Of a DNA stretch of 64,000 nucleotides, positions 1 through 64,000 are shown one piece after another; within the stretch, counting starts at the first letter, position 1, and the number at the start of each line of letters is the position of its first letter. Both the position numbers and the translations under genes were made by a program. The notes under the pieces are model-generated. The model made no database searches and had not been told where the DNA came from. It was given only the letters and a program-made list of their open reading frames with translations. The stretch comes from Methylotenera sp. (GTDB lineage Bacteria > Pseudomonadota > Gammaproteobacteria > Burkholderiales > Methylophilaceae): assembly GCF_030684185.1 (NCBI RefSeq), contig NZ_JAUXOY010000017.1:62001-126000 (forward strand), read 5' to 3'.

Positions 1-806
<806 letters not shown>

Positions 807-828
807 TTAATTTACAACGGTTGAATTT

Positions 829-2349
829 TTAAGAAAATAATCTGTGTGCGCAATCAGAGCCTGGAACGATACCGCGGACTAACATAGTGGCTTGAATCAC
901 TTTAAGTTGCTGACGGATTTTTTCAATCTGGATATCACCCAATACTCTATTGTTATCATCGACCAGTACAGAATTTAAGCCTATTTCCATCTGCCTTGCG
1001 ACTTGCACCATATGACTGAATACTTCTGCTGATTGTTTTACATGTGGAATATCCAACTGGAAGGTCACGCCTTTTACAACGGAAGTTCTTAGCATTTCAG
1101 GGCTAAATGGATTGCCATCGCGGTTAAACATCACAAATGATGGATGTAATTGAGGATTAAGCGAAGCTTGCGTATTACTTGGTTGATTGTCAGATAATTC
1201 ATCAAAATATTTAAAACCACCATCTGCAGTCAGTTTAAGGCCTTGAGACTCAGCTAAACCTCTTAGTTTAGTGCCTGTGAACGCGCCGCTTTCACCATGT
1301 ACTAAATGGAAACCTATGGTTTTATCAACCTCTATACAAAATAAATCTAGCGCATTTGCTACTGTAAGTGCATCGCCAGCTCCTTGCCATTCCACATGGC
1401 CGTTTATATCCAGACCTAATGTTTCAACAGCCAACTGAAAGCGATTTAAAGTGTTACGCGTCACTGCTCCACCACGATCTGCCAGTTGCATGCTACACGC
1501 CACTTTTGATATTTGTTGATTGAGGGCTTCTTGACTGGATTGTAAGTCTTTAAGTAGATGCCATTGTTTGTTCGAATCCAGTACATGTACAAAAATGGGT
1601 TTATCAAAGTCGTCAAATAATGAATTCAGCGCATTATTCAATGTGCTGACCGAAGTTTCTGTCGCCAGATACAATAATGCTGTTAAGTCAATTTGTCCAT
1701 GCAACATGGAAGGTAGGCTTACTGCTGAGTCTGAGGTGTCTTTTTGTTGGGCATTAACTTCAATACTCGCACCTGTGTTTTTAGCAACCTCATTGTTTTT
1801 AGTAAACTCATTTTTTGGATTAATTTCTTCATCAAACACAGCTCTAAACGCATTTGTTTGCTCGGGATTGACTTTAATTACCGATTCTTGATGATGGCTA
1901 GCAATAGATTCTGCATTATTGGGAGACAGTTTTTCTAACTTGGATTTTTCTAATTTGGAATTGACGAGCTGATTGTAAGTTGCTTCTATAGATTCATCTT
2001 CGCGCAATGCGGTTTCAGATGCATCGCCTTGAGTTAAGTGAACAAAACGTTCACGGTCATCATGCTTCACTGGTGCTTGATACTTGGCTGACTGTTGCGT
2101 TGCAATTTCAGCCGGAATTGTATCAATAGAAAAGTGATCGGTCGCCCGATTATCAAAACGGTCACTTAAAGCGTCATTAAAATCACTGGTATCTAAAGCT
2201 GGATCATCTAATAAAGCATCTCTTTGCATCGGAGCAAAATTCTCCTCCACTTGACGATGAAATCGTCTCTCTTGCCACCAATTAATAATGAGCACTGCTA
2301 ATATAATCAGTGCACCAATGGCTATTAGCGCTATTTGCAAATCACTCAT
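829..2349 (-). CDS. zipA: Cell division protein ZipA
   Basis: ZipA is an inner-membrane anchor of the FtsZ ring. The 506-residue product has an N-terminal membrane helix (about residues 5-25, IALIAIGALIILAVLIINWW) followed by an RR stop-transfer, a long charged low-complexity linker (about 30-230), and a C-terminal FtsZ-binding ZipA_C domain (about 350-490) recognisable from GGFKYFDE, HPSFVMFNRDGNPF and GVTFQLDIPHV. It is longer than E. coli ZipA (about 330 residues), mainly because of the linker, which holds a duplicated SKLEK pentapeptide from a 15-bp tandem repeat. It lies between smc and ligA and is probably cotranscribed with both. Confidence 0.9.
   Translation of the reverse strand: MSDLQIALIAIGALIILAVLIINWWQERRFHRQVEENFAPMQRDALLDDPALDTSDFNDALSDRFDNRATDHFSIDTIPAEIATQQSAKYQAPVKHDDRERFVHLTQGDASETALREDESIEATYNQLVNSKLEKSKLEKLSPNNAESIASHHQESVIKVNPEQTNAFRAVFDEEINPKNEFTKNNEVAKNTGASIEVNAQQKDTSDSAVSLPSMLHGQIDLTALLYLATETSVSTLNNALNSLFDDFDKPIFVHVLDSNKQWHLLKDLQSSQEALNQQISKVACSMQLADRGGAVTRNTLNRFQLAVETLGLDINGHVEWQGAGDALTVANALDLFCIEVDKTIGFHLVHGESGAFTGTKLRGLAESQGLKLTADGGFKYFDELSDNQPSNTQASLNPQLHPSFVMFNRDGNPFSPEMLRTSVVKGVTFQLDIPHVKQSAEVFSHMVQVARQMEIGLNSVLVDDNNRVLGDIQIEKIRQQLKVIQATMLVRGIVPGSDCAHRLFS
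1931..1960. repeat. Imperfect 15-bp tandem duplication in the zipA linker
   Basis: Two adjacent 15-bp units (1931-1945 and 1946-1960, 13 of 15 bases identical) encode SKLEK twice in frame in the disordered linker of ZipA. Being a multiple of three it leaves the frame intact. It is one of several 12-15 bp tandem duplications in this window. Confidence 0.7.
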
Positions 2350-2422
2350 TTAAACTTAACTTTCAAAGTTGCTGTCATCATTCAGGCTTTCTACTTTTTA
2401 GGTGTGTGGCATTAACTCATCA

Positions 2423-5400
2423 TCAAGCCGTTACTTCGTCTATCATACGCACCGCCGCTTCCATGTCTACATCTACAATACGCGATACGCCAGACTCTTG
2501 CATAGTAACACCTATCAATTGCTGCGCCATTTCCATGGTTATTTTATTATGACTTACGTATAAAAACTGTGTTTTTTCAGACATTTTTTTTACCATCGAA
2601 CAAAAACGTTCGGTATTACTATCATCTAATGGCGCATCCACTTCATCCATTAAGCAAAATGGTGCCGGATTCAATCTAAACAAAGCAAATACCAAGGCCA
2701 ACGCGGTTAAAGCTTTTTCGCCGCCAGATAACAAATGGATAGTGCTATTCTTTTTGCCAGGCGGCTGTGCAAATACCAGCATGCCTGTATCTAAAATCTC
2801 TTCACCAAGCAGTTCTAACCTTGCCTGCCCACCACCAAAAAGTGTAGAGAACAGTTCACTAAAATGTCGATTAGCCTCATCAAAAGTTGCTTGTAAACGC
2901 CCTCTGGTTTCCCTGTCAATTTTACGAATCGCATCTTCAAGCGTTTCGCTGGCTTCTCTCAAATCTTTACATTGACTATCTAGATAGTGTTTGCGGGTTT
3001 GTTCGGTATCCAGCTCATGAATTGCCGCCAAATTCACAGCACCAAGCGCTTCTATCTCAATCGCTAAATTATCCCGCTTTCTTTCAAAATAAGGCACTTT
3101 AAGCTTATCTTCATTACCGTTTGCCATTAGCGCTTCTAAATGTTCAGCAAGATGTAATTCACTAATATTAGAAGCTGTTAGCTCAGCTTGGCAATGCTCA
3201 AAATATAAACGCGATTCTTGTTCTACTAGTCTGCTTGCTTCTAATTTGTCTCTTAATGGGTGCAGCAATTGTTCATTCTGCATACGGGAACGTTCTTGTT
3301 GTTGTAATGCCGTTTCAGTCTCACTCATTTGATTGCGTGCTGACGCCAAGGCCAGCTCGTGTTGTTGCTTGTGATTCAGTGCATTTTCTAAATTGGTTTT
3401 TAATGCTTCCATTTTGGTGGCAGATAAAGTGGCTTCAACTTCATTGCAGCGTAATTTAAGGCTGGTATTTTCTTCAAGTAAAGAGTTAATTTTATTACTT
3501 AATTCTTTGATATTGTTATTATTTAATCTTATATTAAAAGTTTTTTCTTGATGTGCCCGTTCTAGTGTTTGTAATTGATTACGCGCTTCATTAAAAGCAG
3601 TTTCAGCAGTAATCTTATATTCATTCGCAACTGTTTTCTCGCTCTGCAAATGGTCTAAACTCTGTGAAATTTCTTTAATCAACTGCGCTTTAAGTGCAGA
3701 CTCAGCAATAAGTTTTAACCGTTTTTCATCAGCTAATGCAATATCGGCTTGCAATACCTTTTGCCTTTGCAGCGCATTTGATTGCTGCTGCTTGAGTTGC
3801 TGAAGTGCCAAATTGAATTGGTGTGCCTGCTGAGTAGCAGTTTTTAGTTGCTGATTACGTGTTTGATGTTCTGCACGTAACGAATGTAGCTTTTGTTCCA
3901 ACTTAATGACATGCTGATTAGTCTGAGCTAAACTTTTCTGTAAATCAGGTAGCTTTATCTGTAGCTTATCAAGCTGCGCTTGTCGCTCCAGCACACCATG
4001 CAATAACGATTGTGCACCAAAGTAGCTAACGCTTTGCTTGGTGTAAATGTCGCCTTGCCTATTCACCAAATATTCACCGCTTGCTAAGGATTTGCTCGCA
4101 GCAATTGCATCCACGCCATCTTCAAGAAAATACGCATTTGCGAGCCAGTCTTGCAATACGGCTTGCAAATTTGGCTCAATTTTCTCCACCAATGAATAAA
4201 GTGGTGATTGTTCAGTTTTAGCAGATATTTTATTAGTGACAACAGGGTTTGTTGTAAATGCCAGGCTTAACGCGCTTGGCGGCCTGTCTGCCTTAGCCAT
4301 TTCGTACGTTGCAAATGCGTTCAGCCTAGCCCCTAATGCTGATTCAAATGCGGTTTCCCAGCCTGACTTAATACTAATCTTTTGCCAAATACGGGCACTA
4401 TTATTTAATCCGGCAGTTTTTAGCCATTTGGACAATGCAACCTCATTGTTGCCATTTTGCATGGCTTGCTGAATTTTCATCAGCGAGCCAATCTCAGCTT
4501 CAAGTAAATTTAGCGCTCTTTGATTTGTTCCATGCAAATCGCGACCTTCTTTAAGTGCCAAATTAATGGAATGCTCATTTTGCAGCAGCTCTGATACATG
4601 TTTTTCGATAGACGTAATTTCTGCCTCGGCTAAAGCAAGCTGCGCCTCTTTTTCCGCAAGTGCCTCGTCTGATGGAAATTGCAAATGGGTTAAACTTTGC
4701 TGCAAGCGCAGTAAATGTTCGTTAGTTTCAGTCACCGTACGTGTTATATGCCCAATATTCGCCTGCTCCAGGCGTAATCGCTGTTCTGCATGGATAAGTG
4801 CCGACTGGCTAACATTAAATGCAGCCAACGCTAGCTGATATTGATTTGATAATATTGGGACGGCATCTCTTGCCATCTTAATCACTTGCTCGGCAGCTGA
4901 AAAATCAGTGTTTGCGGCCTGTATTTCATGTTGGGCACTTAATAAACTGTCTTGAAAATGATCATGCTGAGCGATATTTTTATCCAACTGTGCCGTAAGT
5001 TGCTGCAGTTGCAATTGCATACGTTCTCGAGCTTCAGCGGTATTTTTAACCTGATTCTCAAGATTAGATACTTCGGCATTAACTTCGTAATACTTAGTTT
5101 GTGCCTGATTTACGGTTTCTGCTGCATTAAAATTTTGTTGCCGTGCAAGCTCTAATGCGCTTTCGTTATTACGCAAACTTGCCATTTGCGCTTCTAGCTC
5201 ATTAACTAGCTTTTCAACATGACGTTGCGCTTTTTCCCATTGCGCACTGGCATCACGTTTTTTTAGAAGCCATACTTGGCCTTTGGTAATATTTAATGCG
5301 TCCTGTAAACGGTGGTATTGTTCTGCCACCACCGCCTGAGACTGTAAGTGCAAAATCTGCTTGTCCAACTCACGCAGAATATCTTCTACCCTGGTTAAGT

Positions 5401-5968
5401 TTTCACGTGTGTCACGCAAACGCGATTCGGTTTCGCGCCGCCGTTCTTTATATTTACTAATGCCTGCGGCTTCTTCTAAAAAAATACGCAGCTCTTCCGG
5501 TTTGGCTTCAACGATGCGGTTTATAGTATTTTGACCAATAATGGCATACGCTCTACCGCCCAAGCCTGTCCCTAAAAACAAATCAGCTACATCGCGACGG
5601 CGAACAACGGTGTTATTGATATAGTAAGTAGAGCCTTTGTCACGCTCAATCACACGTTTGACTGATATTTCAGCGTATTGTGACCATTCGCCTGAAGCGC
5701 CGCCCAAACTGTTATCAAATACCAGTTCAACACTGGCACGGGAAATGGGCTTGCGATTACCAGAGCCGTTAAAGATGACATCATCCATGCTATCGCCGCG
5801 CATTTCTTTGGCAGATGATTCGCCCAGCACCCAGCGTACAGATTCCATAACATTGGATTTTCCGCATCCATTGGGCCCAACAACGCCCACGCGCTGACCA
5901 TGAATATGCAGCGTCGTTGGATCAACAAACGATTTGAAACCGGCAAGTTTTAAGTGAGTTAAACGCAA
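2423..5968 (-). CDS. smc: Chromosome segregation protein SMC
   Basis: SMC is the ATPase of the bacterial condensin that compacts and segregates chromosomes. The 1181 residues match the family length. The N-terminal head has Walker A GPNGCGKSN (about residues 32-40), then a long coiled coil, a hinge near 500-650, a second coiled coil, and a C-terminal head with the ABC signature LLSGGEKALTALAL and Walker B CLMDEVDAPLDD. The start is a TTG (5968-5966). It is preferred because MRLTHLKLAGFKSFVDPT is exactly where SMC proteins begin, although no strong ribosome binding site precedes it. ZipA and LigA follow on the same strand, and queF is divergent. Confidence 0.96.
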   Translation of the reverse strand: MRLTHLKLAGFKSFVDPTTLHIHGQRVGVVGPNGCGKSNVMESVRWVLGESSAKEMRGDSMDDVIFNGSGNRKPISRASVELVFDNSLGGASGEWSQYAEISVKRVIERDKGSTYYINNTVVRRRDVADLFLGTGLGGRAYAIIGQNTINRIVEAKPEELRIFLEEAAGISKYKERRRETESRLRDTRENLTRVEDILRELDKQILHLQSQAVVAEQYHRLQDALNITKGQVWLLKKRDASAQWEKAQRHVEKLVNELEAQMASLRNNESALELARQQNFNAAETVNQAQTKYYEVNAEVSNLENQVKNTAEARERMQLQLQQLTAQLDKNIAQHDHFQDSLLSAQHEIQAANTDFSAAEQVIKMARDAVPILSNQYQLALAAFNVSQSALIHAEQRLRLEQANIGHITRTVTETNEHLLRLQQSLTHLQFPSDEALAEKEAQLALAEAEITSIEKHVSELLQNEHSINLALKEGRDLHGTNQRALNLLEAEIGSLMKIQQAMQNGNNEVALSKWLKTAGLNNSARIWQKISIKSGWETAFESALGARLNAFATYEMAKADRPPSALSLAFTTNPVVTNKISAKTEQSPLYSLVEKIEPNLQAVLQDWLANAYFLEDGVDAIAASKSLASGEYLVNRQGDIYTKQSVSYFGAQSLLHGVLERQAQLDKLQIKLPDLQKSLAQTNQHVIKLEQKLHSLRAEHQTRNQQLKTATQQAHQFNLALQQLKQQQSNALQRQKVLQADIALADEKRLKLIAESALKAQLIKEISQSLDHLQSEKTVANEYKITAETAFNEARNQLQTLERAHQEKTFNIRLNNNNIKELSNKINSLLEENTSLKLRCNEVEATLSATKMEALKTNLENALNHKQQHELALASARNQMSETETALQQQERSRMQNEQLLHPLRDKLEASRLVEQESRLYFEHCQAELTASNISELHLAEHLEALMANGNEDKLKVPYFERKRDNLAIEIEALGAVNLAAIHELDTEQTRKHYLDSQCKDLREASETLEDAIRKIDRETRGRLQATFDEANRHFSELFSTLFGGGQARLELLGEEILDTGMLVFAQPPGKKNSTIHLLSGGEKALTALALVFALFRLNPAPFCLMDEVDAPLDDSNTERFCSMVKKMSEKTQFLYVSHNKITMEMAQQLIGVTMQESGVSRIVDVDMEAAVRMIDEVTA

Positions 5969-6015
5969 ATTGAATTTATAAAGTTAACAGTAATTTGTTA
6001 AGCTAAAATTTTTAT

Positions 6016-6038
6016 AGAATTTTATAAGCTAGTATAAT
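6016..6038 (+). promoter_or_regulatory. Possible sigma-70 promoter of queF
   Basis: A perfect TATAAT lies at 6033-6038, 24 bases before the queF ATG, in an AT-rich divergent spacer. The -35 region is poor, so only the -10 element is supported. The minus-strand smc promoter must lie in the same 94-bp spacer but is not evident. Confidence 0.35.
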
Positions 6039-6062
6039 AACTTTTTTTAAGCAAAAACACCT

Positions 6063-6509
6063 ATGACAACACAATCAATTGGCGGAAAACCAACCGCGCA
6101 ACCCACTAAAACTTTAGAAACGTTTGATAACCCCAACCAAATGCGTGATTTTCATATTCATATGGAGATCCCAGAGTTTACATGCCTATGCCCAAAAACT
6201 GGCCAACCTGATTTTGCGGTAATTTATTTAGACTATATTCCTGATCAAACCTGCGTAGAGCTTAAAAGCTTGAAGCTATACATGTGGTCTTTCCGTGATA
6301 AAGGCTGTTTTCACGAAGCTGTCACCAATACTATATTAGATGATTTAGTGACAGCAACAAATCCTAAATTTATGCGAGTAACCGCTAAATTTTATGTGCG
6401 CGGTGGCGTGTTTACTAATGTAGCAGCAGAACATCGCAAAGCGGGATGGCAACCATTACCACGTGTTGAACTAACGCAGTTTGAGAGTCAATCAAATACA
6501 CGTGGTTAA
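6063..6509 (+). CDS. queF: NADPH-dependent 7-cyano-7-deazaguanine reductase QueF
   Basis: QueF reduces preQ0 to preQ1, the nitrile-to-amine step of queuosine biosynthesis for tRNA. The product has 148 residues, the short unimodular type. [15 protein letters not shown] (about residues 38-52) contains the nucleophilic cysteine and the catalytic aspartate downstream, and the QueF signature [14 protein letters not shown] follows with FHEAVTN. The gene stands alone, divergent from smc and upstream of two tRNA genes. Confidence 0.95.
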
Positions 6510-6671
6510 TTTGCAACTTCAACTTGATTTAATTTTCGAAATTAATGAGTGAGTAAATATTTAGTATTGATTCTTAAAATCACAGTGAAAATCATTGACA
6601 ACACAGCGCGCCATCTTTAATATGGCGCCTCGCTGACAGTACAAGCAATTAATAGCGAAGGATGTAGGTAC

Positions 6672-6747
<76 letters not shown>

Positions 6748-6835
6748 AAATGTAAAGATTTACTAAAATCCGCTTAAATAAATGAGTGTTTTGTAGTAGA
6801 ATGCTGCACTTGTAATACGGTATAGAAATTCTTAG

Positions 6836-6911
6836 GTCCCCATCGTCTAGAGGCCTAGGACACCTCCCTTTCACGGAGGCGACCGGGGTTCGAATCCCCG
6901 TGGGGACGCCA
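6836..6911 (+). tRNA. tRNA-Glu (anticodon TTC)
   Basis: A 76-nt cloverleaf with encoded CCA. The acceptor GTCCCCA pairs with TGGGGAC, the anticodon stem CCTCC/GGAGG frames CTTTCAC (anticodon TTC), and the T arm contains GGTTCGAATCC. It lies 88 nt after tRNA-Ala. The DNA on its 3' side carries an integrase-like remnant, as expected if this tRNA served as an integration site. Confidence 0.97.
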
Positions 6912-7013
6912 ATACAACCTTAAGTGGTTGATTCGCAAGCAAAATCACACGTAGCAAGCCTTTTAGAGCATCTTATTGGATACAAAGCTGGATACATTCA
7001 GCTACAATAAGGT

Positions 7014-7115
7014 ATGAATTCTATGTCTACTCAAGGTCTTTTAGAGCGTTCAAACGGCTATTACTTCCAGGCCCGTATTCCCAATAGTAACTTAATTTAT
7101 AGCCTACATAGTTAG
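7014..7115 (+). pseudogene. Remnant of a tyrosine-recombinase N terminus
   Basis: A 33-codon frame starts about 100 nt after tRNA-Glu and stops abruptly. Its middle, GLLERSNGYYFQARIPNS, resembles the start of phage-type integrases with a DUF6538-like N-terminal domain (pattern LxxR-x-YYFRxRIP). The SAM-like and catalytic domains are absent. I infer a decayed integrase from an element that used the adjacent tRNA-Glu. The assignment rests on a short match and could be chance. Confidence 0.4.
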
Positions 7116-7208
7116 CTACGTCCTACAAGATGCTAAAAAGTCAGTTTAAATTTGCAATATTACATGATGTGACTTGTTATTTGTTTAAAATTGAGTCAAT
7201 ACAGAGTC

Positions 7209-7535
7209 ATGGAGCTGAAGCCAAACTATAAACCACCGTTTAGTAAATTTGTTAAAAAGGCGCATAAGCCGTTACAGCTTGCTATTGAGGATGCTACAGA
7301 GGATATTTGCGCGGACCCAGAGATCGGCGAGGCTATGTTAGGCGATCTCATTGGAATAAGAGTTTATAAGTTTCGCTTTAATCGCCAAGAATACCTTGTT
7401 GCTTATCGTCCACCATTACAGGGGTCGATTAACAAAGGGGTCGATCTGGAATTATTGTTTATCGACTTCTATCAGGTTGGTTCGCACGAAAACTTTTATG
7501 ATGAACTTAAGCGGTATTTAAAATTAGAGGAGTAG
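7209..7535 (+). CDS. RelE/ParE-family type II toxin (putative)
   Basis: A small basic protein of about 108 residues starting MELKPNYKPPFSKFVKKAHKP. The beta-strand core DLIGIRVYKFRFNRQEYLVAYRP and the C-terminal VDLELLFIDFYQVGSHENFYDEL resemble RelE/ParE/HigB toxins that cleave mRNA or poison gyrase. An in-frame TTG at 7191 would add six residues; the ATG at 7209 is preferred. Its partner begins 4 nt downstream, so the order is toxin-first as in higBA. No specific target can be assigned. Confidence 0.65.
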   Translation: MELKPNYKPPFSKFVKKAHKPLQLAIEDATEDICADPEIGEAMLGDLIGIRVYKFRFNRQEYLVAYRPPLQGSINKGVDLELLFIDFYQVGSHENFYDELKRYLKLEE

Positions 7536-7539
7536 AGAA

Positions 7540-7860
7540 ATGGCGCACACAATGACCGCAGAGGATCTATTTCAAGATCTAAAACATATGCCAGCTAACG
7601 AGAGGCAAAAATTCTTCGTCATACTGTCCACGAATGCTTTCCGTGATGAGGATATGAGTCATGAGCAGCTATTTGGCCAATTGGCTGGTGACGAATTCAC
7701 CGCGCAGGAAGCTGTTGAATACTTGGATATTTCAATGTCTACATTTCGGCGTTATGTAACTGCGAGTAAATTAATTCCGAGCTCAAACGTTGGTCGGAAT
7801 CAGATGTTTGCTGTACTAGATTTAAAGAAACTTAAAAAAGTATTAACGGCATATAGGTAG
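7540..7860 (+). CDS. Helix-turn-helix antitoxin / excisionase-like DNA-binding protein
   Basis: This 106-residue protein has a C-terminal excisionase-like helix-turn-helix, EFTAQEAVEYLDISMSTFRRYV (about residues 51-72), of the kind seen in antitoxins that autoregulate toxin-antitoxin operons. The start ATG follows an AGAG-containing spacer 4 nt after the putative toxin gene, implying translational coupling. Its position after a tRNA and an integrase remnant suggests it was carried in by a small mobile element. Confidence 0.6.
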   Translation: MAHTMTAEDLFQDLKHMPANERQKFFVILSTNAFRDEDMSHEQLFGQLAGDEFTAQEAVEYLDISMSTFRRYVTASKLIPSSNVGRNQMFAVLDLKKLKKVLTAYR

Positions 7861-7981
7861 CAGCCATCCAGCACATAACAGCATTTGATTGACATTCATG
7901 CGACGCAATAACGATTGCGCCCTACACGGGCTGATTTCAGAATTGTGAACCTCCAGCTAAACACTGGATGGTGACATACTG

Positions 7982-8012
7982 AGGTGGAAACTATTGGACA
8001 CTGTTTCCACCT
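7982..8012. repeat. Perfect 10-bp inverted repeat
   Basis: AGGTGGAAAC at 7982-7991 and its exact complement GTTTCCACCT at 8003-8012 are separated by 11 nt. The site is in the 237-bp spacer between the toxin-antitoxin pair and the convergent lipid operon. There is no following T-run on either strand long enough for a classical terminator. It could be an operator, a transposon end remnant or a bidirectional hairpin. Nothing else is seen in this spacer. Confidence 0.5.
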
Positions 8013-8097
8013 ATAATCTGGAAAGTATTGCACGCTGATTAACAAATATGAATCTTTTTGGCATGTAAAATAAGGCCTAATTGAAAAATCAAACCTG

Positions 8098-9372
8098 CTA
8101 CACCCTTAGTCGAACACTTCGATTAAAAGGTTTGGCTAATAGTAAATGCATATCACCTAAAGCCCGTTCCTCAAAACCACCTTCGCAATAACAAAAGTAG
8201 AACTCCCACATTTTAATGAACTCTTGAGAGTATCCCAGTTTGCTGATCTGCTCTATGTTAGTGAAAAAATTTTCACGCCACATACGTAAAGTAGTTGCGT
8301 AATGCGGGCCAATATCTTCCAAGTCGACCAGGCGCATATCTGTCATGTTTGTAATGCTATTCAACATAGCAGTATTAGACGGAATACATGAGCCTGGGAA
8401 GATGTAGCGCTGAATGAAATCTACAGATTTTTTAGCGCTTTCGTAGCGTTGGTCAGCAATTGTAATTGCCTGAATAAGTGCCAGGCCTTCGGGCTTTAAC
8501 AGTGAGCTGACTTTTGAGAAATAGGTATCATAGAACTGATAACCGACAGCTTCAATCATTTCAATCGAAACCAGCTTGTCAAATTGTCCGCTTAGGTGCC
8601 GGTAGTCATCCAGCAACAGAGTGATTTTGTCGCTTAAGCCAGCCTCTTCTACCATTTCTTTAGCGAGTTGGTGCTGCTGCTCTGATATTGTAGTGGTAGT
8701 AATCTTGCAACCGTAATTTTTTGCGGCGTAAATTGAAAATCCGCCCCAGCCAGTACCAATTTCAAGCACATGGTCCGTTGGCTTGAGTTTCAGCTTGTCG
8801 CAGATAGTTTTCAGCTTCAGCTCAGATGCTTGCTGCAATGTTTTTGTGTCTTCAGTAAACATGGCGCTGGAATACATCATGGTTGGATCCAAAAACAGCT
8901 GGAACATCTCGTTGCCAAGGTCATAATGGGCTGCAATATTCTTACGACTGCCCTCAGTGGTGTTACTGTTGAGCCAGTGCAGCACGCGCATGATTGGTTT
9001 CGTCAGCCATTGATAGCCACCCTCAAGGTTATCCATCACCGACTGGTTGATACACATCAGGCGAATCACGTTGGTGAGGTTATCCGCACTCCAGTAACCC
9101 AGCATGTAAGCCTCCCCTGCACCAATGCTGCCGCCAAAAGCGATCTCGCCGTAAAAGCGCTGGTCATGCACATGGATAATCGCATGCAATGTATGGCTTG
9201 GATTGCCAAAAAAATAGTTTTCGTTACCATCAACCAACGTCAGGCGGCTGGCTTGCAGATTGCCTAGATGGCTTAATATTTGTGATTTGGCGAAACGTGC
9301 AACCCATTTTGCACGGCTCTTCTCTTTAAGACTGCTGGTGAGTGTTTCTTGCTGTAATACTGAAATGGACAT
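8098..9372 (-). CDS. cfa: Cyclopropane-fatty-acyl-phospholipid synthase family methyltransferase
   Basis: A SAM-dependent enzyme acting on unsaturated acyl chains of membrane phospholipids. The 424 residues match Cfa length. The N-terminal lipid-binding half includes GSIGAGEAYMLGYW, followed by AAHYDLGNEMFQLFLDPTMMYS and the SAM motif VLEIGTGWGGFSIYAA (about residues 200-215). It is the last gene of the nine-gene minus-strand operon and starts 2 nt after the DUF1365 gene. In this context it may methylate rather than cyclopropanate, as proposed for UfaM-like enzymes in furan fatty acid synthesis; sequence alone does not decide. Confidence 0.85.
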   Translation of the reverse strand: MSISVLQQETLTSSLKEKSRAKWVARFAKSQILSHLGNLQASRLTLVDGNENYFFGNPSHTLHAIIHVHDQRFYGEIAFGGSIGAGEAYMLGYWSADNLTNVIRLMCINQSVMDNLEGGYQWLTKPIMRVLHWLNSNTTEGSRKNIAAHYDLGNEMFQLFLDPTMMYSSAMFTEDTKTLQQASELKLKTICDKLKLKPTDHVLEIGTGWGGFSIYAAKNYGCKITTTTISEQQHQLAKEMVEEAGLSDKITLLLDDYRHLSGQFDKLVSIEMIEAVGYQFYDTYFSKVSSLLKPEGLALIQAITIADQRYESAKKSVDFIQRYIFPGSCIPSNTAMLNSITNMTDMRLVDLEDIGPHYATTLRMWRENFFTNIEQISKLGYSQEFIKMWEFYFCYCEGGFEERALGDMHLLLAKPFNRSVRLRV

Positions 9373-9374
9373 AA

Positions 9375-10154
9375 TTATTTCTTTTTCAGGTTAGGATTTT
9401 CGTAAAAAGGAACACGCTTTAGCCATAACAACAAAGCATTCCAGTAAATACCTGCAATTACCTTAAGTGTCATGAACGGGTAGGCAAACAGCGTTTTGTT
9501 TAATGTGTATTCACTGAGTTCAGTGCGCTTCAGGTTCAGTAACGCATTGAAAGTCTGCTCACCGTTCTGCAGGTTAAGCATGTGGATAAGGATTTGCTCG
9601 CTTTCCAGTTTGAATGACCATTCATATTGAACGTCCATCGACATAAAAGGCGACACATGAAAGGCTTTACTGAATTTGAATGTAGAAGTTGCGCCATTTT
9701 TCATGGCCGTCTTTTCAAAGTCATGCACGTAAACATGGTCTTCACCCCAGGGCGTATTGGTAATATGACTGACTATGTACTGAATTTTTTGACTTTCAGG
9801 CTCAAAGCAATAATAAAATGTGACCGGATTAAAGCAGTAGCCAAAATAGCGCATATTAGTGAGCATGCATATCTTGCCTTCAGGACGCTTGCCGGTTGAA
9901 TGGTGTACTAGATTAGAGATGGACTCTTTGAGGGGTATTTCAGGATGTCCGTAATAATCGGCACGGTTGAACCAGGCAATATTTTTGCGCTGGTAAGACC
10001 AGAATCTAAAGCAGGTAAACAGGCTAGGAAGTTCATCCAGATTTAAAAACATCATAAACACTTTATAGTTAAATTTATGCCGTTTTGGGTGGCACCTCTG
10101 ATGTGACACCCAGCCGCTATAGATCGCACTCCTCGGGTTATTAGCGTTTGCCAT
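9375..10154 (-). CDS. DUF1365 family protein
   Basis: About 259 residues of DUF1365, recognisable from [24 protein letters not shown] split across the N terminus and the central [17 protein letters not shown] and [11 protein letters not shown] motifs. The family has no established reaction but almost always lies next to a Cfa-like methyltransferase and an FAD oxidoreductase, as here. The ATG at 10154 overlaps the upstream gene by 14 nt; an upstream in-frame TTG (10169) is less likely. Confidence 0.85.
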
Positions 10155-11394
10155 TACAGTAGCGTTCAAAATGTTTCAGAGCTTGTAGTGCACTGACTAC
10201 GCCATCCTCGTGGAAACCGTTGTGCCAGTACGCGCCGGCAAAACCGGTGCGGTTTACTCCGCTAATCTCAGCATGCCTTGCCTGAGCGACTGAACCAGCC
10301 ACTGTATAAACTGGGTGCAGGTAATCAATACGTTTAATTACCTTTTTAGGGTCGATCTTGCCCGTGTGATTTAACGTCACCAGCAATGGCTCACGTGTCT
10401 GCAACCCTTGCAGGATGTTCATGTTGTAAGTAACGGCAACACGCTCTGACGCTGGGTTGGTGACATGATAGTTCCATGCCGCCCATGCCAGCCTGCGCTT
10501 AGGCAACAAAGTCTTGTCATGATGCAGGAATACGGTGTTGTTCTGATAGGGAATGGCGCCAAGAACTTCAGCTTCGGCTGATGACTTGTCACTTAATATG
10601 TTTAGCGCCTGATTGCTATGGCAGGCAAAAAACACATAATCAAAACGCTCCTCCTCGCTAAACTTAGGCTTTAATATAACCGCATCCTGCAGGCGACGAA
10701 CGTTCTCAACCGGGGTATTCAGGCGTATGGATTGCTTAAATGGTTTCGTAAGTGCTTCTACATAGTTGTCAGAGCCGCCAGCAATGGTGCGCCATTCCGG
10801 GCGGTCATTCACAGTTAGCATGCCATGATTATGGAAGAAACGCACAAAGAAGCGTGCCGGAAAGTCCAGCATCTGCTTGGCATCTGTCGACCATATCGCA
10901 GAACCCATCGGTATGATGTAATAATCGATGAATTGCTGACTGTAACCGCCATGCTTCAGATAATCGCCTAGCCTGATCTCGCTGCCGTCCTTCAATAACT
11001 CAAGAGAGTTTTTGTTGAACTTCAGAATGTCTCGAATCATGCGGTGGAATGAAGGTTTGAAAAGATTGATGCGCTGTGCAAACAGACTGTTCAATGTCGT
11101 ACCATTATATTCAAGACCGGTATCCTCGCAGCGCACACTAAAGCTCATACTGCTGGAACGCCAAGCGACGCCGAGTTCATCCAGCAATGCGATGAAATTG
11201 GGATAGGTGCGGTCATTGAATACGATGAATCCGGTATCAACTGAGATAGCCTGACCCTCATACCGGATCTGGTGGGTATGAGTATGCCCGCCGATGTAAT
11301 CGTTAGCCTCAAATACCGTAATATCATGTTCTTTATGCAATTTGTAGGCAATCGTATTTCCCGCTATGCCGCTACCTATAATGGCGATCTTCAA
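10141..11394 (-). CDS. NAD(P)/FAD-dependent oxidoreductase of a lipid-modification operon
   Basis: The 417-residue flavoprotein begins with the Rossmann dinucleotide motif [15 protein letters not shown] (residues 5-19) and [13 protein letters not shown], typical of the amine-oxidase/phytoene-desaturase-like family. The C-terminal FAD motif region contains [20 protein letters not shown]. The start is a TTG (11394), chosen because MKIAIIGSG is the canonical beginning. Homologues in operons with Cfa and DUF1365 have been linked to fatty acid desaturation of the UfaD type; I infer an acyl-chain oxidoreductase acting at the membrane. The downstream gene overlaps its end. Confidence 0.8.
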
Positions 11395-11417
11395 TCTTGT
11401 CGTCTCTGAAATAATGG

Positions 11418-12347
11418 TTAATGAATATGGATTTTTTTAGACTCGCGGATTGCAACTGGAACTGTTCTAAGTTTCCAGATTAGCCCAAGTGCTGAGAGTA
11501 CTTTCAATCCGTAATAAGTGAGGTCAATCTCCCACCAGTAAAACCCCTGGTTTGCAGATGCTGGATAGTGATGATGGTTGTTGTGCCAGCCTTCGCCTAG
11601 TGTCAACAATGCAATCAGGAGGTTATTCCTGCTCTGGTCTTTAGTTGCATAGCGGCGTTTACCCCATACGTGTGCTAAAGAGTTGACGCTAAACGTGGCG
11701 TGATAAAGCACCACTGTCGAGATGACGAAACCCCAGATGAAAAGCTGCATACCGTTAGTGCCGAGACTAGGATGCGCAATGGCAAGCCAGTCGCCAAAGT
11801 GATAGATGCCAATACCCAACAGAATCGGCACGACACTATCGAAACGATCTAACAGGCGCAGTTCTACGAAAGCCGACAGTTCCTTGACCCTGTGTGTTTG
11901 CGTAGAAAAATTCCTGGACGCTAAAAACCAGCCAATATGGCTCCAAAAAAAACCATGCTGCAATGGAGAATGTGAATCTTTATGGTTATCCGAATATGCA
12001 TGGTGATGGCGGTGATGAGAGGCCCACCAAAGCGGACCGCGCTGCACGGCAGTCGCCCCCATAACGGCCAGAATCAGCTGGAACGCCCGTGATGTATGGA
12101 AAGCCTTATGTGAAAAGTAGCGATGATAAAACCCTGTTACGGCAAACATTCGTACACCATAAAGTACAATGGCAAAGCAAAAAGCAAACCAGCTAAAGCC
12201 TACCCAGAACACAGCAAAGCAGGCAAGGTGAATTAGCACGAACGGGATTACCCGAAGCAAGTCAATGTCAGACCAATTGCCTTCTGCAACCGAAGAGTCA
12301 GCATGCACAACCTTATTGTCAAACCATGAGATTATTTTATTAAACAT
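11418..12347 (-). CDS. Membrane fatty acid (acyl) desaturase
   Basis: A 309-residue integral membrane di-iron desaturase. The three histidine boxes are present: HRYFSHKAFH (about residue 95), WASHHRHHHAYSD (about 130) and EGWHNNHHHYP (about 265), in the order of the delta-9 acyl-CoA/acyl-lipid desaturase family. Hydrophobic stretches flank the boxes. It probably introduces the double bond used by the methyltransferases of the same operon. It is separated from the FAD gene by 23 nt and from the lipocalin gene by 8 nt. Confidence 0.9.
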   Translation of the reverse strand: MFNKIISWFDNKVVHADSSVAEGNWSDIDLLRVIPFVLIHLACFAVFWVGFSWFAFCFAIVLYGVRMFAVTGFYHRYFSHKAFHTSRAFQLILAVMGATAVQRGPLWWASHHRHHHAYSDNHKDSHSPLQHGFFWSHIGWFLASRNFSTQTHRVKELSAFVELRLLDRFDSVVPILLGIGIYHFGDWLAIAHPSLGTNGMQLFIWGFVISTVVLYHATFSVNSLAHVWGKRRYATKDQSRNNLLIALLTLGEGWHNNHHHYPASANQGFYWWEIDLTYYGLKVLSALGLIWKLRTVPVAIRESKKIHIH

Positions 12348-12355
12348 AATGCGTT

Positions 12356-12907
12356 CTATCTATTTTCGCGTTGATTGTGAGGGACTTTGCGCAGTTGCGT
12401 AATGTCGTAACCCATATCAGCAACTTTTTTCCTCAGAGTTGCATAGGCCTCATCGCTGATTTGGGGCGTTCTCGCCATAATCCATACATAGTCTCGGGCG
12501 TTTCTGGCGATAATGGTCTGTGTATATCCCTCATCCAGATGTGCTATCAGAAATTCCGATTTGATTGGCCAGATGAACTGCATGCCCCAGCGTGCATTTC
12601 CACTACCCTCAACAACAAATCCACGAGGCGTATAGGTCTTCATTTTTCCACCAAAACTGCCTTTGTTGAAAGTGAACGTCGTTGCAATGGTGCCATCAGC
12701 ATCCAGTCTGTAAGTCTCGATCGCATTAAAAGACTCTGTTTCTATTACTGTCGGAATCGCTGCTATCACATACCATGCGCCCATGAATCTTGGGATATCC
12801 ACTTGCGGTACCGTAGCTATCTGCGGTTTTTGATTGGTAGCACATGCGCCCAATAGGCTTGCGAATATCGTCATAATCAATAGATTCTTTAAGATTTGAA
12901 TAGTCAT
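12356..12907 (-). CDS. Outer-membrane lipocalin (Blc-like lipoprotein)
   Basis: A 183-residue lipoprotein with a signal peptide ending in the lipobox LLGAC (Cys about residue 22). The lipocalin hallmark FMGAWYVIAAIPT (GxW) follows, and the later motif RDYVWIMARTPQISDEAY matches the Blc family. Bacterial lipocalins bind fatty acids or lysophospholipids at the outer membrane and are thought to serve membrane repair, which fits a lipid-remodelling operon. Confidence 0.88.
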   Translation of the reverse strand: MTIQILKNLLIMTIFASLLGACATNQKPQIATVPQVDIPRFMGAWYVIAAIPTVIETESFNAIETYRLDADGTIATTFTFNKGSFGGKMKTYTPRGFVVEGSGNARWGMQFIWPIKSEFLIAHLDEGYTQTIIARNARDYVWIMARTPQISDEAYATLRKKVADMGYDITQLRKVPHNQRENR

Positions 12908-12915
12908 TATATAAA

Positions 12916-13545
12916 TTACCTGAGTTTGTAATTGATGGTATAGCCTTCAGGGGTAATCGACTTGAGGGCGACCCACTCCTGATTGTCAGCCCGATACCAC
13001 AGGTCGATATTGAGTTTAGGTTTACCAGCAAGGCTGGCATCTAATTTATAGCGCAGAGCCTCAACTTTATTACCTTTCACATCAAGCATCTCGCTACCGA
13101 TCCTGACGATCCTAGTGTCAAGCCATTCTGCATTCTGCGGATTGAGCAACTTCGTCTGTTCCAGTACCTTCTGGTTCCAGTAAGCGAAAGTCATCGGGCA
13201 ACCTGGTAATACTTGCTTTGCCTTGCCGTCATTTACCACAAACTCACCGTCACTTGATTCACCCTTCACTCTAGTCGAGATATTGTTTTCTAAGGTGCTA
13301 GACTCAAGACTTTTGAGACAGCCGTCTTTCCAGTGCTCAACTGTGTTGTGGTTGTATTTGTAGGCGTTAATAAACAACACTTTTACATTGAATTTTGCCT
13401 GGCTGATAAGCTCGTTACCCTCACTCAATCTGAATGTATGCTGACCTATTCTGGTTTTATCCAGATAGACATCAAAGTTCCATTCCTTTGCGTACCCGAT
13501 GTTGGGGATTATTACAGCCAGCAATAGCGGAAAAGTCTTCTTCAT
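12916..13545 (-). CDS. Secreted protein of DUF6134-like family
   Basis: A 209-residue exported protein: signal peptide MKKTFPLLLAVIIPNIGYA (cleavage after residue 19) then a predicted beta-rich domain starting KEWNFDVYLDKTRIGQHTF and ending WVALKSITPEGYTINYKLR. No catalytic motif was recognised; the pattern matches a DUF6134-type domain found in the same kind of lipid operon. It lies between the lipocalin and the DUF1295 protein and overlaps the latter by 4 nt (ATGA). Confidence 0.65.
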   Translation of the reverse strand: MKKTFPLLLAVIIPNIGYAKEWNFDVYLDKTRIGQHTFRLSEGNELISQAKFNVKVLFINAYKYNHNTVEHWKDGCLKSLESSTLENNISTRVKGESSDGEFVVNDGKAKQVLPGCPMTFAYWNQKVLEQTKLLNPQNAEWLDTRIVRIGSEMLDVKGNKVEALRYKLDASLAGKPKLNIDLWYRADNQEWVALKSITPEGYTINYKLR

Positions 13546-14324
13546 TTTTTTACCACCTTTAACTTGCCCGGAATGAAAGCGTTGGTTGACTTGATGTAGT
13601 CAACATATTCTGGACGGCGCACTGCGATGTCCTTTTCAAGCAAAGACACGCCGCTCACCTTCAGTAGCAGGAACGTCATCAGAACTGCCGAAGGAATCGC
13701 CCACCAAGCGCCGGCTGCCAGCGCAATCAGGTAGAAACCCCACCATACACAGCACTCACCGAAGTAATTAGGATGACGGCTGTAGCGCCAAACGCCTGTA
13801 TTCAGCACATTGGACTTGTTCGCGGGATTGTGTTTGAACGCTATCAGCTGCCAGTCCGCTATGGTCTCCCAGATAAATCCAAAAGTAAAAACCGTAACAC
13901 CTAACATGTCCAAGGTATTTATTGGCTTATCCGAACTTATAGCGCCTAGGATAGGCAGTGAGATCACCCAAGCCAGCATAGCCTGCAGCCCGAATATGAT
14001 ATAGATACTTTTAAGGGCAAAGCCTGGAGAATTATTCCTGCGTATTTCAGCATAGCGGTGATCTTCGTGCGGATCCCAGTTGCGCCATGTCAGATATACG
14101 AATAGTCGGACAGCCCATATAATCAACAGGGTCATCACAATCAGTGTTCTTGCTGTCAGCTCTACCGTTTGGCTCGCATAAGTGAACCCTGACAGCACAA
14201 AGAAAAGGCTCCACATACTGTCCACATGGGTGACGTTGTTACGGTACAGGCTGAAAACCCAGCCTAAGAAACCAAAGGCAAGCATAATGTACAGGCCATT
14301 CAGATATGCATACCAATTCATCAT
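13542..14324 (-). CDS. DUF1295 membrane protein (steroid 5-alpha-reductase-like fold)
   Basis: A 260-residue polytopic membrane protein with about six to seven helices. The C-terminal motif GVWRYSRHPNYFGECCVWWGFYL is the DUF1295/isoprenylcysteine methyltransferase/5-alpha-reductase hallmark, suggesting an NADPH- or SAM-using membrane enzyme that acts on lipids. It overlaps its neighbours by 4 nt on both sides, indicating tight translational coupling. The substrate is unknown. Confidence 0.8.
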   Translation of the reverse strand: MMNWYAYLNGLYIMLAFGFLGWVFSLYRNNVTHVDSMWSLFFVLSGFTYASQTVELTARTLIVMTLLIIWAVRLFVYLTWRNWDPHEDHRYAEIRRNNSPGFALKSIYIIFGLQAMLAWVISLPILGAISSDKPINTLDMLGVTVFTFGFIWETIADWQLIAFKHNPANKSNVLNTGVWRYSRHPNYFGECCVWWGFYLIALAAGAWWAIPSAVLMTFLLLKVSGVSLLEKDIAVRRPEYVDYIKSTNAFIPGKLKVVKK

Positions 14325-14839
14325 GCACGCTCCACTTTAAATCCATTCAGATGACTGGCAAGATGTAAAAGTAGCGGTGTGATGACAGCCCAACCAACAG
14401 CGAGCGCGATATAGGAGGTATTTCCATCTAATGAAACTGCGCCGATCTTCTCGGCACCTAGATAAGCCAATGGACCACCTGCAGCACCAAATAGCACAGA
14501 GATCATATATCGCTGCTGCATCCATGCCAGGCTTAAATTCAGTGTAGAAGCAAAGCTTCCCCACAGCGCTAGTATCCATACGGGAACAAGTGAGGTGCTC
14601 CAGCCGTGCTGCTGATACTCTACCCATTTCATTGAAAGCATTGTCTGGTCGAAACCGGCACCTATCAACAAGGCAGCAACAATCAGCAATAGCTCAGTCA
14701 TAGCGCGTTTAGCTTTGAACAGATGCCAGCCAAGCACAACAATCGTGACAGTAACGCCAAGCCATGGCAACCCTTTAGCTGCACCAGCAACACAAGCCAG
14801 CCAAGCCATCTGAAATAGAATAAAATTAGTTAACAGCAT
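14321..14839 (-). CDS. DUF2878 membrane protein
   Basis: A 172-residue protein with about five hydrophobic helices (for example LLIVAALLIGAGFD and WVEYQQHGWSTSLVPVWILALWG), matching DUF2878. This family accompanies DUF1295, Cfa-like and FAD proteins in singlet-oxygen or envelope-stress operons of other proteobacteria. The function is unknown. It lies 3 nt after the methyltransferase stop. Confidence 0.7.
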   Translation of the reverse strand: MLLTNFILFQMAWLACVAGAAKGLPWLGVTVTIVVLGWHLFKAKRAMTELLLIVAALLIGAGFDQTMLSMKWVEYQQHGWSTSLVPVWILALWGSFASTLNLSLAWMQQRYMISVLFGAAGGPLAYLGAEKIGAVSLDGNTSYIALAVGWAVITPLLLHLASHLNGFKVERA

Positions 14840-14842
14840 AAG

Positions 14843-15901
14843 TCATAGTCGACGTTCGAACTGGTAATGGGTGACCCACCATTCCTGTCCATGCTTATAA
14901 CCAAACAGCTCCGCACATGCCATGTAGAATATACGCCAGCGGTTACGCCACTTCTCTGCGCTTTCAAGTCCATATGTTTCTTTAAGAATTGCATCAATCT
15001 CTTCGCGATGCTTATCCATATTTTCGAGCCAGGCATTAGCGGTTTTTTCGTAATGGGTACCGTCCCAGCGCCAGCGTTTTGAAAGCTTCAGGTCATCCTG
15101 AAAGTGCAGGGGAAGATCATCGCTTGGCATCATTCCACCTGAAAAGAAGAACTGACTCATCCAGTCATCGTCACCCTGAACTTCGAAGAAGTAAGGTGTA
15201 TTACGATGCACAAAAATATGCATCATGAACTTGCCGCTGGGTGCTAACCAATCATGAATCCTCTTATATAACACCTTGTAATTACGCATATGTTCAAACA
15301 TCTCTACCGATACCACGCGGTCAAACTGAGAGTCGATATCGTAATCTGCAGGATTGAATTTATTCATGTCACAAGTGATCACGCGTACATTTGTCAAGCC
15401 GCGCGTTTTTGCCATTGCCATGATATGCTCACGCTGCGAGTTGGAGTTTGACACAGCTGTAATGGTGCTGCCCGGATAGCGCTCCGCCATCCATAAGGTC
15501 AGCGAACCCCAGCCACAGCCTAGTTCAAGCACATTCTGCCCATTTTTGAGATCTGCATGTTCACAGGTCAGAGCAAGTGCGTTCGCTTCAGCCTCATCCA
15601 GAGTTTCGGTTTCCGGAAGCCAGAAGCAGCTGCTGTATTTCCTGTGAACACCAAGGCACAACTCGAAGAATTTTGTCGGCAATTCGTAGTGCTGCGCATT
15701 TGCAAGTTCCGGCACCAATGCAATTGGTGCGTTATTCATTGCTGATACGAATGCGCTTAGTCTTTCAATACCCTTTTCACAATTGTCTGCATGAATCTCC
15801 TGAAGACGTTTTTCAGATAGATTGCTGATCCCTTGCCGGATAAGATAGTCAGGAATTAAACTTTTTTCTGCCAACTGTATGGCTAGGCTGGTGAGCTGCA
15901 T
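14843..15901 (-). CDS. Cfa-like SAM-dependent methyltransferase (second copy in operon)
   Basis: First gene of the operon; 352 residues. The SAM motif VLELGCGWGSLTLWMAERYP (about residue 125) and the acidic EMFEHMRNY place it in the Cfa/coclaurine-N-methyltransferase-like superfamily. It lacks the long N-terminal lipid-binding half of the operon's other Cfa. The ATG follows AAGGG by about 5 nt. Two dissimilar Cfa-like enzymes in one operon point to two methylation steps or two acyl substrates. Confidence 0.8.
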   Translation of the reverse strand: MQLTSLAIQLAEKSLIPDYLIRQGISNLSEKRLQEIHADNCEKGIERLSAFVSAMNNAPIALVPELANAQHYELPTKFFELCLGVHRKYSSCFWLPETETLDEAEANALALTCEHADLKNGQNVLELGCGWGSLTLWMAERYPGSTITAVSNSNSQREHIMAMAKTRGLTNVRVITCDMNKFNPADYDIDSQFDRVVSVEMFEHMRNYKVLYKRIHDWLAPSGKFMMHIFVHRNTPYFFEVQGDDDWMSQFFFSGGMMPSDDLPLHFQDDLKLSKRWRWDGTHYEKTANAWLENMDKHREEIDAILKETYGLESAEKWRNRWRIFYMACAELFGYKHGQEWWVTHYQFERRL

Positions 15902-16233
15902 TCTTACCCTTTTTTGTTTTTTAAGATTAGTATCTTGGTTACTGATTAAATATATTCGAGATAGTTTCTTTTTTTTATTAAATTATTAGGATTTCGGCTC
16001 TGAACTTCTGTTGCTAAGTTCGAAGAAAATCTATTCAATAAGCTTTGAATCACTTAAGCTTAATGCAGATTGATAGGTAAGATTGCTATTGCCACATACA
16101 AATATGGGTATATCTCAGCTAGAGCATTGGAATGGAAAACATAACCGTCCCTAAAGGACTACACATTAGTTCTCATTGATACTACTTTTAAGAATGCATC
16201 GCCATGCCAGACCAGACCATTACAATAGATAAT
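15902..16233. other. 332-bp spacer, presumed promoter region of the lipid operon
   Basis: AT-rich DNA upstream of the nine-gene operon. No tRNA, ORF, riboswitch, sigma-54 site or convincing -35/-10 pair was recognised on the minus strand. An ECF sigma/anti-sigma gene pair, often linked to such operons, is not present nearby. Confidence 0.4.
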
Positions 16234-16488
16234 CTAGCGGTGTTTTAACTTTAGGCAAAGCACTGCGCAGGCTAATACAAATGTTACGATGTTTGCCAAG
16301 ATGATGGGCCAGCTAACAATCATTACGCCATAAACTATCCAACCCATTACCCCCAAGCTAAATATACTGTACATAGGCAACGAAACCCCTGATAAATCAC
16401 GTGTCTTCCATGAATGAAGTGCCTGTGGCACAAATGCAAGGGTGGTTAGAAATGCGGAGAAATAACCAATAAGATTAGTCGTATTCAT
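16234..16488 (-). CDS. SemiSWEET sugar transporter
   Basis: An 84-residue protein with three transmembrane helices (a triple-helix bundle) and the PQ-loop FVPQALHSWKTRD at residues 19-31, the size and signature of bacterial SemiSWEETs, which dimerise to move sugars passively. A second conserved block is GVSLPMYSIFSLGVMGWIVYG. It lies between the HAD gene and the lipid operon on the same strand. The substrate is not predictable. Confidence 0.85.
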   Translation of the reverse strand: MNTTNLIGYFSAFLTTLAFVPQALHSWKTRDLSGVSLPMYSIFSLGVMGWIVYGVMIVSWPIILANIVTFVLACAVLCLKLKHR

Positions 16489-16523
16489 GTCTGTTTACTC
16501 GTAATATTAAGTAATAATCCACA

Positions 16524-17351
16524 TTAGCTTACTAACGTCTTATCACCGTTGTGGAAGGTTATCCAGTCGGTATGGATTTTGTCCCAATCCTGAAGTGCTA
16601 AACCATGTAAGGTAAACAATTCGCGCACCTGATGTGAATCCCATTTAAGAACATCTTCAAGAATTGGCACTAACACACTGACCGCATTGTTGCTAAGAAC
16701 TGTTCGGTGCGCAATGCGGCCGATGGATTTTGTTTCCGACACGGCGATGGTATGACCGTCTCGGCTATTCACATCGTGCATGACATAGAGATCAGAACTT
16801 CCATCCCCGATATAAATTACCCGGTCAGAACTCATTTGATGTTTAAGTTCTAATTCCTGCAGCACTACAACCTTACCATTACCTGCCGGTACGCGTAGAA
16901 TCGAGCAAATCTCGCCCGTTTCAGTATCGAATTCGAATTCTGAACCAAATATATTCTCTGGTGGGACGATGCCTTCAAGCGCTGAGCGCACCACTTCACG
17001 TGGGCCAGCAGATATCACAAAGAATTGAAAGCTGGAACCATCCAAGCCGTCACTCAATATTTCCGCAAATAACTGCACATTGTCTTTTAGACGGACACGT
17101 TTGCCTGTTTCAATCAGGTGTTCAAGACGGACACCGCGAAATGCAGGATCATGCCGCAACAAATATGCAAGTTCGGCGCCCTGTTGAACGAGGTTTGACT
17201 GAGCAAGTCCTTTAACCTTATCTTCAAAATCAGCAATACCAAGCATTTCGGCCAGCACCAAACCTGAGTCATTAAAGCTCAGCGTCTGATCGAAGTCACT
17301 GGCTACAAGATAGTCAATTGTTGTGTCGGACTTGTTAGTGATAATCTTCAT
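16524..17351 (-). CDS. HAD-superfamily phosphatase (phosphoserine phosphatase/MtnX-like)
   Basis: A phosphatase of about 275 residues with the catalytic DFDQTLSF (DxDxT motif I), motif II in [12 protein letters not shown] and motif IV in [13 protein letters not shown], the layout of HAD class IB. I start it at ATG 17351, preceded by GGAG 10 nt upstream; a TTG at 17405 would add 18 unlike residues. Its substrate cannot be named. It may be cotranscribed with the SemiSWEET gene 35 nt downstream. Confidence 0.8.
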
Positions 17352-17703
17352 AACAGATATACTCCATTTGCCAATGCTGCCCAATGTGTAACAAAGTACT
17401 ATCAAATAAGGTTTTCATTTTGTACATTCCCAATAATGATTAAGATTTAACTCATGCACTGTCCCTTAATTAAACAGCATAAGCCGTGCCAATTACAATT
17501 TTGTGGCATACAATTAAATTAATTGGATGAGAAACCTAAAGGAATGGTCTAGAGACTGCCCTATCAGACCAGGGGATATTTTATTTTTGAGAAATAATAG
17601 GCGCCGATTATGCCTGTTTGATGTGCGCAATGTATTAAAACAGTGCGTTATTCAACTTTCTTGTATTTAATATGCTATCAATTTAGGCGATTCCGCAATT
17701 GAG

Positions 17704-17778
17704 TCAATCGTCATCGCCTACGATTGCAACTTCGGCAGGGTTAAGCCCTATATCATCTAAAGCATATACATCAACTTG
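17704..17778 (-). pseudogene. Short coding-like remnant in a 443-bp spacer
   Basis: The region 17352-17794 has no gene. Within it, a 24-codon stretch without a start codon reads LDDIGLNPAEVAIVGDDD before a stop, resembling the end of motif IV in HAD-type hydrolases. It lies directly downstream of the allophanate hydrolase C-domain gene on the same strand and may be a gene relic or chance. Nothing else is evident in this spacer. Confidence 0.2.
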
Positions 17779-17794
17779 TTAAGAAATTTCGAAT

Positions 17795-18211
17795 TTATAG
17801 GGATTCTTTGAGGTAATTACGCCAGTTGCCGTATCGAGATATATCAACCGCATCTAGCGTGGCATAAGCCTCGCACATAAATCCCTGCACTAAGCTACCA
17901 TCTGCCAATTTTAGAGTACCAAAACCCAATGGCGCTGGTATGCTCGCTACAAATTCCCCATAATTTTTTAGTGGTATTTGCCAAATCTCTAACCCTATTG
18001 CGCTACCATTTTCAACGACTCTCAACAAGCCTGGGCGCGGTGGTATAAAGCCGTTTAATTTGAATAGCTTGTAGTCTGGTGATGTTTGCGTAGCTTCCAT
18101 AAACTTGCCGTCTAGCGCAGTAAGCTGAGGATTAAGAGGTAAATCTTTCATATGAGCGCCACAGACAGCGACTTTTATATGATTTTCGTCGATTATATTT
18201 TCAGTCGTCAT
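17795..18211 (-). CDS. Allophanate hydrolase C-terminal domain as a separate protein
   Basis: The 138 residues correspond to the C-terminal domain of AtzF-type allophanate hydrolases, recognised from KVAVCGAHMKDLPLNPQL, SPDYKLFKLNGFIPPRPGLLR and GLEIWQIPLKNYGEFV, a gamma-glutamylcyclotransferase-like fold. Normally it is fused to the amidase domain and decarboxylates the N-carboxyurea formed by it. Here it has its own ATG 17 nt after the amidase stop, preceded by GGAAAAA. A genuine split gene is more likely than a sequencing error, because both parts have clean ends. Confidence 0.85.
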   Translation of the reverse strand: MTTENIIDENHIKVAVCGAHMKDLPLNPQLTALDGKFMEATQTSPDYKLFKLNGFIPPRPGLLRVVENGSAIGLEIWQIPLKNYGEFVASIPAPLGFGTLKLADGSLVQGFMCEAYATLDAVDISRYGNWRNYLKESL

Positions 18212-18228
18212 GATGATTATTTTTCCAG

Positions 18229-19551
18229 TTATAAACGGTTGGCTAAATTTAGCAGTGCATCATCACTAAAAGCCGGTGCGCAGATAGTCACGCCAAAACC
18301 TAAGCCATTACTTTGAAAACCCATAGGCACAGCAACTGCTGTCAGGTCTAGTAAGTTCATAAAATTAGTGTAGTAACCCAAATTGGTGTTTGTTTGAATT
18401 GGATTATCTTCAACTTCTGCAATGGTATAAATTGTGCCAGCTGTAGGTGTGATGATTATATCTACGTTACTCCAGACTGCCTCTGCTTTGCGTTGTAACG
18501 CTTTTAACTTATAAAGTGCGGTATAAGTATCAGCCGCACTGAATTTTTCCGCATTACCGATAATTTGTTTGGTAACAGGAAATATGGCTTCCGGTTTCGA
18601 ATCAAAGAACTCCCGAATGGCTGCATAACGTTCAGCAACCCATGGCCCTTCATATAAAAGCTGTGCCGTCTCTAAAAATGGTGAGAAATCTATTTCAATA
18701 GCTTTTCCACCAATTTTTTCTATTTTTTGAATGGCCTGCTTAAACAAAATTGGTGTTTCAGAATTACCGAAAAACGCTAGCTGTTCCGGTTTAGGTACGC
18801 CAAATATAAAATGATTTCCTAAGTTTGACATTACATTGGCAGGTGTTTGACGAGAATAAGCGTCATCAGCATCAAAACCTTGTGCACTTTGCAGCACCAA
18901 CAAGGCATCATCCGAGCTCTTAGCAAATATTGATACACAATCTAACGTGCGACATGCTGGCACAACGCCTAAAGTGCTCAATAATCCGCATGTTGGTTTA
19001 TGCCCAACCAGGTTATTAAAAGCTGCAGGCACACGGCCGGAACCAGCAGTATCTGTGCCCAAGCTAAAACTAGCCATGCCTAACGCTACTGAAACTGCAG
19101 ATCCTGCACTTGATCCACCGGAAATATATTCTGGGTTAATACTGTTTTTACAAGCGCCATAAGGAGAACGAGTACCGACTAAGCCAGTAGCGAACTGATC
19201 CAGATTAGTTTTTCCGATGGGAATAGCGCCTGCATCAATCAATTTCTGCACTACAGTGGCACTTTTCGTCGGGGTGTATGCGTATTCTGCGCAGCCTGCA
19301 GTTGTTGGAATACCCGCTAAGTCAATATTATCTTTAATCGCAAATGGGATACCATACAAAGGGAAGTTAGCAGGGTCTTTGCCTTCAAGTTGTTGTGTAT
19401 ATAAAAGCAACTCATTCAGATTTAAGCGCCGTATCCAAATGTGGTGGCTATCTTCAGTGCCAATTTCTGCATCGAGTTGCTTTACCAGCTCGGTAGGTGT
19501 GAGCGCACGAGAAATATACAGGTTACGAAGATGAGAGATTAGTAAGTTCAT
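18229..19551 (-). CDS. atzF: Allophanate hydrolase, amidase domain
   Basis: 440 residues of the amidase-signature family: the catalytic lysine lies in PFAIKDNIDLAGIPTTAG and the Ser-Ser pair in ISGGSSAGSAVSVALG, followed by LGTDTAGSGRVPAAF. It hydrolyses allophanate to ammonia and N-carboxyurea or CO2, the last step after carboxylation of urea or guanidine. Full-length AtzF is about 600 residues; this one ends after NLANRL and the C-terminal domain is the next gene. It starts 4 nt after the carboxylase gene. Confidence 0.92.
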   Translation of the reverse strand: MNLLISHLRNLYISRALTPTELVKQLDAEIGTEDSHHIWIRRLNLNELLLYTQQLEGKDPANFPLYGIPFAIKDNIDLAGIPTTAGCAEYAYTPTKSATVVQKLIDAGAIPIGKTNLDQFATGLVGTRSPYGACKNSINPEYISGGSSAGSAVSVALGMASFSLGTDTAGSGRVPAAFNNLVGHKPTCGLLSTLGVVPACRTLDCVSIFAKSSDDALLVLQSAQGFDADDAYSRQTPANVMSNLGNHFIFGVPKPEQLAFFGNSETPILFKQAIQKIEKIGGKAIEIDFSPFLETAQLLYEGPWVAERYAAIREFFDSKPEAIFPVTKQIIGNAEKFSAADTYTALYKLKALQRKAEAVWSNVDIIITPTAGTIYTIAEVEDNPIQTNTNLGYYTNFMNLLDLTAVAVPMGFQSNGLGFGVTICAPAFSDDALLNLANRL

Positions 19552-19555
19552 ATTT

Positions 19556-22500
19556 TTATTCCTCTGCTATGACGATTAGATTCTGACCGACCGTGACAGC
19601 CATCCCTTCACTGCATAAAATTTGTGCCACCTTGCCGTTACAACTGGCAGTTACTGCAATTTCCATTTTCATTGATTCAATAACTGCCACGACATCACCT
19701 TCTTTCACAAAGTCCCCCACTTTCAGTTTAATCTGCCAAAGGTTGCCTGCCACATGAGATCTGAATGCATAGCTGCCTGTAGGTATATCTAAAATATCAT
19801 TCGCTACGGCTGATTCGGTTTCACTACTGTAATTGGCCTGACCTGTTGCAATCCAGCGCTCACGTTCTGCATCAAAAGCAGCCTGTTGTCCTATTTTAAA
19901 TGCATCAATCGAACTGGCTTCATCAGTTAAGAATTGGTTATAGTCTTTTAGACGGAAAGTCTGCTCTTCAATATTGAGTTGAAACTTTCCATTTGGAAAA
20001 TCTTCACGCATTTGCAACAACTCTTCAGCTTCTACCGGGTAAAAACGAATTTGATCGAAGAAACGTAATAGCCATGGTTTGCTGTCTTTAAAATCCTTAA
20101 TCTGGCTTTCTGATCTTAATGAAGCCCAACGATTCCACATCTGTATGGTGCGTCCAACAAACTGATAGCCGCCAGGACCTTCCATGCCATACACACACAT
20201 GTACGCTCCTCCTATACCCACTGCATTTTCAGGCGTCCAAGTACGTGCGGGGTTGTATTTGGTGGTAACTAGACGGTGGCGTGGATCTACTGGAGTAGCA
20301 ACCGGTGCGCCTAGATAAACATCGCCTAGACCTAAAGTAAGATAGCTTGCGCTAAACACAATTTTCTTAACATCTTCAATACTATCTAAACCATTTATTC
20401 GGCGAATAAACTCGATATTACTAGCGTTACCAGATGAAAAGTCACACCACGGCGCATCTTTGCGCACAGACTGCATATATTTTTCAATCGCTAACTGAGT
20501 CGCCACATCATCCCAAGACAATGGTAAATGCACGATACGTGTTGGCACCTCCATCTCTTCAACGCTAGGTAACTCAGCTTCAGCTCGTTGCAAAATCTGT
20601 ATGAGTCGATTAATAGGCAGTATCAGGCTGTCAAAATGTACTTGTAAGGAACGGATACCGGGCGTTAGATCAATAATGCCTTTTATATCTTCTGCTTGTA
20701 GCCACTGCATCAGTGCGTGCACACGAAAGCGTAAATTGAGGTCTAGCACCAGTTCACCATATTCAATTAGCAGATACTTATCGCCTGATTGACGATACAC
20801 TACCTTGATCTGATTTGATGTTTCTGAAATTTCAGTCAGAATCGGACTGTGACTAATTACCTTTGTTTTAATAGCAACTTGCTCTCCAGCTAAATTGGCC
20901 GCTATTGCATTTTGTGCCTGTTCATAAGCACAGGCATCTTCTTGACTGACCTTTTTGAAGCGAATTGTATCGCCCGCCTTGAGTTGCCCCATTTTCCATA
21001 GTTCTGCCTGAATAATAGTCGCCGGGCATACAAAACCACCCAAACTCGGGCCGTCAGGGCCTAAAATTACAGGCATATCGCCGGTGAAATCAATTGCGCC
21101 GATTGCGTAAGCGTTATCATGAATATTTGAAGGATGTAGACCAGCCTCTCCGCCATCTTTACGTGCCCATTGTGGTTTGGGACCAATCAGCCTGACCCCT
21201 GTGGTATTGGAGTTGTAATGCACCTCCCAATCGGTAGAGAAGAACATTCCAATGTCGGCATCAGTAAAAAAATCTGGTGCGCCATGCGGGCCATATAACA
21301 CGCCTATTTCCCATTGGCTGGCATAGTTTGGCTGCAATTTCTGCGGGAGTGATTTTGCAATGTATTCAGAGTTCGCTTGCTTAGTAAGATGTAGCACATC
21401 GCCAACCCGTAATGCTCTGCCGCCATGCCCGCCAAACTGACCTAAAGTAAACGTAGATTTACTGCCAAGATAATCTGGCACATCGAACCCACCTTGCACC
21501 GCTAAATAGGCACGACATCCTGCACCGTTAATCTTACCTAGTTTAAGGACGCCGCCTGCTTTAATCGCAAGCGATTGCCACAAGTTAATTAACTCACCAT
21601 CCAGCGTGGCTTCGATAGGTGCACCAGTAATGGCAACTACAGAATCTGTATTAAATTTAAGTTTAGGGCCGATAAGTGTAATTTCTAACCCAGCAACACC
21701 TTCAGCATTGCCAACCAATTTGTTTGCAAAACGAAAAGCCAAATGATCCATCGGCCCTGATGGCGGCACGCCAACAGCCCAGTAGCCGATGCGGCCAGGA
21801 TAGTCCTGTATGGTCGTCATCACCCCGCCGTCTTGTACATCAATCGTATGCGGCTTGTATTCAAAACCATTGAGGTAGCGGGTAATTTGCCTGCCTGCCG
21901 GAAAAACAGTATCTGCAAACACTTGGCGTAGATATTCCAAGTTGGTCTCAATGCCACTTAAATGCGTTTCTTCTAATGCAGTACGCATTTTAGCGACTGC
22001 GCTATCTCTATCTGCAGCATGGACCAGTATTTTGGCAATAAGCGGGTCGTAGAATGGTGAAACATCAGTACCCGTTTCTACCCAGCTATCGTTGCGCGCT
22101 GCAGATGAAAATTTAACCTCAGTGAGTACTCCGCTAGAAGGTTGAAAGTTTTTATTCGCATCTTCCGCGTAAATGCGTACTTGGATTGAATGTCCTTGGG
22201 GTTGGTGACGATAACCATCTAAAGCATCAGCTTCGCCCGCAGCGATGCGTATCATCCATTCCACTAAATCGACGCCAGTGACCAGTTCGGTCACGCCGTG
22301 TTCTACCTGTAACCGAGTATTTACTTCTAAAAAGTAAAACTCGCCTGAGGCATTATCGTATACAAACTCTACTGTTCCGGCTGACCGATAATGTAACGCA
22401 CTGCCCAATTTAATGGCAGTTGCACATAATGCCTGACGAACTTCATCAGAAATATGCGGTGCTGGCGTTTCTTCTATCACTTTTTGATTACGCCGCTGCA

Positions 22501-23188
22501 CAGAACAATCGCGCTCGCCCAGCGCAATGACTTTGCCTAAACCGTTACCAAAAATCTGTACTTCTATATGCCTTGCAGCTTGTACATATTTCTCTAAATA
22601 GAGGCCAGTTTCTTTAAAATTTGCGCGTGATAAGCGCTGTACCGATGCAAATGCAGCATCCAGTTCATCTACACTCCAGATGAGTTGCATGCCAATGCCA
22701 CCGCCACCTGCTGTACTTTTCAACATCACTGGGTAGCCAATTTTTGTCGCTTGAGTATGCGCATCGGCGACATCGGCTAATAAGGCAGTTCCTGGTAACA
22801 ACGGTACGCCATTTTTCTCGGCTAATTCTCGCGCTGTGTGCTTTAAGCCAAAGTCACGCATCTGCTTAACGGTTGGGCCAATAAAGGCAACCCCTGATGC
22901 CTCGCAAGCTTCAGCAAAGTCTGCATTTTCAGATAAAAATCCATAGCCGGGATGAATGGCTTCTGCACCAGTTTCAATCGCCACTTGCAGAATCTTGTCT
23001 GCATTCAGATAACTTTCAGCTGCCGGCGCCGGACCAATACAAATCGCTTCGTCAGCATCAAGTACATGGCGTGCGCCAGCATCAGCCTTTGAATAGACTG
23101 CCACAGACTGTATGCCCATTTTTTTTAAAGTGCGAATAACACGACAGGCAATCTCACCACGATTTGCAATTAGGATTTTTTTAAACAT
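19556..23188 (-). CDS. Biotin-dependent guanidine (urea) carboxylase
   Basis: A 1210-residue multidomain enzyme. Residues 1-450 are biotin carboxylase ([15 protein letters not shown]-grasp loop, [14 protein letters not shown]). About 470-780 is a KipA-like carboxyltransferase part ([19 protein letters not shown]), about 800-1060 a KipI-like part ([20 protein letters not shown]), and the C-terminal biotinyl domain carries VIESMKMEI. Most databases call it urea carboxylase. Homologues cotranscribed with the two DUF1989 proteins and a guanidine-I riboswitch carboxylate guanidine to carboxyguanidine, and both are present here. I therefore favour guanidine as substrate. Confidence 0.9.
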
Positions 23189-23295
23189 GATTATTTCTCA
23201 ATGCGTTGCGAGCCGTCTCGCTTGTTTCAAGCTATAGCAGGTCGTCCTGCTATAGTTGCTAAACTTAAATAATTACCAATCAACAATAATTTACA

Positions 23296-23325
23296 ACCAA
23301 TCAATTCCAGACCAATCAATTCCAG
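23296..23325. repeat. 15-bp tandem duplication covering a stop codon
   Basis: ACCAATCAATTCCAG occurs at 23296-23310 and again at 23311-23325, followed by a partial third start. Read on the minus strand, the unit contains the C-terminal codons Val-Trp-Asn and the TGA of the UAAP2 gene, so the stop codon itself is duplicated immediately downstream. Confidence 0.8.
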
Positions 23326-23963
23326 ACCAATAACTGGATAGGCGTGGGATTGTAGGCATTGCATGGGTTGTTGAGTTGCGGGCAATTTGAGATCAGCACC
23401 AATACATCCATTTCAGCGCGCATTTCAACATACTTGCCAGAGCCGGAAATGCCATCAGCAAAACTTAACCCGCCCTCTTCCGTCACAGGCACATTCATAA
23501 AAAAATTAATGTTGGCGCTAATGTCACGCTTGGTAATTTCAAGGTCACATACATGGGCTGAATGGCTAATCGCATGCATGAAGTTATCACGGCAGCTATG
23601 CATAGGGCGTTTAGCCAAGTCGTACCGTACCGTATTGCTTTCTGCGGCACAGGCACCGCCTAAAGTATCATGGCGACCACAAGTATCAGCGATAATGGTG
23701 AGCATTGGATTACCTTCGCTTGAATAAAGCACTGAACCAGTAGTGAGATAAATCTGCCCCTGGCGTTGGATGGTATCTGTCGCGCTATAGCGCTCTTCGG
23801 TATTGTTAGCGTTATAAAATAAGGTATCGACGGCCTGATTACCTTCTGAATCTAATATGCGAAATGTCTGACCTTTTTTAACTAACCCAGACCACGGCTC
23901 GCCTGCCGCACAGATTTCATTGATAACAGCCTGATCAATTTTAAGTTTGCTTTCAGTTAACAT
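23316..23963 (-). CDS. Urea-amidolyase-associated protein 2 (DUF1989); carboxyguanidine deiminase subunit
   Basis: A 215-residue DUF1989 protein with [19 protein letters not shown] near the N terminus, [20 protein letters not shown] in the centre, MHSCRDNFM, and [10 protein letters not shown] towards the end. Paired DUF1989 proteins (UAAP1 and UAAP2; described as CgdAB) form the deiminase that turns carboxyguanidine into allophanate between the carboxylase and the allophanate hydrolase. It sits directly upstream of the carboxylase and 9 nt after UAAP1. Which subunit is CgdA and which CgdB is not asserted. Confidence 0.85.
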
Positions 23964-23972
23964 GCTTAACTC

Positions 23973-24701
23973 CTAATTGGCGAAATAACGCTCTGTGTTA
24001 ATAAAACCACGCTGATTCTGTTCACACGAATTGCGGCAAACATCATTATCAGTGGCTACACCAGCACGCCATGCGGTGAGCATGACATTACCCGGCGAGT
24101 AAGTCTTTGCAGTATCTAAAGGGTGTGGCGCAGTGGATAGCACCACTAAAACATTCATATCAAAGCGCAAATCCACTGCATTGCCAGCCTTGCTGTTGCC
24201 TGACTTAAAAGTTAACAAACCATCATTATTCGCACTGACTTTGCTAAAGAGATTCACATTGGCAACCATATCAGGCTTACCTAAACCGTATTTTGCCAAT
24301 TCAACCAGTAGGCCATCTTTTGCATTGCGGTACATCTTATTTCGATGGGTTTGGTAATTGGCAACACCATATTTTTTTTCGATTAAATCAGCATCTGAAA
24401 GACCGCATATCGTGTCGTGCCAGCCTGTGTCATCGTGAACAAATGAGCACATCACCCGTCCCATATCCGAATAACACACATTGCCTGTGGTTAGAAATGC
24501 TGTGTGCTGCGCTTTTAAAGTGTCTGGCATGTTGTAGCGCTCTAGCTTTTCTTCCATGTTGTAAAACAAGAGTGAAACATTGGCGCCGCCTTGTAAATCA
24601 GTAAATCTTAACGCGCTACCACGGCGCATGGCGCCAGACCAATGATGACCACCTGGCACGGTTTCTTCCCATAGTATTTTTGTTGGATCAAAAATTGTCA
24701 T
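23973..24701 (-). CDS. Urea-amidolyase-associated protein 1 (DUF1989); carboxyguanidine deiminase subunit
   Basis: A 242-residue paralogue of the next gene: VPGGHHWSGAMRRGSALRF, GWHDTICGLSDADLIEKKYG, RNKMYRNAKDG, and NVNLFSKVSANNDG match the DUF1989 layout. With UAAP2 it is expected to form the heteromeric carboxyguanidine deiminase that releases ammonia and makes allophanate. Its C-terminal tail has three cysteines (residues about 222-228) not seen in UAAP2. It lies 45 nt after the GS-like gene. Confidence 0.85.
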   Translation of the reverse strand: MTIFDPTKILWEETVPGGHHWSGAMRRGSALRFTDLQGGANVSLLFYNMEEKLERYNMPDTLKAQHTAFLTTGNVCYSDMGRVMCSFVHDDTGWHDTICGLSDADLIEKKYGVANYQTHRNKMYRNAKDGLLVELAKYGLGKPDMVANVNLFSKVSANNDGLLTFKSGNSKAGNAVDLRFDMNVLVVLSTAPHPLDTAKTYSPGNVMLTAWRAGVATDNDVCRNSCEQNQRGFINTERYFAN

Positions 24702-24746
24702 AGTATTTTTTAATTACTTTCTTTTTTTATGAATTTCATTTAACAC

Positions 24747-26108
24747 CTAAAACATATAGCTATAGCGGTCAATTTCCCATTGGCTTACGGTTAGGTGGTA
24801 AGTTTCCCATTCTTCCGTTTTATATTTTATAAACTCGTCGCTGAGCTCTTTACCTAATGTTTTTTCGACCAGCGGGTCAGCAGCAAATGCTGCAACAGCT
24901 TCTTGCAAAGTTTGTGGTAAAAATTTAATGCCTCTGGTACTGCGTTGCGCTTCGTTCATATCATAAAGATTGTCTTCATTTGGCTTACCCGGGTCTAATC
25001 CTTCACGAATCCCTTCTAATCCAGCAGCCAAAGCCAAGGTGGCTGCCAGGTATGGATTAACTGCGCCATCAGCATTACGTGATTCGCAGCGCCCACCACC
25101 CATAGGCACGCGCACTGAATTAGTACGATTATTAGAGCCATAAGAGTTAAACACAGGTGCCCAGCTGAAATAGCTCATTGCACCGCGGCGGACGAGTCGC
25201 TTATAGCTGTTTACGGTTGGCGCAAATGCTGCACATAATGCAGGCCCATGTTTTAAAATACCGGCAATAAACTGGTAACCTAAAGTTGTCAGACCAAGTC
25301 CGCGAGGATCATCTTTGGGGTCACAAGCAAATAAGTTTTCTCCTTTTTTTAAATCATAGAGTGACATATTAAAGTGCGCGCCCGTACCTGTTTTATTTGC
25401 GAATGGTTTAGGCATCATAGTGGCGACTAGCCCATCTTCTTTTGCGTAATGTTTAGCCATATAACGAAAGAAAATCAATCGGTCGCACATGGTAAGCGCA
25501 TCGCTGTAATTAAAATCAAACTCAAATTGGCTATTAGCATCTTCATGGTCAAATGAATATAAATCCCAGCCTAAACCGTTAATCGCTGTAGCCATCTTAT
25601 CCAGCCAGGCAAAATTATCCATAAAGCCACGCACGTCATAACAGGCTTTATCAAGCTTATCGTCTGGGTTAGGTACACTCAAACTACCATCAGTATTTTG
25701 TTTTAATAAATAGATTTCGCACTCAATCCCTAGATTCATGCCGAACCCCATTTCGGCAGCCTGTGCTAAAACATTTTTCAACGCCACACGCGTATTGAGT
25801 GGGTATGGATTACCCTGAAAATGATTATCTGCTGGCATCCACGCTACTTTAGGTTCCCAAGGCAATTGAATGATATGGTCTAAATCTGGCACAGAATTTA
25901 GCTCGTCATCACTGGGTGCTTGCCCCAAGCCATCAAGCGCATAGCCCGTATAGCGCTCAGAGCCTGCAGCCATCTGCGGCAAATGGTCTATCGGTACGAC
26001 TTTGGCTTTAGGGATACCGTGAATATCTACATAAGCGCCTATACAGTATTTAACGCCTTGGTCTTGCAGTTTTTGTTGAATTGCGGCAATTTCTTTTGCT
26101 GTTTTCAT
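24747..26108 (-). CDS. Type III glutamine synthetase-like ligase (GlnT / gamma-glutamylmethylamide synthetase family)
   Basis: A 453-residue member of the glutamine synthetase superfamily. An N-terminal beta-grasp part ([20 protein letters not shown]) precedes catalytic elements [10 protein letters not shown] (metal-binding Glu), [12 protein letters not shown] and the C-terminal [19 protein letters not shown]. Such proteins are annotated as type III glutamate-ammonia ligase and include gamma-glutamylmethylamide synthetases of methylotrophs. Here it overlaps the creatininase-like gene by 4 nt inside the guanidine operon. It could assimilate released ammonia or glutamylate an amine or guanidino compound; the sequence does not decide. 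Confidence 0.8.
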
Positions 26109-26887
26109 TCGTCACTCTTTTCTAAAGGCTCATAATTGGAAAAATAAGAGTTTGGTAAAGGCGGTTTTTCTTTTAAACCCTTGTGAATCAATTCACTCAG
26201 GTCTTCAACCATCCACTGAAACCATTGCTGCCCTTTTTCGGCAGTTGAAATACTGGGCATGCCTGTTACGCCGTTAGTACTGGTACGATTCACCGGATGC
26301 GAAAACACCAATCCATCCGTACGGTCTGGATCATCAGCAGTTGACAGCAACTCACCTCGAACCATATGCGGTGCTGTGGCGAGCATGAGCGATGTCTCGG
26401 CGTCGTTGGCGTGCCAGTCATCGCCGTCGGCATGGTGGAACTCCTTAACGCGTTCGCTAATGTGGGCAGAGTTAAATACGGCAACCATCATGTCATCATG
26501 CTCAGCCCGTAACATTTCCAAAGCACAACGCAACGGCGCAGCGTTAGTTACATGGGTATTCACAATAAACAAACGGCGAATACCGCTGTGATAAGCCCAA
26601 TCGCCAATGTCTTTAATTAAGTGAATGAGTGTGATGGGCTGAACAGCCAAAGTGCCAGGCCATCGACGGCTATGGCCTATAGAGCAGCCATATGGCATGG
26701 TAGGCAACATGGGTACATGGGTCTGCTGTGAGACTGCATTACACAAAATGTCTGCCAACACATAATCCATACCGCACCCCATGTGCGGACCATGTTGCTC
26801 GGTAGCACCAATCGGCAAGATGGCAGCTTGATTAGAAGCTGAAATTTTGTCAGGCAATTCCGCCCATGTAAGTTGTGACCAGAACAT
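26105..26887 (-). CDS. Creatininase-family amidohydrolase
   Basis: The 260-residue protein has the N-terminal metal-binding motif [21 protein letters not shown] (Glu, His and Asp ligands near residues 29-41, quoted to Tyr42 in two parts by position) and [13 protein letters not shown] (about 155-167) with the conserved Glu. The usual NGHGGN motif is replaced by NTHVTN (about 110-115). Family members are zinc or manganese amidohydrolases acting on creatinine or other amides. Cotranscription with a GS-like ligase suggests hydrolysis of a guanidino or glutamyl-amide compound before guanidine degradation. The substrate is unknown. Confidence 0.8.
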
Positions 26888-26896
26888 AGTTATCTG

Positions 26897-27862
26897 TTAC
26901 TCCACATTATCATCAACATTGACAAAACGAATCATGCGTGGCGTTGCAATATCATCTTCAATACCATGCTTAACTTCTGGCGCTGGCGGATGAATTAAAT
27001 ACTCCAGTCTGGCTTTTGTCGCCAAAAATTCTTGGCTGGTAAACTGACCGGCATTGCGCGGGCGCTGCACTGGGACTTCAATCAACTCTTGTACTTCACC
27101 AGGATGCGCTTTGAGAACTAAGATACGATCAGCAAGAAAAATGGCTTCATCCAAATCATGTGTGATGAACAAAATAGTAATGTCGATATTGCGCCATATT
27201 TCGAGCAAATGAGCCTGCATCTTCGCGCGTGATTGTGCATCCAGCGCACCGAAAGGCTCATCCATCAACAGAATACGCGGCTGATTAGCTAATGCACGGG
27301 CTATCGCCACCCTTTGCTTCATGCCTCCTGAGAGTTCATGGGGATAAGCATTTGCAAATTTATCCAACCCTACCAGCTCTAGCCACAAATCCGCTTCGCG
27401 CGTGGCTTCATCCCCCTTGATATTGTTCATTTCCAAACCAAACATCACGTTTTTTCTGACATTTAACCAAGGAAATAAGGTGTAACCCTGAAATACCATG
27501 CCACGATCACGTCCAGGGCCAGTCACTGGTTTACCATCCAACAAAACATCGCCAGAAGTATGCGGTTCAAGTCCTGCTAAAATACGGATAAGCGTTGACT
27601 TTCCACAACCTGATGGCCCAATCACGCACACAAATTCGCGTCTGTGCGTTTTAAAGTTGATGTCCTTAAGCGCCGTGACTTCACCTTTGGTAGTTTTATA
27701 TACCTTACCAAGCTGCTTCACTTCTAAAACCACTTCTCTTGCTTTAAGACGATCAAAGCGATTTTTTACTGCTTCAGATTGTTGCAGATAACTGTGTTCC
27801 GGACCGCTGTGGTCTGGACTGCTGTGGTCTAAACTACCAGATAGATTTATTTTAGAGTTCAC
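26897..27862 (-). CDS. ABC transporter ATP-binding protein of the guanidine operon
   Basis: A nitrate/sulfonate/taurine-type ATPase of about 321 residues: Walker [14 protein letters not shown], signature [17 protein letters not shown], Walker [14 protein letters not shown] and the H-loop [10 protein letters not shown] start it at GTG 27862, which has AAGGA 6 nt upstream and leaves 10 nt after the permease stop; a TTG at 27919 would overlap the permease. An unusual N-terminal tail of about 55 residues contains a DHS-rich repeat. Confidence 0.9.
27801..27830. repeat. 15-bp tandem duplication in the ABC ATPase tail
   Basis: Units at 27801-27815 and 27816-27830 are identical in 14 of 15 bases and are followed by a degraded third. 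They encode the repeated PDHSG/LDHSS-like peptides in the nonconserved N-terminal extension of the ATPase, preserving the frame. Confidence 0.7.
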
Positions 27863-27872
27863 GATGTGTCCT

Positions 27873-28838
27873 TTACTCTTTATTGGCCGAGCGAGCCCAA
27901 GGGAACAAATGCTTACCAAGCCAAGCCAATATTAAATCTCCCCCCAAACCAATCACACCAATAATAATGATTGCGGCATATACATTATCAAAATGCTGAT
28001 AGCGCGCCTGTTGAGTAATAAACCAAGTGATACCTGAAGACGTACCTATTAACTCTGCCACGATTAAATAAGTCCAAGCCCAGCCTAACAGTATCCGCTG
28101 ATCACGATAGAGCTCAGGCAAAATACCGGGGATAATGACGTGTAATAGTAATTTGAGTTTGCTTGTTCCCAGCGTGAGTGCAGCCTCCAGCAACGAGTAA
28201 TCCAGCTTGCGCGTGGTATTGGAAATAATCAGGATTTGTTGAAACAAGGTACCAATGACAATGATGGCAATTTTAGGGCCGTCATAAATACCCAGAATCG
28301 CAACAGCTAACGCCCCAAACGCAGGTGCAGGCAGGTAGCGAAAGAATTCGATGAATGGCTCAAAAAGTCGTGATATCGCCGTGTAAGTACCACATAAAAT
28401 CCCGAGTGGCACACCAATCAATGATGAAATTAAAAATCCCCAGAATATAACCTGAATGCTATGCCATAAGCTTTCATGTAGCCATTTTCCGTCACGTTGC
28501 TCAGGCGCCGTTGTAAACCCTGTATATAGAGCCTTAGCCACTGCATGTGGTGCAGGCAAGTAAATGGGATTGGCAGGGTTACCTTGTGGGATAGCTTTAC
28601 CAGCCGATTGCATATTGACGAGTTCGTCTTTAAATACAGCCTTATCAACCAGCATGCCACCCTGAAAATAATCTACATCACCAGGGTTACTCACCATCAC
28701 CATGGGATGCCAAATAAATGGTACATAACTGACTGCACACCAAATAATCAAAGGCAACAGGAATGAGCCTATTCCTAAAAATGTACGCTTACGAGGTGAT
28801 AACTCTCTTCGTACCACAAACCAAGATGAAAGACTCAT
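27873..28838 (-). CDS. ABC transporter permease of the guanidine operon
   Basis: A 321-residue inner-membrane permease of the SsuC/TauC type with six or so helices. The first helix ([18 protein letters not shown]) is followed by an unusually long periplasmic segment (about residues 45-110), then the transport domain, with the EAA loop near [20 protein letters not shown], which contacts the ATPase. It lies 33 nt after the binding-protein gene. Together the three genes form the importer for the riboswitch-controlled pathway. Confidence 0.9.
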
Positions 28839-28871
28839 TCTGATTCCTTATGCCGATTGATTTTTAGCTAC

Positions 28872-29873
28872 TTATTTAGTAGCAAGCGAACCATCGATGG
28901 CTTTAGTTAAATCCATTGGCGTTTTATAAACGCCGTATTTAACATTAAAGTCATCGGCAATTTTTGAAGATCCGTATAGAGATTTAAAGCCATTTGCTTT
29001 AACAAATACTTTCTTCCCCTCCTCAAGGCTAAGCAATTTAGTGCCTTTTAATAAAGGTAAGTAAGCTTCTGGTTTAATGCCAACCCGTGCTGCCATAATT
29101 TTTACAGCATCCGGTTGTGTTTTAGGATCATTGATATACACCACCACTTTATCCCACACTTTTATGACTTTTTTCCAATCTGCCTTACGTGTAGATAAAC
29201 TGACTGGACTAACGGTTAGCACATCATAGATTAAGCCAGGCTCATCGGCAGAAGTGTAGATTGGCTTTGCACCGGGGACTCGGCTCATCGCCTCACCAGA
29301 GTTTGGTTGCCATGCGCCAATCGCGGCTAAATCGCCTGAAGCTAAAGCCTGTGGCGTTTCATTGGTTTTAGTATTGACGATGGTGACATCAGATTCTTTC
29401 ATGCCAACTTTTTCTAAGCCATTTAATAGCAATAAATGCTCTACAAATCCTGTTTCCAGACCTACCTTCTTACCTTTTAAGTCTTTCAGGCTTTTAACAC
29501 CTGGCTTACCTACAATCATGTCATTGCCATTAGAGTAATCGGTGATTAGAATCATGACATTCTTGGCACCGCCAGAACCGGTAACCAAAGCATCTCCATT
29601 GGTCACCGTTACACCATCAATTTTCCCTGCGGCAAAAGCATCCATTGAAGCGACATAATCAAACCACTCGAACTGAACATCCACACCAGCTTCTTTAAAC
29701 CAGCCTTTTTCAATGGCAACTTGCCATGCAACCCAGCCTGGCCAGTCGCTATAGCCCACTTTAAGCGGTGCGGCGGCGCTAGATATTCCTGTGAATAATA
29801 AAGATGCGGTGAATGCAGTAGCAGTGAATAACTTGCGTGCTGAAAAGCGTGTGAATAAACTTGAAGTATGCAT
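28872..29873 (-). CDS. ABC transporter substrate-binding protein of the guanidine operon
   Basis: A 333-residue periplasmic protein with a signal peptide ending near [14 protein letters not shown] (cleavage about residue 34). The fold is that of SsuA/TauA/NMT1-like binding proteins ([41 protein letters not shown]). Relatives are labelled putative urea ABC transporter binding protein. First gene of the operon, translated 50 nt after a guanidine-I aptamer with AGGAG 6 nt before the ATG, so guanidine or a guanidino compound is the likely ligand. Confidence 0.88.
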
Positions 29874-29923
29874 GGCTGGCTCCTAGGTTGGTAAAAAGTC
29901 GAGAAGGCGGCATTTAAAAAACG

Positions 29924-30024
29924 CATCCTCCCGGGCTTTTATCCCTCCGTGTAGCCAATCAAATGATGGCCGACAACTCTTGGACCAGACACTCTTAATC
30001 AATAAAAGCCGGAACCCTAGTTAT
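29924..30024 (-). promoter_or_regulatory. Guanidine-I (ykkC) riboswitch
   Basis: Read on the minus strand, the leader contains in order CTAGGGTTCCGG, CTGGTCCAAGAG, CACGGAGGGATAAAAGCC and CCGGGAGGAT, the four conserved blocks of the guanidine-I aptamer in correct order and spacing. It precedes the substrate-binding protein gene by 50 nt. A downstream AACCTAGG overlapping the Shine-Dalgarno AGGAG can pair partly with the 5' CTAGGGTT, so translational gating is plausible, which is inference. Confidence 0.93.
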
Positions 30025-30083
30025 CTTTTTGAAACTTTAGCGGTTAGTGATCAAATTCACCGCTTTCTCGCTGATTATAGATA

Positions 30084-30100
30084 AGCAATCTGTATGCCAA
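30084..30100 (-). promoter_or_regulatory. Sigma-54 (-24/-12) promoter of the guanidine operon
   Basis: On the minus strand TTGGCATACAGATTGCT matches TTGGCAC-N5-TTGCW with exact GG-N10-GC spacing. Predicted transcription would begin near 30073, about 50 nt before the riboswitch. An NtrC-like palindrome lies about 117 nt upstream of that start. Confidence 0.8.
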
Positions 30101-30181
30101 CAGTAAGGTTAATTAAATATCATTAAAATTCAATTGGTTAGAATTTTAAATTCACATTAGCTACTTAAATATGAATTGTTT

Positions 30182-30198
30182 TGCACCACTTAAGTGCT
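30182..30198. promoter_or_regulatory. NtrC-type enhancer palindrome
   Basis: TGCACCACTTAAGTGCT matches GCAC-N7-GTGC, the NtrC binding pattern. A half-site GCAC follows at 30214, about three helical turns away. The position, roughly -117 from the predicted sigma-54 start, is typical for an activator site. Confidence 0.6.
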
Positions 30199-30236
30199 TT
30201 AAAAAATGGCATTGCACTATGTAGGGGGCGAATTGA

Positions 30237-30965
30237 TTAACACCAATCAGGATTAGGAATCTCGGCAAAGACTTTACGTAAGCCCTCCCCCCAATGTTGA
30301 CGGACAGAAAGGAAATAAGGGTCGTCTTTAGCAACACGATGACGATAATCAATAATTAACTTATCCTTACGATAAACCAACACATCAACCGGCAAATCAA
30401 CTGAAACATTACTGCGTATCGTAGAGTCGAATGAAATCAGCACACACTTAAGTGCATCTTCAAGGCTACAGTTGTAATTAATCACTCGGTCTAGAATAGG
30501 TTTGCCATATTTGGTTTCACCTGTTTGAAAATAAGGTGTTTCCTGGCTAGCCTCAATGAAATTACCCGCAGAATAGATATTGAAAAGTCGTGGTCGCTCG
30601 CCGAGTATTTGTCCGGCAAAAAGTACAGAAATATTAAAATCCGTATTGTGATGTCGTAGATACTCCGCATCTTCTCGATGCACGGTTCGAATGGCTGCAC
30701 CAATAATGCGCGCTGCATCGAACATATTGGACACCTTGAGAAGGTTTACTTCATCATCGGCATCAATGGCCTTATGCAAATGCTGCAACACCGCTTGAGT
30801 AACCGCAAGATTGCCGGCTGTAAGCATGACCATAGAACGCTCACCCGGCACTTCAAACGTAGTCATTTTAGGAAAGGTTGCAACTTGGTCCACTCCCGCA
30901 TTAGTGCGAGTGTCCGACGCCATCACCAACCCTGATTCGAGTAGCATTCCCACACAATAGGTCAT
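30237..30965 (-). CDS. Anbu-type proteasome-like peptidase
   Basis: A 242-residue Ntn-hydrolase of the Anbu (ancestral beta subunit, HslV-related) family. The candidate nucleophile is Thr2 in MTYCVGM, with Asp18 in ASDTRTNAG and Lys33 in FPKM in proteasome-like positions. Anbu assembles into rings or helical oligomers. It is known to co-occur with circularly permuted ATP-grasp, alpha-E and transglutaminase genes, the first of which is divergent from it here. A role in degrading or processing a product tagged by these ligases is inferred. Confidence 0.88.
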   Translation of the reverse strand: MTYCVGMLLESGLVMASDTRTNAGVDQVATFPKMTTFEVPGERSMVMLTAGNLAVTQAVLQHLHKAIDADDEVNLLKVSNMFDAARIIGAAIRTVHREDAEYLRHHNTDFNISVLFAGQILGERPRLFNIYSAGNFIEASQETPYFQTGETKYGKPILDRVINYNCSLEDALKCVLISFDSTIRSNVSVDLPVDVLVYRKDKLIIDYRHRVAKDDPYFLSVRQHWGEGLRKVFAEIPNPDWC

Positions 30966-31065
30966 AAAAGCAACTTGGTAAGTAAAGCATTAATAATAGC
31001 TTCATAAACAGCATACAGGCAACACTTTAACTGGCTATTTAACCTGAATCGCTTCTATAGCGCTA

Positions 31066-31082
31066 ATGGCACTGATATTGCT
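31066..31082 (+). promoter_or_regulatory. Sigma-54 (-24/-12) promoter of the ATP-grasp/alpha-E gene
   Basis: ATGGCACTGATATTGCT has TGGCAC, five spacer bases and TTGC, with GG-N10-GC spacing. Expected start near 31093, giving a leader of about 74 nt before the ATG at 31167. No NtrC palindrome was recognised in the spacer; an enhancer could lie inside the Anbu gene. Confidence 0.75.
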
Positions 31083-31166
31083 TAATGATATGGTTAACTT
31101 CAACATTCAGCTTCACCCTAAAAATGATTTTGAGCATAGAATATAGTAAAGCTTTCGAGATTTAAG

Positions 31167-33746
31167 ATGTCAACTTTAAGTCAATACTCAAACACCGCAG
31201 AAGATAGCGCCTGGCTAAAGGGTGTTGCTGGGTATACGCCTGAAGCCAACATTGTTGATGAGATGCTCGACAGCACAGGGAAAGTACGACCGCATTGGGA
31301 ATATTTTATACAGGCATTGCAAAAACTTGGGCATGATGAAATTAGGTTGAGGCAGAATGAAATTCTCAAACTGTTGCGCGAAAACGGCGTTACTTACAAT
31401 GTCTATGGCGATCCTGATGGCAGTAACCGACCATGGCAATTAGATCCTGTTCCACTACTCATTGAAAATGACGAATGGACCAATATTGAGACTGGGTTAT
31501 TAGAACGTGCAGAACTGCTCAACCTTATTCTTGCTGATATTTACGGCCCGCGCGAACTTATTCAAAAAGGTTTATTACCTGTAGATCTGCTTTTCAGCCA
31601 TAGCGGATTCTTAAGGGCTTGCGATAAAGTCAAAATTCCAGGTAAGCATCAATTAGTGCTTTATGCCGCCGATTTGGCACGAGGTCCTGATAATCGCATG
31701 TGGGTGATTGGCGACCGCACGCAAGCGCCTTCAGGCGCTGGTTATGCTTTGGAAAACAGATTAGCCATGTCGCGTGTATTTCCAAATATTTTTCGCGATT
31801 CACGTGTGCAGCGATTAGATGGTTTTTTCCAATCATTGCGCAATGCGCTGCAACAAATTGCACCGCAAAATGCTGATACTCCCAGAGTTGTTGTTCTGAC
31901 ACCAGGACCTTTTAATGAAACCTTTTTTGAGCATGCCTATCTTGCTTCACACCTTGGGTATCCTTTGGTACAAGGTGATGACCTCACCGTACGAGATGGC
32001 TTTGTTTGGCTCAAGTCACTTAATGGCTTGCAACGTGTTGATGTCATTATGCGTCGTGTTGATGACAGTTTTTGTGATCCGCTAGAATTACGTGAAGATT
32101 CACGTTTGGGTGTTCCAGGTTTACTCGAAGTTGCAAGGCGAGGCAATGTCACCATTGCCAATCCTTTAGGCAGCGGTGTGTTGGAAAGTCCTGGTTTATT
32201 GCCCTTTCTGCCCAAGATTGCCGAGCATTTTTTTGGCAAGCAATTACGCTTACCGAGTGCTGCAACTTGGTGGTGCGGTCAAGCTAAAGAGCTTAACTAT
32301 GTGCTTAGCAATTTGCACAAACTGGTCATCAAGCATATTTGTCGAGGCTCGATGACTTCAGTATTTGGCCACCTCCTCAGCCAACAGCAAATTATCGGTT
32401 TGCGTGACCGCATTCGATCTAATCCCGCATTATTTGTTGGTCAAGCGCATGAAAGTTTTTCTACCGCGCCATCTTTTGTCGCTGGTCATTTGGAGCCGCG
32501 CCAAGCATTATTGCGCTGTTTTCTGGTAGCCCAAGGGCAAGGTTACAGTTTGATGCCTGGAAGCCTTACACGCAGCGCGGCACAACAAGGTAATGTGCCA
32601 GTATCAAACCAGATGGGTGCCATCAGTAAAGATACTTGGGTGATTGGGGGTCAAAATCCGAATCAAGCAAACACCATTGAAACACCGCATTCAAAACTAT
32701 TAGCCAGCAATTACACCAGTACATTGTCCAGCAGGGTCGCTGAAAATTTATTTTGGGTAGGTCGCTATGCAGAGCGCACTGAGGGTAGCATCCGCTTACT
32801 GCGGACGACTGTTAAAAAACTTTATATCAACCCAGACATCAATAACCCGTATTACAAGAATAGTTTGTACGCAGTACTGCGTGGACTGACCAATATTACT
32901 AATACCTATCCAGGATTCCTTAATAAAGAGTCAGATTCCTTACTTAAAACACCAGACAGTGAACTACTTTCGCTGATGCTGGATGAGGAGAAAGTGGGAA
33001 GTATTGCTAATAACCAACGCAGCTTGATACAAGCTGGTTATTCAGTACGTAATCTCTGGTCTTCTGATACTTGGCGCGTCATGGATGAGATTAAATGCCA
33101 TCTTGAGCGGTCGCAACAGCTTACCGAATCCACACTATGGAATATTCAGGAACACATGGATAGGCTAATTACTGCACTCTCGGCCTTCAGCGGGTTGATT
33201 ATGGAAAGCATGACTCGTGGAAATGGTTGGCTATTTTTAGATATGGGTCGCAGATTAGAGCGAGCGTTATTGCTCATCTCATTATTACGCAGTGGTTTTT
33301 CTTCTGCACAGGCAGAAGGTACTGAGATTCTTTTGATGGAATCTTTGCTGGATACCAGCGACAACCTTATTTGCTATCGCCAGCATTACCGTAACAGTAT
33401 TGAACTGCCTTCTTTTATCGAATTACTGATTCTGGATAAAAACAATCCGCGCTCTTTGGCCTATCAATTCAATCGTATTCAAGAACACGTTAGCAAAATG
33501 CCACGAAAGCAGACAAATACCCAGCTGAGTATAGAAGAACGGCTGATTCTAGAAGCAAACAGCCTGCTTGATCTGACCAATTTAAGCGACCTAATTAAAG
33601 TTTCTGACGGAAATGTACGGGAAAAGTTTGACCAAACTCTAAGTCGACTTTATTACTTGCTGGCTACATTATCTGACACTGTTACCGCTACTTATTTTCA
33701 ACACGGTCAGCCGCAGCATTCACTCGTCGCCGTGAAACCAGCGTAA
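31167..33746 (+). CDS. Circularly permuted ATP-grasp / alpha-E fusion protein
   Basis: An 859-residue two-domain protein. Residues about 25-490 are a circularly permuted type 2 ATP-grasp ligase (ENGVTYNVYGDPDG, GDRTQAPSGAGYALENRLAM, VDVIMRRVDDSFCDPLELR), and about 520-850 an alpha-E domain (SSRVAENLFWVGRYAERTEG). In many bacteria these are two separate genes, as at 43-45 kb in this window. ATP-grasp members form acid-amine bonds; alpha-E is a helical domain of unknown role. Followed by a transglutaminase gene. Confidence 0.9.
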   Translation: MSTLSQYSNTAEDSAWLKGVAGYTPEANIVDEMLDSTGKVRPHWEYFIQALQKLGHDEIRLRQNEILKLLRENGVTYNVYGDPDGSNRPWQLDPVPLLIENDEWTNIETGLLERAELLNLILADIYGPRELIQKGLLPVDLLFSHSGFLRACDKVKIPGKHQLVLYAADLARGPDNRMWVIGDRTQAPSGAGYALENRLAMSRVFPNIFRDSRVQRLDGFFQSLRNALQQIAPQNADTPRVVVLTPGPFNETFFEHAYLASHLGYPLVQGDDLTVRDGFVWLKSLNGLQRVDVIMRRVDDSFCDPLELREDSRLGVPGLLEVARRGNVTIANPLGSGVLESPGLLPFLPKIAEHFFGKQLRLPSAATWWCGQAKELNYVLSNLHKLVIKHICRGSMTSVFGHLLSQQQIIGLRDRIRSNPALFVGQAHESFSTAPSFVAGHLEPRQALLRCFLVAQGQGYSLMPGSLTRSAAQQGNVPVSNQMGAISKDTWVIGGQNPNQANTIETPHSKLLASNYTSTLSSRVAENLFWVGRYAERTEGSIRLLRTTVKKLYINPDINNPYYKNSLYAVLRGLTNITNTYPGFLNKESDSLLKTPDSELLSLMLDEEKVGSIANNQRSLIQAGYSVRNLWSSDTWRVMDEIKCHLERSQQLTESTLWNIQEHMDRLITALSAFSGLIMESMTRGNGWLFLDMGRRLERALLLISLLRSGFSSAQAEGTEILLMESLLDTSDNLICYRQHYRNSIELPSFIELLILDKNNPRSLAYQFNRIQEHVSKMPRKQTNTQLSIEERLILEANSLLDLTNLSDLIKVSDGNVREKFDQTLSRLYYLLATLSDTVTATYFQHGQPQHSLVAVKPA

Positions 33747-33761
33747 TAAGAGGCGTTGATA

Positions 33762-34661
33762 ATGCATTACAAAGTCACGCATGTTACTCAATATGATTAT
33801 AGCGATACAGTCGGTCTTTCCTACAACGAGGCTAGACTGATGCCGCGTAATTGTGTGAATCAGCAGGTCATATCATCAACGCTGAATGTTGAGCCTTATG
33901 CGGCTGACTTCCGTATCAGAGAAGATTTTTTTGGCAACCGAGTGGCATATTTTTCTATCCAGCAACCGCACCATGTTTTCACCGTCACGGCTGTGAGTGA
34001 AGTGCAACTGATGGAGAATACATCCCAACTGGATTTTTATCAGGGATTTGCCTGGGAAACAGTGCGAGAGATGTTATCGCAGCAGCATTCGCACTACTTA
34101 AAACAAGCATCTGATTTGATAGAAGCACGTCAGTACACGCTGGATTCCCCGCTAATTGAAACCAGTTTACAACTGGCTGAATATGCAAAGCCATCGTTCA
34201 CTCAAGGCCGATCAGTTACCGATACAGTAAATGATTTAATGCAACGTATCTATCGTGATTTTACATTTGACCCAGACTTCACAACCCTTGCGACTCCGTT
34301 AGCTTCTGTGTTGGAACATCGGCGCGGTGTTTGTCAGGACTTTGCACACCTGGCGATTGGTTGTCTGCGTTCACAAGGTCTGGCAGCTCGCTATGTCAGT
34401 GGCTACATAGAAACTTTACCGCCCCAAGGCGAAGAAAAACTAGTAGGCGCTGATGCATCGCATGCTTGGTTTTCAGTATATATACCCGAACAAGGCTGGC
34501 TTGATTTTGACCCTACCAACAATATCATCCCTAATACTCAGCACATCACTTTGGGTTGGGGTCGCGATTATGGTGACATCGCACCACTAAAAGGCGTGAT
34601 TTTTGGCGGCCAAAATCACGAGCTGGAAGTATCAGTTCAAGTTGAATGTTTGACGAATTAA
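33762..34661 (+). CDS. Transglutaminase-like cysteine protein (copy A)
   Basis: About 299 residues with the N-terminal beta domain (MHYKVTHVTQYDYSD) and a transglutaminase core. The triad is intact: Cys in RRGVCQDFAH (about 191), His in DASHAWFSVY (about 234), Asp in GWLDFDPTNN (about 250). Members may cleave or form isopeptide bonds. The ATG at 33762 is chosen over a TTG two codons upstream. It is cotranscribed with the ATP-grasp/alpha-E fusion, 15 nt after its stop. Confidence 0.9.
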   Translation: MHYKVTHVTQYDYSDTVGLSYNEARLMPRNCVNQQVISSTLNVEPYAADFRIREDFFGNRVAYFSIQQPHHVFTVTAVSEVQLMENTSQLDFYQGFAWETVREMLSQQHSHYLKQASDLIEARQYTLDSPLIETSLQLAEYAKPSFTQGRSVTDTVNDLMQRIYRDFTFDPDFTTLATPLASVLEHRRGVCQDFAHLAIGCLRSQGLAARYVSGYIETLPPQGEEKLVGADASHAWFSVYIPEQGWLDFDPTNNIIPNTQHITLGWGRDYGDIAPLKGVIFGGQNHELEVSVQVECLTN

Positions 34662-34692
34662 AAGTCACCAAACACTTAAACCTCTCTTTAGT

Positions 34693-37488
34693 TCAACCCG
34701 TATTTCGTAAGCCAGCCGCTATGCCATTAATAGTTAAATGGATAGCACGCTTGATGAGCACGTCTGTTTCACCGTTACGGTGTCTTTTAATCAAAGCGAC
34801 TTGCAGATGATTAAGTGGATCAAGATAAGGCAGTCGACTCCTAATCGAATTGGCCAATGCTGGATTGTTGGCAAGACGCTCTGTGCTTTGCAGAATCAGA
34901 TTAAGTGCCTGGCTGGTTAAAGCGTGCTCTTTTTTTATACGCTCGAAAACGGTTTTTCTAAGTACTTCATCCTCCACCAAATCTGAATAGCAGGCGGCTA
35001 TGGTCAAATCAGTTTTAGCCAAAATCATATCCATATTGGAAATCAAAGTTTTGAACAATGGCCAATCTGACAGCATGTCTCTTAATACATTGATACGCTG
35101 TTCTTTTTCAGAGGCATCTTTGCTTGTGTTTAAATAAGCGTCAATAGCGCTACCGAAGCCATACCAGCCAGATAACAGCAGGCGACATTGTCCCCATGAA
35201 AATCCCCAAGGGATTGCGCGCAGGTCTTCTATGCGTTGAGTGGATTTACGAGAGGCCGGGCGGCTTCCAAGATTCAATTCGGCGATCTCTGAAATTGGTG
35301 TTGAACTAAAAAAGTAATCTGCGAATCCTGGTGTTTCATACACCAGGTTACGGTAAGTAGTCATTGCGGTAGCTGACAACTGATCCATTAACATTTCGTA
35401 TGCCCTGCGTTGAGGTTTTGGCAACTGATCTTGAGGAAATAAAGAAGCATCTATTGTCGCAGCAATGAGCGCTTCTAGATTCCGCCTTGCAACCTTAGGG
35501 TCAGAAAATTTGTTGGCGATGATTTCCCCTTGTTCAGTCAAGCGTATCTGTCCAGCTACGGTGCCAAGTGGCTGAGCCATAATGGCCTGATAGGTAGGTC
35601 CGCCACCTCTTCCAACTGCACCGCCACGTCCATGAAATAAACGTAACTTTACGCCTGCCTGACAGAATAGCTCAACTAAGTAAACCTCGGCTTTATACAG
35701 CTCCCAGTTTGAAGTCAGAAATCCACCATCCTTGTTGCTATCAGAATATCCAAGCATGATTTCCTGCTCATTACCTTGATAGCGAATCAAATGACGGATA
35801 CCAAGCAGACTCAGCCATTCACTCATAATTTTTGGCGCATTGCGCAAATCATCAATGGTTTCAAACAAAGGCACTATATTCAGGTCCATTTGCACGCTGC
35901 CAGAACCCCATATGCCTCGTAATAACCCTGCCTCTTTTTGTAATAAAGCCACTTCTAATAAGTCTGATAAGGTTTCAGTGTGCGAAATAATGTAGTGGCG
36001 AACTGTTCTCGCCCCAAATTTAGCGCGCATTTGGCTGGCTTTTCTAATCACTTCCATTTCTGACATCAGTAATTCTGAATATTTTTGAAATGGTGAGAAT
36101 AGAAGTCTTGGTTGCTTAAGTTCTTCTAAAAGTACATTTATCTTTTCCGTTTCAGTCAATACAGCATAATTAAAACTGTACCCCGCGTTAAACAATAATT
36201 CTTTTAATACAGCTTCATGAACATCTGAACTTTGTCTTAAATCTATGGTGGCTAGATGAAAACCAAATGTTTCAACTGCCTTAATAAGCTTACCTAATCT
36301 AGGATAAACCAGTAGTTCACCATGATTTTTAATCAGAGAGTTGGCGATAATATTGAGATCAGAAAGCAACTCTTCCGGTCCTGAATAAGGCAATAAGGAT
36401 TCTGTAAGATGATTATCAATATGCAGGCTTGCTTCATTTCCTGTTAATTGCTGAAAACTAAGCGATAGCCGAGCAATAATGGAGGTAATTGCCAGGCGAT
36501 AAGGCTCATCCTGCCGATGTGGGGATTGATCTTGTGAGGTACTAGCTAAATTGAGCAGCTCTTGAGTCACGCTGACTAACCGTGTCGTAGGAGTCAGTTC
36601 TCGTCGCAAACTGCTTACTTCTTTTAGATAATGCTCAATCGCAACCGTGGATTGCTGTGTTGTAGCCATCTCTAATGTTGCTGCATTCACATTGGGGTTA
36701 CCATCACGGTCGCCCCCGATCCAGCTGCCCATCTGTAAAAAGCTAGGTAGCTGATAACGTTCTATACCTGATTGGCTGAATAGATCGCCAATATCCTGCT
36801 CCAAATCCTGCAATAATTCAGGGATTGCATCCAATAAGCTCAACCGATAATAGGAAAGTGCATTGTCGATCTCATTGTTCACCGTCAGCTTGTCAAACCG
36901 GAGCATTCTGGTTTGCCATAAAGCGGTCACAGCCGCATAGAGCATTCGAGAGTTTTTCTCCGTTTCCTGACGCGACATGAGTAGCGCTTTGTTTGCCAGC
37001 AAGGATGAAATCACATGTTCAGTATCAAGCAGGCTTTTTCTTTGAACTTCAGTGGGGTGTGCGGTTAATACTGGGGAAATTAAGGCTGACTTAAAAAAAG
37101 CATCAATCTCGTTCAAATCAAGATTGGCTTTTTTGAAAGAACTCATAGAATGGGCTATTCCACCCGGTGTTTCAGCATTTTCTTCAATCCTGATTTGGTG
37201 ATTGCTATAGAGATCTTCAGCAATATTGACCAGATGTTTAAAATAGCTGAAGGCTCTGACCACCGCGATTGTCTGGCTGGTTGTGAGATCTTTTAGCAAT
37301 ACATCTAAATTCCTTGTGAATTCTTGATCACCCTCACGATGAAATTTCACGGCTGATTGGCGGATTGCTTCAATGACATCAAAAGTTTTTTCACCTTCAT
37401 TATCTTTGATTACTTCGCCAAGAATACGCCCAAGATAACGGATATTTTCTTTTAAAATGTTCTCAGCAAGCATCGCAGGCGCATACAT
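34693..37488 (-). CDS. ppc: Phosphoenolpyruvate carboxylase
   Basis: Carboxylates PEP to oxaloacetate, replenishing the TCA cycle and serving C1 metabolism in methylotrophs. The 931 residues match the family. Catalytic motifs are present: TAHPTEVQRKS (about 140), GGDRDGNPNV (about 257), FHGRGGAVGRGGGPTY (about 620) and the C-terminal RNTG. It is convergent with the upstream transglutaminase gene and lies 73 nt after the DUF2126 gene's end, so it interrupts the amidoligase locus without obvious functional connection. Confidence 0.97.
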   Translation of the reverse strand: MYAPAMLAENILKENIRYLGRILGEVIKDNEGEKTFDVIEAIRQSAVKFHREGDQEFTRNLDVLLKDLTTSQTIAVVRAFSYFKHLVNIAEDLYSNHQIRIEENAETPGGIAHSMSSFKKANLDLNEIDAFFKSALISPVLTAHPTEVQRKSLLDTEHVISSLLANKALLMSRQETEKNSRMLYAAVTALWQTRMLRFDKLTVNNEIDNALSYYRLSLLDAIPELLQDLEQDIGDLFSQSGIERYQLPSFLQMGSWIGGDRDGNPNVNAATLEMATTQQSTVAIEHYLKEVSSLRRELTPTTRLVSVTQELLNLASTSQDQSPHRQDEPYRLAITSIIARLSLSFQQLTGNEASLHIDNHLTESLLPYSGPEELLSDLNIIANSLIKNHGELLVYPRLGKLIKAVETFGFHLATIDLRQSSDVHEAVLKELLFNAGYSFNYAVLTETEKINVLLEELKQPRLLFSPFQKYSELLMSEMEVIRKASQMRAKFGARTVRHYIISHTETLSDLLEVALLQKEAGLLRGIWGSGSVQMDLNIVPLFETIDDLRNAPKIMSEWLSLLGIRHLIRYQGNEQEIMLGYSDSNKDGGFLTSNWELYKAEVYLVELFCQAGVKLRLFHGRGGAVGRGGGPTYQAIMAQPLGTVAGQIRLTEQGEIIANKFSDPKVARRNLEALIAATIDASLFPQDQLPKPQRRAYEMLMDQLSATAMTTYRNLVYETPGFADYFFSSTPISEIAELNLGSRPASRKSTQRIEDLRAIPWGFSWGQCRLLLSGWYGFGSAIDAYLNTSKDASEKEQRINVLRDMLSDWPLFKTLISNMDMILAKTDLTIAACYSDLVEDEVLRKTVFERIKKEHALTSQALNLILQSTERLANNPALANSIRSRLPYLDPLNHLQVALIKRHRNGETDVLIKRAIHLTINGIAAGLRNTG

Positions 37489-37561
37489 TTTTTCATCTCC
37501 CAGTAAGTTTTTTGAATGGCAGACTTTTTATATCAGTCTTTTCATATCAAGTTTTATGCTG

Positions 37562-40500
37562 TCAATTTGCATGCCATCTCAAATCTAAAGTGAATGGAAA
37601 GTCATGATTGATGTTCTCTGTAATTGGCGTCATTAACTTTACGACTTCTTGCTCTTTAGCGAGTTTTTTAGGGGGCTTTTTCAGCGGTTTAATATTTTCT
37701 GGTGTATGTTCAAGTACAGTAAAACGACTTACACGTCGACCCTCAGCTTCATAAGCGTTGACTGGCAAGGTGTCGTAATTGCGGCCACCAGGGTGGGTGA
37801 CATGATAAGTGCATCCGCCGATAGAGCGCCCGTTCCATGTATCAACTACATCAAAGACCAATGGCGCTTGTACGCCGATACTAGGATGCAGTGCAGAGGG
37901 TGGATTCCAGGCGCGGTAGCGTACGCCAGCAACCATTTCCCCTTGTGTACCAGTTGCACGCAACGGTAGACGACGACCATTACAGGTGATCACATAGCGC
38001 TCACCTGTAATACCAGTCAACTTGACTTGTAATCGCTCAACAGATGAGTCAACGTATCTAGCTGTACCTCCACTGGTAATTTCTTCGCCCAAAACATGCC
38101 AAGGCTCAATGGCAGTTCGCAACTCTAATTGCAAGTCTTGAATACTCAGAGTGCCGCAACGTGGAAAACGGAATTCAATAAATGGCGCAAACCAATCATT
38201 CGAAAAAGCATAACCAGCGGCCTGTAAGTCCTGCGCAACATCTTCAATATCACGCGCAATGAAATGCGGCAACATGAAGCGATCATGCAATTGGGTACCC
38301 CATCTGACAAGGGGTTTTTTATAGGGTTCTTTCCAGAACCTTGCAACCAAAGTTCTCAATAGCAACATCTGCACCAAACTCATTTGCGCATGTGGCGGCA
38401 TTTCGAACGCCCGTAATTCCAATAAACCTAGCCTGCCAGTATCAGTGCCTGGAGCATAAAGTTTATCAATACAGAATTCGCTGCGATGCGTGTTGCCAGT
38501 CATATCTACCAGCAGATTTCGCAATAATCGATCAACAAGCCATGGTGCCGGCACTTCACCGTCTGGCATTTGCTGGAAGGCAATTTCAAGTTCGTAGAGG
38601 CTATCATTACGCGCCTCATCCACACGCGGCGCCTGACTGGTTGGCCCGATGAATAAGCCGGAAAACAAGTAAGATAACGACGGATGGTGTTGCCAATAAG
38701 TAATCAGACTACGCAAAAGATCTGGGCGGCGTAATATTGGACTATCTGCAGGTGTGATACCGCCTAGTGTGACGTGATTACCTCCGCCAGTGCCTGTATG
38801 GCGACCGTCCAGCATGAATTTTTCAGAACCTAACCGAGTTAATCGCGCTTGTTCGTAAAGCGTGTTGGTATTATGAACCAATGCATCCCAACTTGCCGCA
38901 GGGTGAATATTGACTTCGATAACACCGGGATCTGGTGTGACAGGCAAACGTGTCAGACGTAAATCGTGAGGTGGTTGATAGCCTTCAATCACTACGGGCA
39001 TCTTAAGCGCACTTGCTGTGGCTTCAACAGAAGCAATAATATCGAGATAATGTTCTAGTGTATGCGTTGGCGGCAGAAACACATGCAGCCGCCCTCCTCT
39101 AGTTTCCACACATAATGCAGTATGTGGCGTAAATTCAGGATCCTCCAGAACATCATCACCGTCTGAAACTGCCATTTCATTGGCATGCATATTTTCTTTA
39201 GTAAATTTGCTATAACGGCGGCTGACTTCAGAATCAATATCTTCTAGCGGCTCAACGGGTTCGTACAAGCTGCGCTCGTGAGTATGGTCTCTATCTTCAA
39301 ATGGTACCCAAGGCAATGAGTTTAAAGGCAAACGTAGACCCATGGCAGAGTCTCCGGGTGCAAGAAACAACTCACCACGCCTAAACTCCCAAGCACTACT
39401 GCTCCATGAACTGCGCTGATGACTCCAGTGCAGCGGAAGCAAATAGCCCACAGGCACCCCAAGGTCACCAGTCAGCACTTTTGTCAGGCGTTTACGTTCT
39501 AAATCGTCTTTCAGGTCTGATTTAAGCGGATTTAGATTATTCGGCACTAAGCCTTCTGCAAGCAAGTAGTATAGCGGGTCTTCATACCCAGCGCAGATAT
39601 GGCTACCCTTGAGTCCTAGGCGATTTGCAAGATCCAGAATGAATATATCCGCATGTTTGCGATCAAATCCATAATCTTTGTTTTCATCTGCCAGCAGTTC
39701 CGGGTTGCGCCAGACTGGCTTGCCGTCTTTGCGCCAGAAACAGGCGAGCTGCCAGCGCGGCAACGGTTCACCCGGATACCATTTTCCTTGCCCAAAATAC
39801 AACAACCCACCGGGTGCAAAACTATCACGCAGACGTCTTACCAGTTCACCTGCCAGCTTACGTTTTTGCACACCGTCTGCATCAATGTTCCACTCTGGCG
39901 CATCCATATTGTCGATAGAGATAAAAGTTGGTTCACCGCCCATAGTCAAGCGCACATCACCAGACTTAAGTTCTGCATCAACTTTATGACCAAGCTTGTC
40001 TATTTGCGTCCATTGCTCTTCACTATAAGGCTTGGTCACACGCGGATCTTCGTGAATGCGGGTGACGTTATTGCTAAAGCTAAACTCAATGTTAGCTTGC
40101 CCAGTATAGCCACCAGTCACTGGCGCAGCGCTCACGTAATCAGCCGTGCATGCCAATGGAATATGGCCTTCACCAGCAAGCAGGCCAGATGTTGGGTCTA
40201 AGCCTATCCAACCTGCCCCGGGAATATACACTTCAGCCCATGCATGCAGGTCTGTAAAATCTACATCGGTACCCGATGGACCATCTAATGACTTAATATC
40301 GGCCGTGAGCTGAACCAGATAACCTGAAACAAAACGTGCTGCCAGGCCCATGTGGCGTAGTGCTTGCACTAATAACCAAGCAGAGTCACGACAAGAACCA
40401 AGCTGCTTCTCCAGCGTTTCTTCGCAAGTCTGAACACCAGCCTCCATGCGGATTGAGTAATTAACTGTTTGATTGACACGCTGATTCAGGTAAACCAAAA

Positions 40501-40930
40501 AGTCTACAATGGCTTTCTGGCCGCCATCCACCTCAGCCAGCCAAGATGCGAGTAATGGCCCACCTTCCCGAATTTCAAGGTAAGGTGCCAGTTCTTTAAG
40601 CAATTGCTCAGGGTAGGTAAAAGGGAAATTCTCTGCATATTCCTCAAGAAAAAAATCGAAGGGATTAATCACCGTCATCTCGGCTATTAAATCAACCTCA
40701 ATAGAAAGTTCGGTTGATTTTTCAGGGAAAACTACGCGAGCTAAATAGTTGCCAAACGGGTCTTGCTGCCAGCTAATAAAGTGGTTTTCTGGTGTGATTT
40801 TCAGCGAATAAGCGGTGACTGGCGTCCGTGAATGTGCCGCTGGACGAAGCCTGAACACATGCGGCGAAAGCTGTATCGGCTGGTCATAGTGATAAGCTGT
40901 TTTATGATGAAGTGCGACCCGTATAGTCAT
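37562..40930 (-). CDS. Transglutaminase–DUF2126 putative amidoligase
   Basis: A 1122-residue fusion. Residues 1-290 are a transglutaminase-like domain with intact Cys (LGSCRDSAW), His (TDLHAWAEVY) and Asp (GWIGLDPTSG). The remaining 800 residues are DUF2126, a putative COOH-NH2 (amidoligase) family, with LTMGGEPTFIS, GGLLYFGQGKWYPGEPLPRW and HTGTGGGNHVTLGG. Predicted to form or break an amide bond in the product of this locus; no substrate is known. Last gene of a five-gene minus-strand operon, 3 nt after the VOC gene. Confidence 0.88.
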   Translation of the reverse strand: MTIRVALHHKTAYHYDQPIQLSPHVFRLRPAAHSRTPVTAYSLKITPENHFISWQQDPFGNYLARVVFPEKSTELSIEVDLIAEMTVINPFDFFLEEYAENFPFTYPEQLLKELAPYLEIREGGPLLASWLAEVDGGQKAIVDFLVYLNQRVNQTVNYSIRMEAGVQTCEETLEKQLGSCRDSAWLLVQALRHMGLAARFVSGYLVQLTADIKSLDGPSGTDVDFTDLHAWAEVYIPGAGWIGLDPTSGLLAGEGHIPLACTADYVSAAPVTGGYTGQANIEFSFSNNVTRIHEDPRVTKPYSEEQWTQIDKLGHKVDAELKSGDVRLTMGGEPTFISIDNMDAPEWNIDADGVQKRKLAGELVRRLRDSFAPGGLLYFGQGKWYPGEPLPRWQLACFWRKDGKPVWRNPELLADENKDYGFDRKHADIFILDLANRLGLKGSHICAGYEDPLYYLLAEGLVPNNLNPLKSDLKDDLERKRLTKVLTGDLGVPVGYLLPLHWSHQRSSWSSSAWEFRRGELFLAPGDSAMGLRLPLNSLPWVPFEDRDHTHERSLYEPVEPLEDIDSEVSRRYSKFTKENMHANEMAVSDGDDVLEDPEFTPHTALCVETRGGRLHVFLPPTHTLEHYLDIIASVEATASALKMPVVIEGYQPPHDLRLTRLPVTPDPGVIEVNIHPAASWDALVHNTNTLYEQARLTRLGSEKFMLDGRHTGTGGGNHVTLGGITPADSPILRRPDLLRSLITYWQHHPSLSYLFSGLFIGPTSQAPRVDEARNDSLYELEIAFQQMPDGEVPAPWLVDRLLRNLLVDMTGNTHRSEFCIDKLYAPGTDTGRLGLLELRAFEMPPHAQMSLVQMLLLRTLVARFWKEPYKKPLVRWGTQLHDRFMLPHFIARDIEDVAQDLQAAGYAFSNDWFAPFIEFRFPRCGTLSIQDLQLELRTAIEPWHVLGEEITSGGTARYVDSSVERLQVKLTGITGERYVITCNGRRLPLRATGTQGEMVAGVRYRAWNPPSALHPSIGVQAPLVFDVVDTWNGRSIGGCTYHVTHPGGRNYDTLPVNAYEAEGRRVSRFTVLEHTPENIKPLKKPPKKLAKEQEVVKLMTPITENINHDFPFTLDLRWHAN

Positions 40931-40933
40931 AAA

Positions 40934-42166
40934 TTAACCAGCACTTTCGGCTTGCAACAACCGTAAATTCTCTTCAACACCAGCCGCTTCAGTCAGTTCT
41001 GCTACATTTTGTTTGGTAAAAAAACCATCAAAATCGCCAAAGCGTTGCACGTATTCAATGATGAGTGACGAATGTTCTGAAGCACTGGAGAAAATCTGTT
41101 TGAGGCCTTCTTCACGTGAGCCAATCACATCCAATAAAAAGTCTTTACCTTTCTCTCTGATTGCATCGACTACATAGTCAATGTTGATTTGACCTTTGGT
41201 CTCACCATCAGCCACACCAAGTGCAATATGATGTAATCGAGGACCGTAGTTGCGCACGAAATTTTCGGTGGGCGATGGCAAACCTACTAAATGATTCACA
41301 AAATAAGGATGATTAGCAGCGGTAAACACCTTGGCTGGACTATGTCGTTCATCGTCATAGTGTGCACTTTTAGTGACGTTGGTTGAAGAATTTTGACTGG
41401 TAATGTCGTACGAGCCCCAGTAGTAATAGCTGGAAAGCGTCAAGTATTCAAGTATCGCCACTTCACGGTTTTGGCTATAGATACGCGTAGCTAAATGATC
41501 TATCGGCAGAATTAACTTATCTAAGCCAAGTTTTGCTTGTGTTTCTTTGGCTTCAAGATAACCACGATTCACATCGTTGTGAATAACACTGACTCCCAAA
41601 GCATATACACGGATATCCTCGGGTGGACGTTCCCAATAACCTGCAATATTATGCGTATAGGGTGACGGTTTAACGATTGCCATATTGCCAGGCAGTTCCA
41701 GTTTACGAATTTGATCCTGATTAAAAAAACGGATCTCCCGTGCTTTTTGTAGTTCTACAACCTCATGCAGATTGGTGACACGGAAAATCTCGCCCATATA
41801 ACGCGAATTGGGTTTATGTGCCCCTATCGGATAGACGTCATTTAGACTGCGAAATATTCCGTGTAAATTTGGATCACGCACTTCTCTCACAATAATATCA
41901 GGTGAATTCATGTCGATTCGCAAAACATGAGTCCAGTGAGATTCTGACTCAAGCGTAACCAAGTAATGATAAGGCGTCATCAATGCCAGTTCGCTGATAT
42001 AGGCTACTGAACAGCCTGGCTCAACGGTAATCATCATCGCGTCTATTTCATGCACCATATCAGTTAAACCGATACGATCGCGATCTTCTAATAGCTTGGG
42101 CAGAAATTCTTCAAACCAAGGTGAATTGACCTTGTCGCCGTGACGCTGAAATTGCAGTGAGTTCAT
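40934..42166 (-). CDS. HPPD-like VOC-fold protein of unknown function
   Basis: A 410-residue protein I cannot name. The C-terminal half resembles 4-hydroxyphenylpyruvate dioxygenase: LILPIDHLATRIY (His224), GPRLHHIALGV (His313) and SSLIIEYVQRFG (Glu371) give a plausible two-His-one-Glu iron site, and the end GFFTKQNVAELTEA mimics the HPPD tail. The N-terminal half (about 1-215) has no clear relative. It lies between the DUF2126 and the Ser-variant transglutaminase genes, suggesting an oxidative step in the locus. HPPD itself is unlikely given the context and divergent N terminus. Confidence 0.65.
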   Translation of the reverse strand: MNSLQFQRHGDKVNSPWFEEFLPKLLEDRDRIGLTDMVHEIDAMMITVEPGCSVAYISELALMTPYHYLVTLESESHWTHVLRIDMNSPDIIVREVRDPNLHGIFRSLNDVYPIGAHKPNSRYMGEIFRVTNLHEVVELQKAREIRFFNQDQIRKLELPGNMAIVKPSPYTHNIAGYWERPPEDIRVYALGVSVIHNDVNRGYLEAKETQAKLGLDKLILPIDHLATRIYSQNREVAILEYLTLSSYYYWGSYDITSQNSSTNVTKSAHYDDERHSPAKVFTAANHPYFVNHLVGLPSPTENFVRNYGPRLHHIALGVADGETKGQINIDYVVDAIREKGKDFLLDVIGSREEGLKQIFSSASEHSSLIIEYVQRFGDFDGFFTKQNVAELTEAAGVEENLRLLQAESAG

Positions 42167-42227
42167 TAAGTAGCCTGTAGTTGAAAAACTATATATTTTG
42201 AAAAATAGATTGAATGCCGAGTTTCAG

Positions 42228-42263
42228 TTACTGCTGTATTTACTGCTGTATTTACTGCTGTAA
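42228..42263. repeat. Three 12-bp tandem copies covering a stop codon
   Basis: TTACTGCTGTAT is repeated at 42228-42239, 42240-42251 and, with one change, 42252-42263. On the minus strand each unit reads Gln-Gln-stop, so the TAA of the transglutaminase gene is present three times in the same frame. Confidence 0.85.
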
Positions 42264-43082
42264 TTGCTGTTGTACTTGCGACATTTCCTGTACTTTAAAA
42301 TTGACGGACATCTGCTGATGGCCAATATCGCGCATTACGCTGCTAATTGGACAGGCATCCCGGTAATCCAGTCCTGTGGCAAGCCGCACATGCACGCCGT
42401 TTGAAGGTACATTATTAGCCACATCAAAGCTTTGCCAACCAGCGCCAACCAGCCAGGCGTCCGCCCAGCTATGGTTTTCAAGCTGATTGCTGACTGGATT
42501 AAAACAATAACCATGCACAAACCTTGCAGGTACTTTCAATACTCTACAACAAGCGATAAAAAGGTGTGCCAAACCCTGACTCAACCCTTTGCCACTCGAT
42601 AGCGCATCAATGGCAGATTGCTGACTATCATCAGCATCTTTAGTCCACTTCACGGTTTGTGAAATGCCATTCATTAAAGCCATCAGCAGGTCTTTATCGA
42701 TTATTTGACCTTGTGGTAAAAATCCATGCGCAAACTGGCGAATTTCTTCATTCACTTGTGTAAGTCTGGTATGACGAAGGTAGACAGGCAATGCCAAATC
42801 ATCTGGTCTTATTACAGGGCTTACTGGCACTTCAATATCAGTTTCCACCTCTCCACTCGCAGTAATAATAATTTCCTGATGAGGAGAATCCATCACCAGC
42901 GTATGCGTTGCATTGCCAAAGGCGTCAATCTGCGGTGAGGTTTTACCACTTACTTTGACATGCCAATTACTCACACGCTGACCAAAACCATCCTGCGGGG
43001 TTAGACGCAGTTGTTGAATGGTATAAGCGACGGGCTTGTTAAATGCATACCGGGTGCTGTGCTCTATATTGAGTTTCATCAT
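42252..43082 (-). CDS. Transglutaminase-like protein with Cys-to-Ser change (copy C)
   Basis: About 276 residues with the same architecture as its paralogues. The catalytic position reads GKGLSQGLAHLF, with Ser168 where the others have GxCxD/ExA; His204 (ENHSWADAW) and Asp220 (GWQSFDVANN) remain. The codon is AGT, one base from TGT (Cys). It may be a noncatalytic binding partner or use serine. The ATG at 43082 follows GAGAG; the TTG at 43097 is less likely. Located 22 nt after the alpha-E gene. Confidence 0.88.
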   Translation of the reverse strand: MMKLNIEHSTRYAFNKPVAYTIQQLRLTPQDGFGQRVSNWHVKVSGKTSPQIDAFGNATHTLVMDSPHQEIIITASGEVETDIEVPVSPVIRPDDLALPVYLRHTRLTQVNEEIRQFAHGFLPQGQIIDKDLLMALMNGISQTVKWTKDADDSQQSAIDALSSGKGLSQGLAHLFIACCRVLKVPARFVHGYCFNPVSNQLENHSWADAWLVGAGWQSFDVANNVPSNGVHVRLATGLDYRDACPISSVMRDIGHQQMSVNFKVQEMSQVQQQLQQ

Positions 43083-43104
43083 TACTCTCTCATTCAATTA
43101 TTAT

Positions 43105-44103
43105 TTAGCTTTGGTACTGTTCCAGTGTACTCACTGATTCATCTAGACCTGCTTCATTAAGGCTAGGTGCATTTAGATAAGTGCGTTGAATCTCTATGCC
43201 CAGGCGGTTGTTATGCCTGAGGAATGACTCTAAAAATTCATGCAGCCCACCCCGGAAAATGTCTTCAATGCGCCCGTAATGCAGGCTAGAGTGCATCTCG
43301 CCTGCCTGACGTTTACATTCACGACCGGCATCACCACTCAATTGGTCCAGGATATTGGTAAGTTCATCCATACAAGCATGCAGTGATCGTGGCATGTCGT
43401 GACGCAAAACAAGTAGTTCAGCCACGCGCAACGGCATTACGGCATCGCGATAAACTTTTAAATAGGCTTCATAAGCACTGGCAGAACGCAATAATGCACT
43501 CCACTCGTAATAATCCACCGCGCCGCCCACATCACTAGCTGAAGGTAATAATAGGTGGTACTTAACATCCAGCAGGCGTGCCATATCATCTGCCCGTTCG
43601 ATAAACCCGCCCAATCGGGTAAATCGAAAGCCATCATCACGTAACATCGTGCCGTATGTAACTCCGCGGAATAGATGCGAACGTGATTTCACCCAGTCAC
43701 AAAACTCTGACAAGCCGCTATCCAAAATAAGCAGCTTGTCCATTTGCTGGAATTCAAGCCATAGGCTATTGATGTTCTCCCACATTTCTGAAGACATCGC
43801 CACCCTTACAGCGTGCGCATTTTCGCGTGCAGCACGGAGGCAGTTGTAAATGCTGGATAAATTACGCTCATCCATTGCAATGTAATAAATCACATTGCGT
43901 GCAGTAACTTCGTCATAAGTTGCTTGGAAATCTTCAACGGTATCTGATATATGCAAAAGTGGTACCCAAAGTGCGGCTTCACTTTGAGCGGCATTTTGTA
44001 CTAACGACATGCGATAGGTAACATCAAGCATGCGCGCCATATTTTCGGCACGCTCAATATAACGTGCCATCCAGTAAAGGTGATCTGCGGTACGGCTTAA
44101 CAT
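43105..44103 (-). CDS. Alpha-E domain protein
   Basis: 332 residues, all helical, beginning with MLSRTADHLYWMARYIERAE, the family's typical start. It overlaps the ATP-grasp gene by 7 nt (ATG inside the end of the upstream frame); a GTG at 44115 is less likely. It equals the C-terminal part of the 859-residue fusion at 31-34 kb. The alpha-E domain is known only from these operons and may act as a partner of the ATP-grasp ligase. Confidence 0.9.
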   Translation of the reverse strand: MLSRTADHLYWMARYIERAENMARMLDVTYRMSLVQNAAQSEAALWVPLLHISDTVEDFQATYDEVTARNVIYYIAMDERNLSSIYNCLRAARENAHAVRVAMSSEMWENINSLWLEFQQMDKLLILDSGLSEFCDWVKSRSHLFRGVTYGTMLRDDGFRFTRLGGFIERADDMARLLDVKYHLLLPSASDVGGAVDYYEWSALLRSASAYEAYLKVYRDAVMPLRVAELLVLRHDMPRSLHACMDELTNILDQLSGDAGRECKRQAGEMHSSLHYGRIEDIFRGGLHEFLESFLRHNNRLGIEIQRTYLNAPSLNEAGLDESVSTLEQYQS

Positions 44104-45533
44104 TGCAGCACCCACGTATCTTTCGTACCGCCGCCTTGCGATGAGTTCACCACTAATGAACCTTCATTCATGGCGACGCGACAAAGTGCACCTGGTACGA
44201 CGGTAGTTGTTTTTCCAGTCAATACATACGGACGCAAATCTACATGCCGAGGGGCCACGCCTTGTTCTACCAAGGTTGGACAGGTTGAAAGCGCCAGCGT
44301 AGGCTGGGCAATGTAATTGTCTGGATTGGCAAGGATGCGTAGACGGAAATCTTCAATCTGTGATTTACTTGAGGTAGGGCCAACCAGCATGCCGTAGCCA
44401 CCTGAGCCCTGTACTTCTTTAACGACTAACTCAGCCAGATGCTCTAATACGTATTTTCTGTCATCTGCTACACTAAGTTTATAGGTAGGTACGTTAGACA
44501 ATATCGGTTCCTCACCCAAATAAAAACGGATCATTTCCGGCACATAGATATACGTGGACTTATCATCCGCCACCCCTGTACCGATGGCATTTGCAAGTGC
44601 AACGCCCCCATTGCGATAAACTGAAATCAACCCCGGTACACCTAGCATTGAATCTTGCCTGAATGCCAGCGGATCAATAAAGTCATCATCGATACGGCGA
44701 TAAATAACATCCACCTGTTTTGGGCCCTCCGTAGTGCGCATGAATACAGCGTTATCTTTCACAAACATATCCCGACCTTCGACTAATTCAATGCCCATCT
44801 GCTGCGCAAGAAAAGCATGTTCGAAGTAAGCACTGTTATAAGCTCCAGGCGTCATCAGCACCACGGTCGGATTGTTTGCTCCGCGCGGGGCAACGGCACG
44901 CAAATTTTCCAGCAACAGTTGCGGGTAATGCTCAACTGGTGCAATTGGATAATTGCGGAATAATTCTGGAAACAAGCGCATCATCATGCGTCGGTCTTCC
45001 AGCATGTATGAAACGCCAGAAGGTGTGCGTAAATTATCTTCCAGCACATAAAACGTATCGGCTTCGGTACGTACAATATCAATGCCGGCAATATGCGCAT
45101 AGACGCCGCCTGATACGTCAACGCCCTGCATTTCTGGCCGATACATTTCGTTGGTTAGAATGCTTTCCGGCACAACACCAGCTTTAATGATGTCTTGTCC
45201 GTGATAAAGGTCATTTAAAAACATATTGAGTGCCCGTACCCGCTGACATGCACCATCTGATAGCCGCTTCCACTCGTTTGCAGCTAAAATACGTGGGACA
45301 ACATCGAATGGAATCAAGCGTTCAGCACCCTCTTCCTCACCATAAACTGCAAAGGTGATGCCTACCCGACGAAACAACAGCTCAGCATCACGTGATTTTT
45401 GAGCAAGTTGTGAGAAGTCTTTTCCAGCTAACCAGTCAGCATAAGCTGCATATACTGGCCTAACCCCTTTTTTAGAGTCGAATGACTCGTCAAAGGCTGT
45501 CAGTATTTTATTTTTATAATCAATAGTAGCCAT
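44097..45533 (-). CDS. Circularly permuted type 2 ATP-grasp ligase
   Basis: 478 residues: GITFAVYGEEEGAER near residue 53, FYVLEDNLRTPSGVSYMLE (about 158), PKQVDVIYRRIDDDFIDPLA and the glycine-rich VVKEVQGSGGYGMLVGP (about 370) for ATP binding. The family is predicted to ligate a carboxylate to an amine. First gene of the operon ATP-grasp, alpha-E, Ser-transglutaminase, VOC, DUF2126. No Shine-Dalgarno precedes the ATG, and the best sigma-54 promoter predicts a leader of only about four bases. Confidence 0.9.
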   Translation of the reverse strand: MATIDYKNKILTAFDESFDSKKGVRPVYAAYADWLAGKDFSQLAQKSRDAELLFRRVGITFAVYGEEEGAERLIPFDVVPRILAANEWKRLSDGACQRVRALNMFLNDLYHGQDIIKAGVVPESILTNEMYRPEMQGVDVSGGVYAHIAGIDIVRTEADTFYVLEDNLRTPSGVSYMLEDRRMMMRLFPELFRNYPIAPVEHYPQLLLENLRAVAPRGANNPTVVLMTPGAYNSAYFEHAFLAQQMGIELVEGRDMFVKDNAVFMRTTEGPKQVDVIYRRIDDDFIDPLAFRQDSMLGVPGLISVYRNGGVALANAIGTGVADDKSTYIYVPEMIRFYLGEEPILSNVPTYKLSVADDRKYVLEHLAELVVKEVQGSGGYGMLVGPTSSKSQIEDFRLRILANPDNYIAQPTLALSTCPTLVEQGVAPRHVDLRPYVLTGKTTTVVPGALCRVAMNEGSLVVNSSQGGGTKDTWVLQC

Positions 45534-45547
45534 AATGATTAGCTACT

Positions 45548-45564
45548 TGCAAGGCGCGTGCCAA
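45548..45564 (-). promoter_or_regulatory. Sigma-54 promoter of the ATP-grasp/alpha-E/transglutaminase operon
   Basis: On the minus strand TTGGCACGCGCCTTGCA is a full match to the -24/-12 consensus with GG-N10-GC spacing. The expected start, near 45537, is almost at the ATG (45533). A weaker overlapping candidate, AAGGCAATGGCATTGCA (45570-45586), also has the right spacing and would give a leader of about 26 nt. Confidence 0.75.
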
Positions 45565-45618
45565 CTACATGCAATGCCATTGCCTTCTATATAGAATGCG
45601 CCTTACAGGCTTATTCAA

Positions 45619-45640
45619 GGCTAATTTTATTGAATTAGCC
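45619..45640. repeat. 8-bp inverted repeat in a 384-bp divergent spacer
   Basis: GGCTAATT (45619-45626) and AATTAGCC (45633-45640) frame a 6-nt loop in the spacer 45534-45917 between divergent operons. The spacer also has repeated GCAAGGCTA/CAAGGCTA-like elements near 45611, 45693 and 45750, and the two sigma-54 promoters at its ends. No ORF is seen. Possible regulator site. Confidence 0.4.
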
Positions 45641-45850
45641 CCTTGGGTTTTGCAAGCCATGAGACATAGCGCGCAGTTTTGGTGCAAGGCTAACTATTCA
45701 AGCCTATTGTTAGTGCGCCAGTATTAGAGCTAAACCTAGCAAGCCCAAGGCTAGCGTCATCTAGCAAGCAAAAAAAAACCATTTTATAAAATTCTTTTGC
45801 TGCCAATCGCAAAATAAAACATGTCCGCGAATTTTTTCAGCTACAGGGTG

Positions 45851-45867
45851 TTGGTACAATTATTGCA
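45851..45867 (+). promoter_or_regulatory. Sigma-54 promoter of the cytochrome b/transglutaminase operon
   Basis: TTGGTACAATTATTGCA fits TTGG(C/T)AC-N5-TTGCA with GG-N10-GC spacing. Predicted start near 45879, 39 nt before the ATG, with AAGGAG in between. Confidence 0.75.
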
Positions 45868-45917
45868 ACGTTTCTTATGTAGCATCTCATGCTAATGCAT
45901 GGAATAAGGAGTTTTTT

Positions 45918-46640
45918 ATGATTAAAGTATGGTCTATACCGACTCGATTGCTGCATTGGATTTTGGTGGGTGCCTTCTGTATCGCCTTTTATACTGCTAC
46001 TTCAGAGCTAAAGCGTGACATTCATGTGGAGGCAGGCTATGTAGCTGGTGCTGTGATAGTAATACGCTGGCTATACGGATTTTTAATGAAAGACTTTTCT
46101 GCATTTCGCCGATTTCCGCCCAATCCTGGTGCGGGATTCGCTTACATCACCAGTATTTTGACAGGCAAGCCTAAACGATACCTTGGTCATAATCCTGCTG
46201 GTGCGCTGGCCATCTATGCCATGCTTACCCTTGGACTGTTAACGATTTTGACTGGCTTCATGTCGTTTAACGACATCGCAATTCCATTTGGGTTGATGGA
46301 TGATGACCAGATTAAAGATTTTCATGATTTTGTTGCATATGCATGGTTGTGGACCGTTGGACTGCACTTGGTTGGCGTGGTCGTTGGCAGTTTGGTTCAT
46401 AGAGAGAATCTAATACTAGCGATGATCACTGGATTTAAACGCCGCAGACTAATCGGTGCAGGAAACCACTTACCGCCACTGCCGGCACATTATGAGATTT
46501 CTGACTCGCTGCATATGCAGTATATTGAAGAAGCTGCCTATTACATAGCTGAACGACAGGGATTTCAGGCGGATCATTCTTGGGAGTATTGGCTACAGGC
46601 TGAAAAAGAAGTGGCACATATGCTGAAAAATATTAAATAA
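45918..46640 (+). CDS. Cytochrome b561-type membrane protein with C-terminal DUF2934
   Basis: 240 residues. Residues 1-180 form a four-helix di-haem cytochrome b (IPTRLLHWILVGAF with the first haem His, HVEAGYVAGAVIVIRW, FHDFVAYAW and LHLVGVVVGSLVH). The C-terminal 55 residues (YIEEAAYYIAERQGF, EYWLQAEKEVAHML) match DUF2934, an unusual fusion. The ATG has AAGGAG 6 nt upstream. It leads an operon with two transglutaminase genes and may supply electrons to a redox step of the locus, which is inference. Confidence 0.85.
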   Translation: MIKVWSIPTRLLHWILVGAFCIAFYTATSELKRDIHVEAGYVAGAVIVIRWLYGFLMKDFSAFRRFPPNPGAGFAYITSILTGKPKRYLGHNPAGALAIYAMLTLGLLTILTGFMSFNDIAIPFGLMDDDQIKDFHDFVAYAWLWTVGLHLVGVVVGSLVHRENLILAMITGFKRRRLIGAGNHLPPLPAHYEISDSLHMQYIEEAAYYIAERQGFQADHSWEYWLQAEKEVAHMLKNIK

Positions 46641-46736
46641 TAAAAAGTTTAGTGAATTCAAAATTCCAGCTAACTCCTTTCTAAAAATGAAAACGAGATA
46701 GAATGCGCGGCTTATGTAAGCAAAAGGAGAATCACC

Positions 46737-47534
46737 GTGTGGCTTAGGACTAAATGCGAGATTAGCTTTGACGTCAGTATTGCTACACCGTTTATCCTTA
46801 TGCTTCGTCCGCGTAGTGGCTTACATCAATGGGTAGCGCGTGAATCATACACATTAAAACCCAGTGTGCCTGTGGTCGAATATACCGACAATTATGGCAA
46901 TCTTTGTCAGCGGCTAATCGCCCCGCCAGGTGAGTTTTGCATACGCACATCAGCAGATATACTCACCGCCGACAGTATTGACGTTTGTCCAGGAGCGCCT
47001 TTTGATGAAGTGCAGCACCTGCCTGATGAAGTTCTTACCTATCTTTTACCTACACGCTATTGTGAATCTGATCGGTTTATAGACCTTGGTCAGGAAATAG
47101 TGGCTGGTGTAGCGCCAGGCTATGACCAGGTAGCCACCATCGTAACGTGGATACGTGGCAATATTCGCTTCAATCCAGACTCCATCCACTTTCAGTTATC
47201 AGCGGTAGAAGTCAATCAACAACGTGAGGGAGTTTGCCGGGAACTCGCCCATTTAGGCATCGCCTTATGCCGAGGGTTGTGTATCCCTGCGCGTATGGTT
47301 GTTGGTTACCTGCATGGACTTGAACCTATGGATTTTCATGCCTGGTTTGAAGCCTATGTAGGCGGTCGCTGGTATACCTTTGACGCAACCCAGCCTTATC
47401 CAGTAGGTGGGCGTGTCACTGTAGCCTATGGAAGAGACGCAGCTGATGTTGCTATATTTAATCAGTTCGGCCCAGCTTTGTATCCTCAAGAAATGTCGGT
47501 TCACGTTGAGATGCTTGATTCAGCGCCGGATTAA
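46737..47534 (+). CDS. Transglutaminase-like cysteine protein (copy D)
   Basis: 265 residues with an intact triad: Cys in [12 protein letters not shown], His in [10 protein letters not shown], Asp in [13 protein letters not shown] start with AAGGAG 7 nt upstream. Its N-terminal half differs from copies A and E, so it is a distinct subfamily. It follows the cytochrome b gene by 96 nt and is followed 5 nt later by copy E. Confidence 0.88.
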
Positions 47535-47539
47535 ACGTC

Positions 47540-48394
47540 ATGCAAAGGTTGCGCATTAAACATTTGACGGAATATCTCTTTCCAACGCAGGTGACGTTAA
47601 ATCAGCATAGGCTTCTATTACGACCACGCGAGGGGCATGATGTACGCATTGAGTCTTCCAAGTTAGAAATAACGCCTGCGTATAATATTCAATGGCAGCG
47701 TGATGTATTTGATAATTCCCTGGCAATCGTCAACTTCCTGGAGCGTTCAAACAAACTAACCATTGCCAGTGAAGTGATGATTCAACATTACGATCAAGCG
47801 CCTTATGACTTTATGGTTGAGCATTACGCAGTCAGATATCCTTTTGCATATGCGCTGGATGAACAAGTTGATCTGGCGGCATTTCAGCAGCCTATCTTTT
47901 ATAAAGATCAATATATTGTTAACAGTTGGCTGCAACTACTCGGATTAAACGGCATGGAGACCTTTGGCTTGCTGATGAAATTAAATCAGATGATTAGCCA
48001 GCAGTTCCGTTACCAAATAAGAGAAGAAGCTGGCGTACAATCGCCGTCACAGACGTTATCGCAGCGTAGCGGATCATGCCGCGATTACGCTACACTTTTA
48101 ATAGAAGCTTGTCGCTGTCTTGGTTTGGCTAGTCGATTTGTCAGCGGTTATTTACACGCGCCCGCAACCGAGGCTGGCAATGCGACCACCCATGCCTGGG
48201 TTGAGGTCTATTTGCCAGGCACAGGCTGGAAGGGTTTCGACCCTACATCAGGCGAGGTAACGGGCAATCGGCATATTGCAGTAGCAGTAGCGCGAAACCC
48301 GGAAGCAGTTCCTCCAGTCTCAGGTAGCTTCATAGGATTAGGTTTGATAGCACCAAAGATGGTAGTTGATGTACAGGTTAACTTGCTTGCCTGA
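47540..48394 (+). CDS. Transglutaminase-like cysteine protein (copy E)
   Basis: 284 residues with the beta domain (MQRLRIKHLTEYLFPTQV) and intact triad: Cys in RSGSCRDYATLL, His in TTHAWVEVYLPG, Asp in GWKGFDPTSG. It is closest in motif to the N-terminal domain of the DUF2126 fusion (both GSCRD). It probably ends the cytochrome b operon. Confidence 0.9.
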   Translation: MQRLRIKHLTEYLFPTQVTLNQHRLLLRPREGHDVRIESSKLEITPAYNIQWQRDVFDNSLAIVNFLERSNKLTIASEVMIQHYDQAPYDFMVEHYAVRYPFAYALDEQVDLAAFQQPIFYKDQYIVNSWLQLLGLNGMETFGLLMKLNQMISQQFRYQIREEAGVQSPSQTLSQRSGSCRDYATLLIEACRCLGLASRFVSGYLHAPATEAGNATTHAWVEVYLPGTGWKGFDPTSGEVTGNRHIAVAVARNPEAVPPVSGSFIGLGLIAPKMVVDVQVNLLA

Positions 48395-48515
48395 TTGTTT
48401 TAGTCTTAGCATAACTATCAAAACGAATAGAGTAGAACCCACCCTCTTTCGCCTGATACATCGCTGTGTCATCATATAGATTCCACAGAGTTAACAACGT
48501 CAAAGGTCACTAACC

Positions 48516-49070
48516 GTGAGAACAATATTAAATAAGCCGATTGTGAATAGCTTGATGGTCTTTGGTTTGGCTTTAAATATGCCAGTTGCAAATGCTCTGG
48601 ATAGTAAAGGTTCTGTCATGATAAACGGGCTTGGCCAGCGCGTTTGCTCAAAAATGACAGCGCATGTTAGCGAATATCCAGAAGCTTCAGATGTATATGC
48701 TGCATATATTGACGGTTTCGCTTCTGCCATAAATGTTACAGTTCACGGAAAGGCAAATTATCTTGAAGGAACCGATAAAGAGTCGCGTTATATGTTTGTG
48801 CTGCAGCATTGTGAAAACAATCCAGCTGACACACTCTTTCAGGCTATAAACCAACTTTACGTTAAAGAGACCGGCCAACCGATTAATGAGCTCTCAGCCC
48901 AACGCAGCCCTCCCCCATCTAAATCAGCAGTTAGCGCTGGCAAGCCAGCGATTAAGCCTACAAAACTAGCAGTTAAAGCTAAGAAGCCAGAGGTTAAAGC
49001 TAAGAAGCCAGAGGTTAAAGCTAAAAAGCCAGAGGTTAAAGCTAAAAAGATAGTAAAAAAAAGTAATTAG
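48516..49070 (+). CDS. Secreted protein with Lys-rich repeat tail
   Basis: A 184-residue protein with a signal peptide (VNSLMVFGLALNMPVANA, cleavage about residue 27), a small domain with two cysteines (CSKMTAHVSEY and LQHCENNPADTLF), vaguely like Rap1a/Tai immunity domains, and a basic tail of KAKKPEV repeats similar to histone H1-like proteins. GTG start with AAGG 11 nt upstream. Function unknown. Confidence 0.7.
   Translation: MRTILNKPIVNSLMVFGLALNMPVANALDSKGSVMINGLGQRVCSKMTAHVSEYPEASDVYAAYIDGFASAINVTVHGKANYLEGTDKESRYMFVLQHCENNPADTLFQAINQLYVKETGQPINELSAQRSPPPSKSAVSAGKPAIKPTKLAVKAKKPEVKAKKPEVKAKKPEVKAKKIVKKSN
48972..49049. repeat. 21-bp tandem repeat, about 3.7 copies
   Basis: The unit GTTAAAGCTAAGAAGCCAGAG repeats from 48972 with A/G changes at one position and encodes the KAKKPEV tail of the secreted protein. 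Length-variable, so probably polymorphic between strains. Confidence 0.9.
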
Positions 49071-49175
49071 ATTTTAGGCTATTAGAGATTCCTATAGCCT
49101 TAATGGGTCATATCGGATTGAGGTATTAACTTATAGAATTATTTATACCGACTTACTTCTATAGGCAGAAAAAGA

Positions 49176-49454
49176 ATGACTCGTTCTGAATTAATTCAAA
49201 ACCTTAGAGATAAGTTCTCACATCTTACATTAGAAGATGTAAACATCAGCGTAAAAGTAATTCTTGATGAAATTTCAAACAAATTAGCTGAAGGCTCCAG
49301 GGCTGAAATTAGAGGTTTTGGTACTTTCAAGATTAACTACAAACCACCGCGTATTAGCAGAAACCCACGGACTGGGGAAAGAGTTGAAGTTCCTGAAAAA
49401 TATGTCCCTAATTTTAAAGCCGGGCATATCTTACGTGACAAAGTTAATCAGTAA
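49176..49454 (+). CDS. ihfB: Integration host factor beta subunit (IHF/HU family)
   Basis: 92 residues of the HU/IHF fold. MTRSELIQNL and AEIRGFGTFKINYKPPRISRNPRTGERVEVPEKYVPNF (key residues R-G-F-G and the proline-tipped arm R-N-P) match IHF-beta more than HU. IHF bends DNA and commonly assists sigma-54 promoters, several of which are in this window. It is not next to rpsA, the usual neighbour, so it may be a second copy. Confidence 0.85.
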   Translation: MTRSELIQNLRDKFSHLTLEDVNISVKVILDEISNKLAEGSRAEIRGFGTFKINYKPPRISRNPRTGERVEVPEKYVPNFKAGHILRDKVNQ

Positions 49455-49692
49455 GCTAAGTAAGTTTAATGTTTAAATAAACCTAAATCAGCAAACCAAC
49501 CAGCAGTTAGACTGCCAATATTTTCTTCATAACAGGCAATTTTCCAAAAAACCTCGTATACACTCGATATTCTTGCTGAATTAAGGCAACATAACGACCT
49601 AACGCATTTCTCAAAGCACTACAACTCAAATTTAGATAGAAAAAATAGCACAAGTAGCCGCACAAAAAATTCACTGGATGACTAAATATTGA

Positions 49693-49709
49693 TTCAGAAA
49701 CATTCTGAA
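49693..49709. repeat. 7-bp inverted repeat upstream of the DUF3617 gene
   Basis: TTCAGAA, 3 nt, TTCTGAA, centred 68 nt before the DUF3617 ATG; an operator-like palindrome. The rest of the 314-bp spacer 49455-49768 shows no gene or recognisable promoter. Confidence 0.4.
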
Positions 49710-49768
49710 CTTCCTTCGAATTAAGTTCTCTGAAAATTGTATGACTTCAAATTGCATCAGGAGAGTAA

Positions 49769-50290
49769 ATGTATAAATCTTTATTTGCTGTAGTTTCAAT
49801 TTCTTTATTTTTTCCAACTGCAAATTCAGCGGAAACCAATATGCGGCCGGGGTTATGGGAAATAACAACCACTTCAGACCTGCTATGGCTTGTGCCACAA
49901 ATCCCGCAAGATCAAATGGATAACTTAAAAGATATCGCCAAGGAATACGGCTTTGATATGCCACAAATTCAGAATGGCGCAGCTACGTCCAGTGCTTGCA
50001 TTACGCAGGAAATGGCAAATCAAAAAAATCCGCCTGATTTTTATCAAAATCAAATGGGGTGTACAGCTAAAAATGCCACCATTTCAGAAAACAAATATCG
50101 ACTAGATTTCTTTTGTACAAATGCACAACTGAAAGGAAATGGAACTGCAGAAGGAACTTTTGTCAGCATGGAGAGCTTTAAAGGACAAACTCAATTTAAA
50201 GGCCTTGCACAAGGTAATCCAATCAATGAAAAGGCAGATATCAGTGGTCGGTGGATTAACGCAAGCTGCGGAAATGTAAAGCCACTTTAA
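49769..50290 (+). CDS. DUF3617 exported protein
   Basis: 173 residues: signal peptide MYKSLFAVVSISLFFPTANS then a DUF3617 domain starting MRPGLWEITTTSD, with conserved cysteines in SACITQEM, MGCTAKNA, DFFCTN and ASCGNV. The family is periplasmic and uncharacterised. Strong AGGAG 6 nt before the ATG. Confidence 0.85.
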   Translation: MYKSLFAVVSISLFFPTANSAETNMRPGLWEITTTSDLLWLVPQIPQDQMDNLKDIAKEYGFDMPQIQNGAATSSACITQEMANQKNPPDFYQNQMGCTAKNATISENKYRLDFFCTNAQLKGNGTAEGTFVSMESFKGQTQFKGLAQGNPINEKADISGRWINASCGNVKPL

Positions 50291-50614
50291 CAATAGAATG
50301 TTAAAAAATTTATAGCCATTTTTTGGTTATATTGAGCTGATTCATCCATCAATAGCCTTGCCAGACAACTCACTCCATATACCGCACACTCTCGATGATT
50401 TGGTATGCGGGCATTTATTTACCGAGCGGTAGATAAACAACGAAATACGTTTCACAAAGCCTCAAACATCTATGTAGAATATAATCAGATTGTCAGTCGA
50501 CAAAATTGCGTTTAGCCCTGTATTTCCGCTTGTATAAAACTAGTTAAATAAATGTTGAATGCGTATTTTAGAGCAACCAGACTCGATTTCGAATGCACAC
50601 CTACAGCGATGCGA

Positions 50615-50620
50615 TATAAT
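50615..50620 (+). promoter_or_regulatory. Possible -10 box in the 413-bp spacer before the chorismatase gene
   Basis: TATAAT at 50615-50620, in ATGCGATATAATACAG, is the only promoter-like element seen in 50291-50703; the -35 is weak. A 14-codon frame at 50649-50693 with no marks of function follows. No other gene or terminator is evident. Confidence 0.3.
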
Positions 50621-50703
50621 ACAGTTGATTGCTAAAGAATCTTAACTCATGAATATCTGCCTAGCATCAAGCCGTATCATTTTTTTCGTCTAACGTTCAC
50701 CGA

Positions 50704-51792
50704 ATGAGTTTGCCGATATTGCCTATAAAAACCGCATACATGCCTCTTTCTGGCATTTTTCAACAGCCGCAGTCTTGGCAAGACAGCATTCTTGGTGTCA
50801 TCAGCTTTGCTGAACCTTCAACAGACAACATTACAGAGGCTGTTAAATTTCCGATTTTTCAATTGCATGCGCCTATTCTGGATGGAGCAGACGCAGCCTG
50901 TGAAATCTGGTTGAGCAACACAGATTTATCGTCAGATAAACTTTTAAGACATGGTAATAATGGTGCAATTCAATATCGTTATAGTGACGAATTTTTATTT
51001 GGCTTCATTAACTTGCCTGAGTTGGCGCCTAGTCAAAATGAGGCGGGTCAAAATATAATGAATATAGCGCCATTACAACATACTACGGAATCTGCTTACC
51101 GTCAGATATTTGCGCTAATGGATGAACTGGATTATCCGTACATTTGCCGCTTCTGGAATTACATGGCAGACATCAATGGCCTTGACCATGGACTGGAGCG
51201 CTATCGCCAGTTTAATGTAGGCCGTAAAGATGCTTTTCTGGCTTGTGACCGTGAAGTGGCTAGTAAATTACCAGCCGCTTGCGCACTGGGCCTAGCAGAC
51301 GGGCCGCTATCCATCGCTTTCCTGCTTGGACGTAAAGCGCCGGTCGCCATTGAAAATCCACGTCAGATCAGTGCATATGAATACCCTGAAGAATACGGCC
51401 CGCGAACGCCGAGTTTTTCCCGTGCGACTTTGCTGCACGCTGAACTAGAAGATCTCTTGCTGATATCAGGTACAGCCAGTATTGTTGGCCATCAGACACT
51501 GCATCCGTCAGACGTGGTGGCACAAACCAGGGAAACACTGGTAAATCTGGATGCTGTGATTGCTGAGGCCAATCGTATACTTGGTGAGCAGAAGTTTGAT
51601 GTGCAAAATATTTTTTTCAGAGTATATATCCGCCATGCTGCAGACCTATTATTGGTGCGTAATGAAATGCAGCGTACTCTGGGTGACACAATTGAAGCTG
51701 TTTTCATTCAAGCCGATATCTGCCGCCGTGAGTTGCTGATGGAAATTGAAGCGACTGCCTGGTATAAATCGGAACTCTCATGTGTAAAATAA
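50704..51792 (+). CDS. xanB2: Chorismatase-family enzyme (XanB2-like hydroxybenzoate synthase)
   Basis: 362 residues resembling FkbO/Hyg5/XanB2 chorismate hydrolases, with YICRFWNYMADINGL, YRQFNVGRKDAFL, RQISAYEYPEEYGPRTPSFSRA and the end region IFFRVYIRHAADL. XanB2 converts chorismate to 3- and 4-hydroxybenzoate; 3-hydroxybenzoate primes aryl-polyene (xanthomonadin) synthesis. It leads a plus-strand trio convergent with the polyketide-type operon, supporting this role. Confidence 0.8.
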   Translation: MSLPILPIKTAYMPLSGIFQQPQSWQDSILGVISFAEPSTDNITEAVKFPIFQLHAPILDGADAACEIWLSNTDLSSDKLLRHGNNGAIQYRYSDEFLFGFINLPELAPSQNEAGQNIMNIAPLQHTTESAYRQIFALMDELDYPYICRFWNYMADINGLDHGLERYRQFNVGRKDAFLACDREVASKLPAACALGLADGPLSIAFLLGRKAPVAIENPRQISAYEYPEEYGPRTPSFSRATLLHAELEDLLLISGTASIVGHQTLHPSDVVAQTRETLVNLDAVIAEANRILGEQKFDVQNIFFRVYIRHAADLLLVRNEMQRTLGDTIEAVFIQADICRRELLMEIEATAWYKSELSCVK

Positions 51793-52634
51793 GGCTGCAA
51801 TCTATCATGAAATTATTACTCATGGGTTATGATTATCTTGTCTTGTACCTTGGATTGCTGTGGCTGGGCTTACTCACCTTGGGCTGGACGTTGGTGGCTG
51901 TTCCCCTTTATCCATTATTGCCAGCACGCTACGCCATGCATTTAGGCCGTTATGCCATCATGACTTTGTTTAGAACCTATATTGCCAGTTTAAGTGTTTC
52001 ACGTCGTTGCAGTTTTGATTTAACAGAGTTGGATGCATTACGGAACGAAGCTCCGCTAATCATTGCGCCTAATCACCCTAGCCTGCTGGACGCAGTGATG
52101 ATTATTTCCCGTTTGCCTAATGTAGCTTGCGTCATGAAGTCAGAATTAATGAATAATATTTTTCTTGGTGCTGGTGCGCGACTGGCGCGTTATATTCGCA
52201 ATGAACCGGTACGGCAGATGGTACTTCAGGCCAGTGAAGATTTTAAAACCGGTAGCCACCTGCTCTTGTTCCCGGAAGGAACCCGCACTACGCGTCAGCC
52301 CATAAACGCCCTGAAAGGCAGTATTGCCTTGATCGCCATGCAAGCGCAAGTACCCGTGCAAGCCGTATTGATAGAAACTAATTCACCTTACCTGAGTAAA
52401 GGCTGGCCTTTATTCCGCAAGCCCACTATGCCTGTCAGCTACAAGATAAGATTAGGCAAACGCTTCGACCCGCCTGAAAATGCCCACCGCTTTATGGAAG
52501 AACTAGAATGCTATTTTTCCGAGATACTAAAGCCTACATTGCAACCAGTCCCTGCTCAAGGCTCATTATTTCCGATGCCTACGCAAAATGTAGCCATACT
52601 TGGCTTTAACCCACATGGAACGCCTTTGTTATGA
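51780..52634 (+). CDS. Lysophospholipid acyltransferase-like protein (PlsC family)
   Basis: 284 residues with N-terminal membrane helices and the acyltransferase motifs NHPSLLDAV (HxxxxD) and FPEGTRT. In aryl-polyene loci such enzymes attach the polyene to a lipid or carrier. The ATG at 51780 overlaps the chorismatase end by 13 nt with GGAA upstream; ATG 51807 is an alternative. Confidence 0.85.
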   Translation: MCKIRLQSIMKLLLMGYDYLVLYLGLLWLGLLTLGWTLVAVPLYPLLPARYAMHLGRYAIMTLFRTYIASLSVSRRCSFDLTELDALRNEAPLIIAPNHPSLLDAVMIISRLPNVACVMKSELMNNIFLGAGARLARYIRNEPVRQMVLQASEDFKTGSHLLLFPEGTRTTRQPINALKGSIALIAMQAQVPVQAVLIETNSPYLSKGWPLFRKPTMPVSYKIRLGKRFDPPENAHRFMEELECYFSEILKPTLQPVPAQGSLFPMPTQNVAILGFNPHGTPLL

Positions 52635-53404
52635 TTACTGCTTCTACCAGCCATATCGTTCTTATTCCCAGTTACAATCCAGGCCCTAAAGTGTATGACA
52701 CGGTACGCGCAGCGCGCCAGCACTGGAAACCGGTATGGGTGGTGATTGACGGTAGCACCGATGGCTCGGAAGTGGCTTTACAAGCCATGGCAGCCGAAGA
52801 TTCAGGCTTGCGCATCATCCATTTACCACGCAACAAGGGTAAAGGCGCGGCCGTCTTGCATGGATTAAATCTGGCCGCCGCTGAGGGCTACACGCATGCG
52901 TTGACTATGGATTCAGACGGACAACATCCCCCAGAGTTAATCCCAGTTTTTATGGCTGAGTCAATCAGGCAGCCAAACGCTATGGTGCTGGGCATGCCGA
53001 TATTTGATGCCAGCGCACCAAACCTGCGTGTACAGGGTCGAAAAATATCTAACTGGTGGGCTAACCTGGAAACCTTATGGGCTGGTATTGGCGACTCTTT
53101 GTTTGGTTTTCGCGTTTACCCGATTGACCCGTTAAGAAAAGTCATGCGTTACCAACCATGGATGCGCCATTTTGATTTTGATCCGGAGGCCGCAGTCAGG
53201 CTAAGCTGGCACGGGGTCAAAGTGGTGAATCTGCCTGCACCGGTGCGTTATTTCAGGGCCGATGAAGGTGGCGTTTCGCATTTTCGCTACCTGCGCGACA
53301 ACATATTACTCACCTGGATGTATACGAGGTTATTTTGCGGCTTCGTGCTGCGCTTGCCTGTGCTGTTGACGCGACGTTTATTGGGCGTGTTTAAAAGTCA
53401 GTAA
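52631..53404 (+). CDS. Family 2 glycosyltransferase
   Basis: 257 residues of a GT-A fold: LIPSYNPGPKVYDTV, VIDGSTDGSE and the metal-binding ALTMDSDGQHPPEL (DxD). Related to polyprenol-phosphate sugar transferases and to glycosyltransferases of aryl-polyene clusters. It overlaps the acyltransferase by 4 nt and ends 8 nt from the convergent FabG-like gene. Confidence 0.85.
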   Translation: MITASTSHIVLIPSYNPGPKVYDTVRAARQHWKPVWVVIDGSTDGSEVALQAMAAEDSGLRIIHLPRNKGKGAAVLHGLNLAAAEGYTHALTMDSDGQHPPELIPVFMAESIRQPNAMVLGMPIFDASAPNLRVQGRKISNWWANLETLWAGIGDSLFGFRVYPIDPLRKVMRYQPWMRHFDFDPEAAVRLSWHGVKVVNLPAPVRYFRADEGGVSHFRYLRDNILLTWMYTRLFCGFVLRLPVLLTRRLLGVFKSQ

Positions 53405-53412
53405 TGACTAAG

Positions 53413-54132
53413 TTAAATCATACCGCCATTGATTGAGATAATCTGCCCCGTGATATAAGCGGATTGAGTGGAAGCAAGAAAGCTAACCAGATCAGCCACT
53501 TCAGTCGGCGTGCCAGCGCGTTTCATGGGCACCATATTGGCGATAGTCTGCGCATCAAATACGGACTCACTCATAGCCGTATCAATAATTCCCGGGGCTA
53601 CGGCATTAACAGTGATGCCCCTGCTGGCAACTTCCTGCGATAGCGATTTAGTGGCTGCATTCAACGCTCCCTTTGCAGCAGAATAATTAGTCTGGCCACG
53701 ATTGCCAGTGATACTGGCGATGGAGGATATATTGATGATACGTCCCCAGCGACTGCGTATCATCGGCATCATCAGCGGCTGGGTGACGTTGAAAAATCCA
53801 TTTACAGATACGTCGATGACGCGATGCCACTGATCTGGGCGCATACCGGGGAATACCGCATCATCATGAATGCCGGCATTGTTGACTAGAATCTGGATAG
53901 GCTCATCTTCCACCAGCGGGCCAAGTATAGCGCTCACAGCGGCGCTATCGGTGACATCAAATTGCAACGCCTCGGCACTGCCACCAGCCGCACAGATTTC
54001 TGCAACCAACTGCTGCGCCACTGCTATACCCTGGTTAGCGTGGATATAGACATGGCAGCCATCGGCGGCAAGGCGACGGCTAATGGCAGCACCTATGCCG
54101 CCGCTACCACCTGTGACTAAAGCTCTTTTCAT
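53413..54132 (-). CDS. 3-oxoacyl-ACP reductase (FabG-like SDR)
   Basis: 239 residues of the classical SDR family: TGGSGGIGAAISRRL, NNAG, the Ser (INISSIAS) and YSAAKGALNAATKSL with the Tyr-x3-Lys pair. In the polyene pathway it reduces the beta-keto group each elongation cycle with NADPH. Last gene of the operon, overlapping the dehydratase by 4 nt. Confidence 0.92.
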   Translation of the reverse strand: MKRALVTGGSGGIGAAISRRLAADGCHVYIHANQGIAVAQQLVAEICAAGGSAEALQFDVTDSAAVSAILGPLVEDEPIQILVNNAGIHDDAVFPGMRPDQWHRVIDVSVNGFFNVTQPLMMPMIRSRWGRIINISSIASITGNRGQTNYSAAKGALNAATKSLSQEVASRGITVNAVAPGIIDTAMSESVFDAQTIANMVPMKRAGTPTEVADLVSFLASTQSAYITGQIISINGGMI

Positions 54133-54632
54133 GTGTTTTTTCCTAAGTTAACTGCCAATGCATCCGCATTCAATACCACGGCGGCGCGCCCTTCCAGCAA
54201 AAGTTTGTCGTCAGCGCGAACATTAAACTGATACAGAATATTGTTTTCGCTACTCATAATGCAACTGGCAGTTATCAGCAAATCCGCCTGAATGTCATCC
54301 AGTCGCGTCACTGCCATCGTTACTCCGCGCACACTGACCAGATAGCCCACACGCGGCCTAGCGATATTCTCAGGAGCCAGTAAGGCACCATGCACCGCCA
54401 TGGCCTGTGCGGCGTATTCAATGCCGCAGGCGATTCCTAGCTGGCCGTGAGCGCGCAAAGGATTATCAATAGCATGATGACTGCTGGCGCGGCATACAAT
54501 TTTTTCTTGATCCCAGGTTTCTACTTTGTCTAGCAGGCACATGCTACCTTGATGCGGAATATGGGCTGCAATCCATTTATGGTCTAGATGAGCATGATTC
54601 AGTCGGGCGTCATGAAACTCCTTATCTAGCAT
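54129..54632 (-). CDS. Hotdog-fold 3-hydroxyacyl-ACP dehydratase-like protein (ApeP-like)
   Basis: 167 residues with the hotdog pattern AAHIPHQGSMCLLDKVE and ACGIEYAAQAMAVHG, as in aryl-polyene dehydratases ApeP. It would remove water to form each conjugated double bond. Overlaps the chain-length-factor gene by 7 nt. Confidence 0.8.
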   Translation of the reverse strand: MLDKEFHDARLNHAHLDHKWIAAHIPHQGSMCLLDKVETWDQEKIVCRASSHHAIDNPLRAHGQLGIACGIEYAAQAMAVHGALLAPENIARPRVGYLVSVRGVTMAVTRLDDIQADLLITASCIMSSENNILYQFNVRADDKLLLEGRAAVVLNADALAVNLGKNT

Positions 54633-55426
54633 GGGCTGACCTCTATAGCCAAGCGTGTGTTATCAAGATAATCCAGCACCACTCGACGGTTTTTCTGCTG
54701 GGCGATTGCCTGCAACAAGGGTAAACCGCGCGCGACAGGAATCGCTATGCGCAAGCTTTCCAGTGCTGCATCCTGAAATTTGCAGGCATCGTCATGAGTG
54801 ATGCTGACCTTGATCTGGGCGATGGTTTGCGGATTTTGTTGTGGTGCGAGTACCAGTGCGATACCAAGATTATCGGGGATAGATCGCAGGCTGAACATAG
54901 GTTCCGGGTACGGCGTATCACTCGCCATTAAAATGCAACGGCTACCCTCAACCACCACTTGTGTCATTGCATCCAGTAACCCTGCCCCAAAGCTGGCGTC
55001 AAAGGCACATAGTACCGACGAGCTAGCCATGGCGCCAGTGGCAATGCTCCAGTAACCAGCCGCCGCATTATGCACGGAATTATGAAAACGCGTAGGAGAA
55101 ATTTGCCTGTCATCTGATGCCAGCATTTCACAGATAGTATGGCAATTAAGTCCATCACCGTTAGAAAACGAAAATACGCTGGGCAAACTTGCCGCCTCCA
55201 AGCCAGCGGCCGCAATCGCCTCCAGCGAGGTTGCCAGCGTCAGCTTGACAATATCACTGGCGCGTCTTCGTTCTGCCGCTGGTAACAACTCTGGGGTGGG
55301 TATCACGGTTTTTAATGATAAGTAAGGCTGCTCGCCAGTCAGTATCTCAAGCGTACTGGGCCAGTTAGTGAGCCCTGGACCTAATATGCCAATACCTTCG
55401 ATATAGGCAGTCAGTTGGATTGTCAT
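54626..55426 (-). CDS. Ketosynthase-like chain length factor (ApeC-like)
   Basis: About 266 residues starting MTIQLTAYIEGIGILGPG, a truncated ketoacyl synthase fold (ASDIVKLTLATSLEAIAAAG, HNSVHNAAAGYWSIATGA) without the catalytic cysteine (CAFDASFGAGL instead of ACSSS). Such proteins pair with an active ketosynthase to control chain length. ATG 55426 overlaps the ketosynthase stop as ATGA; a longer frame to 55486 is less likely. Confidence 0.8.
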   Translation of the reverse strand: MTIQLTAYIEGIGILGPGLTNWPSTLEILTGEQPYLSLKTVIPTPELLPAAERRRASDIVKLTLATSLEAIAAAGLEAASLPSVFSFSNGDGLNCHTICEMLASDDRQISPTRFHNSVHNAAAGYWSIATGAMASSSVLCAFDASFGAGLLDAMTQVVVEGSRCILMASDTPYPEPMFSLRSIPDNLGIALVLAPQQNPQTIAQIKVSITHDDACKFQDAALESLRIAIPVARGLPLLQAIAQQKNRRVVLDYLDNTRLAIEVSPC

Positions 55427-56649
55427 TGATTTGATTCCCCATCTGGTTGCTGACCAACTTGAGCCAAGCCAAAAATTAAACTGCAATTGGTGCCGCCGAA
55501 TCCAAAAGAATTACTCATCACGCGTGCAAGCGCTTGGCTGCGATTTTCCAGTTGATAATTCAGTTCGAGTAGCGGGTCTACCTCATGCGTATTTAGGCCG
55601 CCCGGTATAAATCCATGTTGCAGAGCAAGTGCGCAAATCACCGTTTCAACCGCGCCTGCAGCACCCAAAGTATGGCCTGTGGCACCCTTGGTGGAACTGC
55701 ACAGGATGTCGTGACCAAACACAGCTGTGACGCCTTTAGCCTCTGCTGCATCATTGCTTGGCGTGGCCGTACCGTGCAGGTTAATGTAATCAATATCGGT
55801 CGGGGCTAGACCAGCGCTATGCAGCGCCTCTTGCATCGCTATGCGCGCGCCTAGCCCCTCCGGATGGGGTGATGACATGTGATAGGCATCGCTGGACTCG
55901 CCGATGCCCAGCAACAGTACTGCACGTGTATTATCATTTGCGGATGGACGCTCAAGCAGTGCAAATGCTGCGGCCTCACCAATCGAGATGCCATCGCGCT
56001 CAACATCACAGGGGCGACAGGCTTGCGTAGAAAGCAAGCCTAGTGAAGCGAAACCGTAAAGCGTAGTCAGGCATAAGGTATCCACCCCACCGACTACTGC
56101 TGCATCTATCAATCCAGCTTCTATCATGCGTCGTGCCACACTAAATACCTTGGCGCTGGAGGAACATGCTGACGACACCACAACGGCAGGGCCGCTGAGA
56201 GCGAAATATTGACGTGTAAAATCTGTAACCGAGTAGGTGTTCTGCGTCTTGCTATAGTTTAAACCTGCAGGCAATGCGCCAGTCACTGGGTCACGCTCCC
56301 GGAAGGCTAGCTCGGTTTCCAGTATTCCCGAGGTGCTGGTGCCCAGGAAAACACCAACACGTTCGCGCCCATACCTTTCTGCCGCAGTATTGACGGCATC
56401 GGCAAAGCCATCCTGTTCCAACCCCAACTGCGCCAGACGATTGTTGCGGCAATTATAGTCAGCCATGCCGGCAGCCATTTTCACATCATCCACGCCTTCA
56501 ACCTCACCAATAAAGGTTGGCAGGTTTACCGTTTCGAAGTCACAGGGCTTGAGCGCTTGCCGGCCGTGACGCAAGGCATCCAAGGTCTGTTGCAGGCCAC
56601 GCCCGAGGCAGCTTGTGGCAGTGAAATGTGAAAGTAATAGCGGTTTCAA
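55423..56649 (-). CDS. Beta-ketoacyl-ACP synthase (FabF-like)
   Basis: 408 residues with the Cys in VVVSSACSSSAKVFS, His in INLHGTATPSNDAAE and KGATGHTLGAAGAVE, and the C-terminal SNSFGFGGTNCSLIFG. Condenses malonyl-ACP with the growing aryl polyene. Translationally coupled to the chain length factor. Confidence 0.92.
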   Translation of the reverse strand: MKPLLLSHFTATSCLGRGLQQTLDALRHGRQALKPCDFETVNLPTFIGEVEGVDDVKMAAGMADYNCRNNRLAQLGLEQDGFADAVNTAAERYGRERVGVFLGTSTSGILETELAFRERDPVTGALPAGLNYSKTQNTYSVTDFTRQYFALSGPAVVVSSACSSSAKVFSVARRMIEAGLIDAAVVGGVDTLCLTTLYGFASLGLLSTQACRPCDVERDGISIGEAAAFALLERPSANDNTRAVLLLGIGESSDAYHMSSPHPEGLGARIAMQEALHSAGLAPTDIDYINLHGTATPSNDAAEAKGVTAVFGHDILCSSTKGATGHTLGAAGAVETVICALALQHGFIPGGLNTHEVDPLLELNYQLENRSQALARVMSNSFGFGGTNCSLIFGLAQVGQQPDGESNQ

Positions 56650-56740
56650 GGAAAAATTCTAGGCTTTCTGTGCATGATAATGATTTGGGCGCTATCTTTT
56701 ATATATAGCCGCAAGTTAAATTATATATTGTAATCCGTAT

Positions 56741-57553
56741 TCATAACGCTGCTTCCTGTAAGGTGACCAAATGCAGATTTGCCTTATTGGCAGCATCCAG
56801 CAAAGACGGCAGAACCTCTACAATAATAGGGATATTTTCTTTCGTAAGTGCAGCATTACCATCGTGCAGCAATAAAATAGCGCCGGGGCTTAGCCTGGAT
56901 AATAGTTTGTTTTTGACTTTTTCTGCATCTTTCTCCTGGGTATCAAAACCGCGTACTGTCCAGCTGGTGAGGCGCAAGCCTAAATGACTCAGCACTGGTT
57001 GCAAAAACGGATTACGCAAACCAGCCGGGGCACGGAAAAACTTAGGGTAAATACCCGTGATGCTGAAAATAGTCTCCTGTGCGGCCTGAATCTCACGCGC
57101 AAAACCACCCATGCCTAGAAGTGAAAAGTAATGCCTATGATGTTGGCTATGGTTCTCTATCGAGTGACCACGACGTACAATTTCACGGCATAGCTCAGGG
57201 TGCTGCTGTACCCTGTCGCCTATACAAAAGAAAGTGGCTTTAGCATGAAAACGGTCTAGTAAATCCAGTACTTGCGGCGTCACCATGGGATCGGGGCCGT
57301 CATCTATGGTCAAAGCAATTTCATTGCGGTCGGCGGCAGCTGTTGGTAACCGTGTCCAGTTTGGACCCAGCCAGTTGCTACGTGGCCATAGGCCGACAGC
57401 TGAAATCAGCAGATGAGTGCTAATTAGTACAGCCAGCGCCCATGGCCAAAGGTCGGGTGCAACAATTAGACTGATTAATACCAGTACATGCAACATAACG
57501 GATAGCTTGATAAATAAAGTAGGACGCCAATGCGCTTGCTTGATGTCAGTCAT
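56741..57553 (-). CDS. Polysaccharide deacetylase-like (NodB) membrane protein
   Basis: About 270 residues: N-terminal membrane helices (LFIKLSVMLHVLVLISLIV and the next segment), then a NodB domain with IALTIDDGPDPM (catalytic Asp), ATFFCIGDRVQQHPE and SIENHSQHHRHY (zinc His). ATG 57553 overlaps the hydrolase stop in ATGACTGA. A deacetylase in a polyene locus is atypical; the substrate may be the glycosyl head group. Confidence 0.8.
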   Translation of the reverse strand: MTDIKQAHWRPTLFIKLSVMLHVLVLISLIVAPDLWPWALAVLISTHLLISAVGLWPRSNWLGPNWTRLPTAAADRNEIALTIDDGPDPMVTPQVLDLLDRFHAKATFFCIGDRVQQHPELCREIVRRGHSIENHSQHHRHYFSLLGMGGFAREIQAAQETIFSITGIYPKFFRAPAGLRNPFLQPVLSHLGLRLTSWTVRGFDTQEKDAEKVKNKLLSRLSPGAILLLHDGNAALTKENIPIIVEVLPSLLDAANKANLHLVTLQEAAL

Positions 57554-58223
57554 GGCTGTTTTTACCGAATCGTTTATCAAGAAAGTGATGCCATAACTGC
57601 TGCCACACTGGCCAGACATGATCGCCGGGGATTTTATCGACGCGGGTTGCGGGCAATATCTGCGCTATCATCAAATGACTTTCCGCAAAGCGGTCATCCT
57701 CGCCGTAGCTTAAATGTACTTCAATCGGGCTCACTTCAGTCTCCGCAGCGTTAACATGCGTTTTAAGCCAATGCCAATTAAGACGCTCAATATCTTCATC
57801 GGGAATAGCATCCGGTGCCCATGCCTGAAGGCCGCCGGCGTAAGCTATTTCGCCCGTGGTCATGCGGTTGCCGGGATACGGAGCTAACAATAACAGCCCT
57901 GCCAGCTGCTCAGGATAACTGCCGGCATAGGCCATTGCCACGTAACCGCCAATTGAAATACCGGCGAGCCAGATGTTTTGATAGCCTGCCGCAATCGCGG
58001 GTTGTATCAGGGAACTATAAATTTCTGACAATGCACTTTGATCGGCGATATGGCTGAATGACAATTCCGCCATGATTAAATCGATGCCTAGCTGACGCTG
58101 GCGTACCGCCTGCACGAAGCCTTCTTTAATGAAGTCTTCCGGCTGCTGATAAGCGCCCGGCAGCAATATCACCAATGTATCGGCATATTGCCCAGGCTTT
58201 GCCAAATCAGTGAGATGGCGCAT
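57546..58223 (-). CDS. Alpha/beta hydrolase
   Basis: 225 residues with the nucleophile elbow WLAGISIGGYVAMAYAG (Ser), the acid in YGEDDRFAESH and the His in IPGDHVWPVW. Could act as thioesterase releasing or transferring the polyene. Starts exactly at the MMPL gene end (58223). Confidence 0.82.
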   Translation of the reverse strand: MRHLTDLAKPGQYADTLVILLPGAYQQPEDFIKEGFVQAVRQRQLGIDLIMAELSFSHIADQSALSEIYSSLIQPAIAAGYQNIWLAGISIGGYVAMAYAGSYPEQLAGLLLLAPYPGNRMTTGEIAYAGGLQAWAPDAIPDEDIERLNWHWLKTHVNAAETEVSPIEVHLSYGEDDRFAESHLMIAQILPATRVDKIPGDHVWPVWQQLWHHFLDKRFGKNSHD

Positions 58224-60616
58224 CAGGCTTTTCTCTCATAGTTAAAACTGCTACGTGCAAACACAGCTGAAAAAATCAGCGCGAGGATGACGCCTGGCGC
58301 CACAGTAACTCCCATGGCCTGCAATACCGGTACGCTAGAAAACGCCAACAAGCCAAATCCCAGTACCGTCGCCACATTGGCAAGTAACAGTGATGCATAA
58401 GTACGCGGCGGTATTTTTGGATTGCTCCCGTTATTATTCTGCGGCTGATTAAAGAATAGTGCGTAATTAGAACCGATGGCTACAATCAGCAGCAGGCCGA
58501 TCAAATGCAAAATAATCAGTTGCTGCCCGAATAAAGCCAGCCCTGCCGTTACCGTCAGCACTGCTGCTGCCAACGGAGCAATGACCGCGATAACGCGTGT
58601 AGGCGAGCGCAACACATACAGTAGCAATATAACTATCGCCAGCAAGCCGGCCAGCGATAACATGATGGCTTCAGTCATGTAAGAGGAATACAAGCGGTTA
58701 GATTCGCTTTTCATATCCACAAATATTGCGTTGGGTACCTGCGCCTGATTCAAGACCGCTCGCACCTGGGCAGCATCGATATTGCCATTTTCAGGTGCAG
58801 TCAAAGGTATCAGTGCGCTCCAGCGCGATCCTTGCTGTAATAACATGGCGTCCACCGCCATCGCCATTGAGGTGTGTTCCAGATCGCTACGCTGTAGCAA
58901 GGGTTGGTTGCGGGCAGCTTCCACATCAATCAGGAATGGCGCAAATATATGAGCACGCACCGGCAAATCCCTGATGGCATTCTCCACCCTGGGCTTTAGT
59001 TCGGCGGCAGTTGGCAAACTGGCTTGCCGCGCACGCTGGGTGGCATGGCTGGGCAGGTAATGACTGGCACTGTCGAACGCGGTAAGCACACCCTTCTCGA
59101 CCAATATCTGCAATGCTGCTGATACTTTTTCCGTAGCTACCAGCACCGCTTCCTGAGCGTCGCCGGATACGACGACCACATAACGTACATCAGGCGCACC
59201 CATGCCGGCGCGCAGCCTTGCATCTAGCGCCTGATCAGCAGCGGATACCGGGCTCAAGGCGGCAAGTTCATTGTTCCATAAGTGATCTTGATGCTGGTAA
59301 ACAACCGCGCTGGATGCTAGCAGCAGCGCAACGGCTGGCCAGCGTAAACGTGGCGCCAACGCAGCATAGTGCGACAAGGTTAATCCGGTGTTAGTCACGT
59401 CACGTATTTGAAAGTTGGCTGGTAACAGATGCGGTAATACATAACGCGTCATGGCTGCCGCCGCGACCAGCCCTGCCATTGAGTAAAGTCCCAGTTGCGC
59501 CAAGCCGGGAAAGCCTGATAGCAGCAGTGAGGCAAAGCCGAATACAGATGTCAGCACGCCTAGCCTTACTGTCGGCCAAACACGCACAAGCCATGTTTTG
59601 CGACTTTGCTCGTTTTTGCCATCAGCTGAATGATCAGATTGCATGAATAGATAGATAGAATAATCCACCGCTTCACCTATCAGTGCGGTGCCAAAGCCCA
59701 GCGTAATGCCATGCACCACGCCAAAGCCCATACTAACAGAGGCAATACCCGCCAAGATGCCGGTAGCCACTGGCAGAAATCCTAACAGCAATGCACTTAG
59801 CGAGCGGTAAACTGCGAGCAGTAATAATGCAATTAGCAGCGTGCTGACGACAAAAATCAGGCGCACCTGACTTTTAATTGTGTCGCGCGACGCCACCGAA
59901 AATACGCCGGGGCCAGTCATGAGCAATTTGGTTTGGCTAGCCCTGTACATGGTTTCATTATCAAAAGCGGCTTGTATGGCCTGCATCGCCAGCTTTTGCG
60001 CATCGGTGTCGGAGCCTAAAGCTCGCGTTTGAATCAGCAACAACGCGGTTTTGCCATCGCGTGATGCCCATGCTCCATCGATCAATTGTGGGCGATTACC
60101 AGAATTCATTTGATCCAGCAATTGCAGCATTTCACCCGTTGCATCGTGCGGCAACAGTGACTTGAACAGCAAGCCGGCTGGTGAAGCCAGCTGATCTATG
60201 CTGTCGTTGATGGCAGTGTGTAGTCCATCTACACTGAAATGCGCTGGCGTAACCGCAGGGCTTAGCAGGTATCGATTATTAAACAGATAACTTTGGTCAC
60301 GCTCGCTGGTAATCGGCTCACCATTATTGACGCTGACAAATGCCAGGTTAGTGCGCAACGTTTGGGCGATAGCTTTAGAAACTTCGGCATGTGTGGTTTG
60401 ATCTGCACCCTCTATGCCCACAAGTATCAAGCGCGATGCTAGACCATCTTTAAGCTGATCCATCAATAATTGCTGTTCAACCGTGGGCGTGCGTGGCAGA
60501 AAAGCAGACAAATCGGCAGTAAAGTGGCTGCGGCTGATAATAGCCAGACAAGTTAAAACTAGCAGTAGCCAGACGGCAATGGCAGCGCGGCTGCGTTGTA
60601 ATGCAGATAAATTCAC
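58223..60616 (-). CDS. MMPL/RND-family exporter
   Basis: 797 residues with 12 predicted membrane helices in two sets (about 250-400 and 640-780) and large periplasmic loops. GEAVDYSIYLFMQ and the related GSNYALFFN carry MMPL-type charged/aromatic residues. Aryl-polyene loci carry such exporters (XanF/ApeM-like) to move the lipid to the outer membrane. GTG start; 37 nt after the LolA-like gene. Confidence 0.88.
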   Translation of the reverse strand: MNLSALQRSRAAIAVWLLLVLTCLAIISRSHFTADLSAFLPRTPTVEQQLLMDQLKDGLASRLILVGIEGADQTTHAEVSKAIAQTLRTNLAFVSVNNGEPITSERDQSYLFNNRYLLSPAVTPAHFSVDGLHTAINDSIDQLASPAGLLFKSLLPHDATGEMLQLLDQMNSGNRPQLIDGAWASRDGKTALLLIQTRALGSDTDAQKLAMQAIQAAFDNETMYRASQTKLLMTGPGVFSVASRDTIKSQVRLIFVVSTLLIALLLLAVYRSLSALLLGFLPVATGILAGIASVSMGFGVVHGITLGFGTALIGEAVDYSIYLFMQSDHSADGKNEQSRKTWLVRVWPTVRLGVLTSVFGFASLLLSGFPGLAQLGLYSMAGLVAAAAMTRYVLPHLLPANFQIRDVTNTGLTLSHYAALAPRLRWPAVALLLASSAVVYQHQDHLWNNELAALSPVSAADQALDARLRAGMGAPDVRYVVVVSGDAQEAVLVATEKVSAALQILVEKGVLTAFDSASHYLPSHATQRARQASLPTAAELKPRVENAIRDLPVRAHIFAPFLIDVEAARNQPLLQRSDLEHTSMAMAVDAMLLQQGSRWSALIPLTAPENGNIDAAQVRAVLNQAQVPNAIFVDMKSESNRLYSSYMTEAIMLSLAGLLAIVILLLYVLRSPTRVIAVIAPLAAAVLTVTAGLALFGQQLIILHLIGLLLIVAIGSNYALFFNQPQNNNGSNPKIPPRTYASLLLANVATVLGFGLLAFSSVPVLQAMGVTVAPGVILALIFSAVFARSSFNYERKA

Positions 60617-60653
60617 GAGTTGGCAGGCTTCCGTAGTATCAGGGAGACACCCT

Positions 60654-61313
60654 TTATGGCACTGGCAATGGCGTAATAGTCATCAACGAACTATCACCAT
60701 CGGCCTGTTTAATCTCTATGGTTCGCAGCACATTGCCTGAACCTGCAATATTTATCTTAGTGACCACTTTTTTCATTTTATCTTCTATTGGCAGCAAGAC
60801 GAGGCCCCAGCTTTGTTCATCGCCATCCAAACTTAATTTATACGTACGTTCGAGCGATTTGCGGTCTCCTGCCAGCGTGCCTCGTATACTGTCTATAAAC
60901 GCGGCTATCTCCGGGTAACTTTGCAATGACAATGCTCGCTTTTTACCGCGCTGCTCTAGAGTCAAGATGTCCTTATCCAGCAACATACTCTCGGTTTTGG
61001 GCTTCAATGTGCGTTTTTCTAGACGGTCTGGTGCGCTATAAAATAGTTCACCAGATGACTCCACAGGCTTGTCGAGGATAGCGATAGATTTTATCTCGAC
61101 AAAGCTGGCATGTCCGGATCGTATAGCTGACAGCGATTGCATCAGTTGGTCTATATTCCAGGCAGAGTCATTCAAGCTACGCTCTGCATGGCTGATGGGT
61201 GACACCAGCAGCATACTAAGCAGTAACAGGTTTGGTATTGCAAAGCGTAAAAACTTGGCATGGATAGCTTCTGATTTATTCATCTTGGTTTTAATCATAC
61301 TGGTTTTAATCAT
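60654..61313 (-). CDS. LolA-like outer-membrane carrier protein
   Basis: 219 residues: signal peptide (about 29-43, LLLLSMLLVSPISHA) then a LolA/LolB-like fold (SSGELFYSAPDRLEKRTLKPK, LILPIEDKMKKV type strands). Carries a lipophilic cargo across the periplasm, probably handing the polyene lipid from the MMPL exporter. Start uncertain: three in-frame ATGs (61313, 61298, 61283), two of them in a duplicated 15-bp unit. Confidence 0.8.
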   Translation of the reverse strand: MIKTSMIKTKMNKSEAIHAKFLRFAIPNLLLLSMLLVSPISHAERSLNDSAWNIDQLMQSLSAIRSGHASFVEIKSIAILDKPVESSGELFYSAPDRLEKRTLKPKTESMLLDKDILTLEQRGKKRALSLQSYPEIAAFIDSIRGTLAGDRKSLERTYKLSLDGDEQSWGLVLLPIEDKMKKVVTKINIAGSGNVLRTIEIKQADGDSSLMTITPLPVP

Positions 61314-61314
61314 A
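61286..61314. repeat. 15-bp-period duplication over a start codon
   Basis: TGGTTTTAATCATA at 61286-61299 repeats at 61301-61314. On the minus strand this duplicates Met-Ile-Lys-Thr, giving the LolA-like gene two identical candidate starts. Confidence 0.8.
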
Positions 61315-61319
61315 TGGTC

Positions 61320-62270
61320 TTATTCACCTTTTTCATTCAAGGATGCAGGCACTGATTGCCAGTAATCAAAAAAATTAAACCAGTTATACGGTGCAAGACG
61401 AGTATAGCGGTTCAGCAGCTCAGTGTAGCGTGCGATAGCGATTTCCACGGCCTGGTCGCGCTGACCTCTGGGGGTGTCAGAGAAGTCAGCCAGCGTCTCA
61501 AAATGTATCTGGTAACGGTTATCTCCCATATACAGCCCGACCATAAATACCACAGGGCGTCGCAACAATGCAGCCATGCGAAACGGCCCGGTTGGCAATG
61601 CAGCGGTTGCACCTAACAAATTAACCTGTGCCATAGGTTCATTACCCAGAGTGCGGTCTGACAGCATGCCGACCAGCATGCCATCCTCCAGCCGCTCCTG
61701 CACTTGCAGCATGGAATCAATCCGCCCCAACGGGATAATATCCATCGAAGCTTCTGGATTTATTGCGGCCAGCATGCTGTTGATTTTTTGCGCGTTGTCT
61801 TCATGCATCACCATGGCAACGCGCACACTTGGAAGCTGTCGTCCAATCGCGCGCATGACCTCGAAGCTACCAAGATGCGCGCCCATTAACAGCACACCTT
61901 TGCCTGCGTCTATCAACGGATGGATGTTTTCCTTACCGTGTATCTCTATATCAAACAAATCATAACGGCGGTTGATAAGATAAATACGGTCATGTATGGT
62001 GGATGCGAAACAGAAAAAATGCCGATACAGATCCAGCCATGTAGCCGGCCTTCCCAATACACGCGGCAGATAACCAAGCGAGGCGCGACGGCTATCGGGA
62101 GCAAATAATACAAAATAGAGTGCAATTAAGTGCAGTACTAAGCGGGCAATCCTCCGACCCAGTCGCAGCGATATCCAGCTCATTATGCGCAACATCAGCA
62201 TATTGCTGCGCTCCTGAGTTTTTAGCCAGGGTGCGGATTTTTTGTCAGTACTTTCTATAGGCCCTGTCAT
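61320..62270 (-). CDS. LpxL/HtrB-like acyltransferase
   Basis: 316 residues of the lipid A lauroyltransferase-like family: the N-terminal membrane segment (WISLRLGRRIARLVLHLIAL), LLMGAHLGSFEVMRAIG (HxxxxE/D motif) and DRTLGNEP. In aryl-polyene clusters it acylates the polyene head group or glycerol anchor. Overlaps the small dehydratase by 4 nt. Confidence 0.87.
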   Translation of the reverse strand: MTGPIESTDKKSAPWLKTQERSNMLMLRIMSWISLRLGRRIARLVLHLIALYFVLFAPDSRRASLGYLPRVLGRPATWLDLYRHFFCFASTIHDRIYLINRRYDLFDIEIHGKENIHPLIDAGKGVLLMGAHLGSFEVMRAIGRQLPSVRVAMVMHEDNAQKINSMLAAINPEASMDIIPLGRIDSMLQVQERLEDGMLVGMLSDRTLGNEPMAQVNLLGATAALPTGPFRMAALLRRPVVFMVGLYMGDNRYQIHFETLADFSDTPRGQRDQAVEIAIARYTELLNRYTRLAPYNWFNFFDYWQSVPASLNEKGE

Positions 62271-62575
62271 GAAATCCTGTTGCTTGGGGCAAAGCTTCCT
62301 GTAACGATTTGGCGGCTGCCCTCCAGCACTTCAAACTTGATTGAGCCATTCGCCAGTTGCTCGTGCACAATAATGACAGACTCACCGGGCTTTAACGGGC
62401 TCAGAAATTTGACTGAGCTGATTTGCCATGCCGTTACAGTTAAGCCGCTGTCGGCGACTATGACATGAATAACCTCATCCAGCAGCACTACTCCAGGCAC
62501 GATGGGCGCGTTTGGGAAATGCCCAGCGAATGCCGGATGATCTGCAGCTATGGAGAGTGATGTCTGTTTATTCAT
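62267..62575 (-). CDS. Small hotdog-fold 3-hydroxyacyl-ACP dehydratase (ApeI-like)
   Basis: 102 residues with AFAGHFPNAPIVPGVVLLDEVI (the FabA/FabZ HFP signature and the active His, quoted in part) typical of ApeI-type dehydratases. A second dehydratase is usual in these loci. Overlaps both neighbours as ATGA. Confidence 0.85.
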   Translation of the reverse strand: MNKQTSLSIAADHPAFAGHFPNAPIVPGVVLLDEVIHVIVADSGLTVTAWQISSVKFLSPLKPGESVIIVHEQLANGSIKFEVLEGSRQIVTGSFAPSNRIS

Positions 62576-63954
62576 GTGATATTTTTCAGGTCAGCCTTGC
62601 CAATATCCTGACCAATCTGTCCTGCAATAAGCTTTTGCAGTGCATCGCGCGGCAACTTACCTGTACTGTTACGTGGCAGTGACTCTACAAACAGCAATGG
62701 TCTTGGTAGAAAAACTGGGTCTATGCGTAGGCGCAAAGCTGCCAATAAAGTTGAAGCCGTCAGGCCGGGAGCAACCACGCAGGCGCTTAGGCGTGTAACA
62801 TGGTCATGTGAAACTTCATCTGGCATAAAAAATGCGCCATCGATAACCCCGTCAACCGAATTCAAATGATGATTCAGGTTGTCCAGTGAGCTGCGTTTGC
62901 CCGCGATATTAACCAGGTCCTGTGTGCGGCCATGTAACAGAAAGTGCTCATGGCCAACAGTTTCTATGATGTCATTGAGAGGTACCGGAGTTTCTACATG
63001 TCCTCCTTCAGCCCAAATGCGTTCTCCATGCTGCATCAAGCGTACATCAGGCAACAATTGCCATTCCACTGCTTGTGTCGTGCGTCGTGTCGCTATCTGC
63101 CCGGTTTCGGTACTGCCGTATATTTCCAGCAGAGGTACTTTGCAGTTTGCTTCAACCTTATGTGCCAGTGGCGTAGATAAGGGTGCGGTCGCTGAGAGTA
63201 CCAGAGCCAATTCTGGCAACTTAAGTTCGGCTTCTAGTAACAATCGCAAATGTAATGGAGTCGATACCAGGATACGTGGTGAAGGCACCGTTTCCAGAGC
63301 ACTGCAAATATCTGCAGGGTAAAATGGTTGTGCACTACTCAAAGCATGGCCGCTTTGCAGTGGCAGCAATACGGTTGATTCGAATCCATACATATGCTGC
63401 GGCGGTATGGTACCAACTATGCTGTAGTGTCCGCCATTCATCAGCCCTAAACGCTCTGCCTGAGCTTGTACATTCTGCACCAAGGGGCCCCAGCTTTTTG
63501 AATGCGGGATAGGTGCACCAGTAGAGCCTGAGGTAAATACAACTGCCACCAACTGTTGCGCGTCAATCTGCGGTATCGTCACGTTCGCAGCATTGCACTC
63601 TAGCGAGTGTTCGGGCATCGCCGCCGGGTATCGCAGCCGCGGTAAGGCAATATCACAATCACCATTGTCATGCAGGCAAAATACATCGGCAGAAAAAGCC
63701 TGTAATTGCCGCACCATTTCTGGCGTATGCGTGGGCGGTAGCAGACTAATCTTGTTACTGATAATGGCAGCAGCCAAGCCAACAGTAAAGTGATACCGGT
63801 CGCGGCATATGTTCAGCATATGCCTGCCGGCCGGTAATAAAGTAGCAAGGCATTCAGCGTCTGCAAGGAATTTTTCAACAGAAATAGCCATGCCCTTACG
63901 CCATGCGACTGTTTCACTGAGGGAAGTATGAGTGACTAGTGGCAGAGTTCGCAT
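62572..63954 (-). CDS. AMP-dependent acyl/aryl ligase (ANL family)
   Basis: 460 residues: FTSGSTGAPIPHSKSW (P-loop A3), IYGSTETGQIA (A5), and the C-terminal PRNSTGKLPRDALQKL with the catalytic Lys. It probably activates the hydroxybenzoate made by the XanB2-like enzyme and loads it on an acyl carrier protein. The first visible gene of the operon; carrier protein genes are not in the window. The last 46 bp of the window hold nothing recognisable. Confidence 0.88.
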   Translation of the reverse strand: MRTLPLVTHTSLSETVAWRKGMAISVEKFLADAECLATLLPAGRHMLNICRDRYHFTVGLAAAIISNKISLLPPTHTPEMVRQLQAFSADVFCLHDNGDCDIALPRLRYPAAMPEHSLECNAANVTIPQIDAQQLVAVVFTSGSTGAPIPHSKSWGPLVQNVQAQAERLGLMNGGHYSIVGTIPPQHMYGFESTVLLPLQSGHALSSAQPFYPADICSALETVPSPRILVSTPLHLRLLLEAELKLPELALVLSATAPLSTPLAHKVEANCKVPLLEIYGSTETGQIATRRTTQAVEWQLLPDVRLMQHGERIWAEGGHVETPVPLNDIIETVGHEHFLLHGRTQDLVNIAGKRSSLDNLNHHLNSVDGVIDGAFFMPDEVSHDHVTRLSACVVAPGLTASTLLAALRLRIDPVFLPRPLLFVESLPRNSTGKLPRDALQKLIAGQIGQDIGKADLKNIT

Positions 63955-64000
63955 GCAGAGTTAAAACTAGACTAGGGTTTAATGTAAAAAATTAGGTTTA

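Follow-up and report, generated by a model that had tools for sequence, protein, structure and literature searches.

A Methylotenera supercluster with two apparently non-equivalent ATP-grasp/alpha-E modules, one probably under nitrogen control, and a probable Fe(II) oxygenase of HPPD fold

Gene content and organization of the locus

The window analysed here, a 64,000-nucleotide stretch of Methylotenera sp. DNA, contains between positions 30237 and 48394 a supercluster in which Pfam profile searches recovered, each in its place, all the domains listed by a first-pass annotation, namely Anbu, ATP-grasp, alpha-E, transglutaminase (TGase), DUF2126 and cytochrome b. On the minus strand, a split operon carries adjoining genes for a circularly permuted ATP-grasp protein (44097..45533; PF14403, 9e-164), an alpha-E protein (43105..44115; PF04168, 1.2e-102; no PDB relative found by sequence) and a TGase-like protein, TG3 (42252..43097; PF01841, 3.7e-17), in the same order as in the Anbu operon described in excerpts of PMC6376114 and PMC5666114; the first two genes overlap by 19 nt and alpha-E is separated from TG3 by 7 nt. 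Unlike the described operon, the one found here extends into a 410-aa protein with a predicted fold like that of 4-hydroxyphenylpyruvate dioxygenase (HPPD; 40934..42166, minus strand) and, after a gap of 3 nt, into a TGase-like domain fused to a putative amidoligase (TG2-DUF2126; 37562..40930, minus strand; PF01841, 6.9e-18; PF09899, E = 0). Anbu itself, a proteasome-beta-like Ntn-hydrolase (30237..30965, minus strand; PF00227, 2.2e-08; related to the PDB Anbu structures 5nyw, 5lox, 5nyj and 5nyf), belongs to the same supercluster but lies outside the operon, 11 kb from TG3. It adjoins a second ATP-grasp gene on the plus strand, encoding an 859-aa circularly permuted ATP-grasp fused to alpha-E (FUS; 31167..33746; PF14403, PF04174 and PF04168; 3n6x_A, 2.3e-98), which is followed by a further TGase-like gene, TG1 (33756..34661, plus strand; PF01841, 2.6e-19). 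The position of Anbu outside the split operon recurs in the other hybrid clusters of the family.

A PEP carboxylase gene in the middle of the cluster (34693..37488, minus strand; PF00311, NF000584) had been overlooked. At the far end, the plus strand encodes a cytochrome b561-type membrane protein with a C-terminal DUF2934 (45918..46640; PF01292, 6.6e-20; PF11154, 4e-08) and two more TGase-like proteins, TG4 (46737..47534; PF01841, 3.8e-23) and TG5 (47540..48394; PF01841, 1.8e-21). The cluster is neighboured by a guanidine/urea operon with a type III glutamine synthetase; as a conserved partner this operon was set aside, its guanidine riboswitch having not been found in five other loci.

The cluster genes had been proposed to form one unit, an idea to be given up if they scattered independently in relatives and never shared regulation. 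No such scatter is seen in the core, whose ATP-grasp, alpha-E and Anbu genes share an identical set of 42 of 60 family genomes. The description of this version as unusually elaborate calls for qualification, since it reflects in part the meeting here of two operons that are often apart in relatives.

Split and fused ATP-grasp/alpha-E cores

A close relative of the split ATP-grasp in the PDB is 3n6x, a putative glutathionylspermidine synthase (3n6x_A, 2.5e-256), also a circularly permuted ATP-grasp by Pfam, for which we know of no tested activity. The profile matched no PDB chain except 3n6x, so that it gave no sequence link to a true glutathionylspermidine synthetase, and assignment to that enzyme by profile was rejected. 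The family-invariant residues of the split protein are intact: E165, N167 and the glycine loop, to which we ascribe a metal/ATP role by analogy with glutathionylspermidine synthetase, are invariant in all 74 split copies, the window's copy counted, and by these residues the split ATP-grasp would qualify as an active ligase. The fused ATP-grasp would not. All 24 FUS proteins (again including that of the window) have A, S or G at the E165 position and R at the N167 position, their glycine loop is degenerate and G378 and G381 are retained in none, whereas the ER motifs of the alpha-E part are kept. Because residues invariant in 74/74 split copies are missing from 24/24 fused ones, the fused ATP-grasp looks catalytically dead, and a pair of active ATP-grasp ligases was rejected for FUS on this ground.

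The duplicated core noted in the first-pass annotation therefore has to be read differently, both as a local duplication and as two working ligases. The latter reading is unsupported because the FUS ATP-grasp looks dead and TG3 has lost its cysteine. As to the former, a recent duplication was rejected, the split and fused copies belonging to distinct, old lineages with different neighbours; the two ATP-grasp/alpha-E cores are two old modules. The FUS protein of the window falls in a clade with Gallionella and Sideroxydans, not in the clade usual in the family.

FUS occurs in 20 of the 60 family genomes, all of them among the 22 that are DUF2126-positive (chance 5.5e-14, kinship ignored), and the gene order TG2-DUF2126, FUS, TG1 was found in 11 loci of relatives. 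All three genes of this DUF2126 operon are present here, but DUF2126 sits in the other, split operon. DUF2126 is not mentioned in the literature searched. Its predicted model is poor (pLDDT 67), and the best 27 Foldseek matches obtained with it, all glutamine synthetases or relatives (Dop, GmaS), are weak (best E 0.013).

Transglutaminase-like proteins

The Cys-His-Asp triad is present in four of the five TGase domains, since only TG3 deviates. It is intact in TG1 (GVCQD/SHAW/FDPTN), TG4 and TG5, and in TG2 it was recognised by eye in the translated sequence. TG3 has GLSQG where most relatives have GVCQD, a C-to-S change that takes away the catalytic cysteine, so the TGase-like member of the Anbu-type operon does not appear competent here. 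Loss of the TG3 cysteine goes together with DUF2126 in the same operon: it was seen in 7/7 distinct genomes carrying TG3 there, near-duplicate loci having been merged by hand, versus 1/22 without DUF2126 (Fisher 5e-6, kinship uncorrected). We suggest that TG2 may substitute for TG3. The hybrid operons comprise 21 loci, or 17 once 4 copies are discounted; a Cys-less TG3 occurs in 7 of the 17, and the remaining 10 (7 from Methylomonas, 1 from Gallionella and 2 from Methylotenera MAGs) have no TG3; many wider operons also have no TG3 though DUF2126 does not follow or is absent from the fetched stretch, which counts against a simple replacement of TG3.

The Cys-less copies nevertheless appear to be still constrained. 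In the two pairs with usable dS (1.04 and 1.89; saturated pairs were left out), dN/dS of Cys-less TG3 was about 0.10, compared with 0.038 and 0.053 for alpha-E in the same pairs. With full-length copies and a ratio of this order, the interpretation of TG3 as a decaying pseudogene is not favoured.

The HPPD-fold protein

The gene between TG3 and DUF2126 had been annotated as a VOC protein. This identity stands as far as the predicted fold is HPPD-like, and draws no support from sequence families, the protein having no significant Pfam match (best 0.14) and no NCBIfam match at 0.001. The AlphaFold model (pLDDT 78.5) has the two-domain fold of HPPD and hydroxymandelate synthase: the best Foldseek E-value to these enzymes was 3.5e-13, and all 50 matches listed were one or the other (probability 1.00, TM 0.45-0.55 on the query). 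H224, H313 and E371 align with the H, H and E metal ligands of HPPD, albeit in a single hhalign comparison with a probability of only 19.8% (E 0.0012), and are invariant in 52/52 HPPD-fold sequences. The register of these positions points to a putative 2-His-1-Glu metal site, making the protein a probable Fe(II) oxygenase. Unlike HPPD and hydroxymandelate synthase, to which it shows 10-17% identity among the chains listed, it is tied to alpha-E genomes and does not match the HPPD family model. HPPD proper was rejected on the latter ground (NCBIfam at 0.001), the model, TIGR01263, having no match in this genome. Hydroxyglutarate synthase (DUF1338) was likewise rejected, being absent among the 50 folds listed.

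Membership of the gene in the system, as first proposed, is borne out by its co-occurrence with the core in both family and class genomes. The full-length protein is found in 30 of the 60 family genomes, all 30 ATP-grasp-positive, and in 23 of 274 class genomes (some as remnants), all 23 alpha-E-positive (chance 2.8e-14, kinship ignored). From 224 HPPD-fold loci found, 80 were kept for survey; in 60 of these the fetched stretch includes a core gene, and the remaining 20 all come from alpha-E-positive genomes. The lone exception seen was a 64-residue HPPD-like fragment in a genome (G042) without ATP-grasp. In the genomes checked, the gene is thus confined, one short fragment aside, to genomes with the rest of the system. 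The reverse does not hold: alpha-E occurs in 79 of the 274 class genomes, and because 56 of these 79 have no HPPD-fold gene, the core does not need the HPPD-fold protein. Its hosts are methylotrophs and sulfur or iron oxidisers, those of the genera Methylomonas and Methylovorus having simpler versions of the cluster. None of the terms 'dioxygenase', 'glyoxalase', 'vicinal oxygen' and 'HPPD' appears in the two Anbu papers (PMC6376114 and PMC5666114).

Regulation of the split operon

Promoter and operator sites were scored against sigma-54 and NtrC consensus strings. A sigma-54-like site matching at 12/12 positions, TGGCACGCGCCTTGCA (45548..45563, minus strand), starts 30 nt before the first start codon of the split operon and therefore leaves almost no leader; a site of this type is similarly placed in many relatives. 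Overall, a sigma-54-like site lies within 250 nt upstream of 47/73 ATP-grasp genes (window included), versus 23/585 control ORFs. Such sites are scarce ahead of the other genes (FUS, 3/23 at no less than 10/12; Anbu, 3/53; DUF2126, 8/46). An 11/12 site, TGGCACTGATATTGCT (31067..31082, plus strand), starts 100 nt before the FUS gene of the window and is not conserved, because only those 3 of 23 FUS genes have one scoring at least 10/12. A 10/12 site before the cytochrome b/TG4/TG5 genes (45852..45867, plus strand) is at chance level for one such site. A window-wide excess of sites was rejected, with 6 at 10/12 or better versus 6.7 in random sequence; it is position alone that is telling, not number in the window.

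Upstream of the split operon there is also an NtrC-box-like sequence, TGCACCAAAACTGCGCG (45670..45686, minus strand), which is weak, its score of 9/12 being reached by 13% of random 300-nt stretches. Boxes of at least 10/12 are found in 24/74 ATP-grasp upstream regions versus 199/12780 random 300-nt stretches. Taken over the family of loci, site and upstream boxes suggest that the split operon is probably under sigma-54 and NtrC control. The shared regulation supposed for the whole cluster accordingly holds up for this operon, with sigma-54-like sites before it in most loci examined, and was not shown for FUS, Anbu or the cytochrome b/TG4/TG5 genes. Homologues elsewhere respond to nitrogen. 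Excerpts of PMC5491218 report a 6- to 9.4-fold drop in an ntrC mutant of Burkholderia cenocepacia for the genes of DUF404/407, DUF403 and both TGases. In those of PMC8050072, growth of Pseudomonas putida on nitrate versus ammonium raises ATP-grasp by log2 4.0 and Anbu by log2 4.4; the ATP-grasp promoter is induced 3.7-fold upon nitrogen depletion, and the promoter before Anbu is nitrogen-agnostic in a reporter.

Proposed pathway and alternative explanations

On balance, we judge it probable that the supercluster encodes an amide-bond pathway of nitrogen limitation (sigma-54, probably NtrC) in which two non-equivalent ligase modules have their hydrolases in common and are joined by an oxygenase. 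In the first module, the split ATP-grasp would use ATP to activate a carboxylate and, together with alpha-E, couple it to an amine, and the TGase-type enzymes and Anbu would cleave or transfer the bond so made; a Yersinia homologue of the ATP-grasp releases phosphate from ATP, according to sections of PMC6376114. In the second, the putatively glutamine-synthetase-like DUF2126 would be the active ligase, with its own TGase attached, and FUS would contribute alpha-E and a dead ATP-grasp that would serve DUF2126 in binding or as a scaffold. The HPPD-fold protein would act on the product or a substrate. These presumed modules, often separate in relatives, adjoin here with the housekeeping PEP carboxylase in between. 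Nitrogen control fits either of the products first considered, a peptide tag or a nitrogen store, and we are inclined towards a small nitrogen compound with an amide linkage, not a protein tag. The pathway has to reckon with the absence of Anbu peptidase activity on standard substrates and with the view in PMC5666114 that protein degradation is likelier than peptide synthesis. More tentatively, the HPPD-fold proteins could form an unrecognised family of ATP-grasp/alpha-E-dependent Fe(II) oxygenases that oxidise an amide-linked product formed when nitrogen is limiting in methylotrophs and in sulfur or iron oxidisers, with the fused ATP-grasp as an ancient pseudoenzyme scaffold of DUF2126.

Under the proposed pathway, the ligase worth purifying would be the split ATP-grasp, or else DUF2126, rather than the fused copy. 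The oxygenase-like protein narrows the possible product and offers an assay (dependence on iron, oxygen and an oxoacid), and nitrogen limitation would be the condition under which to seek the metabolite, in hosts of the Methylomonas or Methylovorus type.

We regard as somewhat unlikely a scavenging catabolism in which the hydrolases and the oxygenase would degrade an external or intracellular amide or amine for its nitrogen and the ligases would form gamma-glutamyl-type intermediates, as in the gamma-glutamylation routes for amines. Nitrogen control, seen in the sigma-54-like sites and in the Burkholderia and P. putida homologues (from the parts of PMC5491218 and PMC8050072 available), is in keeping with it, as are the adjoining guanidine/urea operon with its type III glutamine synthetase, the link of these domains to urea metabolism in metagenomes (excerpts of PMC3597751) and the occurrence of the HPPD-fold gene in methylotrophs and in sulfur or iron oxidisers; yet no transporter was seen to accompany the core repeatedly in the locus maps, whose only probes were window proteins, and the guanidine riboswitch was not found in five other loci.

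Protein tagging and turnover, in which the ligases would tag proteins with an amino acid or a peptide, the TGases would edit the tag and Anbu would degrade the tagged proteins under nitrogen starvation, goes back to older proposals recounted in PMC6376114 (excerpts) and seems unlikely to us. The cluster has no unfoldase by Pfam search, an HPPD-type oxygenase would have no obvious role, and Anbu stands outside the split operon both here and in the other hybrid clusters of the family; for Yersinia, the sections of PMC6376114 available report neither peptidase activity on standard substrates nor a specific complex of operon proteins. These points have to be set against Anbu residues T1, D17 and K32, all present in the translation, the identical distribution of ATP-grasp, alpha-E and Anbu, and the view in portions of PMC5666114 that the multiple active sites of the assembled ring, together with the binding of inhibitors, speak for a protease, protein degradation being favoured there and peptide synthesis rated less likely.

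That unrelated nitrogen genes have fallen together by chance is very improbable, being already refuted for the core by co-occurrence, by recurrent adjacency across families and classes and by the tight spacing of HPPD-fold with DUF2126 and of alpha-E with ATP-grasp, and could hold only for the PEP carboxylase and cytochrome b561 genes, which, like the guanidine operon, adjoin the cluster in few relatives or none. The PEP carboxylase, the sole copy found in the genome, lies within or next to the cluster in 7 of the 60 family genomes.

Organization of the proposed amide-bond cluster and its relatives

The domains from which the first-pass annotation had composed an amide-bond supercluster were all located at 30237-48394 of the window, in a genome of 2.72 Mb, and that observation stands. 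For the cluster, the evidence best supports a pathway for amide-bond chemistry under nitrogen limitation, in which an oxygenase-like accessory accompanies two unequal ligase modules. From 30237, the gene order is Anbu (- strand), FUS, in which a circularly permuted ATP-grasp is fused to alpha-E (+), the transglutaminase TG1 (+) and PEP carboxylase (-), then TG2 fused to DUF2126 (-), the HPPD-fold "VOC" protein (-), TG3 (-), alpha-E (-) and the split ATP-grasp (-), and finally cytochrome b561/DUF2934 (+), TG4 (+) and TG5 (+), up to 48394. The split genes form a single tight run, with a 19-nt overlap between alpha-E and ATP-grasp and gaps of 7 nt between TG3 and alpha-E and 3 nt between VOC and DUF2126.

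Independent scatter of these genes among relatives was not observed for the core: ATP-grasp, alpha-E and Anbu were each found in 42 of 60 Methylophilaceae genomes, the window's own included, and lists matched by eye gave the same 42. DUF2126 is present in 22 of the 60 (one copy incomplete, at the edge of its contig) and FUS, identified by its long reading frame, in 20, all among those 22. In gene maps, relatives usually carry one operon of split ATP-grasp, alpha-E, TG3, (VOC) and Anbu, and another of TG2-DUF2126, FUS and TG1 (11 loci). The window has pieces swapped between the two, with Anbu beside FUS and DUF2126 at the end of the split operon, and such hybrid operons also occur in Methylotenera MAGs, Methylomonas and one Gallionella MAG. 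The window's ATP-grasp falls in a tree set of 15 rows, comprising 12 hybrids and 3 others, with one further hybrid-like locus (L069) outside it; its FUS groups with Gallionella and Sideroxydans, away from the usual FUS of the family. The swapped architecture probably arose by transfer between methylotrophs, methanotrophs and iron oxidisers.

PEP carboxylase (34693-37488), the sole copy found in the genome, lies in or beside the cluster in 7 of 60 family genomes, the window's and six others, one of which (G018) lacks both DUF2126 and the HPPD-fold gene. TG4 and TG5 (46737-48394) accompany the cluster in several relatives, and Thiobacillus carries TG5-like genes (49-51% identity) near DUF2126. 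At locus L033 (genome G029) two Anbu-like genes adjoin each other; they share 41% and 28% identity with the Anbu of the window. A ~559-aa gene labelled by eye as ABC1/UbiB-kinase-like, absent from the window, immediately precedes the split operon at four loci; three more loci were assigned by length only.

Two unequal modules

The doubled, complete pathway proposed earlier needs correction, since FUS lacks E165, N167 and the glycine loop and TG3 lacks its cysteine. In the split ATP-grasp, E165, N167 and the loop S377-G381, which we take to bind metal and ATP by analogy with glutathionylspermidine synthetase, are among the columns invariant in 74/74 sequences. FUS has A, S or G at 165 and R at 167 in 24/24 sequences, retains G378 and G381 in none and G379 in 6. 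The sole match of the ATP-grasp profile in the PDB was 3n6x, and fold comparison of DUF2126 gave a weak pointer to glutamine synthetases. The restriction of FUS in the family to genomes with DUF2126 suggests that FUS may be a non-catalytic partner of DUF2126.

The TG3 motif reads GLSQG in the window versus GVCQD in most relatives, so that the catalytic cysteine is gone. Where TG3 shares an operon with DUF2126, the cysteine is replaced by S, Y or N in 7/7 distinct genomes, versus loss in 1/22 elsewhere (G016, GVGQD); near-duplicate loci were merged by hand for these counts, and the Fisher test ignores kinship. The Cys-less TG3 is under continuing constraint (dN/dS 0.10, two pairs). Any TG3 is missing from 10 of 17 distinct hybrid operons. 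TG3 is absent, too, from many wider alpha-E-VOC operons without adjoining DUF2126, and DUF2126 is therefore not the sole explanation. The role of TG3 may have passed to the transglutaminase fused to DUF2126.

A probable accessory protein with a predicted HPPD fold

The VOC protein had no convincing sequence match (best E = 0.14 in Pfam, nothing at 0.001 in NCBIfam, nothing up to E 10 among PDB sequences). An AlphaFold model was built from 52 sequences (pLDDT 78.5, pTM 0.82), and the 50 structural matches listed for it were without exception to HPPD or to hydroxymandelate synthase (best E 3.5e-13). In hhalign against 11 HPPD sequences (probability 19.8%, E 0.0012), H224, H313 and E371, invariant in 52/52 VOC sequences, align with the H, H and E of HPPD, presumably its metal ligands. 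HPPD proper was not found in this genome.

A scan of genome contigs gave 224 VOC loci; among the best 80, the closest named relatives of the window's gene are Methylotenera MAGs, and at 60 the retrieved stretch includes one core gene or more. The other 20, several on short contigs, all come from genomes with alpha-E. Across the class (274 genomes obtained of 300 requested), VOC occurs in 23 genomes of 21 genera, all within the 79 with alpha-E by lists matched by eye; the 23 include three remnants (one of 38 residues, one partial, one in two pieces) and two copies cut by contig ends. By coordinates, VOC lies within 10 kb of alpha-E in 12 of the 23. Every one of the 30 full-length copies in the family comes from a genome with ATP-grasp: 25 adjoin the split core and 5 adjoin FUS/DUF2126. 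G042, with a piece of 64 residues, is the lone exception. The nominal co-occurrence probabilities (2.8e-14 and 9.4e-8) are inflated by kinship, although the class hits cover 21 genera. At ten loci, HPPD-fold genes apart from the core have recurrent neighbours of their own, for example a 126-aa and a ~540-556-aa gene at four Methylococcales loci.

Probable nitrogen regulation and neighbouring operons

Scored against what we take to be the sigma-54 consensus, with GG and GC obligatory, a perfect site lies ahead of the split operon (45548-45563) and an 11/12 site ahead of FUS. Sites of at least 10/12 occur within 460 nt upstream of ATP-grasp in 58 of 74 regions, the window's and some from close relatives included, versus 1.8% of random stretches, and within 250 nt in 47/73 versus 23/585 other ORFs of the same loci. 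NtrC-box-like palindromes of at least 10/12 precede ATP-grasp in 24/74, versus 1.6% of random stretches. Among the 19 core-free VOC genes with an upstream region long enough to score, 7 have a sigma-54-like site (p 1.2e-5, with several closely related genes counted). Three observations speak against such regulation: the perfect site begins just 30 nt ahead of the start codon, sites are scarce before FUS (3/23), Anbu (3/53) and DUF2126 (8/46), and the window-wide total of sigma-54-like sites was not above chance. Published data agree in the main with nitrogen control: one study describes Burkholderia cenocepacia homologues as ntrC-dependent (PMC5491218), and another reports ATP-grasp and Anbu genes of Pseudomonas putida up on nitrate, with nitrogen depletion acting on the ATP-grasp promoter but not on the Anbu promoter (PMC8050072).

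Downstream of Anbu and on the same strand, a Guanidine-I riboswitch (29926-30031, -; 88.1 bits) heads an operon that, with its upstream sites, spans 18229-30198 (-) and encodes an ABC transporter, a creatininase-family protein, type III glutamine synthetase, UAAP1, UAAP2, a urea carboxylase-family protein and allophanate hydrolase; it is probably a guanidine-nitrogen operon. It has a 10/12 sigma-54-like site (30084-30099) and a 10/12 NtrC-like box (30182-30198). On the other side of the cluster, the protein at 50704-51792 matches an FkbO/Hyg5-like chorismatase N-terminal model, and acyltransferase, glycosyltransferase and MMPL-family genes follow in a biosynthetic cluster that looks unrelated.
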